NCBI RefSeq assembly: GCF_040054535.1
Contig: NC_090789.1
Coordinates: forward strand, 948,697-1,012,696
DNA from: Antennarius striatus
Lineage: Eukaryota; Chordata; Actinopteri; Lophiiformes; Antennariidae
Direction: 5' to 3'
DNA length: 64,000 nucleotides
Shown here: piece by piece, positions 1-64,000 of the stretch
Layout of the letters: every line of letters starts with the position of its first letter
Numbering within the stretch: position 1 is the first letter of the stretch
Notes under the pieces: model-generated
What the model saw: only the letters and a program-made list of their open reading frames with translations
Database searches by the model: none
What the model was told of the DNA's origin: nothing
Position numbers and translations under genes: made by a program

Positions 1-555
1 TCATCATCATCAACAACATCATCAGCGTCGTAGCTGCAGCAGCTGATCCAGGGACAGCAGAAGAAGAAGAGTTTTCTTCTTCCTGGGATGGAAACACCTG
101 AACATTTCAAATCTTTTATTTTCAGACAGAATGAAATAACTCTTGTAAAGTAAATTAAATATCCCCTCGTGTCATGATGTCGTTTTAACATCACAGGAAG
201 TTGGGATGTAAATATATAAACTGAATTTATTTTTTTAAATGTTTTTTTTCTTTGAAAGATTGTATATTTAGCTCGCTGCAGGTTATCTGATTAACCTCCT
301 GACTTTAAATGACAAAAGCAGGAGGGGGTAGGGCGACCCAACAGCAACAGATGGAGACTTTCACTGGGGGGTGGGGGGTGGTACAATCAATAGAACAGCT
401 GAGGCTGAACAGCTGCTCTCTTTCAGGATCCCGCTTTGAATAAACTGTATTTACACCAAACAATTGTTATTCATAAGCAGCTTTATTATTATTATTATTA
501 GAATGTTGTTTTAATCTCATAAACGTTTCTTTCAGTGTCTTCAAACGGTTTTTTA
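1..555. other. Upstream flank of lrp12, no gene seen
   Basis: AT-rich flank with short trinucleotide runs (a tca/tcatcaac run at the very start and a tta run near 485-500). I see no convincing exon on either strand. The small open frame on the minus strand at 467-700 overlaps the CpG-rich promoter region and has no gene-like features. Confidence 0.5.
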
Positions 556-1347
556 TGACGTTAAGACCAGTTTTCATGACAATGACTCTTGACGTCACAT
601 CGAGGGCGGGGCTTAGCGCCTCCTCAGCCCCTCCAGCTGGATGCAGTCTGTTGTTGTTCGCCTCCGGAGCTAGCAGCTCCGATCCCCCGCACACCGACAC
701 GCAGAGCGGCGCTGGCGCGGCTGAACTCCCTCCAGGTTATGCTAGTTAGCGCTAGTTACCCATAATTACCCCGGGTTCGCTGCCCGGTGCGGGTTTAATG
801 ACCTCTTTGTGCGGGAGGACGAGCTACCGTTAGCATGTTCCAGCTAGCCGTCCTGTGTTATTGACGTTAGCCTCGTTAGCCGGGCTCCGCTGCGGGGGAC
901 TGGTTAGCGGTCAACGGGGATTTATATCCAATCACCGTCGAGCCAGCTTGTCGGCTAACATTAGTTCGGTGCTCCCGGTGCTAGCCGGCCGGTGTGCTGC
1001 GGATTCGGACGTAAAATCTTTCCCCGGGCCGCTCCCGTGTCCCGTCATCGGGCAGCAGAGGTTGTTTCTGCGGGCTAGTGTTAGCTGTTAGCCGCGGCTA
1101 ACGGGGCTCTTTGTTGACTAGTCCAGCTTTAGCTTTTAGCGCTTAGCTTAGCTCACAGGAGTAGATGCGGATGGGCTAGCCCGTTATTTGTGCTAGTTTT
1201 AATTTTAGTGGAGGTAGCCCATGCTAAGCTGACAGCTCAGAGATCAGAGGTGTTTATCTGCCCGGAGATGTCAGCGCGTCCAGCTGTTTAGTGACCTTCA
1301 TCATCATCATCATCGTCACCTCCAGCTGCTGCTACCTGTGGGTTATT
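556..1347 (+). promoter_or_regulatory. lrp12: CpG-rich promoter and 5' UTR region of lrp12
   Basis: This stretch is clearly richer in G+C and CpG than the DNA before it, and it lies directly upstream of the lrp12 start codon at 1348. It contains many GCTAGC/GTTAGC words and a CRE palindrome at 590-597. A CpG-island promoter suits a broadly expressed receptor gene. The transcription start cannot be placed from sequence alone. Short open frames here (555-749, 855-1091) look like chance GC-rich ORFs. Confidence 0.6.
590..597. promoter_or_regulatory. CRE palindrome (TGACGTCA)
   Basis: A perfect 8-bp CREB/ATF consensus at the start of the CpG-rich block upstream of lrp12. The same palindrome occurs upstream of hsf1 at 7677-7684. 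The motif is seen; binding is inferred. Confidence 0.5.
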
Positions 1348-4300
1348 ATGGCCCGCACTGCTGCCTGCAGGCACAGCCGCTCAGCATCCGTCGTCTACCT
1401 GCTCATCCTGTCAGGTGAGTCCAATCCCGATGAGTCGCAAACGTGATAGGATAAAACCCAGTGACGTCACAGCCCGAGGAAGAACGTTTGACTCCTGATA
1501 ATAAACATTAATGATGGTGAACATAATTAGTGTTGCATCGCCATGTTTACAAAATGACGTGCAGTCACAGTTTATTATCACTGATTACGTCATGATTACA
1601 TCAGTTTAATCACTGACGAAAACAAAGAGACTAATCCAGGGTGTAAAGCCACGTCTATCTGTCTGATTGTTAGCTTTGATCACAGCCGTAATCCTCATGG
1701 ATGCAGCAGATGTTGGTTTTTTACCAGTGAAAAGCTTGTTTCTACTCAGTCAGAATAACAAGTTGTTGTTGTTGTTGGGAAATAAGGTGATAGGGCGTAA
1801 ACAGGGAGATTCTCAACCTCTAATTTGAACGGGAGGAGATTTTTTGTGGTTTAAAGATCAAACCGTGTCAGAATTTAATGTTGAATAATTCATCGATGAC
1901 ATGGATAACGATCAGTGATAATCAATCTACCCCAGTTGAAGTCTCTCTCTCTTTCTCAGGATGCATCGCTGCGTCTCAAAGGAATGACAACGTTTACGTG
2001 TCGGGGGTTTCTAACGGTGAGTTCACGGCTGTAGTGATGCTAACAGATACTAGCTGTTCATTCTGTTGTTGATAAACCAGTTGTGTGCAACCACAGACCG
2101 GTTTAACGTCAGATCGTATTTTCACGGACCGTGAAAAATAAAAATAAAACGATACGACCAGAATAATAACTTTTTTTTAATCTAAATTTAATAATAAACG
2201 TGAATCCATTTTGTATCAACTTTATTAGCTTGTATGTGTATTAGTGTGTATGAACAAGAGAGCTGGCGTGATAAATGTGATGCTTTCCACAAACAAACAA
2301 ACCTGTAAATAAATAACAACATGGGGTTATCAGTGCGGTTCTAACGCCTCCGTCTGTCCGTCCCTCCAGCGTGCGGCGACGTGGCGGAGCTCCTGCGTGC
2401 GTCCAGCGGCGTCGTCACCAGCCCCGGTTGGCCCTTCCAGTACCCGTCCAGACTGAACTGCAGCTGGAACATCAGAGCCCGACCCGGAGACACCATCACC
2501 ATCAGGTGACCGGCCGTTTCCATGGTTACATTACACTAAAAAATTGTCCTGAAGGCATACCTGGTTGTGTCCTCAGTGTTTCATAAACACGTCTCTGTTG
2601 CCATAGTTTCCAGGACTTCGACCTCCAGGGTTCCCACCGCTGCTCCTCAGACTGGGTGTCCATCAGCAGCTACCGGAGCCTGGAGGGGCTCCGGGCGTGC
2701 GGCTCCTCGCTGCCCCCGCCCTACATCTCGTCCCAGGACCACGTCTGGATCCACTTCCACTCCGACGACAGTCTGACGGGGAAAGGCTTCAGGCTGTCCT
2801 ACGTCACCGGTGAGGACGACGCCCGCATCGGGACAGACGGACGACCGGCGCCCCCCCCCCCCCCATTCAACCCGTGTCCTCTGTCGTCGTAGGTAAACCG
2901 GAGGCCTCCAGCTGCGACGTGGAACAGTTCCACTGCTCCAACGGGAAGTGCATCCCAGACCTGTGGCGCTGCAACGCCATGGACGAGTGCGGCGACAACT
3001 CGGACGAGGAGCTGTGTGTGGATTCTCCGTTCTCTTTCCAGCCCTGCAGCCTCAACCAGTTCCCCTGCCTGTCCCGGTACACCCGCATCTACACCTGCCT
3101 CCCCCACAGCCTCCGCTGCGACGGCAGCATCGACTGCCAGGTGAGACCCGGGTCGGAGGGGGGGTTGGAATCGTCAGTGTTCGTGTGTTCGTCCACCAAA
3201 TGTCTTCACAATAGTCGCAGATAGAAAGATGAAACGAAAAGCACATGACTCAGGCAGCAAAGGGGATAAAAATGAGATGATGACCTTGAGAAAACTAGGT
3301 CAAGGTCAAATTTCAACTTTTGTACATTTTTTTGCACGTATCTCAGGCACCGGATGAGATAGAAAGACGAAACAAAAGGTGTTATATTCAGGGAGGCAAA
3401 AGGGACGAAAATTGGATCACAACCTTGACCTTGAACAATTAGGTCAAGGTCACATTTTCACTTTTATACCTTTTGAGGTACACATCTCTGAAACCTGATG
3501 AGATATAATCACAAAACAGAAAGCAACATTTTCAGGAAGCCAGAGGGACAAACGTGTGACGATGACCTTCAGCTTGGAAAACCCAGTCAATGTCAACGTA
3601 ACACTTTTGTATCTTTTAGGGCGCAAAATTGAGGCGGGATGCTGCAGTCTCTGACTGCCCTGTTATCTAATAAATATCATGAAATAAATGCATTTGTAAA
3701 ATAGTTTGTGCCTGTTAACGGCCCAAACCTTTTATACACACTAACTTGGTTTTGAATTATTATTTAACATAAATATTGTATTTATATTTATGTTATTATT
3801 TAATTATTATTCATATTTATTTTTACGTTTACTCTATGTTTTAAATCTATCCTGCTTTATGTGCTTTAAATTGCCCTTTGGGGACCAATAAAGTTTTTTG
3901 AATTAGAATGTTAGAATGTTTACCCCCCCATTGTTTTTTCTTCAGGACCTGGGCGATGAGATCGACTGTGACGTTCCCACCTGTGGGGAATGGATGAGGA
4001 ACTTCTACGGCTCCTTCAGCTCCCCCAACTACCCCGATTTCTACCCCCCTGGGAGCAACTGTACCTGGCTGATCGACACCGGAGACCACCGGAAGGTGAA
4101 CTCTGACCCCCAGCGGTGCTTAAAGAATGAATTTCCCCCTGTTTCCCTTCGTTAAACTGGACGCCCCCCCCCTGCAGGTAATCCTGAGGTTCACAGACTT
4201 CAAGCTGGACGGGACGGGGTACGGCGACTACGTGAAGGTCTACGATGGGCTGGAGGAGAACCCCCGCCGGCTGCTGCGCGTTCTGACCGCCTTCGACTCC

Positions 4301-6257
4301 AGAGCGCCGGTCGCCGTGGTTTCCTCGTCGGGTCAGCTGAGGGTTCACTTCTACGCCGACAAGATCAACGCCGCCAGAGGCTTCAACGTCACGTACCAGG
4401 TGTGGGGGGGTTTGATGTAACCTCCTGCGACGCCACTGTGTCTGTGTCTCACGTGTGGGTCCGTTCTCCAGGTGGACGGGTTCTGCCTGCCCTGGGAGGT
4501 CCCCTGCGGGGGCAACTGGGGCTGTTACACGGAGCAGCAGCGCTGCGACGGCTACTGGCACTGCCCCAACGGGCGGGACGAGCTCAACTGCTCCTCCTGC
4601 CAGGAGGACGAGTTCCCCTGCTCCCGGAACGGCGCCTGCTACCCCCGATCGGACCGCTGCAACTACCAGAACCGCTGCCCCAACGGGTCGGATGAGAAGA
4701 ACTGCTTCTTCTGCCAGCCGGGGAACTTCCACTGCAAGGTACCCCCCACCCCCACCCTGATAGGTCCAAACAGACGTCACGGAACCAGAACGTCCTCTTG
4801 AGTCCGGTCTGTGTGACCTCTGACCCCCAGAACAACCGCTGCGTGTTCGAGTCGTGGGTGTGCGACGCCCAGGACGACTGCGGCGACGGCAGCGACGAGG
4901 AGAGCTGCCCCCTCGTCGTCCCCACGCGCGTCATCACCGCCGCCGTCATCGGCAGCCTGATCTGCGGCCTCCTATTGGTCATCGCCCTCGGCTGCACCTG
5001 CAAACTCTACTCGCTGCGCATGTTTGAACGCAGGTGAGGCCACGCCCCACCGATCACTTCCTGATTGATGAATTTGCTTGAAAACCGTTTCGATTCGCCG
5101 TTCCAGGTCATTCGAGACGCAGCTGTCCAGAGTGGAGGCGGAGCTACTCAGGAGGGAAGCCCCGCCTTCTTACGGTCAGCTGATCGCTCAAGGATTGATC
5201 CCACCTGTGGAGGATTTCCCAGTGTGCTCTGGGAGCCAGGTAGACACGCCCACACGATTTAAAAAGTTCTGTTTCCTGTTCGTTTCCTGATCTCGTCCTC
5301 GTTTCCCACCCCCAGGCGTCCGTCCTGGAGAACCTCCGTCTGGCCGTCCGCTCTCAGCTCGGCTTCACCTCCCTCCGCCTGCCGTCCTCTGGTCGCCATA
5401 GCAATCTGTGGCGCCGCCTGTTCACGCTGTCGCGCTCGCGGCGCTCCGGCTCTCTGGCGCTCGTGTCGGCCGACCTGGAGGAGAGCGGCGGGACGGGGAG
5501 CAGCGGCTCCTCCGGCTCCGACCTGCTGTCCCCGGACTCCGACGACACAGACACGGAAGGAGAGCGGGGGAGGGAGCGCGGCGGGGGTGCGGTGGGCGGG
5601 TCTGTTGCCCCCCTCCCCCAGAAGACCCCGCCCTACGCCGGCGTGGAGGCGGTGGTGGTTTCTACGACGACGTCGGCGAGCTCCACGCCGACGCCCGGCC
5701 GCGATCGAGACCGCGACGGGCCCCGGGAGCCCCCGACTGACTCTGGCCGTGTTACTGTGGTAACGTCCAGGCCCGCCCCTGTCGCCTGTAGCTTCAGCGG
5801 CGCTGATCTCTTGGCTCCTCCCACCTCTGCCCTGCAGCGTCTGGCCCAGAGCCTCCACCGCCTCGCCAGGAGCTGGACCAGAACCGGCCACGCCCAGCAG
5901 GATCAGAGCTGGACCAATCACAGCCCACTCCGCCAACTGGAGACAGGAAGGGGCGGGGCCGAGGCGGCGGAACCGCGAGGAAACAGAGAGGAAGACGAGG
6001 ACGTGGAGCTCCTGATCCCCGTCTCCGACTCGGACTCCTCCTCCTCCTCCTCCTCGGTCGCTGACGCCCGACAGCCACGCCCCTCCTCTGCCACGGGACA
6101 CGCCTCCCGCCATCACCGTGGAAACGGCTGTCGTGGCACGCGGGACGGCCCCTGCGAACACTGCGGGATCGTCCACACAGCTCAGATCCCCGACGCCTGT
6201 CTGGACGCCACCGGCAGGACGGAAAGCAGCGACGACGAGCTGCTGCTGCTGTGCTAA
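1348..6257 (+). CDS. lrp12: Low-density lipoprotein receptor-related protein 12 (11 coding exons)
   Basis: Single-pass membrane receptor of the LRP3/LRP10/LRP12 group. Coding exons: 1348-1414, 1960-2016, 2370-2505, 2607-2809, 2893-3140, 3946-4095, 4178-4399, 4472-4738, 4831-5033, 5107-5239, 5316-6257. All phases close, giving 875 codons plus stop against about 859 residues in human LRP12. Order: signal peptide (exon 1), CUB 1 (about 42-154), two LDLR class A modules (155-237), CUB 2 (238-361), three more class A modules (about 362-483) with CDGS/DGSDE calcium motifs, a membrane segment (about 484-507, [20 protein letters not shown]), then a long cytoplasmic tail containing [20 protein letters not shown]. 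The tail ends [10 protein letters not shown], like the human SDDEALLLC end. Closer to LRP12 than LRP3 because it keeps [30 protein letters not shown] and [18 protein letters not shown]. The start ATG opens a hydrophobic leader ([12 protein letters not shown]). The gene spans about 5 kb, very compact. Identification is from remembered family sequence. Confidence 0.96.
3170..3650 (+). repeat. Dispersed repeat carrying AGGTCA half-sites, lrp12 intron 5
   Basis: Related to copies at about 42783-43110 (minus) and 61535-61800 (plus). Shared blocks are the tcagtgttcgtgtgttcgtc head, the cagatagaaagatgaaac block, agcacat...caaaggggat, and gatgaccttgac. This copy holds direct AGGTCAAGGTCA motifs at 3297-3308 and 3441-3452, the extended half-site type bound by SF-1/ERR-class nuclear receptors. 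It repeats the block internally about three times. Element class unknown. Confidence 0.6.
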
Positions 6258-7601
6258 CGCGCTAACGAGCTAACATGCTACCCGACCCAACAGCTATCAT
6301 CAGCTAGCATGTTAACTAACAGGTTAATCCAACACGGACATTTAGCTGACATGCTAGCAATGCTCATGCTACCATAAATTTTTTTCTTTCACTCCAAAGA
6401 GTTGCTAACGTTCATTTGCTAACTAACGCCACAAATGCTAACCCGAACAGCACCACACGCAGCTAGCCAACATGCTATCACATCACACTGGAAAACGTTT
6501 AGCAAACTAGCTTACAAATGAGACAGCTAGCCAGCACGCAAACGATTATTCTTCACGCTAACTCTTCAAGTACGGACAATCTGTTACGGACAGCATGTTT
6601 TAGCATGTTAGCTGGATCAGACGCTAGCGCTGTGATTGGTGAGATGAACGGGCCAATGGGAGTACGGTACCTGACCACTGGTGTGTTCTTCCTCCCTGTA
6701 TGGTACGACAACACAACTCCCCTCCTGTTGGTGCGACTATGAAATGTGTCCCCATGTAGGAACAGAAGTTATCCCTCCGTTGGTGAAACATTGAACTGAT
6801 TAGGAACGTTCCTTGGCTGCTAACTGTGGACATGTTGGATCAGGTGTCAAACTGGAAAGACTATTAACACGTCCTTTTCACCCTGATTTGTTTACAGCAA
6901 ACAAAACGAGTTAATCCTCCCCACCCCCTCCCAAAAAAAACAACCCCCACACATCTTTGTAATTATTTTAAATCGTTCCACTCCATGCAGGTCGGCTTGT
7001 AGAACCAATTGAATCGTCGTTAAGTCAATGTTACGTTAAAATGAAGCACAACATACGTCACGTTCACTCCATGCTTGCAGGAGACTGATGCTAATGCTAG
7101 CCGGGCTACCTCCCAGGTCGCGACCTTTCATTGTGGGGGCGTTTTTATCCGGCTTCCTGTAACGGTTCATCTGTTGGGTCTTAGGACCGGTTCCCATGGG
7201 AACACGAGGTTCGCTTTTTGAAAATGACCTCTTTAGACGAAAAGGTTCTGGGTTTGATTATTCGTGAGTGTCTGAAGGTGTGATTCCACAATTTGTCTCA
7301 TGTTTGAGGTCAAAGGTCACGGTCCAGGTAATCTGAACGGATTTAAAGAACATCAGAGTTCTGGATTACAAATGTTGATCTGATTTCTTTGAGACGTGAC
7401 CCTCCTGACTGAAACAACCGTCTGTGTGTTTGGTACTCAGATGTCAGCTGACCCTGTGTAAGTGTCTGTATTTATTAATGACTGTTTATTATTATTATTA
7501 TTATTGTGTTTGTTTTCTGAGCTGCATGATGTTTGGTGTTTGTTTTTTTGTTGAATTAATGTAAAAAAAACAACAACGAAGCTGTCAAACTGATCATTAA
7601 A
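6258..7601 (+). other. lrp12: Probable lrp12 3' UTR with ATTAAA poly(A) signal at 7596-7601
   Basis: No further coding exon is seen after the lrp12 stop. The region is rich in gctaac/gctagc words and lacks conserved-looking ORFs. An ATTAAA at 7596-7601, about 360 bp before the hsf1 start, is the best candidate poly(A) signal. A shorter UTR is possible. Confidence 0.5.
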
Positions 7602-7676
7602 AGTTCACGTTTCCACTTCGTACGTTGAAGTTTGAGCGCTGATCTTTTCACGTAGGTGTTGGGGCGCGTTACGTCA

Positions 7677-7684
7677 TGACGTCA
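7677..7684. promoter_or_regulatory. hsf1: CRE palindrome in hsf1 promoter region
   Basis: TGACGTCA lies about 275 bp upstream of the hsf1 ATG, in a CpG-rich block (7650-7960) that is the likely promoter and 5' UTR. A two-pentamer heat-shock-element-like GAAttTTC follows at 7737-7744, too short to count as a full HSE. Confidence 0.45.
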
Positions 7685-7958
7685 TCGAAATGCGACCAGC
7701 CAGTCAGTTACGCAGTTAGTTTTATCGGATTTGTTGGAATTTTCCACTGCGGAGTGAAACACTTTTAATTCGGATAAATCTGTTCTGTCGTTCGGGAACC
7801 GGATCTCGACACAGTCCAGAACCCGAACCGGGTCCGTCCGGAACCGGATCAGACCGGAATCTGACTCCGAGCCGTAGCGCTTTGAAGAGAGTTACTAGGA
7901 GCTAGCTAGCTGTTAGCATCAGGCAGCTGCGGTGTTTGGGGTGCGTTCGCTCTCACTC

Positions 7959-14182
<6,224 letters not shown>

Positions 14183-14590
14183 CATCATCAGGAGGGGCGT
14201 GGACGTCGCTATAGCAACGGGACAGTCTACAGCAGCAATAGCAGGAAGTCAATCGGCTGTAGCCAATCAAAATGCTTTCCCAAGCAGGTTTTGAATATTT
14301 ACTAGTTCTCGTATTGGTTTTCTTCTTCTCTTTCTGTTTTAACTTGTTTGTTTGACACTCGGAGGTTCTCAGAGAACCGGGGTAACGTCTGTGACCTCGT
14401 CCAATCAGAGGCCCACATGAGCATCATGTGACCCAGATGTTCTGCATGTTGTTTTCATTGTCTTTGCGTCAGATATAGAAAACCAAGAGAGTATTTTTGA
14501 AGTTTATTATAAGTGAGAGACTTTTATCGTGAGACGACCTTGAAGCTGATTGGCTCATTGATCCGATGTGTTCGATCGGTTCTGGTCCAC

Positions 14591-14596
14591 AATAAA
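14591..14596 (+). terminator. hsf1: hsf1 poly(A) signal AATAAA
   Basis: Canonical AATAAA about 410 bp after the hsf1 stop, followed by T/GT-rich sequence (tttgtttatttttgtgttg). This makes a short 3' UTR of about 0.4 kb. Confidence 0.75.
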
Positions 14597-14619
14597 ATGC
14601 AGTTTGTTTATTTTTGTGT

Positions 14620-14758
14620 TGATGTTTTTCTCCTGTTCCTCTAATGTGATGAAGGTCAGACCAGAAGCTGCATCCATGGACTAGACCTGTGTCTATATAC
14701 CTGTGTATATACTGTATAATGTATCTATATAACCATGTTTAACTTTGTATAATTAGAA

Positions 14759-14813
<55 letters not shown>

Positions 14814-15104
14814 GTATAATTATTTTCATTCAGAGTGAAAGTATATATAGTATATGTAATTAGATATAACTAGCTTTATCTGTATCCAGTTATTTACTTA
14901 TGTACTTATATATAATTAGATATTATATCTAATTATATATAGTTAAACGGGTATATTAATATTTACCTGTATATATTACTTTTATCAAATACCTTTACAT
15001 ATAATTATAATCATATAAAGACAAGCTAACATGGATTGTGGATTATTGATGAGGATCTAATCATTAAACAGAATACAAATTCTCATTTTGATGTTCAGAA
15101 TAGA
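14620..15104. other. Intergenic DNA between convergent hsf1 and gene A, with (TA)n
   Basis: AT-rich spacer with a (TA)n microsatellite at about 14763-14802 followed by a short (CA) run. No exon is seen on either strand. Confidence 0.6.
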
Positions 15105-15113
15105 AAAAAAAAA

Positions 15114-15119
15114 TTTAAT
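15114..15119 (-). terminator. Candidate poly(A) signal of gene A (ATTAAA)
   Basis: ATTAAA on the minus strand about 290 bp beyond the proposed stop of gene A. It is a weak candidate in AT-rich sequence. Confidence 0.35.
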
Positions 15120-15404
15120 GTAGAAATTTAAAACCACATTATACAATCCTGACTGAAGATGATGTCACTTCCTGTATGAAGTCATAAACAGAATCGCCAA
15201 ACATCGGCGGCAATTCGGTTGAAGCTTTAAAAAAATTTTCCATTGTAAATGATTCTAAACAAAACGTCTATAAACAACTTAAATAACAACACAGCAGGCG
15301 GGGCCTGCGGCTAGTGGGAGGGGTCTGGTTTCCTGGGCCTTGCTGATTGGTTGGTACACTGGAATCGGTAGCGCAGGAATCGAACTCTCGGCTTGATGTG
15401 GAAG

Positions 15405-18099
15405 TCAGCAGGTATCCTCCAGTTCCACATTTTTTGCACCTGTAAAGCAAAACAATCAATTAGAGTCACGTTTTGATCGGGTCTGATCAGGTCATGTTTT
15501 CATCTTTAATCTCTACTTATTATTAAATTCATTTTATTTATACATTATGTATTGCTATAAAAACAATCAGCAGTTTAGAATGAATGAATGAATGACTGAA
15601 TGAATGAATGAAGGTCTGTGGAAGGAAGAACATTCATTAAACTTTATTTAATTTGGACCTGAATACTGGAGGACAGCAGAGAGCGACTGTAATGGTCACG
15701 TGATTAACCGCATCCAATCAGATTGTAGGTCTCCACGTTAACCATCTCCTTGGGATGCTGATGGTTCTGGACCGGACATTTTTTAGTTGAAAGACTAAAA
15801 ATATTTAAGTTTCAAGATTCTGATTGGACATCAATAATCTGATCAGTTCTGAAACAATTGTTGGAAACATATGAACCACTATAAAACACGTTCAGCCTCC
15901 TTTTACTACAAATAACTTCTAATAGTTTCACCGAACATGAGCTGCTTGTTTTTCGCGCCTCCTTGAGGCCTCAAGTGGAACTACAACCAAAATTTGTCAA
16001 TAAAAACGACGCATTCGGATTAAATCCGGATTAAATGTGTGGGTCAAATTGAGAGTGTGTGGTACCGACCTTCAGGACCCGGACCAGATGGGTCGTACTG
16101 TTCAGTGACTGAACCTGCACAGAACAAGCAGAACCAGGAAGAGAGAAAGCACAAACTTCAGCACCTGAACTCTGATTGGACGTCAGTCACGCAGCGAGTG
16201 GCGCCAGATTAGAAAATCTGCAGCTCCTAATGAATTTAAAAAAGCACCACAGAAACATCCCTCCAGCGCGGACAGGATTAACATCACGTCTGTGGTCGAT
16301 GGAGGAAATCAGTCGCTGCTCTGGAGGAATATCGGACGCTCCGTCTCCGCGCGTTCTGGATCACCTGGATGATCTCAGGTGAGCCTAACTCTTTTCTTTT
16401 TAGTGATTATTTTTTTGTGTGTGTCCGCAGTCGGGTGTGTGTGTGTTTTCTCTTCTTATATTTTTATGGATTAGACTTCTATTGTTCTTTATTTCCGTTA
16501 ATGATCCTTTCCGACGCGTCTGGAACTACAGTATTTATTCAATTCGTTGCGCGCCGCTTTTCTGCGATACGGTGGATTTTTGTGAGACGTTTCGTGGATT
16601 AAAACCCTGCTGGAGAAACTGTGGATTATGTTCATGGATTATTTTTGTTTAAATGTTCCAGAATACGCGGTGCCGAGTGCGCGTAACGGGTTATTCCCAG
16701 CACCATCCTGTTAACGGAACATTCGTTCCAAATGAATCCCTTGTGCGCGTTAACGCGACTGAAGTCTGACGTCACAATGACTGAATTTCAATAGAAAATT
16801 ATGAGATTAGAAGAAATTTAAACTAGACTTCAATAAATTCGCTTTCTGACGCTTCATATTTGATCCTTTTGACGTTTTTCTGCGTCGGAAATCCTCAGTT
16901 TGTGACGTGGGCATTTTGTTTTAGACACTAGTCTCTATTCTGGTGTTAGACTTTGTAATCTTCTATACTGGTTTTAAACTGGGTTGAGACTGGTTTGTTT
17001 GGGTCTAGGTTCTGGTTTCAGGCAGGTTGTTGGGTCTCAGGAGTGGATTTGGACGACTTTACCTTATTGACGGGTTCAGTTTCAGGTTGGTTTAATCCAG
17101 TTTAAAACTGTTTTGTTTTAAATTTGATTTCTAATTGTGTTCACATTGGTTTATATACTGATTTGAAACTGGATCTAAATTAGTTCTCAGATTTATTTCA
17201 AGCTGGTTTGGAGACTAATCACAGGTTCGGTTTGGAATTAGAAATGTTCATTTATTTGTTTCAAACTGGGTTTACACTGGTCTCTATTCTGGTCTCAAAC
17301 TGGGGTTAAACTAGACTTAAGATGGTTTTAAACTGGGTTTAGACTCGTTTGTTTGGGTTTAGGTTCTGGCTTCAGACGGATGTTGGGTCTTGGGATTTGG
17401 ATTATGTTACTTTTTCGATGGGTTCACATTCAGGTTTGTTGTTTAATCCAGTTTAAAACAGTTTACTTTAAGACTGGTTGCTAACTGGGTTCATACTGGT
17501 TTATATACTGATTTGAAACTGGATCTGTTTTGGAAGCGGATGACAATCAGTTTGGTTTCAGAATCGTTCCTTTATATCAAACTGGGTTCAGAGTGGGTTG
17601 TGATTTGGTGGTGAACTGGTTTGACTGGTTCATATCTGAACACACTGGTTCCTGAGGACCTCAGACTGGTTTTGCTTCTGGTTTATGTCAAACGTTAAGC
17701 GTTTGTTAAACTTACCAGCAGCCTGCGTGTGACCCGTCGCCGCCGGACGACCTGAAACAGACACACAACGTGTGAACACGCGTGACGAGCCGTGATCAGT
17801 GAACTGAAGGTGATGAGTCATCAGTTTTTTGTCTTAGAGAACGTTTATTGTGAACCAGGTGAGCCGGTCCAGAACCAGCGGTCCAGTTCAACCAGTCTGA
17901 AGGACTTACTGGAGTCCAGTGGAGCTCCTGTTGGGTCTGCTGAAACTACAAACACACACAGCTGTAACACACTTCGACCTCTGACCTCTACGTCAGCCAT
18001 TTGGAGGGCGGGGCTTACCTGTGTCTGCCACCGTGAAACCTGCTGCCATAGTAACCAGGTCAGTGTGGGCGTAACCTCCTGAAGCTGAAAGAGAAGGAC

Positions 18100-18139
<40 letters not shown>

Positions 18140-21100
18140 GCGTGCGTGTGTGTGTGTTCACCTGTGACGTCAAGACTTGATGCTGGAATCAATCATAATC
18201 AGTTTATTTCTCTGATCAATGCTCTTCATCAGTGTATTTATTGATCTATCGATCAGTCTCTCACCTGTGAGGTCAATATGAAGCCTGGTCACAGACTCCG
18301 CCCCACCTGCTGACATCACAATAACACCTGATGACATCACGTCTACACACTGCTCTCACTAGTCGTGATGTCACAGCTCCATCAATTCGTGTTTCATTGA
18401 TTGAACAAATGACTCCTCAGTTTGTGAAGCTGATCAATCAGTAGATCAATAGATCCAATAGATCAATAATGAACATACCTGTTAGATCAGTCTGGAAATC
18501 ACTGGAGGAAACCAGTCGATCTGTCACTGAGAAGAAACCAGTGCTAATTATACATAGTACCGATACTAGTTATAGTACTGCTAGTTATAATACTGTTACT
18601 AGTTATAGTACTGTCACTAGTTTCACTTCTGCTAGTTATAGAACTGCTAAGAGTAGTGCTGTTTGGTAATATTTTTGGTAGTAGTTATATAATACTAGAG
18701 TACTGTTGGTAGTAATATTTTTGGTAGTAGTTATATAATACTAGATAGTACTGTTGGTAGTAATATTTTTGTGAGTAGTTATATAATGCTAGATAGTACT
18801 GTTGGTAGTAATATTTGTACACATTATTAAACCTGCTGTCCAACAAATGAAAAGTAAACATGCTACCTGCGTTAGCATCTGTTAGCAGAGTCAGTCTGTT
18901 TCCTGTAAAACACAAACCGTTAACCAATCACTGACATCACAGACACCGACCAATCAGATGGAAGCTAAACGTCCACCAATCAGGAAGTGTTTCTTCTCAT
19001 TAGTGGTTAGTTTGGATTGAAGTCATGGATTTAGAAACTGGAGAAGCAGTTAGTCGACATCGGGTTGGTCGTACCGTTAGAATCCGACAAGTCGCTGCCC
19101 CCTGGAGGAGAGGAGGAGTAAAAACACGACTTTTATTCTGAAACAGATAAACTCTTTCACAGTAAAGGTCTTCTAATACTTTCAGAGTAAGAGTCTCTTG
19201 TACACTGACCTCCTTGGACCTCAGGGTGGGAGGCGTGGGGGGCAGGACCGGACAGCGACGCCTGGGGGCCTGAGCTCGGAGCGCTGTGTCCTGATTGGTC
19301 CGTACCGACGTGGGCGTGATGGGGAGGATCTTCATCACCAGCAGGACACCGTGAAACGAGAACAAAGATGCCATCTGCAGCCTCTACACCGATGGATGAC
19401 CCGGGGGCCGTTTGCCTTTTAAAAATAGACCACAGGTGTTGTGGGCGGGGCCAGTACCTGCAGGCGTGTCCAGACCGATGCCGGCGTTCTGGTCGCCAAA
19501 CTGAGCTGCTGTCTCACGGGATCTGATCGCTGAAACACGGACAAGATGAGGACCGATCACTAATGATGCTAATCAATATAAAGGTGATCAATTCGGAAAA
19601 TTTAAAAACTGACAAGAAAAAAACACACCTGTAGGGTCCAGCTGAGTGGGCGGAGTCAGGAAACCTATCAGAAAAACAGGAGGTTGAATCTGTGTTCAAC
19701 AACCTCCACTTGACCTCCTGATCACACCTGGATTTACCACACCTGTACCGACCACACCTGTACCGATCACACCTGTCCTAAACACACCTGTACCGACCAC
19801 ACCTGTCCTAAACACACCTGTACCGACCACACCTGTCCTAAACACACCTGTACCGACCACACCTGTACCGATCACACCTGTACCGATCACACCTGTACTA
19901 AACACACCTGTACCGATCACACCTGTACTAAACACACCTGTACCGACCACACCTGTACCGATCACACCCTTCCTATGATGTACACACCTGGGTTGTTAAC
20001 ATCAGCTCCGAGCCCAAACGGATCACCTCCACCTGAAAACAGGAAGAACAGGAAGTCAGGAAATGGAGAGAAAGGACCGAAACAGGAAGTGGACGTGTTG
20101 ATCCGGAGCGCTCACCCATCAGGCCCAACAGGAAGTCGTGACTCGGGGTTCCTGAAAGAGAGGGCGTAGACGAATGACGTCATCCTCTGATTGGTCAGCT
20201 GGTTGGAGAGCTATTATGAGCAACAGACCTCACCTGGACACTCACCTGTGTGATCCAGGTGAGAAACTCCGCCCCCGAATGACCCCACTACACCTGAGAC
20301 AGACAGGTCGACAGACAGGTCGACAGTGATCAGGTGATCACTTCAGTGTTTAAATATTTGAGGTTACCTCCTGAAGCCCCGCCCCCGCCCACCTACCTGT
20401 CTGACTGTCTCCTCCCCCTGCTCCTCCCCCTGCTCCTCCCCCTCCGTTCAGGTGTTTCTGTCCGTTACCTGAAATATCCGCTGTGATGCGTTAATGTTGT
20501 CGTCACGTGTGAATGAGGTATCGATCAGTTGGTATTGATCAGAATAATCAATATATTTACCGCTGGAACCTGAATCCACGCCGTCAGAAGCTGGAAAACA
20601 AACAGAGGCTTGTGATTGGTCAGCCCTCGAACCCATCAGCTCTGAACCTCCTGGATTTACCTGAAAACACCTGAATGTATTGTGATCTTTACCTGGTGGA
20701 GGGGTCTGAGCAGCTGAGGAACCTGCAGGAGGAGAACATCCCATCATCGTGTCCTCACACATAAAACAGTATTGATCGATCGGCAGATATTGATTGTTGA
20801 TTTCTCACCTGTGGACTGAGAGGCTGCTGAGCCGCCTGGACCTCCGGCTGTCAGGAAACACGAAGAAGAAAAGACCAGCTGACCCATGCTTTACTCGTCA
20901 GCCAATCAGCACACAGCTGGCTTCAACCTGGTCATGTGACCTGATGAGGAGGCGTGACGACTCACCTGATGACGAGTCGCCTCCGTGACCTGATTCACAC
21001 AAGAACCAATCAGAGTTTGATATTTGAAACCGACGCCTCGTCTGAACTCCTCCCCCCTCTGCTGTTTACCTGCAGGATGTCCTGCTGTTCCATCAGCTGC

Positions 21101-23631
21101 TCCCCCCCCTGGATGACCGCCGGCGGCTGAAAGGCAACACAAAGCTTCTCCTGATGACGCGTCAACCACAGCGGGGGAAATGTTTGAACGCCTGAGGACT
21201 CACCGCTCGCGTCCTGAAGGACGGGAGAAACACCTGGAGACAAAACCACACCCACCTGGGTCACATGATTGCTTCAAAGCAAAAAAAAACAGCAATGGGA
21301 GCAGATGAGACTCCGCCCATCTGACTCCAGTTTTATTGGACTCTAGGTAACGTGATGGTGACCATCAGGACTACGTTACCCAGAAACCCTGAGGAAACAG
21401 CTGGGATCTGGTCTAGATGGCCCACCTTTCAGGTACTGCCTGTTGTCATGGAAACAGGCTAAGCTAACAGTGTTGTATACGTCGTAGCGTCATTGCTAAG
21501 CATCTCTCAATGCTACATGCAGGCACTTCCTGTTTGTCCTTGAACGTTAGCTGCAGTTTGATTGGCTCTTCCATTCTCGGCTTGTCTGAGCCTGTCAGAC
21601 TGTACTGAGGGAACAGGAACCAGGGGTGTCTGGTTTGGTTCCAGTACATTCTACTGGTCCAGATGCTTTTTTTGGATCTCAATCGATCTCAAACCCCTCT
21701 CCCCCAGCAGGGGGCGCCCCGGCCCCCGTCCCGTCCCGGTGGTAACGGGAGACGGCAGCATCACGTGTTACCAGGCGGATCCTAATCCCTCTGCGAATAC
21801 CAGCCAGTTAATCTGGATTAAACCTGAGCCCAAACCGGAACAAACAAACCCTTCAGGATGCTCGTACCCGATCGGGTGTGGGGGGGGGTTCGACTCACCT
21901 GAACCTCCGGATGTCACCGCCTCCGCCGCCGCGCCGGTGGTCTGCTGGCCGCCGGCCGCGCCTGCTGGGGGGAGGAGGGTGGAGTATCAGGTGACGGCAT
22001 GAATAACGGCAGTGTTTCCAGCAGCGGGGGGGGGGGGACTTCATCAGGACAAGAGGGTCGGCGTTGTTAAAATCTTCATCAGACGTTAAGAACACCGAGC
22101 CTCCTCATCACCTCATGCCTTTAAAAACTTTATTTAAACGTTTATGAACATTTTACGGGGGGGTTCAGCCTCTCACCCTCATCAATCACATCCTGACTCT
22201 GGGAGTCATCATCATCTGAAAGAAAAGACATCCAACATTCATTTATGGCTCGGTTTAAAGACGCTTTAGACATCAGGAAGGTTCCCCTGGTTTATTCCTC
22301 CTGTTTATTCCTGCATCTGTACTTTATTATTGATTATTGATCATGATTAGCGATGATCGTGTTTGCTGATGACTTTCATGACTTTCTTGAGTCAGATATT
22401 GATCATCAGGCAAATGGAAACCAGCAAAGTTTGTTCTTTGTTTGACTTTGAGGACACACACCTACACACACACCTACACACACACCTACACACACACCTA
22501 CACACACACCTACACACACACACACACCCACACACACACACACACACGCGTGCCTACCCTCCTCCTCCACAGACAGCTCCCCCTCCACCTCCTCCGTCAC
22601 CTCCACCTCCACCTCCTCCTCTAAAACACACAACAGGGAGGCTGAAGTCTCGTTTCTCTGCGGTCAAACCGTCGGACGAACGTTTTTTACCCTCGACAGG
22701 AGCCGTAGAAACGCTCGTCAGACCGAAGATGACCACCGACACTATCAGGAGGTTTCTGTCGGAGCAGAGCAGATCAATAGTCACTACCGATCAGCCACTT
22801 TATATTATTATGTTTAAATAGAAGCAATTATCATTAACTAATTGATTTCAAATCACAAATCAGTGACATTTAGTTTCAATCAATACAAAGAACTGACATT
22901 GATAGTAACATCATTAATAATCAATAATATTAGTCAAGTTGAAGATGAGAAGTAAAAGCAACACCAACCAAATTGAATCAATACTTTTAAATACTGCTTA
23001 ACAATACAGATCAATAAAAGTCAATATCATGTAATAGAGATCAATAACAGTCTTCAATAATTGATGCAGATATAAAATAGTAAATATCAATCAATATTGA
23101 TCAATAAGAGTCTGACTCAATGCTGATTACTATCAGCATTAACAGTAACCGTCGTTATCAATCAGCGCTGATCGATTAGTTCTGAGCAGCCAAAGACACA
23201 AAGTATGAAGCTCAAATCTGATTGGTTTGTTCAATTAATCAATACATCTGATTGGACGGATGAGCGGTCATTCAAAACGGGAAAAACAACAACTAATCCG
23301 TCCAATAAGAGAGAAGTCAAAGCAGCCAATCAGAGTGACGCTGGTGTCCAATCACTGCTGTGTAGCAGTTATATATTAGTACTAATTATTAGTACTACTG
23401 CTTGGTATTAATATTACTACAGTACTGTGACATTATTACACAGGTACACAGTATTACAGTACTGGTATTACCCCAGTTAGTTTACAGACAGTTTACTTCA
23501 TACAGATTTATTTGAAGTAGAACACAAGAAAGATACTGATGCAGTAGTAGAATTATAATTAACTAATGCAGTAGTTTATATAGAGTAATTGTACACGCAG
23601 TATCGTGATGAAGTACTCACAGTGGCAGCAT
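15405..23631 (-). CDS. Gene A: secreted starmaker-like protein made of about 28 tiny exons
   Basis: Coding exons in transcript order: 23631-23621, 22755-22691, 22620-22558, 22215-22177, 21961-21899, 21126-21070, 20989-20966, 20847-20809, 20722-20693, 20590-20561, 20480-20397, 20293-20246, 20151-20116, 20032-19988, 19664-19629, 19529-19458, 19269-19210, 19101-19075, 18902-18867, 18526-18479, 18306-18265, 18182-18162, 18084-18076, 18039-18019, 17936-17910, 17751-17716, 16114-16070, 15439-15405. Every internal exon is a multiple of three and phase 1-1, giving about 382 residues. The N-terminus MLPLNLLIVSVVIFGLTSVS is a signal peptide, followed by APVEG. Next come acidic segments (EEEVEVEVTEEVEGE, DDDDSQSQ), then Gly/Ser/Ala/Thr/Pro-rich segments (GHGGDSSSG, ASDGVDSGSSG, GGGGAGGAGGG). 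No cysteine-rich module or membrane segment is seen. The 9-nt exon and the last two exons are the least certain: other acceptors give a longer, more basic C-terminus (stop near 15268). Function inferred only by likeness to starmaker. Confidence 0.6.
16910..17660. repeat. Degenerate GT-rich repeats in gene A intron
   Basis: Diverged repetition of words such as aactgggtt, actggttta and ggtctaggttctggttt over about 700 bp. Two larger blocks, about 16960-17160 and 17320-17520, look like an ancient direct duplication (gggttgagactggtttg...gggtctaggttctgg against gggtttagactcgtttg...gggtttaggttctgg). No exon is seen in it. The 16150-16900 stretch also lacks recognisable exons. Confidence 0.5.
18101..18158. 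repeat. (GT)n microsatellite in gene A intron
   Basis: Uninterrupted GT run followed by GC/GT steps, immediately next to the 21-nt exon at 18162-18182, so on the minus strand it begins a few bases after that exon's donor. Confidence 0.85.
18590..18830. repeat. Minisatellite with tagtactgttggtagtaata units
   Basis: Three to four tandem copies of a roughly 45-bp unit (words ttggtagtagttatataat, actagatagtactg, gtaatattttt), preceded by a looser tagttatagtactg repeat from about 18560. Intronic in gene A. Confidence 0.75.
19733..19975. repeat. Minisatellite of splice-donor-like units in gene A intron
   Basis: About 24 tandem 10-bp half units (cacacctgta + ccgac/ccgat/ctaaa). On the minus strand each unit reads ACAG|GTGTG, a splice-donor-like word, and the array is open in one frame (GTGVxGTGVF). 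It lies beside the 45-nt exon at 19988-20032, whose own donor is CCAG|GTGTG. Confidence 0.85.
22448..22549. repeat. (CA)n / cctacacacaca microsatellite
   Basis: Tandem cctacacacaca 12-mers passing into a pure CA run. The array stops just beside the acidic 63-nt exon at 22558-22620. Confidence 0.85.
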
Positions 23632-23706
23632 GCTGCTGTCAGGCAGATCCCAGTTCAGCTAAAGAGATGCAGCTGAAGAGCTGCAGCTCCTCCTCCAATC
23701 ACTGCA

Positions 23707-23712
23707 TTTATA
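23707..23712 (-). promoter_or_regulatory. TATA box of gene A
   Basis: TATAAA on the minus strand within GCATATAAATGC, about 76 bp upstream of the proposed ATG at 23631. Genes B and C also have TATA elements, which suits tissue-restricted genes. Confidence 0.6.
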
Positions 23713-23729
23713 TGCACACCGAGGGGGAG

Positions 23730-25087
23730 GGGCCACGTACTACTACTGCTAATACTACTGATACTACCATTACTGGTCCTACTATTACTGCAAACACTAC
23801 TGTTACTGCAAAAACAAGTTGTGCTACAGCCCAAACTGAAGAACACATTAGTAAATACTACATGAATGCGGTAAATGTCCTGGAGTGTATCCCAGCATGC
23901 ACCAGGGGAGGGGCAGGGTTCACCTGGAGAGGTGACCTGAGGTACGACTTTCAAACCCAGTCATCACGTTTAATGATCAGAGGATGGATTCTGATTGGCT
24001 GCAGTGAGAAGAGGCACGTTTGCTGGATGGTTGAAGTTACATTTTCAGCAACCGACCAATCAGAGTTGGAGAGCGGTGATGTCATGACGTTGTCATGCTT
24101 TACTCTGATGCCGCAATGAAATCAACAATGACATGAAGGTGGACTGCAATGCATGATGGGAAGGTACTGAGTAATCAGCCGGTGGGCTCAGGTCACCTGA
24201 GACACAGGCGCTTGACGGACACCTGAGTCACCGGGGGTCCTTCTCCTCCTGAAGGGGGCATCAGTGTCGTGGGTCCAGCTCCACCGTGGCCTCCTCATCT
24301 TCCTCCATGAGCTCCTGTTGATGAGCTTCAGGCGGTCGAAGCCGCTCCTTCTGGCGGTGCCTGTTCTCCGCCCGGTGTTAGAATCCTTACTGCTGCTGGA
24401 ACAGATTATGGATCAGAACCCGAGCAGAACGTCGATCTGAACGCGACGACAGAAGAGCTGAGACGTGAAGAACATCAAGTTTAACAGAAAGCCACGAAGA
24501 AAAGTCTCCTGACATTCAACACAGACCATAATATCACCTCGACAGATCATAGTATCACTTCTACCTCCCATAGTCACCTCTACAGACCATAATAAGTCAT
24601 CCACATGCTGATGTGTGTGTGTGTTCAGGTTTAGTGAGTGTATAGAATAGAAGCTTTATTAAAGTGTTCCAGAGCTGCACAGATAAAGTTGCCTACATTC
24701 CTCTGAGCTCCCTCCATAACCTCCCCCTCCCCCCCATACTTGTTGTTGTTGTTGTGTTTTGCGTCAGTCATCCTGATTGTTTACATCACACTGGAAAATG
24801 AGACAAATAAGTTGCCCTTTGACCTTCTGTGCTTTCAGCTTCCTGCTGTTTGTGGCAATCGGGGCGGAACAGCACACACCCCCATCTCTATCAAGACGTC
24901 CTGAAACCAGAACTGATCTGGGATCAGGTCCAGAAGTGGAATTAGGGACATTTCAAGGAGTCGTCTGGTCCAGCTCGGTTCTGAATGACTGAAGTTTACC
25001 TGGATCCTGATGTCGGTCTGAAACCAAGAGCTGTGGGAGAAACCTCTTGGAACACAGAAGAGAAGGATAACGCAAATAAAAACATAG
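23730..25087. other. Spacer between gene A and the telomere-like array
   Basis: A tactactgctaatac-type repeat lies at about 23735-23820. A minus-strand candidate exon is listed separately at 24261-24377. I recognise nothing else in this stretch. Confidence 0.4.
24261..24377 (-). CDS. Possible terminal exon, unknown protein
   Basis: An open frame on the minus strand with a charged, gene-like C-terminus: HRQKERLRPPEAHQQ, then ELMEEDEEATVELDPRH and stop at 24263-24261. The frame is closed upstream by a stop just before 24377 and I find no clear acceptor or partner exon. It may be an isolated last exon or a relic of a gene interrupted by the adjacent array. Family not recognised. Confidence 0.2.
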   Translation of the reverse strand, partial: HRAENRHRQKERLRPPEAHQQELMEEDEEATVELDPRH

Positions 25088-28000
25088 AACCCTAAACCTA
25101 AGACCAACTTTGACCCTAACCCGTAACATGAATCCGTAACCCCAAAATTAACACTAACCTTAATACTAACCTTAACCCTAAAAATAGCCTTAAACCTAAC
25201 TCTTATCCTGAGCGTAACTCCAATGCTTTACTTAACCCTAACCCTAACCTTAAACGTGATCGTACAACTAAACCAGATCGCAGCTCAAAACCCACCCGTA
25301 ACATTAACCCTAAACTTACCCCTAGCCCTACCCCTAACCAAAAACCTTACGCCAACCATAACCTTAAACTAACTCAACCTTGACCTCACACTTAATTCAA
25401 GCCTTAACCCTGTCCCTAACCCTCATTCTTACCCCTGACCCTAACACTATCCATGAACCTAACCTCCACCCTACCTCTAACCCCAACCCTAACATGAACC
25501 TTAACCCCAACCCTAACCCTAACCCCCACTGTGACCCTAAACGTTACCCTAAACCTAAGCATAACCCTGACCCTTTTACTAACCTTAACCGCAACCCTTA
25601 CCCTAACCCTAAATCTTACCCTAACCCTTAACCTAACCCTAATCATAACCCTAATCCCAATCCTAACCCTAACCCTTACCCTAACCCTGATTCCAAAACC
25701 TAACTCTAGCCTAAGATAACCCTAACCTAACCCAAACCTAACCCTAAACTAACCCCTAACCTATCCTGAATCCAACCCTAACGTAACCCTAACCCCAATG
25801 CTAATCCTAACCCTAACCTAAACCGAAGCGAAATCCTAACTCTAACCTAACCCAACCCTAACCCTAGCCTTAAACGTAAGCAAAAGCCCAACCCTAACCT
25901 TAACCTAAGCCTAAACCTAAGCAAAATCCCAACCCTGACCCCAACCTGAACCTTAAACTAACTCAAACACTAACGCTATCCTGAATTCAACCCTAACCTA
26001 ACCCTAACGCTAATCCTAACCCTAACCTAACCCTAACCCTAAACTAACCATAACCCTAATCCTATCGTGAATCCAACCCTAACCTAACCCAAGCAAAATC
26101 CCAACCCTAACCCTAACCGAACCCCAACCCTAACCCTAACCTAAACCTAAACAAATCCCTACCCTAACCCTGACCCCAACCCTAACCCTAAACTAACCCT
26201 AACCCCATTCAGAATCCAACCATAATTTAACCCTAACCTCAACCCTAATCCCAATCCTAACCCTTACCCTAACCCTAACCTAAGCAAAATCCCAACCCTA
26301 ACCTAAGCCCAACCCTAACCTAACCCTAACCCAAACGCTAATCCAACCCTAACCTAACCCTAACCCGAAACAAACCCTAATCCTAACCCTATCCTGAATC
26401 CAAACCTAACCCTAACCCAAACGCTAATCCTAACCCTAAACTAACCCTAACCTTAATCCTATCGTGAATCCAACCCTAACCTAACCCTAACCTAAACCCA
26501 AGCAAAATCCCAACCCTAACCCTAACCAAACCCCAACCCTAACCCTAACCTAAACCTAAACAAAATCCCTACCCTAACCCTAAACTAACCCTAACCCCAT
26601 TCATAATCCAACCATAATTTAACCCTAACCTCAACCCTAATCCCAATCCTAACCCTAACCCTAACCCTTACCCTAACCCTGACCCCAACCCTAACAATAA
26701 ACTAACCCCAACCCTAACCATATCCTGAGTCCAACCCTAACCTAAACCTAATCTCAACGCTAATCCTAACCCTTACGAAACGCTGACCTAACCCATACCC
26801 TAACCCTAACCTAAATCTAAGTAAAATCCCAACCCTAACCCTAACCTAAGCCCAACCCTAACCTTAACCTAAACCTAAGCAAAATCCCAACCCTAACCTA
26901 AACCCTAACCCTAACCTAACCCTAACCCAAACGCTAATCCAACCCTAACCTAACCCTAACCCGAAACTAACCCTAACCCTAACCCTATCCTAAATCTAAC
27001 CCTAACCTGACCCTAACCTAAACCTGAGCAAAATCCCAACCCTGACCCTGACCTAAGCCCAACCCTAACCCTAATTTAACCCTAACCCAAACGCTAATCC
27101 AACCCTAACCTAACCCTAACCCAAAAGTAACCCCAACCCTAACCCTAACCCTATCCTGAATCTAACCCTAACCTAAACCTAAGCAAAATCCCAACCCTAA
27201 CCTAAGCCTAATCTCAACGCTAATCCTAACCCTAACCTAAATCTAAGTAAAATCCCAACCCTAACCCTATCCTAAACCCAACCTAACCCTAGCCTAAACC
27301 TAAACAAAATTCCAACCCTAACCCTGACTCCAACGCTAACCCCTAAACTAACCCTATCCTGAATCCAACCCTAACCTAAGCCTAACCTCAACGTTAATCC
27401 TAACCCTAACCTAAAGCTAACCTAACCCCAACCCTAACCCTAACCTAAACCAAAGCAAAATCCCAACCCTAACCCTAACCTAAACCTAAGCAAAATCCCA
27501 ACCCTAACCCTGACCCCAACCCTAACCCTAAACTAACCCCAACACTAACCCTAAACTGAATCCAACCCTAACCTAACCCTAACCCAAACGCTAATCCAAC
27601 CCTAACCCCACCCTAACCCTAACTTGAAACTAACCCCAACCCTAACCCTATCCTGAATCCAACCCTAACCTAAACCTAAGCAAAATCCCAACCCTAACCA
27701 TAACCTAAACCTAAGCAAAATCCCAACCCTAACCCTGACCCCAACCCCAGTTTAGGATTAGGGTTAGGTTAGGATTAGGGTTGGCGTTAGTTTCAGTTGG
27801 GGTTAGGGTTAGGTTTGGAGTTGGGTCAGGGTTAGGGTTGGGTTAGGGTTAAGGTTGGGATTTTGGTTAGGTTTAGGTTAGGGTTAGAGTTAGGTTAGGT
27901 TATGGTTATGGTTGGGTTGGGGTTAGGTTAGGGTTGGGTTAGGGTTGGGTTAGGGTTAGGGTTGGAATTAGGTTAGGGTTAGGGGTGGCGTTAGTTTCAG

Positions 28001-31000
28001 GTTGGGGTTATGGTTGGGTTAGGGTTAGGGTAGGAGTTGGGTAGGAGTAGGGTTAGGGTTGGGATTTTGGTTAGGTTAGGGTTAGGGTTGGGGTTAGTTT
28101 CAGGTTGGGGTTAGGTTTACGTTAGGGTTGGGGTTAGGGTTGGGATTTTGTTTAGGTTAAGGTTAGGGTTGGGATTAGCGTTGAGGTTAGGGTTAGGGTT
28201 GGGGTTATTTTAGGGTTAGGGTTGGGGTTGAGGTCAGGGTTGGGATTTTGTTTAGGTTTAGGTTAAGGTTAGGTTGGTCTTAGGATAGGGTTAGGGTTGG
28301 TATTTTGCTAAGGTTTAGGTTAGGGTTGTGGTTAGTTTAGGGTAAGGGTTGGGGTCAGGGTTAGGGTTGGGATTTTGTTTAGGTTTAGGTTAGGGTTAGG
28401 GTTGGACTTAGGTTAAGGTTAGGGTTGGGATTTTGCTAAGGTTTAGGGTACGGTTGGGGTTACGTTAGCGTTAGGTCAGGGTTAGGATTAGCGTTGAGGT
28501 TAGGGTTAGGGTTGGGTTTAGTTTAGGGTTAGGTGTGGGATTTTGCTTAGATTTAGGTTAGTTTTAGGTTAGGGTTGGATTCAGGATAGGGTTAGGGTTG
28601 GACTGTAACCCTAACCTAACTCCAACCCTGACCTAAACATAACCAAAATCCCAACCTTAACCCTAACCCAACCCTAACCCTAAACCTAACCCTAACCCTA
28701 ACCTAACCAAAATCACAACCCTAACCTAACCAAAATCCCAACCCTAACCCAAACCTAACCCTAACCCGAAACTAACGCCAACCCTAACCCTGACCTAACT
28801 CCAACCCTAACCCAACCCTAACCATAATCCCCAACCTGAAACCAATGCCAACCCTAACCCTAAACTCACTCTAACCCTAACCCTACCCTACTCCTACCCA
28901 ACTCCTACCCTAACCCTCACCATACCTGAAAATAACGCTAACCCTAACCTAACCAAAATCCCAACCCTAACACTAACCCTAACCCTTACCTAATACCAAC
29001 CCTAACCCTAACCTCAACCTAACAAAAATCCCAACCCTAACCCTAACCCTAAACCTTACCCTAAACCCAACTCTAACCTAACCCTAACGCAAATCCTAAC
29101 CCTAACCCTATCACGAATCAAACCTAACCAAAATCCCAACCCTGACCCTAACCTAAACCCAACCCTAACCCTAATTTAACCCTAACCCAAACGCTAATCC
29201 AACCCTAACCTAACCCTAACCCGAAACTAACCCCAAGCCTAACCCTATCCTGAATCCAACCCTAACATAACCCTAACCTAAATTTAGGCAAAATCCCAAC
29301 CCTAACCCTAACCTAAGCAAAATCCCAACCCTAACCCTATCCTAAACCCAACCTAACCGTAACCTAAACAAAATCCCAACCCTGACCCCAACCCCAACCA
29401 TACCCCTAAAATAACCCCAACCCTAACCCTAACGCTAATCCCAACCCTAACCTTGACCTAAACCTAACCCTAACCTAAACCTAAACAAAATCCGAACCCT
29501 AACCCTAACCTAAACCTAACCCCAACCTGAAACTAACCCCAAACCTGAATCCAACCCTAACCTAACCCTAACCCAAACGCTAATCCAACCCTAACCCCAC
29601 CCTAACCCTAACTTGAAACTAACCCTAACCTAACCAAAATCCCAACCCTAACCCTAACCTAATCCCACCCCTAACCCTAACCCAAGCAAAATCCCAACCC
29701 TAACCCTAACTTTTCCCAACCCTAACCTAAACCTAAGCAAAATCTCAACCCTAACGCTATCCTAAGCCCAACCTAACCCTAACGTAAACCTAAACAAAAT
29801 CCCAACCCTGACCCCAACCCCAACCCTAACCCTAAAATAACCCCAACCCTAACCCTAACCTCAACGCTAATCCCAACCCTAACCTTAACCTAAACCTAAC
29901 CCTAACCTAAACCTAAACAAAATCCCAACCCTTACCCTAACCTAAACCTAACCCCAACCTGAAACTAACCCCAACCCTAACCCTAACCTAACCAAAATCC
30001 CAACCCTAACCCTAACCTTACTCCTACCCAACTCCTACCCTAACCCTAACCCAACCATTACCCCAACCTGAAACTAACGCCAACCCTAACCCTAACCTAA
30101 TTCCAACCCTAACCCTAACCCAACCCTAACCCTAACCTGAAACTAATGCCAACCCTAACCCTAACCAAAATCCCAACCCTAACCCTAACCCCAACCCTAA
30201 CCTAACCAAAATCCCAACCCTAACCCTAACCTTACTCCTACCCAACTCCTACCCTAACCCTAACCCAACCATAACCCCAACCTGAAACTAACGCCAACCA
30301 TAACCCTAACCTAATTCCAACCCTAACCCAACCCTAACCCTAACCTGAAACTAACGCCAACCCTAACCCTAACCAAAATCCCAACCTTAACCTTAACCCC
30401 AACCCTAACTTAACCAAAATCCCAACCCTAACCCTAACCTTACTCCTATCCAACTCCTACCCTAACCCTAACCCAACCATAACCCCAACCTGAAAGTAAC
30501 GCCAACCCTAACCCGTACCTTACTATACCTAACCCAACCCTAACCCTAACCTGAAACTAATGCCAACCCTAACCCTAACCAAAGTCCCAACCCTAACCTT
30601 AACCCCAACCCTAACCTAACCAAAATCCCAACCATAACCCTAACCTTACTCCTACCCAACTCCTACCCTAACCCAGCCATTACCCCAACCTGAAACTAAC
30701 GCCAACCCTAACCCTAACCTAATTCCAACCCTAACCAAACCCTAACCCTAACCTGAAACTAACGCCAACGCTAACCCCAACCAAAATCCCAACCCTAATC
30801 CTAACCCCAACCCTAACCAAACCAAAATCCCAACCCTAACCCTAACCTAACCCAACCTTGACCCCAACCTGAAACTAACGCCAACCCTAACCCTAACCTA
30901 ATTCCAACCCTAACCCTAACCCAACCCTAACCCTAACCTGAAACTAATGCCAACCCTAACCCTAACCAAAATCGCAACCCTAACCCTAACCCCAACCCTA

Positions 31001-34000
31001 ACTTAACCAAAATCCCAACCCTAACCCTAACCTTACTCCTACCCAACTCCTACCCTAACCCTAACCCAACCATAACCCCAACCTGAAACTAACGCCAACC
31101 CTAACCCTAACCTAATTCCAACCCTAACCCAACCCTAACCCTAACCTGAAACTAACGCCAACCCTAACCCTAACCAAAATCCCAACCCTAACCCTAACCC
31201 TAACCAAACCAAAATCCCAACCCTAACCCTAACCTAACCCAACCTTGACCCCAACCTGAAACTAACGCCAACCCTAACCCTAACCTAATTCCAACCCTAA
31301 CCCTAACCCAACCCTAACCCTAACCTGAAACTAATGCCAACCCTAACCCTAACCAAAATCCCAACCCTAACGCTAACCCCAACCCTAACTTAACCAAAAT
31401 CCCAACCCTAACCCTAACCTTACTCCTACCCAACTCCTACCCTAACCCTAACCCAACCATAACCCCAACCTGAAACTAACGCCAACCCTAACCCTAACCT
31501 AATTCCAACCTAACCCAACCCTAACCTGAAACTAACGCCAACCCTAACCCTAACCAAAATCCCAACCCTAACCCTAACCCAACCATAACCCCAACCTGAA
31601 ACTAACGCCAACCCTAACCCTAACCTAACCCTAACCCTAACCTAACCCCAACCCTAACCTAAACATAACCCCAAGTGAAATTAACCCCAACCCTAACCCT
31701 AACCCTAACCTAACCAAAATCCTAACCCTAACCCTACTCCTACCCAACTCCTACCCTAACCCAACCCTAACCTAAACATAACCCCAACCTGAAACTAACC
31801 CCAACCCTGACCTAACCTCAACCCAACCCTAACCCTAACCCTAACCTAACCTAACCTAACCTAACTCTAACCCTAACCTAAACCTAACCAAAATCCCAAC
31901 CTTAACCCTAAAACAACCCTAACCCTGACCCAACTCCAACCCTAACCCTAACATAACCCGAAACCCCAACCTGAAACTAAGGCCAATCCTAATCCTAACC
32001 TAACCCTAATCCTAAACTGGGGTTGGGATCAGGGTTAGGGTTGGAATTTTGTTTAGGTTTATGTTAGGGTTAGGGTTGGGATTTTGCTTAGGTTTAGGTT
32101 AGGGTTAGGTTAGGGTTGGATTCAGGATAGGGTTAGGGTTGGGGTTAGTTTCAGGTTAGGGTTAGGGTTGGGTTAGGGTTGGATTAGCGTTTGGGTTAGA
32201 GTTAGGTTAGGGTTGGATTCAGGATAGGGTTAGTGTTGGGGTTAGTTTAGGGATAGGGTTGGGGTCAGGGTTAGGGTTGGGATTTTGCTTAGGTTTAGGT
32301 TAGGGTTAGGGTTGGGATTTTGCTTTGGTTTAGGTTAGGGTTAGGGTTGGGGTTAGGTTAGCGTTAGGTTAGGGTTAGGATTAACGTTGAGGTTAGGCTT
32401 AGGTTAGGGTTGGATTCAGGATAGGGTTAGGGTTAGTTTAGGGTTAGGGTTGGAGTCAGGGTTAGGGTTGGAATTTTGTTTAGGTTTAGGCTAGGGTTAG
32501 GTTGGGCTTAGGATAGGGTTAGGGTTGGGATTTTGCTAAGGTTTAGGTTAGGGTTATATTCAGGATAGGGTTAGGGTTGGGGTTAGTTTCGGGTTAGGGT
32601 TAGGTTAGGGTTGGGATTTTGGTTAGGTTAGGGTTAGGGTTGGGGTTAGTTTCAGGTTGGGGTTAGGTTAGGGTTAGGGTTGGGTTAGGGTCAAGGTTGG
32701 CATTTTGGTTAGATTTAGATTAGGGTTGGAGTTAGGTTAGGGTTAGGGTTGGCGTTAGTTTCAGGTTAGGGTTAGGGTTGGAATTAGGTTAGGGTTAGGG
32801 TTGGCGTTAGTTTCAGGTTGGGGTTATGGTTGGGTTAGGGTTGGGGTTGGGATTTTGGTTAGGGTTAGGGTTGGCGTTAGTTTCTGGTTAGGGTTAGGGT
32901 TGGGTTAGGGTTGGAATTAGGTTAGGGTTAGGGTTGGACTGTAACCCTAACCTAACTCCAACCCTAACACAACCACAACCATAACCCTAACCTGAAACCC
33001 AACCCTAACCCTAACCCAACCCTAACTTAACCAAAATCCCAACCCTAACCCTAACCTTACTCCTACCCAACTCCTACCCTAACCCTAACCTACCATAACC
33101 CCAACCTGAAACTAACGCCAACCCTAACCCTAACCCAATTCCAACCCTAACCCAACCCTAACCCTAACCTGAAACTAACGCCAACCCTGACCCAACCCTA
33201 ACCCTAACCAAAATCCCAACCCTAACCCTAACCCCAACCCTAACCTAACCAAAATCCCAACCCTAACCCTAACCCCAACCCTAACCTAACCAAATTCCCA
33301 ACCCTAACCCTAACCTTACTCCTACCCAACTCCTACCCTAACCCTAACCCAACCATTACCCCAACCTGAAACTAACGCCAACCCTAACCCTAACCTAATT
33401 CCAACCCTAACCAAACCCTAACCCTAACCTGAAACTAACGCCAACCCTAACCCAACCCTAACCCTAACCTGAAACTAATGCCAACCCTAACCCTAACCAA
33501 AATCCCAACCCTAACCCTAACCCCAACCCTAACCTAATCCCACCCCTAACCCTAACCTAAGCAAAATCCCAACCCTAACCCTAACTTAATCCCAACCTTA
33601 ACCTTAACCTAAGCAAAATCTCAACCCTAACCCTATCCTAAACCCAACCTAACCCTAACCTAAACCTAAACAAAATCCCAACCCTGACCCCAACCCCAAC
33701 CCTAACCCTAAAATAACCCCAACCCTAACCTCAACGGTAATCCCAACCCTAACCTTAACCTAAACCTAACCCTAACCTAAACCTAAACAAAATCCCACCC
33801 CTTACCCTAACCTAAACCTAACCCCAACCTGAAACTAACCCTAACCCTAACCTAACCAAAATCCCAACCCTAACCCTACTCTTACCCAACTCCTACCCTA
33901 ACCCTAACCCAACCATAACCCCAACCTGAAACTAACGCCAACCCTAACCCTAACCCAACCCTAACCCTAACCTAACCCCAACCCTAACCTAAACATAACC

Positions 34001-37000
34001 CCAACTGAAATTAACCCCAACCCTAACCCTAACCCTAACCTAACCAAAATCCTAACCCTAACCCTACTCCTACCCAACTCCTACCCTAACCCAACCCTAA
34101 CCTAAACATAACCCCAACCTGAAACTAACCCCAACCCTAACCTAACCTCAACCCAACCCTAACCCTAACCCTAACCTAACCTAACTCTAACCCTAACCTA
34201 AACCTAACCAAAATCCCAACCTTAACCCTAAAACAACCCTAACCCTGACCCAACTCCAACCCTAACCCTAACATAACCCGACACCCCAACCTGAAACTAA
34301 CGCCAATCCTAATCCTAACCTAACCCTAATCCTAAACTGGGGTTGGGGTCAGGGTTAGGGTTGGAATTTTGTTTAGGTTTAGGTTAGGGTTAGGGTTGGG
34401 ATTTTGCTTAGGTTTAGGTTAGGGTTAGGTTAGGGTTGGATTCAGGATAGGGTTAGGGTTGGGGTTAGTTTCAGGTTAGGGTTAGGGTTAGGGTTGGGTT
34501 AGGGTTGGATTAGCGTTTGGGTTAGGGTTAGGTTAGGGTTGGATTCAGGATAGGGTTAGAGTTGGGGTTAGTTTAGGGATAGGGTTGGGGTTAGGGTCAA
34601 GGTTGGGATTTTGGTTAGGGTTAGGGTTGGCGTTAGTTTCAGGTTAGGGTTGGGTTAGGGTTGGAATTAGGTTAGGGTTAGGGTTGGCGTTAGTTTCAGG
34701 TTGGGGTTGGGTTAGGGTTGGAATTAGGTTAGGGTTAGGGTTGGCGTTAGTTTCAGGTTGGGGTTATGGTTGGGTTAGGGTTAGGGTAGGAGTTGGGTAG
34801 GAGTAAGGTTAGGGTTAGGGTTGGGATTTTGGTTAAGTTAGGGTTGGGGTTAGCGTTAGGGTTGGGATTTTGGTTAGGGTTAGGGTTGGCATTAGTTTCA
34901 GGTTAGGGTTAGGGTTGGGTTAGGGTTAGGGTTGGAATTAGGTTAGGGTTAGGGTTGGCGTTAGTTTCAGGTTGGGGTCAAGGTTGGGTTAGGTTAGGGT
35001 TAGGGTTGGGATTTTGGTTTGGTTAGGGTTAGGGTTAGGGTTGGGATTTTGGTTAGGGTTAGGGTTGGCGTTAGTTTCAGGTTAGGGTTAGGGTTGGGTT
35101 AGGGTTAAGGTAGGAGTTGGGTAGGAGTAATGTTAGGGTTAGGGTTGGGATTTTGGTTAGGTTAGGGTTGGGGTTAGGGTTAGGGTTGGGCTTTTGGTTA
35201 GGGTTAGGGTTGGCATTAGTTTCAGGTTAGGGTTAGGGTTGGGTTAGGGTTGGCGTTAGGTTAGGGTTAGGGTTGGCGTTAGTTTCAGGTTGGGGTAATG
35301 GTTGGGTTAGGGTTAGGGTAGGAGTTGGGTAGGAGTAAGGTTAGGGTTAGGGTTGGGATTTTGGTTAGGTTGGGGTTAGGGTTAGGGTTGGGATTTTGGT
35401 TAGCGTTAGGGTTGGGTTAGGGTTGGCGTTAGTTTCAGGTTAGGGTTAGGGTTGGGTTAAATTGGGTTAGGGTTAGGGTTGGCGTTAGTTTCAGGTTGGG
35501 GTTATGGTTGGTTTAGGGTTAGGGTAGGAGTTGGGTAGGAGTAAGGTTAGGGTTAGGGTTGGGATTTTGGTTAAGTTAGGGTTGGGGTTAGGGTTAGGGT
35601 TGGCGTTAGTTTCAGGTTGGGGTCAAGGTTGGGTTAGGTTAGGGTTAGGGTTGGGATTTTGGTTAGGTTAGGGTTGGGGTTAGGGTTAGGGTTAGGGTTG
35701 CGATTTTGGTTAGGGTTAGGGTTGGCGTTAGTTTCAGGTTAGGGTTAGGGTTTTGTTAGGGTTGGAATTAGGTTAGGGTTAGGGTTGGCGTTAGTTTCAG
35801 GTTGGGGTAATGGTTTGGTTAGGGTTAGGGTAGGAGTTGGGTAGGAGTAAGGTTAGGGTTAGGGTTGGGATTTTGGTTAGGTTAGGGTTGGGGTTAGGGT
35901 TAGGGTTGGGATTTTGGTTAGGGTTGGCATTAGTTTCAGGTTAGGGTTAGGGTTGGGTTAGGGTTAGGGTTGGAATTAGGTTAGGGTTAGGGTGTGCGTT
36001 ACTTTCAGGTTGGGGTCAAGGTTGGGTTAGGTTTCGGATTAGGGTTGGGATTTTGGTTTGGTTAGGGTTGGGGTTAGGGTTAGGGTTGGGATTTTGGTTA
36101 GGGTTAGGGTTGGCGTTAGTTTCAGGTTAGGGTTAGGGTTGGGTTAGGGTTGGAATTAGGTTAGGGTTAGGGTTGGCGGTAGTTTCAGGTTGGGGTAATG
36201 GTTGGGTTAGGGTTAGGGTAGGAGTTGGGTAGGAGTAAGGTTAGGGTTAGGGTTGGGATTTTGGTTAGGGTTGGGGTTAGGGTTAGGGTTGGGATTTTGG
36301 TTAGGGTTAGGGTTGGCATTAGTTTCAGGTTAGGGTTAGGGTTGAGTTAGGGTTGGAATTAGGTTAGGGTTAGGGTTGGCGGTAGTTTCAGGTTGGGGTA
36401 ATGGTTGGGTTAGGGTTAGGGTAGGAGTTGGGTAGGAGTAAGGTTAGGGTTAGGGTTGGGATTTTGGTTAGGGTTGGGGTTAGGGTTAGGGTTGGGATTT
36501 TGGTTAGGGTTAGGGTTGGCGTTAGTTTCAGGTTAGGGTTGAGTTAGGGTTGGAATTAGGTTAGGGTTAGGGTTGGCGTTAGTTTCAGGTTGGGGTTATG
36601 GTTGGGTTAAGGTTAGGGTAGGAGTTGGGTAGGAGTAAGGTTAGGGTTAGGGTTGGGATTTTGGTTAAGTTAGGGTTGGGGTTAGGGTTGGGATTTTAGT
36701 TATGGTTAGGGTTGGCATTAGTTTCAGGTTAGGGTTAGGGTTGGGTTAGGGTTAGGGTTGGAATCAGGTTAGGGTTAGGGTTGGCGTTAGTTTCAGGTTG
36801 GGGTCAAGGTTGGGTTAGGTTAGGGTTAGGGTTGGGATTTTTGTTTGGTTAGGGTTGGGGTTAGGGTTAGGGTTAGGATTTTGGTTAGGGTTAGGGTTGG
36901 CGTTAGTTTCAGGTTAGGGTTAGTTTTGGGTTAGGGTTGGAATTAGGTTAGGGTTAGGGTTGGCGTTAGTTTCAGGTTGGGGTAATGGTTGGGTTAGGGT

Positions 37001-38378
37001 TAGGGTAGGAGTTGGGTAGGAGTAAGGTTAGGGTTAGGGTTGGGATTTTGGTTAGGGTTAGGGTTGGCTTTAGTTTCAGGTTAGGGTTAGGTTTGGGTTA
37101 GGGTTAGGGTTGGAATTAGGTTGGGGTTAGGGTTGGCGTTAGCTTCAGGTTGGGGTTATGGTTGGGTTAGGGTTAGGGTAGGAGTTGGGTAGGAGTAAGG
37201 TTAGGGTTAGGGTTGGGATTTTCGTTTGGTTAGGGTTGGGGTTAGGGTTAGGGTTGGGATTTTGGTTAGGGTTAGGGTTAGCATTAGTTTCAGGTTAGGG
37301 TTAGGGTTGGGTTAGGTTAGGGTTAGGGTTGGGATTTTGGTTAGGTCGGTTTTTGTGTTAGGGTTGGTATTAGGTAAGGGTTAGGGTTGGGATTTTGGTT
37401 AGGTAAGGGTTAGAGTTGGGTTTAGGGTTAGGGTTAAGGTTAGGGTTAGGTTAGAGGTTTGGTTAGGTTTAGGTTAGGGTTGGGATTTTGGTTAGGTTGA
37501 GGTTAGGGTTAGGGTTGGGAGTTTGGTTAGGTTAGGGTTAGGTTTAGGTTAGGGTTGGGGTTAGGGTTAGGGTTGGAGTTAGGTTAGGGTTGGCGTTAGT
37601 TTCAGGTTGGGGTTAAGGTTGGGTTAGGTTAGGGTTGGGATTTTGGTTAGGTCGGGGTTTGTGTTAGGGTTGGTATTAGGTAAGGGTTAGGGTTTGGATT
37701 TTGGTAAGGTAAGGGTTAGGGTTGAGTTAGGGGTTAAGGTTGGGATTTTGGTTAGGTTAGGGTTAGGTTTAGGTTAGGGTTGGGGTTAGGGTTAGAGTTG
37801 GCGTTAGTTTCAGGTTGGGGTTAGGTTTAGGTTAGGGTTGAGATCAGGGTTAGAGTTTCGATTTTGGTTAGGTTGGGGGTTTTGGTTAGGGTTGGAGTTA
37901 GGTTAGGGTTGGATTAGGGTTAAGGTTGGGATTTTGGTTAGGTTTAGGTTAGGGTTAGAGTTAGGTTAGGGTTAGGGTTGGCGTTAGTTTCAGGTTGGGC
38001 TTAGCGTTGGGTTAGGGCTAAGGTTTGGATTTTGGCTAGGTTTAGGTTAGGGTTAGGGTTGGCGTTAGTTTCAGGTTTAGATTAGGTTAGGGTTAGGGTT
38101 GGAGTTGGCGTTATTTTCAGGTTGGGGTTAGGTTTAGGTTCGGATTGGGGTTAGGGTTAGGGTTGGTATTAGGTAAGGGTTAAGGTTAGGGTTGGGATTT
38201 TTGTTAGGTAAGGGTTAGGGTTGGTGTTAGTTTCAGGTTGGGGTTAGGGTTAGGGTTGGGTTAGGGTTAAGGTTTGGATTTTTTGTTAGGTCTAGGTTAG
38301 GGTTAGGGTAGGAGTTTGTCAGGAGTAGGGTAGGGTTAGGTCTGGCATTTGTTTCATGTTGGGGTTAGGGTTAGGGTT

Positions 38379-38620
38379 TCTATCAACTTGGCCTTCCAAG
38401 TTTTCACCACCAGAGGGCACTCTGCTTTCAACTTCTCCACCCCTCAACTCAAATCCAGCACAAACCAGACATAACCACACCGTGTAACAGACGTAGCTGG
38501 ATAATCTGTCTCACTACCTCCTACCATTCAACTACAATGGGGAGTAATTATATTTATATTTTTTCCCCTCTTAAAGCTTCTGACATTTATTTTTATTCTG
38601 AGACAAGGTTAAGTTTGAGT
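38379..38620. other. Unique island inside the telomere-like array
   Basis: About 240 bp of non-repetitive sequence with a CTCF-like motif near its left end. It has no ORF of note. TTAGGG-type repeats resume after it. Confidence 0.7.
38407..38421 (+). promoter_or_regulatory. CTCF-like motif
   Basis: CCACCAGAGGGCACT fits the core CTCF consensus (CCASYAGRKGGCRSY) at every position. It sits in the unique island within the telomere-like array. The motif is seen; occupancy is inferred. Confidence 0.45.
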
Positions 38621-39728
38621 CGGGTTAGTCAGGGTTGGGATTTGGGTTAGGTTAGGTTTAGGGTTAGGGTTCGGATTTGGTTAGGTTTAGGTTAGGGTTA
38701 GGATATGAGTTAGGTTGGGATTAGGGTTAGGTTACGGTTAGGATTAGTGTTGGGGTGAGGTTAGGTTAGGTTTGATTCGGGACAGGATTAGGGTTAGGGT
38801 TGGAATTTTTCTTAGGCTTAGGTTAGGGTTAGGTTAGGGTTAAGGTCGGAATTTTCGTTAGGTTAGGGTTGGCGTTTGGGTTAGGGTAAGGGTTGGGATT
38901 ATGGTTAGGGTTAGGTTAGGGTTGGATTCAGGGTTAGGGCTGTGGTTAGTTGAAGGTTAGTGTTGGGGTTGGTTAGTTTCAGGTTAGGGTTGGGCTTAGT
39001 TTTGGGGTTAGTTTAAGGTTAGGATTGGGATTAGGTTTAAATTGGGGTTAGGGTTGGAGTTAGGGTTTTGGTTGGGATTTTGCTTAGGTTAGGGTTAGGG
39101 TGGGGGTTAGGTTAGGTTAGGGTTAGGGTTGATGTTAGTTTCAGGTTGGGGTTAGGGTTGGGTTAAGGTTAGGATTGGGATTTTGGTTAGGTTAGGGTTA
39201 GGGTTGGAGTTAGGTTATGATTAGGGTTAGGATTAGGATTAGCATTGGGGTTAGGGTTACGTTAGGTTTAATTCGGGATAGGGTTAGGGTTAGGTTTAGA
39301 TTGGGGTTAGGGTTAGGATTGATCTTTAGGTTAGAGTTAGGTTTAGGTTCAGATTAGAGTTAGAGTTAAGTAAAATGCAAAACGTAGTTCCTTAATAGGG
39401 ACTAAAAAGTGCACTGGTATATGGGGGATGGCAGTGAGGTCATCTTAAAATTCCATTGGTTAAACCAAGAGCTTACAACAATTAAAATTAATTGAAGATC
39501 ATGTAAAATTGGGAGGGGGAGAAGAAACGTTATTGAAGTGAGGAAAAATGATTCAATGGATTTTAAAGTTTGAAAAGCACTTTTATAAAAACAAAAGGGA
39601 GCAGGGAAGAGCTGGATAAAATAATGGAATTAAATAATGATTAAAGTTGTCCACAATAAAAATACATAAATGATAAAGTTGTGGGTTTAGGGACAATAAA
39701 GGTGAAAGAGGATGGTGGAAGTGAATGC

Positions 39729-39800
39729 AGGGAGTGGGATTTGAACCCTGCTCCCCAGACTGTGAAGCTTGTGTTGAAACCTTTGAGCTATAGCTCCTCT
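39729..39800 (-). repeat. tRNA-like sequence
   Basis: On the minus strand an A-box-like TAGCTCAAAGG and a B-box GGTTCAAATCC are spaced as in a tRNA. The acceptor-stem halves pair poorly, so this looks like a tRNA pseudogene or SINE head, not a working tRNA. Confidence 0.4.
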
Positions 39801-39869
39801 GTGGTGTCTGTGGAGGAACACAGAGATGACGTAGACGGTGGTTAAAAACATGATTAAAAGGACTATTGT

Positions 39870-39935
39870 CAGGTTGGGAATCGAACCCTCGATCTTTGGG
39901 TTGGAAGTCCTGAAACTTACCGCTACACCATCAAG
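39870..39935 (-). repeat. tRNA-like sequence (Gly-TCC-like anticodon loop)
   Basis: On the minus strand: GGTGTAGCGGTAAG (A box), CTTCCAA loop, GGGTTCGATTCCC (B box and T arm). The T arm pairs well; the acceptor ends do not pair convincingly. A decayed tRNA or tRNA-derived repeat. Confidence 0.4.
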
Positions 39936-40729
39936 GGGATAAACTGGTCTAGGAGACGGAAAGATAAAACTGAAGGGTAAGAGAAAAAGGGTTAATGAAT
40001 TATTATCAATCTAAATGCTCTGGTTTAGTAATATGCATTTCAGAAAAATACAATAAATAAAGGATGTAGTTAAAGTTCAAAGCAAGAATTCAAAAGAAGA
40101 AAAGGAATTTATAATTATAAAATAAAGGGGTCACACAGCAAAGCAAGATTCATAATCAACGTAAGTTAGATGTTCTAAACAAGAACGGTGAATACATTTA
40201 GAAAAAAATAGTGACTTGATTAAGCTATAATAAAAAATATTATCCTAAATAATGTGTTATTGTGTTAGGGTTAGGTGACCCGAACTCTAACCCTCACCAT
40301 CTGTGGTGACACTTTCCTTTTCTTTAGCTTTGAATTCTTGTTTGTGACCTGCTGCAGGACGTTCATTATTTTGATGGAAACAATGATGGACATCATTGGT
40401 GGAAATCCCGACTGGCCTCCGGTGACACTGGCACAACTTGGAGCTGAAGAGGCGCTTCCTCATGTGGCTGAAAGGGGCACTGCAGATGGAGATCTAGAAA
40501 AATAAGGAAACGGAATCAAAACCGTTTTATTTAGTTACCCAAATAAAATCTCTCTTGACCTACCTGGGGGGGTCACGACACAGAGTTTAGAAGCAGCATT
40601 GGGGGGGCGGGTCTGTGGTAAACTTATTAGAGTTGAGATCAGCAGAAGAAGACAACAAAAGAAGCGACGACGCCAGAAGAAAAACCTGAAGCCAGATATC
40701 AATAAAGTTTTATAAATATCAATCAGAAA

Positions 40730-41221
40730 TCAATAAGACTCAGATTCAGTCACACACCCCCTCCACTGGAAAATACACCTGTGCCTCTGCTCATGTGTTA
40801 CTGCCTCAGGTAAAGGTAAATCCTTTCTCACAGGTATCGACCTATCAGCTGTGTCTATGTGAAAAATACCTGAACCCACAGATGGATCAGGCTCCAGTGA
40901 TTCACCTCCTCTGTTGCCACGGTCACGACCCCCATTAACCAATCAGAAGTCTTTATGAAACAAGCACCCTTTATCTGGCAGGAATTTCCCGTGTCTGTGT
41001 GTGTGTGTGTGTGTTGGGGGGTTACCTTCAGGTCAGTTTTCATCGTCTCAGAGAAACTTCATCTCTTCCATCTTAGGAGTCAGTCTTCCGTAACACTGAC
41101 CTGCAGCTCCAGGTAACCTGACTCCGCCCCCTGCACACACCTGTAAGTCGCTCCAGGTGACCTGAAAATGCCAAACAGCCTGACCGTCCTCTGTCGCAGC
41201 AGCGGTAACGCTGGTTAACAT
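40730..41221 (-). pseudogene. Candidate gene D: possible degenerate member of the starmaker-like cluster
   Basis: Three hints on the minus strand. At 41221-41185 an ATG opens MLTSVTAAATED and reaches a possible phase-1 donor (G|GTCAGG). At 40908-40870 a 39-nt phase 1-1 candidate exon reads GESLEPDPSVGSG and ends in the family's TCA G|GT pattern. The same frame stays open downstream (ADRSIPVRKDLPLPEAV, then GCVTESESY) to a stop at 40732-40730. The hydrophobic signal core of genes A-C is missing, so the copy may be broken or the 5' part mis-modelled. It sits on the same strand between the telomere-like array and gene B, where a relic would be expected. Confidence 0.25.
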
Positions 41222-41459
41222 GAAATCAGTCATTTCATAATGAGAAAGTTAATTTCTCAAAGCCAACGAATGACATTACACGGTAAAAACAGGAAGACAA
41301 GGCAGCAGATATGAACGGTTAACCAATCAGATGATAGAACTGACCTGTGCAGGAAGTTGGTCAGGACTACGCCAGCAGATGCCTGGCAGCCAGTGTGTTA
41401 GCTTTAGCTGCCCATGCTAAACGTTGTTGCCTTAGCATAAATAGGTGTGATGAACATGT

Positions 41460-41870
41460 GTAACAGAGCAGGTCACGCTAACTGTCAGGCTAATTTTCAG
41501 GCTAGTAGTCATGTTAATGTTGGGCTAATGTCAGGCTAACATTCAGGTGAATGTCAGACTAACAGATATATGTCAGGCTAATTGTTAGGCTATCAATTGG
41601 GCTAATATTGGGTTAATGTCAGGCTAACAATCAGGTGACTGTCAGGCTAACAGTCAAGTAAATGTCAAGCTAGTGTCAGGCTAATTGTCAGGTTATCACT
41701 TGGGCTAATGTCGGGCTAATATCAGGCTGATGTTAGGCTAACAATCAGGTGAATGTCAGGCTGTCACTTGTGCTAATGTCGGGCTATCAGTCAAGCTAAT
41801 GTCTCTGTCACTTGGGCTAATGTCAGGCTAATGTCAGGCTAATCTTCCGGCTGCAGGCTAAGCCTCAGTT
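41460..41870. repeat. Minisatellite of aggctaatgtc units
   Basis: About 400 bp of 11-12-bp units (aggctaatgtc, aggctaacagtc, aggtgaatgtc) with a longer period visible (cacttgggctaatgtc recurring). Intergenic, 3' of gene B. Confidence 0.85.
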
Positions 41871-42060
41871 TTGTGGCAGCTGTGAAATACGTTTTATTAT
41901 TTGTGTGTTTGTAACAGTCATGTGTTCAGTGACATCATCACTACGTCCTGATCTTTACCTGATATATATTCTTATATCAAACACAAACCAGAGGTGCTGC
42001 AGGAATGTTAGCATACAAAACAAAAACTATCAAACTCAATGACTTTTTGACAGTTCAAAC

Positions 42061-42066
42061 TTTATT
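42061..42066 (-). terminator. Gene B poly(A) signal AATAAA
   Basis: Canonical AATAAA on the minus strand about 275 bp after the gene B stop codon. Confidence 0.6.
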
Positions 42067-42340
42067 AGCAGTTCCTCTGTGGACAGACAATCCTTCAACG
42101 GGTCATTAATGTTTGTACAGTAAACATGGACTGTATGAACACTTGAACACGGCAGATCTCAGATCAGCAGCTGGGACATGATGACTGTACACATGTGAAC
42201 ACAGGGCAGATCTCAGGTCAGTTTGTGAAGGCAGACAGATGAGCAGAGAGTGAGACAGGCTGGAGACGCAGCCTGGTGGTGGAAAACTACAGAAACCAGA
42301 GACAGGTGATCAAAAAAAACAAACAGGAAGCTGAGGGGTT

Positions 42341-45300
42341 TTAGCTAGCTGTTGTTGTCATGGCAACATTATTCCTCTGTGGGGTTGGCTCTGATGGGGA
42401 GAAAACACAGAATCAGCCTGAAACACCAGTTCAGGTTTAGGGGATGTTCCCAGTACAGAGTGGGAGGATACCTGGAGTCGCCGAGCTCCTACAGGTCAGA
42501 GGCGGAGCATCTAAATCATCCCTGAAAGAAAAAAACACCTGGAGTCACTTTGGTTTGGGTGGTTGAAGCTGATTGGCAGTGAGACTGTGATGTCATCAGA
42601 AGGTTACCATTGGGGTCGATGGGAATGGAATCACCAGGCATACCTAGTTGATCTGAGTTGGCAATAGCCGATGTTCCTGTTAGAGACAAATGGAAAACAT
42701 AAAAAAAAGGAACAAGGCAGACAAAGATGGCAACATCCCATGAAGGGTAGGTCAGGGTACCCTGAAAGTAGTACCTGACATTGACCATAGATCAAAGCTA
42801 GATCAGAGCACCAGCTTTGATCTATTGTCTTACTCACACTGGCCTCCCTCATTTTTCTATCTTTTCTGGTTCCTGAGTGTACAACAGTTGAAGTTTGACC
42901 TTGACCTAGTTTTCACAAGGTCATCATCTCATTTTCATCCCCTCTGCCGCCCGAGCAATGTGCTTTTTGTTTCATCTTTCTATCTGCGAAGATATGTGGT
43001 GGACCAACGAAAGAACGGAGTAACGAACGAACGACGAACGAACGGACGAACACACGAACACACGAACACATGAACACTGACAATTACGATACATCACCGC
43101 TTTGAAGCGGGATGTAACTATTTAAGCTTAAGTTATTCTAAAAATGTCATGGTATCTTTTTGTTCTGAATTTATGAACTCAACTTTCATGACCGTAGAGG
43201 TTTTACTGACATGTGATTCACCTGCATTGGACTCTTCGGTCTTACCTTCACTGGAGTCCAAAGGGTCGTGGTTCTCTGAGTTAGCGTCGCTCCCGGGCTC
43301 AGTTAACCCACCGTCTCCGTTTACTGGTTCATCTTCCATCAGGCTGCCGTTGGCGTCTTCAGTTTCCTCCTCTGGACCCATGGCCCCGACGTCAGGGCCC
43401 TCACTGTTAGCCTCCTCCAGACTGACTTCCTCTGCTGTTGTGTCTTCAAGGTCAGAGTCTTTATAAGATTGTTCTTCCTCTTCTTTAGAATCAGACACAT
43501 CAACAGCATCAGACTCATCCTCAGACTCATCCTCAGACTCATCCTCAGACTCTTCATCAGACTCTTCCTCAGGCTCATCCTCAATCTCATCCTCAGTCTT
43601 ATCCTCAGACGCTTCCTCAGGTTCATCTCCAGGTTCCTCCTCAGACTCTTCCTCAGGATCATCCTGAGAATCACCCTCAGCCTCATCCTTAGGCTCTTCC
43701 TCAAACTCTTCCTGAGACTCATCCTCAGTCTCCTCCTGAGGCACATCCTCAGTCTCATCCTCAGACTTTTCTTCAGGGTCATCCACAGGCTCATCCTCTG
43801 ACTGAGGGTCTTTTTCTTCTGTTGATGCTGATTTGTCATCAGGATCATCATCAGGAGCATTGTCATTCCCATCCTTTGACTCAGGATCATCCTCAGCATC
43901 TTCCTCATTCTTATTTTTGACCTCAGGTTCATCCTCATCCACAGACTCAGGATCATCCCCGTTCTCACCCCCATCTTCACTCTCATTCTCATTCTCAGAC
44001 CCAGACTCAGATTCAGAACCAGACTCAGACCCAGAGTCAGACTCAGACCCAGAGTCAGACCCAGAGTCAGACTCAGACCCAGAGTCAGACCCAGAGTCAG
44101 ATTCAGACCCAGACTCAGACCCAGAGTCAGACCCAGACTCAGACCCAGACTCAGACCCAGATTCAGACCCAGACTCAGACCCAGACTCAGACCCCAACTC
44201 AGACCCAGACTCAGGATCGGTATCAGGTTCAGGCTGAGGCTGAGGATCAGATTCAGGCTGGCTTCCACCAGGGCCTACACGATTAGCACTTTCGACGGCG
44301 TTGCTGACATCATCTGGCACCGAGCCACCGTCTGAGGATTAGAGAGTTTGAGCTCTTGTCAGTTATTTGTCACAACATGCTAAATATCAGCAAATAGAAG
44401 CGTTGGTCACGCGCTTTCAATCAGTCCTGCGTTATCGAGCATTTTAAGACAAAACCCTTACTTTGGTAACGGATATTATTAGTTCTAAAGAGCCACATTT
44501 GAATTTGGTTTCCGCGACACCAGAACACGGCTGGATCCAGCAAGAGGTAGTTGTTGGAATGTGATTCAGCTTCATCCTCAGAGCAGGAGACTCCCTGGAC
44601 TCTGGACAAACACGAGTCGGTGTCAGTGGACTCTCCTGGGACTCCTCTTCAACAATAGACCATCAAAGGTCCATTCATGGACTCACAACCAACAGCAACA
44701 CCCAACAGACGCAAGATAGACAGTATGTCGGCAGCGACAGACAGACAGACAGGTAGTTAGACAGGCAAACAGACAGGTGGAAAGACAGGTGAACAAACAG
44801 GTAAACAGGCAGGCAGAAAAAGTAAACAGACAGGTAAACATAAAGGTAGTCAGGTAAACAGACAGGGAAACAGACTGGGAAAAGGTAGGTAGACAGGCAA
44901 GTTAACAGACAGGTAAACAGACAGGTAGACAGACAGGTAAACAGACAGGTAAACAGACAGGTAGACAGACAGGTATTACACAGGTAAATAAATATATAGG
45001 GAGAAGGACAGAAAGGTGAAAAGATGGGTTGACAGACAGGTAAACAGAGAGACAGGTAGACAGAGAGGTAAATAGACAAACCAAAGACAGATAAACAGAC
45101 AGATAAACAGACAGACAGGTACAGAGACAGACAGGTAATTGTATAGGTAAACAGACAGCTAGACAGACACATTGACAGAAAAGTAAAAATACAGACAGAC
45201 AGACAGACAGGTAGACAGACACATAGAAAAGTAAAAGCACAGACAGACAGAGACAGACGGGTAAACAGACAGCTAAGTAGGCAGGTAGACAGACAGACTG

Positions 45301-45558
45301 ACCGGTGAATGGATAGACAGAAAAACAGACAGGTAAACAGACGGGTAAAGAGAGAGACAGATAGACAGAGAGGTGAACAGACAGACAGGTAGATAAACAA
45401 AGGTGAATAGACAGGTAGGAAGACAGACAGACAGACAGACAGACAGGTAAATAGATAGGTATACAGACAGGTAAACAGACAGGTAAAGAGAGAGACAGAT
45501 AGACAGAGAGGTGAACAGACAGACAGGTAGATAAACAAAGGTGAATAGACAGGCAGGA

Positions 45559-45591
<33 letters not shown>

Positions 45592-45716
45592 GTTAAATAG
45601 ACAGGTACACAGTCAGACAGACAGACAGAGAGACACAGTTAAAAAGACAACTAAATAGATGGGTTGACAGACAGGTTAACAGACAGAAAGGTAATCAGAC
45701 AGGTAGTTAGACAGGC

Positions 45717-45751
<35 letters not shown>

Positions 45752-45860
45752 AACATAGCTAGATAGGTAGAAGGACAGACAGGTAAACAGATGGGTTGAC
45801 AGACAGGTACATAAATAGGTAGAAGGACAGAGAGGTAGAAGGACAGGTAGTTGGACAGGC

Positions 45861-45893
<33 letters not shown>

Positions 45894-47066
45894 GGCAGAC
45901 AGGCAAACAGACAGGTTAATAGACAGGTAAAAAGACACAGGTAAACACAGGAAAACAGACAGACAGGTAAGTAAACAGACAGGTACACAGATAGATAGAA
46001 AGTCAGACAGGTAGGTAAACAGACAGGTAAAAAGTTAGACAGGTAGAAGGACAGACAGGTGAAGTGATGGACAGGTATGTTAACAGACAGGTAAACATGT
46101 AAACATGAGATGTTTGTGTTTGTTTACGTTTGTTTACACGTCTTCTGTTTATATTCTATCATTTGTTTTTATTGGCACTGAATTTTCAGACATTTGTTCT
46201 GAAACATCAACGTAAACAACAACAACAACAACAACAACAACACACCTGATGTTTGTCAACACCTGAATTCTGAAACAGGGGTTATTGGTAGTTATTGGTG
46301 GACTGATTGATGATGTCATCACTTACCAGGGAGTGGAACTGCAAAGCAAACGGCAGCGAGAGCAATGAGCCACAACACAACACACCTGGAGGACAGGAAC
46401 ACGTGATCAATAGTCTTATCTATCATTAATAATTAATCATTGATAACAAGCATCAATAATCAACCTTAATAATCAGTAATAATCAGCATCACTGATAATA
46501 CTGTAATCAGTATTAATCATCATCAATCATATTAATCATAATTAAACAGCATCAGTCAGCATAATAATCAATCAGTATCTATCATGGACATCATCAATCC
46601 CCACAGACACACCGGAGGGAAGGAAACGAGTGAAACCTGTTTTCTTACGTTTCCTCTGCAAAGAAAGAACACAAAGAGTCTTTTCTTTTCAGACGGATGG
46701 AGAGAAGCTAAAAGACGACAGAACAGAGCCGAGGTTCACCGGAGAAACGGAAACGCCTGCAAAGGATGAACGTTTCCTGAAGCTGCGCATCAAAAAAAGA
46801 GAAACTTTTCCTAAAACTGAGGTAAACATTCACAAAGAAATGAAGAAAATGTCAGCAAACATGGAAGAAAACCTGATCTCAAAGTTTCCCAAATTTTCCT
46901 AAAGTTTCCCAAAATTTCCCGAATTTTCCGAAAGTTTCCCAAAATTTCCCAAATTTTCCTAAAGTTTCCCAAAATTTCCCGAATTTTCCTAAAGTTTCCC
47001 AGAATTTCCCGAATTTTCCTAAAGTTTCCAACTCTTGGTGGCAGGACAAACTCACCGCTGCAGCAT
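42341..47066 (-). CDS. Gene B: starmaker-like acidic secreted protein
   Basis: Coding exons in transcript order: 47066-47056, 46385-46327, 44331-43246, 42676-42608, 42510-42472, 42390-42341. All phases close (phase 1 at each junction after exon 2), giving about 437 residues. MLQRCVVLWLIALAAVCFA is a signal peptide. The large third exon (362 codons) begins DGGSVPDDVSNAVESANRVG, passes through QPQPEPD, then a Ser/Glu/Gly/Asp repeat (SGSESGSES, SDSGSESDS), then a long Asp/Glu-rich tract with EEESEEE- and DEPEEESDEE-like units, and ends DPLDSSEG before a strong donor (GTAAGA). Later exons add TSAIANSDQLGMPGDS, DAPPLTCRSSATP and EPTPQRNNVAMTTTAS. Extreme acidity with Ser sites for phosphorylation matches calcium-mineral matrix proteins; in fish starmaker shapes otolith crystals. 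The start (MLxR) and acidic repeats match my memory of starmaker. DSPP-like composition is probably convergent. Exact orthology uncertain. Confidence 0.7.
42783..43110 (-). repeat. Dispersed repeat with AGGTCA half-sites, gene B intron
   Basis: Inverted relative to copies at 3170-3650 and 61535-61800. Ends carry tgatcta/agctttgat words and a cgctttgaagcgggatgt block also seen, inverted, at 61535. TGACCTTGACCT at 42896-42907 is the complement of the half-site pair in the other copies. A tandem cgaacga/cacgaaca run lies at about 43010-43075. Confidence 0.65.
44700..46090. repeat. (GACA)n-type microsatellite in gene B intron 2
   Basis: About 1.4 kb of imperfect agacaggtaaacagacagg repeats, with purer (gaca)n runs near 45425, 45560, 45715 and 45860. 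A sub-block around 45350-45420 is repeated near 45490-45555, showing internal duplication. Minus-strand frames through it (Cys/Leu/Ser/Val) are artefacts. Confidence 0.92.
46878..47030. repeat. aaagtttcccaaaatttcc tandem repeat in gene B intron 1
   Basis: About four 38-bp units (aaagtttcccaaaatttccc + gaattttcct) directly next to the 11-nt first coding exon of gene B. Confidence 0.85.
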
Positions 47067-47124
47067 GTTGTTCAACAGATGAAACTTCAGACGTTGTGAA
47101 CGAGGCTGAAAGAGAACAGGAGGG

Positions 47125-47131
47125 TTTTATA
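47125..47131 (-). promoter_or_regulatory. TATA box of gene B
   Basis: TATAAAA on the minus strand, about 59 bp upstream of the gene B ATG at 47066. Confidence 0.65.
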
Positions 47132-48185
47132 CTCTCTCCTCCTCCTCCTCTTCCTCCTGGTGCTCCTCCTCTCACCTGTCCACCTGTGTACACACACCAA
47201 CACACACCTACGCACACCAACACACACCTACGCACACCAACACACACCTATGCACACCAACACACACCTACGCACACCAACACACACCTATGCACACCAA
47301 CACACACCTATGCACACCAATACAAAACTAAAGACCTACACATCAGGGGTGTCCATCTTTGCTGGTGGTGTCCACCGTTTGGTTCCTCAACAGGAAACCA
47401 CGACCTTGTGTCAACGGTCCATCTGGGCCCCGTGTCCCCCACCATGGAATCTAACTCACGACCAGTCAGTGATCGGTTCACGACTCACCTCCCTTCACCA
47501 GTGTGTTAACGTGGTTGTCGGTTCAATGATTCAACAATGCCCCCCTCCCAAAGCACTGGACCGGTGGAACCCAGACCCACAGAGGACCTTCAGTGTTCAA
47601 TGCTGTTGGGTTTGTTTCCGTGTTGGTGTTGGGTCGGGTCGGGTTATTTTCTGAGTCATGTCAGGATTCGTTTCCATGACGACACTTCAGGTGTTTGATT
47701 AAAATTTTGTTTTGTCCAACAAGAGTCCGACGCTTTTTGTTTAAAGTTGATCGACGACATTCCAGAACACAAACCCTCAGACAAAAGGTTTCACCCCTCT
47801 GTAACCCACGGCGACAGCAACTAGAATCCAGACGAGCCGATTGGACAAGAGAAGCAGGAAGAAGAAACAGAAAACCAGCAATCAGAGAAGAAGGAAACAG
47901 ACACGACAAATACGTCCAATCATCATCGGCCTGTCAGAGGGAGTAGCATGGGGCCACATCAGGGGCCACATCAGAGGACATATCAGGGGCCACATCAGAG
48001 GACATATCAGGGGCCACATCAGGGGCTACATCAGGGGCTACATCAGGGCTACATCAGGGCTACATCTGGGGCTACATCAGGGGCCACATCAGGGGCCACA
48101 TCAGGGGCCACATTCAGGTGCTACATTCAGGGGCCACAGTGGTTGTGAATGGAAATGAAACCAGCTTGAACTTTGAGTCACGAAA
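47132..48185. other. Intergenic DNA between genes B and C with two minisatellites
   Basis: A 12-bp array (cacacaccaacacacacctac) lies at about 47195-47325, just upstream of the gene B TATA box. An 18-36-bp array (ggggccacatca / gaggacatatca) lies at 47947-48137. The stretch between them shows no convincing exon. Confidence 0.7.
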
Positions 48186-48410
48186 CATTTGAGTTTATTG
48201 TGAGATTCATCTTTGAACCAACAATCACAGAATCAATTCATTACAGATTTATAATATCAATCAATCAGGCAATCAATCAGGGGATCAATCAGGTGACCAA
48301 TCAGGCGATCAATCAGTGTGTCTGGGGAATTGGCTTTTCGGTTTTCATGACCGTATTTGTCTCAATACGTTGACATATATTATGTGGGATAAATATTCAT
48401 TTATTGTTTA

Positions 48411-48416
48411 TTTATT
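48411..48416 (-). terminator. Candidate gene C poly(A) signal
   Basis: AATAAA on the minus strand about 140 bp after the gene C stop. Another AATAAA lies just upstream in the transcript and a third near 48193, so the 3' end may vary. Confidence 0.5.
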
Positions 48417-48426
48417 CCTACATATA

Positions 48427-48552
48427 TGTGTGTTACTGTGTGTGTTATGCGTGTGTTACTGTGTGTGTTACTGCGTGTGTTATGCGTGTGTTACTGCGTG
48501 TGTTACTGCATGTGTTACTGCGTGTGTTACTGCGTGTGTTACTGCGTGTGCA
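48427..48552. repeat. gtgtgttactgc minisatellite in gene C 3' UTR
   Basis: About ten 12-bp units (gtgtgttactgc / gtgtgttatgc), ending right at the gene C stop codon, so it would lie in the 3' UTR. Confidence 0.85.
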
Positions 48553-48554
48553 TG

Positions 48555-49331
48555 CTATATGTGGCGCCGGTTGGTCCTTTGTCGTCTCTTGGCGGCTCGG
48601 CTCCGCACCTGAACTTTTGGCCGAGGATTGATCACCTGAGCAGGGAGGGCGGGGCTCTGAGGTAAGTGGGCGGGGACTTTGACATTGTGGGCGGGGTTTG
48701 GGGGCAGGATGTTGGAGGTCTGAGGTTTGGTGGAGCGAGGGCTGAACTTCTTCCTCCCTACTTCTTCAGAGTCTGAGCTCTCATCCTCATCTTTGTCTGA
48801 AAGGATGAATAAAAGATGGAAAAAGTTAGTTACAAACTAGAGATGTAAAAATAAGAAAAGAATTCAACCAAATTATACAAAACATTTAGTCCTGAAAACT
48901 TCAAGCTGCTCATTTTCAGACAGCTTGATCCAGAACCTGTAGGTGGCACTGTGAGGGTGTTGTTACCCTGTTCATATTCTTCCTCTTCATTCATTCCTTC
49001 TTTTCTTTCTTTCTACTCGTTCGCTCTTTCTACACAGAAACTACGGACCACAAACCAGAGATCAGAGAAGTTCTGTGTGTTCTGGTTCTGTGTGTTCTGG
49101 TTGTCTCACCGTCTCCTTGCTCCGCACTGTTTGCAGCAGGCGGTTCTGAAACCATCAGAAAAAACATTCATCATGATCAAAATCAGGACCAGAACAGAAT
49201 CAGATTCAGAATCAGAACAGATTGCGGATCAGGTCTGATCGTTCAGAGGTGATGATGTAACAGACTTACCAGCTGCTGTCACCTGATTGGCTGCTGCAGC
49301 TGAATAAATCAAAACAATGGAATCAAATTAA

Positions 49332-49364
<33 letters not shown>

Positions 49365-49480
49365 TTGTGTATTGTCTTCTTACTGTCAGTGATCTCTGAA
49401 CTGGAGCTGCTGGATTCTGAAACATATTGTTAGTGATTTTATTATTTTTTGGGCACACACACACACACACACGCACGCAC

Positions 49481-49527
<47 letters not shown>

Positions 49528-52321
49528 GCAGGTGTACAGATGAGTGACTGTGACATTTCATCAAATCTATAGAGCTGTGACAATCTGACATCATCATCAT
49601 CATCATCAGCTCCTACCTGACGGTCCAGCTCCTTGACTCTGGGGCTCATCTGGAATCAGTACAAACAAACGATTTCAACCATCTTTTATTAGATACCTGT
49701 CTTCACTGTGGGGTGTGGGGGTGGGGCTACTGGTGAGGTGGGGCATTGGAGCATGGGATTATGTGGGTGTGGGATAGGGATGGGTGGGGTGTGTGTGTGG
49801 GGGGCAGCTTCAGGTTTCTGGTTCATCCTGGTTCACAGTCCGTCACTCTGGTGGTTTGCAGGAACTTAACTGGTGTCTCCTGGTTCCACCACTAGATGTC
49901 AGTGTAAATAGGAAACAACAACCCTGACCCTTCACGAACACCTTGATATTGACCTTTGACTCTTCATGACATGTTGTTGGTCAGCTGTAAATAAATAACT
50001 CTGCTGTTTTCTCTTCTCACAATCGTTATAAACGTTTATTGATCTGTGATGTTATTGATCTGTGATGGAGACATTCTCCTGTGAGGTTGGAAATATCACT
50101 GCTACTCAATGCTACTGGTTTCACTTCTGTCATCACAAAAATGTCAAATAAATTGTTAAATCAGTGTAAAACCATCAGAAATCACAGATCTGGGATTATC
50201 TACAGAAACTGCTTTAACCTGATGAACTGATGAAGAAATTGAGGAAGACCAGTTTAGCAAAGGATCGTTCAAGACAGCCAGTAGAGGGCAGTAATGCACC
50301 ACTGTAGCTTCTAGTCTTTCTTACCCAGAGAATAAGAGAAACCGCCACCCGTCTTCATGTTGTTGTTGTCATAGTGACGGAATACTGCAGTATTTCCATC
50401 ACATAGTAACATTCATGTACTGACCTACTGTCTAGCATAATGCTAAGGAAGTGCAGATGGAGTCATTGGCTAGCTGAGTTTAGAAGCTAATGTAAAATAA
50501 CTCAATATCATGCAAACCAGTGAAAAGCGCTGAGTCACCTCTAACGTCTCAGCGACTTGCTAATTGATCATGTGATAATGAAGTTGAAGCTCCATAAACG
50601 GGTGAAGCGCTGGCTAGCATTAGCTGAAGCTGCAACGGTGGACGTTTCTTTCAGGCTATCAAACAGGATATGTGATGTATGACCAGGTGTGTCCTCATGT
50701 GATGTATGACCAGGTGTGTCCTCATGTGATGTATGACCAGGTGTGTCCTCATGTGATGTATGACCAGGTGTGTCCTCATGTGATGTATGACCAGGTGTGT
50801 CCTTAGGTGAAACGTGTTGGAAAAGCTCCCTTTATATGTGAAGCCTTACCAGGTTGGTCTGGAGAGACGGCATTCAGACTCTCTGAAACAGACATCACAA
50901 CGTTTCTATAAGACAACAGTGTGTGGGACCTGATTAATCCCAATTGGACAGGAGTTTTAATCGGGATTGAAACTCCTGTCCAATCCAAGAAGTCCAAGAA
51001 GTGACTTCTTCCTGCACAGTTTGTCCAACCATGAAATCAAACACTCGTAATCATCAATATGCAGACGATACACAACTATTTGTCTTTACTCCATTATTGT
51101 TTACTCTGACAGTAGAGAAAACATGTACAGTAGGTTCTACATGTAGAATGTAGATAAAATGTACAGAAAACATTCTACATGTAGAACTGAAATGACAAGT
51201 CATGCTTTAATGACCAATCATTAACAACGACATAGATTGTTGACATTAATGTATAAGAGTCACCTGTTGGGGCTTCATCAGATGTGGAGTCTTTATCTGA
51301 CAGGTGAGATACATGTGAGACGGGTGAGACAGGTAACTCTTATTTTATGAATCATGACATACTGTATGTACTTTACCTGTTGACATTGTTTGTATTCCAG
51401 TATCTGTAAAGAAATTGATCACCAACAAATCAGTCAATCTATCTGCAAATCAAACTGGTCGCCCTGACGTGGAAGACTCCGTCAGGTTGGACTCACCGTT
51501 GGCGTCCATGTCTCCCTCAACCAGTAGGACGAACAAGGACAACAGAAGGACAACGTTCCTGCAACAAACACATCCTTCAGTCTAACAGCAGTCTCTACTT
51601 ATTTTATCTTTGACTCTTCAACCACACCTACTCGGTGCATGATATCCTGTGATTAGCTAGTTTCATATGTGTAAGCTAAGCGAAGAACAAAAGTACATGT
51701 CGGTGATTCTACAGAAAAGGGCTGTCAGAAAGTCGTAAATTGAACTCTTCACATTTGGAGACAATTTCTTGGCGCTTTGAGGTCTCCTCAGACAAATAGC
51801 TGTTCTGATGACATCATGTTTATGAAAGCTTTGAGTGGGTTTCTTGACATTCAAGAGTATACAAGCTACTGCAACCTTCTATAAGATAGCATGCTGTTCC
51901 CACTCGGCAGTCACCAAGATCCAGAACCATCACTGACAGATATACCAGCATCCATACAAGTACCAGTATCCAGTCCAGTACTCCGTAGAAGTACCCAGGT
52001 CAGTACCCAAACCAGTACTCAAAGTAATACGCATACCAGTAGCAGTACCCCTACCAATACCCATTTAGTTAAATCAAACATTGATCCTGATAGGAAACAT
52101 CTACATAGTATGTGTAGAGCTTTGAGATACAGATGAAAAAAGCACGAGGACCAATCTGATCCCCTCCTATGAACCTCACCTTCCCTACCACATGACACTA
52201 GCAGAATACACACAGGTAGTCCTTGATGACCTCTGACACTCAAACACACAAATGACTTCATGTCATGTGACTTCATGTAAACCATCGTTTCTCAGAGGCG
52301 GTGGACATACCTGGTTAGCAT
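48555..52321 (-). CDS. Gene C: starmaker-like secreted protein with acidic mini-exons and basic tail
   Basis: Coding exons in transcript order: 52321-52311, 51558-51497, 51403-51377, 51296-51264, 50882-50850, 49649-49617, 49416-49384, 49299-49270, 49145-49110, 48796-48555. Phases close at about 178 residues; every internal exon is phase 1-1 and 27-36 nt. MLTRNVVLLLSLFVLLVEG is a signal peptide, then DMDANG. Mini-exons give DTGIQTMSTG, DKDSTSDEAPTG, ESLNAVSPDQPG, DEPQSQGAGPSG, ESSSSSSEITD, AAANQVTAAG and EPPAANSAEQGDG. The last exon starts acidic (DKDEDESSDSEEV) and turns basic (VQVRSRAAKRRQRTNRRHI). Six exons are 33 or 36 nt long, suggesting exon duplication. It shares strand, first-exon length, start residues and phase plan with genes A and B. 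A charge-split protein with an acidic middle and basic tail could bridge an acidic matrix or mineral. Function is inferred. Confidence 0.68.
49333..49523. repeat. Two inverted GT/CA microsatellites flanking a gene C exon
   Basis: A GT run at 49333-49361 and CA runs at 49454-49522 bracket the 33-nt exon at 49384-49416 in opposite orientation. Their transcripts could pair and loop out the exon. Confidence 0.7.
50672..50808. repeat. 27-bp tandem repeat in gene C intron
   Basis: Five near-identical copies of a 27-bp unit containing gatgtatgaccaggtgtgtc and ctcat. The high identity suggests a young, variable array. Confidence 0.92.
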
Positions 52322-52359
52322 GATGCTGTGAGGACGGACAGGTCCCTGGGTCAGCACGT

Positions 52360-52500
52360 CAGGACGACAGACAGGTAACAGATAGGTAGACGGAGGGGTA
52401 GACGGACAAGTAATGGACTGATAGAGGGACAAGTAGACAAAGAGGTAGACGGACAAGTAATGGACAGGTAGACAGACAGGTAACGGACAGGTAACAGACA
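52360..52500. repeat. acaggtaacggacaggtagac repeat in gene C 5' UTR
   Basis: Imperfect gacaggta units, related in sequence to the large GACA array in gene B, lying between the gene C TATA element and its ATG. Confidence 0.6.
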
Positions 52501-52559
52501 GCTAGGTGGTCTCTCAGAAGTGCACTGCAGGAATCTTCTAAGTTTGATTGTCTGGTGAC

Positions 52560-52566
52560 TTATATA
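52560..52566 (-). promoter_or_regulatory. TATA-like element upstream of gene C
   Basis: TATATAA on the minus strand about 240 bp upstream of the gene C ATG. It is farther away than in genes A and B, so the 5' UTR may be longer or hold an intron. Confidence 0.45.
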
Positions 52567-52576
52567 TCTGTCTAAA

Positions 52577-52584
52577 TGTCACCA

Positions 52585-52675
<91 letters not shown>

Positions 52676-52715
52676 TATGGGGGCTCAGGAAGTGAAGATC
52701 TCTCTCTCTCTGTTT
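52577..52715. repeat. (GA)n then (CT)n microsatellite
   Basis: A GA run (52585-52675) followed by a short inverted ctctctctct run near 52700-52728, able to form a hairpin. Confidence 0.85.
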
Positions 52716-52729
52716 CTCTCTCTCTCTGG

Positions 52730-53864
52730 TTGGTTTCTCCAGTTGTCCTTCAGTATTTGTTGGACTGACAGAAAGTTTAAATGCAGGTCATGAAAAAACA
52801 GGATGAATGTTTTAAACTTCAACACTTAAAGAAATGTCTTCATTCCTAGACCTGCTTTCAAATGTCCTCATGGAAACATCCGTTTCTTCTCACCTCTCAG
52901 AAATGACATTTGTGGACTTTCCTGACGTTCCATTCAGGGAATCCCCGTCGAACAAACCCCCACAGAGCTCCATTAGCAGCGGGTTGGGTTACACCAGAAC
53001 ACTGAGACCTCCAGACCCAGATCGTTGTGATAGAACCTGGACAACAATCAGAGCAGAACAATAACGCTCACCTGGAACACCAGAACTCACACCTGGTCAT
53101 ATGTGCAGCAGTCCAGACGTCAGGTGTCATGATGTGTACATGAATGATGTAGTTGAGGACGTCAATCATGTTATTGATGAGTGTCTGACCTCCTGAGGAA
53201 GTAGTGATTCAGGAAGTATGACCAGAAAAATGAAATAAAATGTGTGTCAGGACACATCGACCATAAAGAGTTGTTGGTGTGTTACCGTCACGTCTCAGTG
53301 AGACGTGGCAATACAGGTGTGTACTGTTGTATGGCCGTCCCAGGAGATCCCCTCACACACACTGTGATAATGGTCGACCAGAGGCTGGGGGGGGTGTAAG
53401 GGGTGGTGGGGGCTGGTTGAAGGGGGGGGGGGGGTTGTGGTATTTGAGTATCAAAGGCTCTTCTGTCTAAAGACGTCTTTCGGTGTAAACGGAGAGCGGA
53501 CTGAACGGCTGAAGAAGCTTTTTAAAGCTGCCCCGTTTCATTCAGCCGACGCTGCAGCTTTGAAACGTAGTAAGGTCAGATTTACATGTTTATAGAGCTT
53601 CCATCCATTAATCAGTCCAGCCATCCTCTCATCCAGCCATCCGTCCTTCCATCCTCTGTCTGTTGAGGGTGTCCCACAGGGTGAAGGACAGACCTGAACA
53701 CAGGACGACTGTTCAACGTCTCCAAAGTAATGCTGTTCTAGACATGAACTCATTCCTGCTGATGAGTTCAGCACAACAGGAACCGGCAACAGGTAGAGAA
53801 CATGAAAAAAATACTAGTTTAACTCAAGAAATACTATGTTAAAACTAGCACAGAGCATTACATA
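52730..53864. other. Intergenic DNA without a recognised gene
   Basis: A plus-strand ORF at 52834-53064 (starting MSSFLDLLSNVLMETS) has no recognised family and no clear splice context. Poly-G runs lie near 53380-53440. I see no supported gene. Confidence 0.4.
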
Positions 53865-54215
53865 CAGTGGATATAAAAAGTCTACACACCCCTGTTCAAA
53901 TGCTAGATTTTCGTGATGTAAAAAAACTAAAGACAGATGATTTCACAACTTTTTCCACCTTTAATATGACCTTTAAGCTGTACAAGGCAACTGAAAAACA
54001 AACTGAAACCTTTAAGAAAAAACATAAAATAAAAAACTTCATATAACCTGGTTGCATAAATATGCACACCCTCAAACCAATACTTTGTTGGGTAGGAGTC
54101 TATCAGCGTGGCACATCTTGAGGTAGCAATATTTGACCACTCTTCTTTGCAAAACTGCTCCAAATCTTTCAGATTGCGAGGGCATCTCCTTTGCACAGCC
54201 CTTTTCCAGCCCCCT
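53865..54215 (-). mobile_element. Tc1-like DNA transposon fragment
   Basis: The left end (cagtggatataaaaagtcta, then cacacccctgttcaaatg) is a terminal sequence common in fish Tc1-like elements. The minus-strand frame reads KRAVQRRCPRNLKDLEQFCK, then EEWSNIATSRCATLIDSYP, the C-terminal end of a Tc1/mariner transposase. The DDE catalytic part and the other terminal repeat are absent, so it is a dead fragment. A frame break after TKY leaves the tail scrambled. Confidence 0.8.
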
Positions 54216-55400
54216 TGTTTCCTACATAGAAAGACCAACCACGCCGCTGCCAGACCAGACCTGGCCAGAAGAACGGCCTGTTAATAAATCTATACCCCTG
54301 CTCTTTTAAAGTTGAGTCCCTTTCTAAACCAGTTGAAATCAGCTCCAGGCATCCTGGTCACCTCCTGCTCCCTCTTCCTGTCAGAACAGTGGACATTGAG
54401 TCCATCTACATGGTCTACTGGTTGCTGGACACGAACCATCATGTCAAGACTTGGTGGATTGTGAGGGTTACAGTCCACTGGTGGACAGTTTGATCCAACA
54501 GCGTCAGATCTTAGATTTATCCAAAATCTCCACTTGCAGCACCTGAGCAGACTAAACTAATAAATTAATCATATTCATGTCATTTGAATTTCTTTAGGTT
54601 CAGGATTCAACAAATTCTGGTTCCTCTTTTGCCAATTTAATGAAATATATTTTAAAACTAAAAATTTTACCAAAAGCTCTTATTTTCATCATTTTCTAGT
54701 TGCTGGTTCCTCTGAAGGTTCCTCAGGACTTCTGGTGCTCACAAGCTCAGCTTTATCTTGGGAACAAATGATTACAGGTCACAGGGCTGAACCCATCTCA
54801 ACCTGACGCCAAATGGCTCAGAAGTCTGGCTTGCTGTCTTGATGGGCGTGGTTCCAAATAAATCATCCAATCAGAAAACATTCTATATCTGGACAATTCC
54901 TTAAAATCACATCATCTTCTTCATTATCATCAAACCAGGCTCAGCTGACGGTTTTTGTTTGCTGTAGTTATTCTTGTTCTGAAGTGTCAGGATAACTAGC
55001 GCCCCCTTCTGGTCCACAATCAGGACTACAGCTGAAGCTTGTTGACACCAGAAGAAACCATCTAATCATCAGCTGCTGCAGGTCTGGAGTTTATTCCTGC
55101 CTTGTCATTTTCTTGTGTCTCAGATATTTGCGGACATCATGAACACTTTTACTGTATTATGATGATTTACTGAAAAACTAATAAATGTATTTAACCGTAA
55201 ATTTATACAATTAAAGGTCAGTGGAAGTTTTCCTCTGTGACCATAGATCAGATCTCAGTTTGAAGCAGCTGAATGGAAGTTTAAACCTCTTTAAGACTGA
55301 TTTTACCTGACGTGTCACATGATCACACATGATGACCTTATAAGGAAAAGACCAAGGACATCTTTTTCATTACAGTAAAGAATTCGGACCATAATTAGTT
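54216..55400. other. Unassigned repeat-poor stretch
   Basis: A minus-strand open frame at 54290-54478 (PVDHVDGLNVHCSDRKREQE) is not recognised. The rest is AT-rich and shows no exon I can support. Confidence 0.35.
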
Positions 55401-55402
55401 TT

Positions 55403-55657
55403 GTGGAAGGTAAGCGATCTCAGACGTTAGTCAGACTGGATGAACCGAAGCATCTGCCAGCAGAGTCTCGTCTGTCAGATCTCCATCAGGAGGAATGTCA
55501 GACATACCAGACAGGATCAGAGGACGGACCTGATCCAGGATCAGAGGACGGAACTGATCCAGGACCCGAGGACGAAACTGATCCAGGATCAGCTGATACC
55601 AGGCTGGAGGACAACAGGTCTAATACAATGGTCACTGTCCAGACACTTCATATCTGA
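55403..55657 (+). other. Acidic tandem-repeat open frame (possible matrix-type exon)
   Basis: The frame contains about three 24-nt units giving GSEDGPDP, GSEDGTDP, GPEDETDP and GSADT. It has no ATG at the start, though a strong donor-like GGAAGGTAAGC lies near its 5' end. Composition (Asp/Glu/Gly/Pro/Ser) recalls genes A-C, but the strand is opposite and no signal peptide is found. Either a relic or chance. Confidence 0.25.
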
Positions 55658-56129
55658 TGACCGCTGTGTTGACCTCTAGTAGTAGTAGCAGTAGTAGTAC
55701 TTGTAATACATCAAATAGAATCTAAAGAGACAACAACGTCCAACATTAAAAATTGTTCATTAACAGTAGCGAGACAAAGCCATACTTTTCATACAGATAA
55801 CCAATTTATTTCAATTTTTTTCAAACTTGACAAGAAAACAGCTGAACATGAGTGAACCAATCAAAACAGAGGAGTACGCTAATTAGAGGTCTGATCAGTC
55901 AACGCTAGCATTGCTAGCATCGCAAGCATTAGCAGAGATTTTAACAGAAGGAATGACAAGCCAGCAGATGTTACTGAAAAAGAAAGTTTCTGTTCAGCAG
56001 AGAGCTGCTCCGAATCGGATGAGTCAATTATTCAGATTCCAACAGAATTTAAATTTGCAATCTTTATACCTAAAATAGACAGAAGGCCTGATTTATAATA
56101 TGTAAATTATAAAGTTATAAAAAGTCAAA

Positions 56130-56300
56130 AATGAAACCCACTTACCTTTTGTGTTTCGTTCCCTCGATGTCCAACGTGTTGAAATTGATGGAAATTCAGA
56201 AATTCGCAGATGAAATTCAGAAATTTGCAGATGAAATTCAGAAATTCGCAGATGAAATTCGGAGAGTGAAATTCGGAAATACGCAACGGAAATGCCCGGA
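56130..56300 (+). repeat. Tail segment of the composite repeat, internally expanded
   Basis: Carries the cttaccttttgtgtttcgtt...gatgtccaacgtgtt block seen at 57160 and 60185, then three tandem copies of a 21-bp gaaattcagaaattcgcagat unit. Confidence 0.65.
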
Positions 56301-56379
56301 AATCGCTTTTGTTTGAAGTTGTTTGGTTTTTGAAGCTTCTTTTTTTGTTTGACCCCGCCCTCACACGCAGTTCGGTGTC

Positions 56380-56455
56380 CTACCTGTCGCCCAGGGTAGG
56401 ATTCGATCCAACATCTCCTGGTATCGCATCCGCCGTCTTTATCCACTGAGCCATC
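56380..56455 (-). repeat. tRNA-like sequence
   Basis: On the minus strand: ATGGCTCAGTGGATAAAG (A box) and TGGATCGAATCCTA (B box) with near-tRNA spacing. Part of a dense set of tRNA-like units in 56-62 kb. Not a convincing functional tRNA. Confidence 0.4.
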
Positions 56456-56574
56456 TTCAGCGCTGAGGAGCAATGACGACCAGACGGAGGAAGAGCTGTC
56501 TGAAGGAGCGCCTGCAGGAAAAGGTTTCACCTGTCTGCTGTTTGACGAGGTGTTGAGGCCCAGCACCAACCACA

Positions 56575-57330
56575 GCTCAGCTGGTAGAGACGTTAGTCTG
56601 TGGAGCGGGTGGTCGCTGGATCGAATCCCTTTAGAAACTTCACTTATTTTGTGACTTAACAAACAACGACGTCTACAGATCAGAAATGTTTTTAAAGCTG
56701 CCTCTGAACATTTTCTTCTCATGGGTGGTTCTGTCCCAGAATGCACTCAGGTAATGGTTAGAAAAAAATGTAAAAAAATGTTACGTAAATCTCTGGTTCT
56801 AGTTCTCCTTCAAGTCCAAACACACCTTTTCCCCATCAGTGTTTCTCATTTGACTGAAAGGATCTTCACTAATCAATACTGATCATCTCCAGCTGGTGAT
56901 GTTGCTAGGCAACAGCGCCTCCTGATGGACAGGCTGAAAGAGGAGGAGCTGCTGAAATGAGTTCCGTTCCACCTCTTCATGGAAGTGCTCAACCTGCGTA
57001 GCTCAGTGGGTAAAGCGGCTACTTGGACATCTGTTGTTTTTGGTTCAGGAGGTTCTGGGTTCGAACCCATCACCCGTCGGCAGTTTTCTGGGCTCATCTT
57101 TTTCAGCTGCTGACTCTCAGATTTTCCATGACTAGTGATTGTTCACAGATAGTATTAGTTCCACTTACCTTCTATGCTCTTTGTTTCCTTGAAGTCCAAG
57201 GTGGAAATTCATAAATTTAGTTTGAAATTCAGAAATTCTAAATCGAAATCCAGCTAGTTCTCAACATAGAAAAAGAATTGATTCCGAAAGGTTGCTTGTA
57301 AGCTGAATTGTTAGTAAGTCACTATTTATA
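56575..57330 (+). repeat. Composite tRNA-derived repeat, copy 1
   Basis: Order of blocks: a tRNA-like piece (cagctcagctggtagagacg ... ctggatcgaatcc), cttaacaaacaacga...ctacagatcagaaatg, ggtggttctgtcccagaatg, ctggtgatgttgctaggcaa, a second tRNA-like unit at 56996-57080 (gtagctcagtgggtaaag ... gggttcgaacccatcac), the ttccacttaccttct block, the gaaattcagaaatt block, then the ctagttctcaacata repeat. The same order recurs at 59830-60360 and, inverted, at 60990-61250 and 61850-62340. Confidence 0.65.
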
Positions 57331-57429
57331 AAATTTAAATCTATAGTCTCCATTTGAGGAGATTTAAATATCATTACTACTCTAAATTTTAAAGTACTAT
57401 TTCCTAAGACTGACCAGAAACAATAATGG

Positions 57430-57880
57430 GACATAAGAACAACACGTAATAAAATAAAATACAGCTACAGGTCGTTTTGTGTTAAGTCGTGAACAGATTT
57501 TATGCAAAATTGACATGTGTTTTAAGGAGGTTTCTGAAAGAACCCTGATATCAACATTTGTTGTATTTGCCCAGATTCTCATCATATCCATCTTGGGGAC
57601 AAGACTTCCAATATTTGAATTTATAAAACCAAGACCAGTTCTGCTTTTAACATCTAACAGAGTCGAGAGACAACGTATGGAGGTAGGAGACTCTGTATTA
57701 GGCTGGACATTTCCAGACAACATCAGCAAAAGTATAATCATACAGCGTGATTTAAATTTACCAGAGAATAAATTGTTTGAGCCTCTCTTGTCTACAAATT
57801 GCAGAGCAGAGTCGTCTGAGACGGTGAAGTGTTCCTCTAGCAGCAGAAGTTTTGAAGCCATTGGAGTCCCTCCATCTCTT
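57430..57880 (-). mobile_element. LINE fragment, endonuclease N-terminal part
   Basis: The minus-strand frame reads SRTGLGFINSNIGSLVPKMD, then MMRIWANTTNVDIRVLSETS, matching the start of the APE endonuclease in fish L2/CR1-like LINEs (the usual pattern is LNxRSLxPKxDxxRxW...D(I/V)xVLSET). Only this part is present; the catalytic core and reverse transcriptase are missing here. A related scrap may lie on the minus strand near 60560-60690 (RGEHFTV against EEHFTV). Confidence 0.7.
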
Positions 57881-58434
57881 ATCAGTTGATGTAGTTGGTT
57901 TAACTGATGTCTTTCTTGACATCACTCAAACACGGTAATAAGATAAGATAATCCTTTATTGTCGCACAATGGGGAAATTTGTGTGTAATATGATGTTAAA
58001 AATCATCCATAAACACTCAAAAACTCAAGACTTCAGGCAAGGAGAAAGGAACAGAGAAAACAGAAGAGAATTTAAATGGAAAAGAATGAAATTTTGATAT
58101 TCCATATTTTTGTTACAGACAGAAACTACAATAAAAACCAACAGTCTGATTTGACTTTAAACTTCAAAAATGTTTTTGTATCAACAGGACTCAACTAAAT
58201 GACAAAAACATTTTTTTGTTGCTTTATCATGCTAAAATGTAATTTAGCAGCAGATGTAAAAGCAGATAGAAGACGGCCCATCCATCCATTGTCTAGACTT
58301 GCTCCTCCTGCTGTCGTGGGAGCACCCCGGTAACCATATAGTTTAATTATTTTTCCTGTAAAACACAAGCCAACTACTAAACCTGAACATTTCAATGAAG
58401 CATAATGACAGAACATTGTCTTACCTTTGACAAG

Positions 58435-58798
58435 AGTGCAGGTAAATGTGAGGTTCTTTGCTCAGGTGCATGGTTGATCCACCTATGAAGGATGTCAGTG
58501 AGTTCCTGCAAACTGAGCTCCAGGAACTCCTGGCTGGAAACAACCTCCTCAAACTCATTCATTAACAAGAAGTGAGCCTTGTGCTGCACTTCAGGACGTG
58601 AGATGGTGAACCGATGAACACCAATGCAGTTCTCTGGAGTGAGATTCTCTTCCAGGAAGTTGTTGCATGCCTCTACAATGTCAGTTAAAAGCAAATAGTC
58701 AGCTGCTATAAGCAGATCTTGTATTTTGTTCTCTGTCACAGAGACAGAACCTGAGTACCCAAAGTCAATGATGAGCTCCATCATCTCTGCAGACACGC
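58435..58798 (-). pseudogene. klhl10-like exon (BTB end plus BACK domain) with internal deletion
   Basis: KLHL proteins are Cullin-3 substrate adaptors. This exon reads GVSAEMMELIIDFGYSGSVS (end of BTB), then LLIAADYLLLTDIVEACNNF, LTPENCIGVHRFTISRPEVQ and FLELSLQELTDILHRWINHA, ending LLSKV at a GTAAGA donor. It resembles KLHL10 as I recall it. Between ELTDIL and HRWI about 18 residues of the BACK domain (the usual EKDELNVKQEDAVFEAI-type stretch) are missing in frame. No kelch-repeat exons follow in the window and no first BTB exon is found upstream. Splice sites look intact. It may be a dead duplicate, a minigene, or an exon of a degenerate paralog among repeats. Confidence 0.65.
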
Positions 58799-58819
58799 CT
58801 GGTATGGTAAAATGTGTTC

Positions 58820-59630
58820 TATCACCTGCATGTCGGTAGAAAAGGGCGCTGTCAATAAAGAAAAGTAATAAAGTAACTGTAATACTACATCATGTGACCA
58901 AACTGAAAACAAATGATGATAAATCATGTGGCGTCATGTGGGCAATGACATCATAATCTGGAGGGCTGTGATTGGGAGGAACAGCCTGCCTGATCGGAAC
59001 CCAATGTTCAGTTGTTGGACTTCTGTGCTGGCCACAGTTTGTCCATAACTAACACAGTGTTTGAGCATCAGGGTGTAACTAGAACTCTTGGTACCAGTGA
59101 ACCCCGGGTCACAGATCAATGATTAACCTAGTAGACGTGTCAGCTGATCTACAGCCAAATGCTCTTGACACTTGGGTAAAGACAGAAGCTGAGCCTACAA
59201 CAGATTGTCACCTGGTGGTGAGTATGATCAGGTTGTGAACTATAACTATATCAGCTTACATTGATATTCAGTAAGTTACTCACTCAAAGTATGGACTGCA
59301 GTTAACCATGATGTTCCTGTGAACATTGAAACTGATGATCCCAGCACAGATCACTGCGTTATGTAAAGGTTCCACAGCTCGTCTTAATCTTAGCATTTTT
59401 GAATTTCTTTCCATCACAATACCAACAGCTGCTTGTTTAAACTGTCTACTGGTTTAAATAATGAGAAGATCAAAGCACAAGCTGTGTGATGTAACATAAT
59501 CAAAGCACAAAGAGAGCTCTGCTGAAAAGTGTTATTTCACAACTTAACACTTCTACTGTAGTTCCACATTCAGTTTCAATTTTGCTTTCATAAGAAGGAC
59601 AAAAATGTCATTCTTATCTCCAGCTACACA
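58820..59630. other. Unassigned stretch upstream of the klhl10-like exon
   Basis: AT-rich and without recognised exons on either strand. The missing first BTB exon was looked for here and not found. Confidence 0.4.
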
Positions 59631-59639
59631 CTTGACGTG

Positions 59640-59850
59640 TTTAAATGTGTTACTTTTACAACCCCATCTGGAAGTGAAGCCTTGTGCAGTGTTAAATCCA
59701 GCAATGGGGGACTGTTTGTCATCAGTGGTGTTCAACAGCACAGGGGCTCCACAGGGAACCGTGCTCTCTCCCCTTCTCTTCACCCGCTACACCACGGACT
59801 TCTGGTACATCTCGGGTACATGCCATTTCATTTATTTTCACCTGTGAATT
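59640..59850 (+). mobile_element. LINE fragment, reverse transcriptase motif
   Basis: The plus-strand frame reads STGAPQGTVLSPLLFTRYTT, then DFWYISG, the conserved GxPQGxxLSPxLF block of LINE reverse transcriptases. About 200 bp only, flanked by the composite tRNA-derived repeat. The YxDD motif is not reached. Confidence 0.75.
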
Positions 59851-60360
59851 AACAAACAATGATGTCTACAGATCAGAGATATTTTTAAAGCTGCATCTGA
59901 ACTCTTTCTTCTCGTGGGTGGTCCTGTCCCAGAATGCACTATGGTGGTGATGGTTAGAAAAAATAAACCACCGGTGCTGATATTGCTGATGGACGGGCTG
60001 AAAGGGGAGATGCTGCTGAAATGAGCTCCATTCTGCCTCTTGATTCAAGTGTTCAATCTGAGTAGCTCAGTGGGTAAAGAGGTTGGTTGGACATCTGTTC
60101 TTTATGGTTCAGGAGGTTGTGGGTTCGATCCCCTCACTCATCTCAGGCTTTTGGGCTCATCTTTCTGAGCAAAATTTAGTTCCCCTTACCTTCTGTGTTT
60201 TGTTCCCTTTAAGTCCAATGTGTTGTCATTAGTGGAAATTCAGAAATTTGCATTGTGAAATTTAAGAAATTCGCAATGGGAATACAGCTAGTCCTCAACA
60301 TACAAACAGAAATGGTTCAGAGATGTTGGTCATAAGATGAATTATTATGAACAATTAACT
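59830..60360 (+). repeat. Composite tRNA-derived repeat, copy 2
   Basis: Same block order as copy 1: aattaacaaacaatga...ctacagatcagagata, ggtggtcctgtcccagaatg, the tRNA-like unit at 60059-60140 (gtagctcagtgggtaaag ... gtgggttcgatcccctcac), ttccccttaccttctgtg, gaaattcagaaatttgca, ctagtcctcaacataca. Confidence 0.65.
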
Positions 60361-60990
60361 TAGACGCCCAAATTAGGAGGAAGGATCTGGAAATAGAAAT
60401 ACTGGAGAACATGTTTAAGGTGGGTGACGGTCACAGGTGAATCAAGTTAACTATTAGAGTGTGAACTGTTGGAACCATACAAAAACTAATTTTGTGTTTG
60501 TAGGAAATAAAGATGACCAAATGAAATATACATTGTATGTTTTTATTTCCCGCGGTGGTGGTGACGATGATGTGACTAAGACAGTGAAATGTTCTCCTCT
60601 AATAGTGGCAATAGTATGAAGAACACAATTATTTGACAAACCCTCTGAGGAATCATCCTGAGGTGACGTAGGAGTAGACGTAGGCACTGGAAATAGGCCT
60701 TCAGCAGGAATATGGTCATCTCCACTCAGACTCTCATCCTGAAGTAAGCATGGATTAAGTTCTGTTGGGGGCCCTGTTCAGGGTAAGGCGTCAGCAGCCT
60801 CGGTTGCCATAGGTAACCCCTGTCCCCAAGCAAAAAAACCCCATCTGACTCTCTTGTAATGTGTAGTCGACACATTGGAGTGGATTAAACGATGGGGAGA
60901 AGTGATCGACCTGACTGATCACACACTGTCCTTGTCACCATTTATCTGTCATATCTCTCCTCCATGAACTTAAACAGCTGCGTGAATTTA
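60361..60990. other. Unassigned spacer within the repeat field
   Basis: Contains a possible LINE scrap on the minus strand near 60560-60690. Otherwise I see no gene or recognised element. Confidence 0.35.
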
Positions 60991-61250
60991 AATGATCACC
61001 AGTCAGCAGACATCTGAGAGCCACAGTTCATAAACATGAACTCAAAAAAACTTAGACGGGTGAGGGGATTGAACCCACAACCACCTGAACCACAAACAAC
61101 CAATATCCGACCAGCCTCTTTACCCACTGAGTAAAGAGGCTGGTGAAATGAGGCTGAACTCATTTCACCAGGTCCACCTGTTTCAGCACGTCCATCAGGA
61201 GGCGCTGTTGCCTCGCAACATCACCAGCTGGAGTTGAAAACCATACACAT
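60990..61250 (-). repeat. Composite tRNA-derived repeat, copy 3 (inverted)
   Basis: Inverted tRNA-like unit at about 61050-61142 (gggattgaacccacaacc ... tttacccactgagta), then the inverted catcaggaggcgctgttgcc block that matches copy 1 near 56890-56940. Confidence 0.6.
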
Positions 61251-61534
61251 ATTCATTCATTCATTCCTCTTCTTACCCACTTCATCCTCTTGCGCAGGTC
61301 ACGGGGAACTGGAGCCTATCCCAGCTGCCAAGGGCGTGAGGTGGGGCATACTCCAGGCGCAACGCCAGTGCACTGCGGATCGTAAAAATATATTTTAATA
61401 TATTATGTATAATTTTATACCTATTTATTGTACAGTAACATAACATTATGTGCTTTGAACAGTTTTCTAGTGAATTCAAATGTCCAACATTTGTGGTGGA
61501 AAAACGTAAAGTCTGGTGAAATGACAAACTTGAT

Positions 61535-61800
61535 AACATCCCGCTTCAAAGCCGTGATGTACTGTGATTGTCAGTGTTCGTGTGTTTGTCCGTTCGTTAG
61601 CGAATCCACCAAATATTTTTGCAACCGTTGCAGACAGAAAGATGAAACAAAAAGCACATTACTCGGGTGACAAAGGGGATGAAATAAGATGACCTTGACC
61701 TTATCATTTTTTGTACTCTCAAGAACCGGATAAAATAGAAAAATGAGGGAGAAGGCCAGTGTGAGTGAGACTGTAAATCAAAGCTAGTGCTTTGATTTCC
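61535..61800 (+). repeat. Dispersed repeat with AGGTCA-type sites, third copy
   Basis: Begins catcccgcttcaaagccgtg and ends aatcaaagctagtgctttga. Shares tgtcagtgttcgtgtg, cagacagaaagatgaaac and gatgaccttgacctta with the copies at 3170 and 42783. The two distinct ends present in this copy and in the inverted one help define the element's limits, about 270-330 bp. Confidence 0.65.
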
Positions 61801-61849
61801 ATTCTAAAATAATTTAGAGCTACTTATTAACTCTAATTAACCTGTAACT

Positions 61850-62340
61850 GCATTTATTTCCCTATGTGTTGTTTTTTTGTGTTCTGTTATCATTTCTGGT
61901 CAGTTTCAGGGAATAGAACTTTAGTATTTAGAGTAGTAATAACATTTAAATGACCTCAAAGAGCAATTATGGATTGAAATTTAACAAATAAGGACTTATG
62001 AACAATGCAACTGAAGAACAACCTCTTGGCGACAATTGTGTTCATATGTTGAGGATCACTTGTATTTCCGTGGTGAATTTCCATGGTGAATTTCCAAATT
62101 TCTGCTGCAAATTTCTGAAATTATATAAATCTCAATACCTTTGTCTTTAAGGGAACAAGAAACACAGAAGATGAGCAGAACTGATTTTTGTTCAAAAAGA
62201 TGAGTCCAAAAAGATTTAGACGGGTGAGGGGATCGAACCCAGAACCTCCTGAACTATAAAGAACAGATGTCCAAACAACGTCTCTACCCAATGAGCTACT
62301 CAGATTGAAGACTATCACTGCCAACTTCTAACCAAATAAG
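61850..62340 (-). repeat. Composite tRNA-derived repeat, copy 4 (inverted)
   Basis: Contains the inverted tcctcaacatatgaac repeat (61880-62065), the tggtgaatttccaaatttc block, and an inverted tRNA-like unit at about 62217-62310 (ggggatcgaacccagaacc ... acccaatgagctactcag). Confidence 0.6.
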
Positions 62341-62429
62341 TTACAAGAAAACTGATTTCCGCACATTTCCATTGTGAATTGCCAAATTTCAACATTTACA
62401 TAGGGATATAGAGGTTCATTTCCAGCGAC

Positions 62430-63780
62430 TAGCGCTCCAGTGTTCTAATGGTTAATTGTGTTTGCTCATTGCATCAGAAGGCTAATGGATGATCAGAAAA
62501 CCCTTGTGCAATCATGTTATCACCACTGAAAACAGTTGGTTAGAAAGCTACTGTATTAAACCAACCTTCATTTGAGCAGGTTGCGTATCTGGAGCATCAA
62601 ATTTGTGGCATCGATTAAATGCTCAAAATTACCAGAAAAATTAACCTGTCATGTGAAACTTGACAGTTTATTCTTGTTCTGGGAAATGAAGACTATTCCA
62701 TGTGAGAAGTTGCAAAGAAGCTGAAGATTTCCTTCAATGGTGTGTCCTACTGCCTTCAGAGAACAGCACAAACAGGCTCTAAAGAAAAGAGGAAGGCTGA
62801 GCTGCACAACTGAGCAAGAAGATAAAAAGATAAGAATAGCGTCTCTTGTTTGAGAAATAACATCTCACAGGTCCTCAGCTGGCAGTTTCATTAAATAGTA
62901 CCCACAAAACAACAGTGTCAACATCTACAGTGAAGAGGTGACTCCAGGCTGCTGGCCTTCAGGGCAGAGTGGCAAAGAAAGAGCTATATCTGAGACTGGC
63001 CAATAAAAGAAAAACATAAATATGGACAAAAAAACAGACATTGGCCAGGAAGAGCGGAAAAAAGTTATGGAACGGTGAATCGAAGTTTGAGGTGTTTGGA
63101 TTACACAGAAGAACATTAATCAGATGCAGAACAGCTGAAAAGATGCTGAAAGAGTGCATGAAGCCATCTGTCAAGCATTGGGGGGGTAACGCGATGGGCT
63201 GAGGTTGATTCGGTGCTGGTAAAGTGGCAGATTTATTCAGGGTAAAAGGGATTTGGGATAAGGAATACTATCACTCCATTTTATCCCCTCCATTTCATGT
63301 GGACATGAAATGGAGGGTTCCATTTCTAGACTGGAACCAATTGCATCCTACAATTGGAGGATGACCCAAAGAATTCCTCCAAATTGTACAAGAACTATTT
63401 AGAGAAGACGCATACAGCTGGTGTTCTGTCAGTAATGGAGTGGCCAGCACAGTCACCAGATCTAAGCCCCATTGAGTTGTTGTGGGGGCAGCTTGACTGG
63501 ATGGTACACAGGAAGTGCCCATCCAGCCAATCCAATTTATGGGAGGGGCTTCTAGAAGTGTGGGGTGAAATTTCTTCAGATTACCTCAACAAATTAACAG
63601 CTAGAAAGCCAAAGGTCTGCAATGCTGTGATTGCTGCTAATGGAGGATTCTTTGACAGAAGCAAAGTTTAAAGGAAAAAAATATTATTTCAAATACAAAT
63701 GATGGTGGTAAATAAAAGCGTGACTTTTCATGGAAAATACAAAATTGTCTGGGTGAACCCAAACTTTTGGAATGTACTTC
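62430..63780 (+). mobile_element. Decayed Tc1-like DNA transposon
   Basis: The 5' part has the ccagtgttctaatggttaat and ttgcatcagaaggctaatgg words of a common fish Tc1 family. Decayed transposase frames include GVSYCLQRTAQTGS near 62740. A 105-residue plus-strand frame at 63354-63671 gives the C-terminal catalytic part: EWPAQSPDLSPIELLWGQLD, then CPSSQSNLWEGLLEVWGEIS, then AVIAANGGFFDRSKV. The 3' end finishes aacccaaacttttggaatgt. Internal stops and frame shifts upstream of 63354 make it inactive. The 5' terminal repeat is hard to recognise. Confidence 0.85.
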
Positions 63781-63903
63781 ATTTTGAGCTGCTGCAAAGT
63801 ATTCCTCTCCCCCCAGGATAAATAAAATAAATTAATACACTATCATTCAAGCCGTTCTCCCCGGAAAATTTGTCATGATTGCAACAGAATACGTTTAAAC
63901 TTA

Positions 63904-63975
63904 CTTTGAGCAGCAATTTCCTTCCACGTCATCTCCTTCTTTTTAGCCACAGCCCTGTTGGCCTTTCTTCAGAAA
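63904..63975 (-). CDS. Possible partial exon at the window edge, unknown
   Basis: The minus-strand frame RKANRAVAKKKEMTWKEIAA, then Q, ends at a good donor (A|GTAAGT) at 63903. An acceptor-like TTTTCTGAAG precedes it. The TWKEIAAQ pattern resembles SANT/MADF-type DNA-binding helices, often found in transposon-derived genes. The rest would lie outside the window. Confidence 0.25.
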
Positions 63976-64000
63976 ATGTTCTCAAAGTCAGTCATGAAGC

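Follow-up and report, generated by a model that had tools for sequence, protein, structure and literature searches.

Three predicted secreted low-complexity genes in a row beside hsf1 in Antennarius striatus, one of them resembling ear-stone-shaping proteins

The locus and its predicted genes

The window, a stretch of 64,000 nt from contig NC_090789.1 of Antennarius striatus, holds three predicted minus-strand genes, here termed A, B and C, between hsf1 and a BTB/BACK gene. The left neighbour is the gene end of hsf1 on the plus strand (12581..14182; Pfam Vert_HS_TF, E 3.2e-20), and the right neighbour lies on the minus strand (58392..58889; Pfam BTB and BACK, both above cut-off). The genes around the cluster are an LDLR-A gene (lrp12-like), hsf1, the BTB/BACK gene, MINDY, PI4KB and RFX. 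In a check for duplication of the region, an exon of the LDLR-A gene had no relatives on other contigs, and a RIM-type exon had three. The order and shared strand of A, B and C are as a first-pass annotation of this DNA had described them, and the evidence favours a row of three genes for secreted low-complexity proteins. All three are gene models predicted from sequence alone, for which splice matrices were entered by hand, signal peptides were called by hydropathy and cleavage sites were placed by eye. None of the three proteins has a match in Pfam, and no sequence likeness was seen among them.

Gene A (15405..23631, minus strand) comprises 27 predicted coding exons and encodes 382 aa, rich in Gly, Ala and Ser and with an acidic head. 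Its exons 1-9 lie at 23631-23621, 22755-22691, 22620-22558, 22215-22177, 21964-21899, 21233-21204, 21126-21070, 20989-20966 and 20847-20809, exons 10-18 at 20722-20693, 20590-20561, 20468-20397, 20293-20246, 20151-20116, 20032-19988, 19664-19629, 19529-19458 and 19101-19075, and exons 19-27 at 18902-18867, 18526-18479, 18306-18265, 18182-18162, 18084-18019, 17939-17910, 17751-17716, 16114-16070 and 15439-15405. Some acceptors are weak or have close alternatives (e.g. 20468 or 20480, and 18182). The best-scoring exon chain of gene A also took a longer third exon, the earlier acceptor at 20480 and two segments, 21458-21426 and 19269-19210, that were omitted from the final model. Exons arising from a 15-bp minisatellite inside an intron were discarded as repeat artefacts.

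Two models can be drawn for gene B. The five-exon model (42511..47066, minus strand; 47066-47056, 46385-46327, 44331-43246, 42676-42644 and 42521-42511) encodes 399 aa; a strong donor (10.6) ends its acidic exon and an acceptor (9.5) opens a 33-nt exon. In the three-exon alternative (43133..47066, minus strand; 422 aa), the acidic exon is read through to a stop at 43133. Gene C (48555..52321, minus strand) has 10 predicted coding exons (52321-52311, 51558-51497, 51403-51377, 51296-51264, 50882-50850, 49649-49617, 49416-49384, 49299-49270, 49145-49110 and 48796-48555) and encodes 179 aa, one half of which is acidic and the tail basic. The best hits of this protein had E 0.74 in NCBIfam and 0.46 among PDB sequences. 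Searches of the genome for a second copy of C DNA gave 15 matches, namely the gene itself and 14 short ones, of which the best spans 73 nt of a CA-repeat stretch and scores 123 bits; for exon 3 of B, the 21 matches listed were the exon itself and 20 weak ones (at most 36 bits). Recent exon duplication within C found no support, and a comparison of the 33-nt exon of B with those of C gave no consistent likeness (one of 10 pairs at 0.04).

Exon chains and reading frame

According to the first-pass annotation, the three genes share a plan in which exon 2 is followed only by phase 1-1 exons. This holds before the last exon for all 24 such exons of A and all seven of C, but for two at most in B, namely the 1,086-nt acidic exon and the 33-nt exon of the five-exon model; the three-exon model contains none. 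For each gene, the best chain of short phase 1-1 exons was scored against 40 first-order Markov sequences. Gene A reached 155.6 (controls 9.3 +/- 4.5, maximum 19.4) and gene C 36.9 (3.8 +/- 4.0, maximum 15.6), whereas the mini-exon chain of gene B, at 10.1 (5.7 +/- 4.5, maximum 21.2), is not above chance. The same score was then compared among real sequences, using half-overlapping windows of 184 kb on both strands from which windows with more than 200 N were dropped. Windows containing A rank first and second of 76 (157.6 and 137.4, the third scoring 50.6), and the best window of C ranks fifth of 76, or ninth of 178 with shorter windows. An exon-chain search run across the full 184 kb at once merged neighbouring genes.

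A frame-blind test considered only the lengths between strong acceptor-donor pairs at thresholds 5, 6 and 7, excluding the minisatellite at 19720-19975. Lengths divisible by 3 made up 17/24 (P = 2e-4), 11/16 and 8/12 in gene A, against 3/10, 2/6 and 1/2 on its antisense strand. The corresponding values in gene C were 9/14 (P = 0.017), 5/8 (P = 0.088) and 2/4 (P = 0.41), with 0/8, 0/6 and 0/2 in antisense. Gene A is thus far above chance in three tests. The structure of the shared plan is largely real, and the plan is borne out in part: the exon phases hold in the models of A and C, the chain of B does not exceed chance, and a proposed fourth gene found no confirmation.

A shared 5' module

Each gene can be read as beginning with an 11-nt coding segment, as had been proposed, and all three segments begin ML. 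Exon 2, of 65 nt in A, 59 nt in B and 62 nt in C, is hydrophobic and exits in phase 1, again in agreement with the annotation. On the minus strand, the segment and the signal-peptide exon span 22691..23631 in A (score 18.7), 46327..47066 in B (31.2) and 51497..52321 in C (28.8). In gene C, an alternative first coding segment of 29 nt (53072..53100, minus strand) scores slightly higher than the 11-nt reading (30.7 vs 28.8). TATA-like boxes precede the ATG by 81 nt in A, 65 nt in B and 245 nt in C, the last (52559..52566, minus strand) measured from the ATG of the 11-nt segment.

A first scan for an 11-nt ATG segment followed by a hydrophobic exon found 12 combinations in 184 kb on both strands, with B (31.2) and C (28.8) on top. 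Exon 1 of C joined to a different second exon followed at 25.5, and then came a plus-strand pair unrelated to the cluster at 24.4. In six control sequences from a second-order Markov model, 0, 1, 2, 0, 5 and 3 combinations turned up with a highest score of 22.8, a maximum that the unrelated pair also exceeds. In a second scan, which allowed first segments of 5-30 nt across 224 kb at a score of at least 24 and with stricter hydropathy, the 11-nt reading of B again ranks top (31.2). The score of the A module, 18.7, is one that the controls also reach, and support for this gene comes from its later exons. For B and C, exons 1 and 2 provide most of the support.

A fourth gene, D, had been put forward as a possible member of the cluster, and neither module scan produced a convincing candidate. 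Beyond those of B and C, no 11-nt combination reached a score of 24 in the 224 kb. Among the lower-scoring ones in the 184 kb, four lie on the plus strand and three on the minus strand, two of the latter in a telomere-like array and one, with a score of 18.8, at -49839; none of these was seen to have a convincing continuation.

These results bear on the rival view that the three genes, all for secreted proteins, have no kinship and are neighbours by chance, with a common 5' design produced by convergence and model choice. Introns in phase 1 just after the signal peptide are common among secreted proteins, which weakens an argument from this intron phase; the module of A does not exceed the controls, C has its rival first segment, and the three proteins differ in composition. 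Against this stand three neighbours on the same strand, each with an 11-nt ATG segment starting ML, and the two best such modules of the 184 kb in B and C. Chance neighbourhood is accordingly possible, if somewhat doubtful.

Composition and known matrix proteins

Mature B consists of 58% Glu, Ser and Asp and has a net charge of about -145. It carries 44 CK2-type sites (33.9 +/- 3.9 in shuffles) and is depleted in S-x-E sites (7 vs 17.9 +/- 3.3), which are enriched in C (4 vs 1.4 +/- 1.1) and near expectation in A (2 vs 2.3 +/- 1.4). A strongly acidic, Ser/Asp/Glu-rich body behind a signal peptide called by hydropathy is found in B and in half of C, and not in A.

Clustered genes for acidic, secreted matrix proteins are also known from the SCPP/SIBLING group (DSPP, DMP1, osteopontin), and the S-x-E enrichment of C would suit such a relationship. 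In SCPP genes the introns are in phase 0, the first exon is untranslated and exon 2 contains the signal peptide. By comparison, the middle exons of A (24/24) and C (7/7) are phase 1-1, all three models carry their ATG in exon 1, although a further non-coding exon may lie upstream, B is poor in S-x-E and A is unremarkable in this respect. If the predicted models hold, their intron phases contradict membership in this group, which is highly improbable.

Closer parallels come from the proteins of ear stones. Zebrafish Starmaker, medaka Stm-l and rainbow trout OMM-64 are reported to function in CaCO3 formation (PMC4260845; PMC9496343). Starmaker is a secreted, acidic and disordered protein, as B is predicted to be, although with 613 aa it is longer than B (399 or 422) and C (179). 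A zebrafish stm mutation that spares the first 76 residues is placed within exon 7 (PMC8812434), so that several short 5' exons are implied, as in C. From the exon lengths of the models, codon 77 belongs to the seventh exon in C, the fifth in A and the third in B; should the zebrafish numbering include a non-coding exon, the agreement with C would be due to chance. Stm-l is described as acidic, free of Cys, disordered and secreted in its role, and as having a genomic structure in common with stm and no sequence similarity to it (PMC4260845), so sequence similarity is unusable as a test here. Two end sequences of medaka Stm-l, known from printed primers, are absent by eye from all three gene models, and the literature search returned, in the passages covered, no intron phases, first exon or neighbours of stm.

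The cluster might be the starmaker locus of this fish, as the first-pass annotation had suggested. Composition would then make B the orthologue of stm/stm-l, exon layout would make it C, and the others would be tandem paralogs. The acidic, Ser-rich body of B, the short symmetrical exons of A and C and the two published observations on stm speak for it. However, composition points to one gene and exon layout to another, and OMM-64, a highly acidic, Asp/Glu-rich, disordered otolith protein, matches the composition of B equally well (PMC9496343). This identification is tentative and on the unlikely side.

Interpretation

The best explanation is that of three co-directional neighbours with TATA-like boxes, each encoding a secreted, largely disordered matrix protein and all possibly sharing a 5' design, a reading whose chances appear evenly balanced. 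It is favoured by gene models whose phases and splice sites agree, by a gene A far above chance, by the 5' modules of B and C as the highest in 184 kb, by the charge and CK2-type sites of B, by composition, by the lack of a Pfam match and by the reported function of Stm, Stm-l and OMM-64 in CaCO3 formation. It is weakened by the 5' module of A inside the control range, a first segment of C that may be 29 nt long, a chain of B not above chance, the absence of visible likeness among the proteins and the predicted nature of the models.

Under this explanation of co-directional matrix genes, the common 5' design would go back to a single ancestral gene that was duplicated. Divergence of the bodies may have been possible because adding, losing or exchanging symmetrical exons leaves the frame intact. 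The protein of gene B resembles those that shape ear stones, and the three proteins may act in the inner ear, in teeth or in the egg coat. B would work as a polyanion whose Asp, Glu and CK2-type phosphorylatable Ser attach to calcium and to mineral faces and thereby direct how crystals nucleate and grow, a mechanism reported in ear stones for Starmaker, Stm-l and OMM-64. Partners of this polyanion in the matrix would be A, with its Gly/Ala/Ser-rich body and acidic head, and C, in which one half is acidic and the tail basic.

A wider proposal is a teleost matrix-gene family apart from SCPP, defined by a fixed 5' module and phase-1 mini-exons and not by sequence, with starmaker as a member and with the Gly-rich A and the acid-base C as undescribed neighbours serving the same mineral matrix. 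It is unlikely as it stands, and the 29-nt segment of C, which outscores the 11-nt one, makes it less probable. Mineral-matrix proteins, including those of ear stones, can evolve beyond the reach of sequence tracing. If a gene-structure signature of a tiny first segment, phase-1 mini-exons and fixed neighbours were reliable, it would allow kin of these genes to be identified in whatever fish genome is at hand and to be separated from SCPP genes, and A, B and C would be three candidates for knock-out and otolith proteomics.

Gene models and their support

A (15405..23631), B (42511..47066) and C (48555..52321) are adjacent predicted genes, all on the minus strand between hsf1 and a BTB/BACK gene. 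Splice sites were scored with matrices entered by hand and signal peptides were called by hydropathy. A is near certain to be a real gene: its best run of short phase 1-1 exons scores 155.6 versus 9.3 +/- 4.5 in 40 simulated sequences, and its windows rank 1 and 2 among 76 real-sequence windows. Its chains in phases 0 and 2 are likewise high (89.7 and 96.5), because they share splice sites with the phase 1-1 chain. A frame-blind test also places A above chance: the length is a multiple of three in 17 of its 24 strong acceptor-donor pairs, versus 3/10 on the other strand. An intron of A contains a 15-bp minisatellite (19723-19968), whose units mimic exons through in-frame AG/GT splice-like borders.

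B and C are each very probably real genes, with the support carried by their first two exons. Their 5' modules (an 11-nt ATG segment plus a hydrophobic exon) are the two top-scoring 11-nt modules in 184 kb, at 31.2 and 28.8, compared with at most 22.8 in six controls and 24.4 for an unrelated plus-strand pair in the same scan; the module of A (18.7) alone would not stand out. When the scan was widened to 224 kb and other lengths of first segment were allowed, the B module again came first. The common 5' plan proposed in the first-pass annotation survives as a possible reading in each gene, with the 11-nt coding segment leading to a signal-peptide exon (A, 65 nt; B, 59 nt; C, 62 nt) that exits in phase 1, but for C, in the wider scan, a rival 29-nt segment at 53.1 kb (53072..53100) slightly outscores the 11-nt one (30.7 versus 28.8). 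The 11-nt start is still the probable one for C. The accompanying proposal that only phase 1-1 exons follow exon 2 fits the models of A (27 coding exons; 24 middle exons of 21 to 72 nt) and C (10 coding exons; seven middle exons of 27 to 36 nt); the phase 1-1 chain of B is not above chance. The C chain scores 36.9 versus 15.6 for the top simulated control, and ranks only 5th/76 and 9th/178 among real windows, some containing other genes; its frame-blind signal is weak (9/14 with the loosest threshold, P = 0.017; P rises to 0.088 and 0.41 as the threshold is tightened). For gene D, a suggested fourth member, no convincing candidate was found.

The B model continues with a 1,086-nt acidic exon. 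This exon is either followed by one of 33 nt and a short terminal one, giving 399 aa, or extends without further splicing to a stop, giving 422 aa; the former is favoured, if not settled, because of its strong predicted donor (10.6) and acceptor (9.5). TATA-like boxes lie 81 (A), 65 (B) and 245 nt (C) upstream of the start codons, and poly-A-type signals lie 286 (ATTAAA) and 793 nt (AATAAA) past the stop of A, about 442 and 1,067 nt past the two stops of B and 139 nt past that of C.

Predicted proteins and kinship

Mature B, with cleavage set by eye after residue 19, contains 24.8% Glu, 17.9% Ser, 14.9% Asp and no Cys, with a net charge of -145 (422-aa model) or -143 (399-aa model). Compared with shuffled sequences it has more CK2-type S/T-x-x-D/E sites (44 versus 33.9 +/- 3.9) and fewer S-x-E sites (7 versus 17.9 +/- 3.3). 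Mature A is 18.6% Gly, 12.2% Ala and 10.6% Ser (pI 4.05), with an acidic head and no enrichment of either site type (CK2, 7 versus 10.4 +/- 2.7; S-x-E, 2 versus 2.3 +/- 1.4). In C, an acidic first part (pI 4.05) is joined to 72 strongly basic last residues (pI about 12), with 4 S-x-E sites versus 1.4 +/- 1.1 and 6 CK2 sites versus 5.1 +/- 1.9. A Pfam search up to E = 1 found no family for C, an earlier 376-aa draft of A or the open reading frame of the acidic exon of B.

Because the 5' design is shared, descent from a common ancestor is cautiously favoured, the estimate being slightly lowered by the rival first segment of C. The same design could occur without common descent: many secreted proteins have a phase-1 intron just after the signal peptide, no sequence likeness was noticed among A, B and C, and the 33-nt exons of B and C have no consistent likeness.

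Genomic neighbourhood

The window lies on contig 14 (948697-1012696) of a 548-Mb genome in 42 contigs. Flanking reading frames comprise, in order on one side, an alpha-tubulin-like frame (identified from reading alone), a TCP-1/cpn60 chaperonin, a RIM-type zinc-finger gene, a WD40-like frame (presumably bop1; matches under Pfam cut-offs), an LDLR-A gene, which we take to be lrp12, and hsf1; on the other side are the BTB/BACK gene, MINDY, PI4KB and an RFX gene. One more frame, from a set of seven, had no match. An hsf1 intron (12716-13588, plus strand) is mostly an 18/45-bp minisatellite; its 873 nt are divisible by 3 and contain no stop in frame with both adjoining exons, so that retention would add 291 residues. 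Between A and B lies a 14-kb degenerate telomere-like array (25401-39370; TTAGGG x344, CCCTAA x377) that switches orientation several times. Further left on contig 14, between 30220 and 27101 bases before the window begins, is a 1,040-aa open reading frame that, judged from reading alone, resembles a retroelement endonuclease and reverse transcriptase; related pieces occur ~57-59 kb beyond the right end of the window.

Comparison with starmaker and possible function

Medaka stm-l and zebrafish starmaker (stm) are reported to have a common gene structure without sequence similarity (PMC4260845). A zebrafish mutation sparing the first 76 Stm residues is placed in exon 7 (PMC8812434), and codon 77 falls in exon 7 of the C model, versus exon 5 in A and exon 3 in B. 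Exon layout would therefore point to C as the starmaker candidate, and composition to B. The literature passages that give stm structure do not include its intron phases, first exon or neighbours. Provided that the models of A, B and C are right, their intron phases and coding first exons contradict an SCPP origin.

Since zebrafish Stm is described on the egg envelope, where it is required for knob-like structures (PMC8812434), an egg-coat role would be a live alternative to one in the ear. An ear-stone role and family membership are plausible for A, B and C, if unproven. Judged from composition, like all functional assignments here, B would most likely be a secreted polyanion that binds calcium and mineral surfaces, as Stm, Stm-l and rainbow trout OMM-64 are reported to do (PMC4260845; PMC9496343), with A and C as likely matrix partners.
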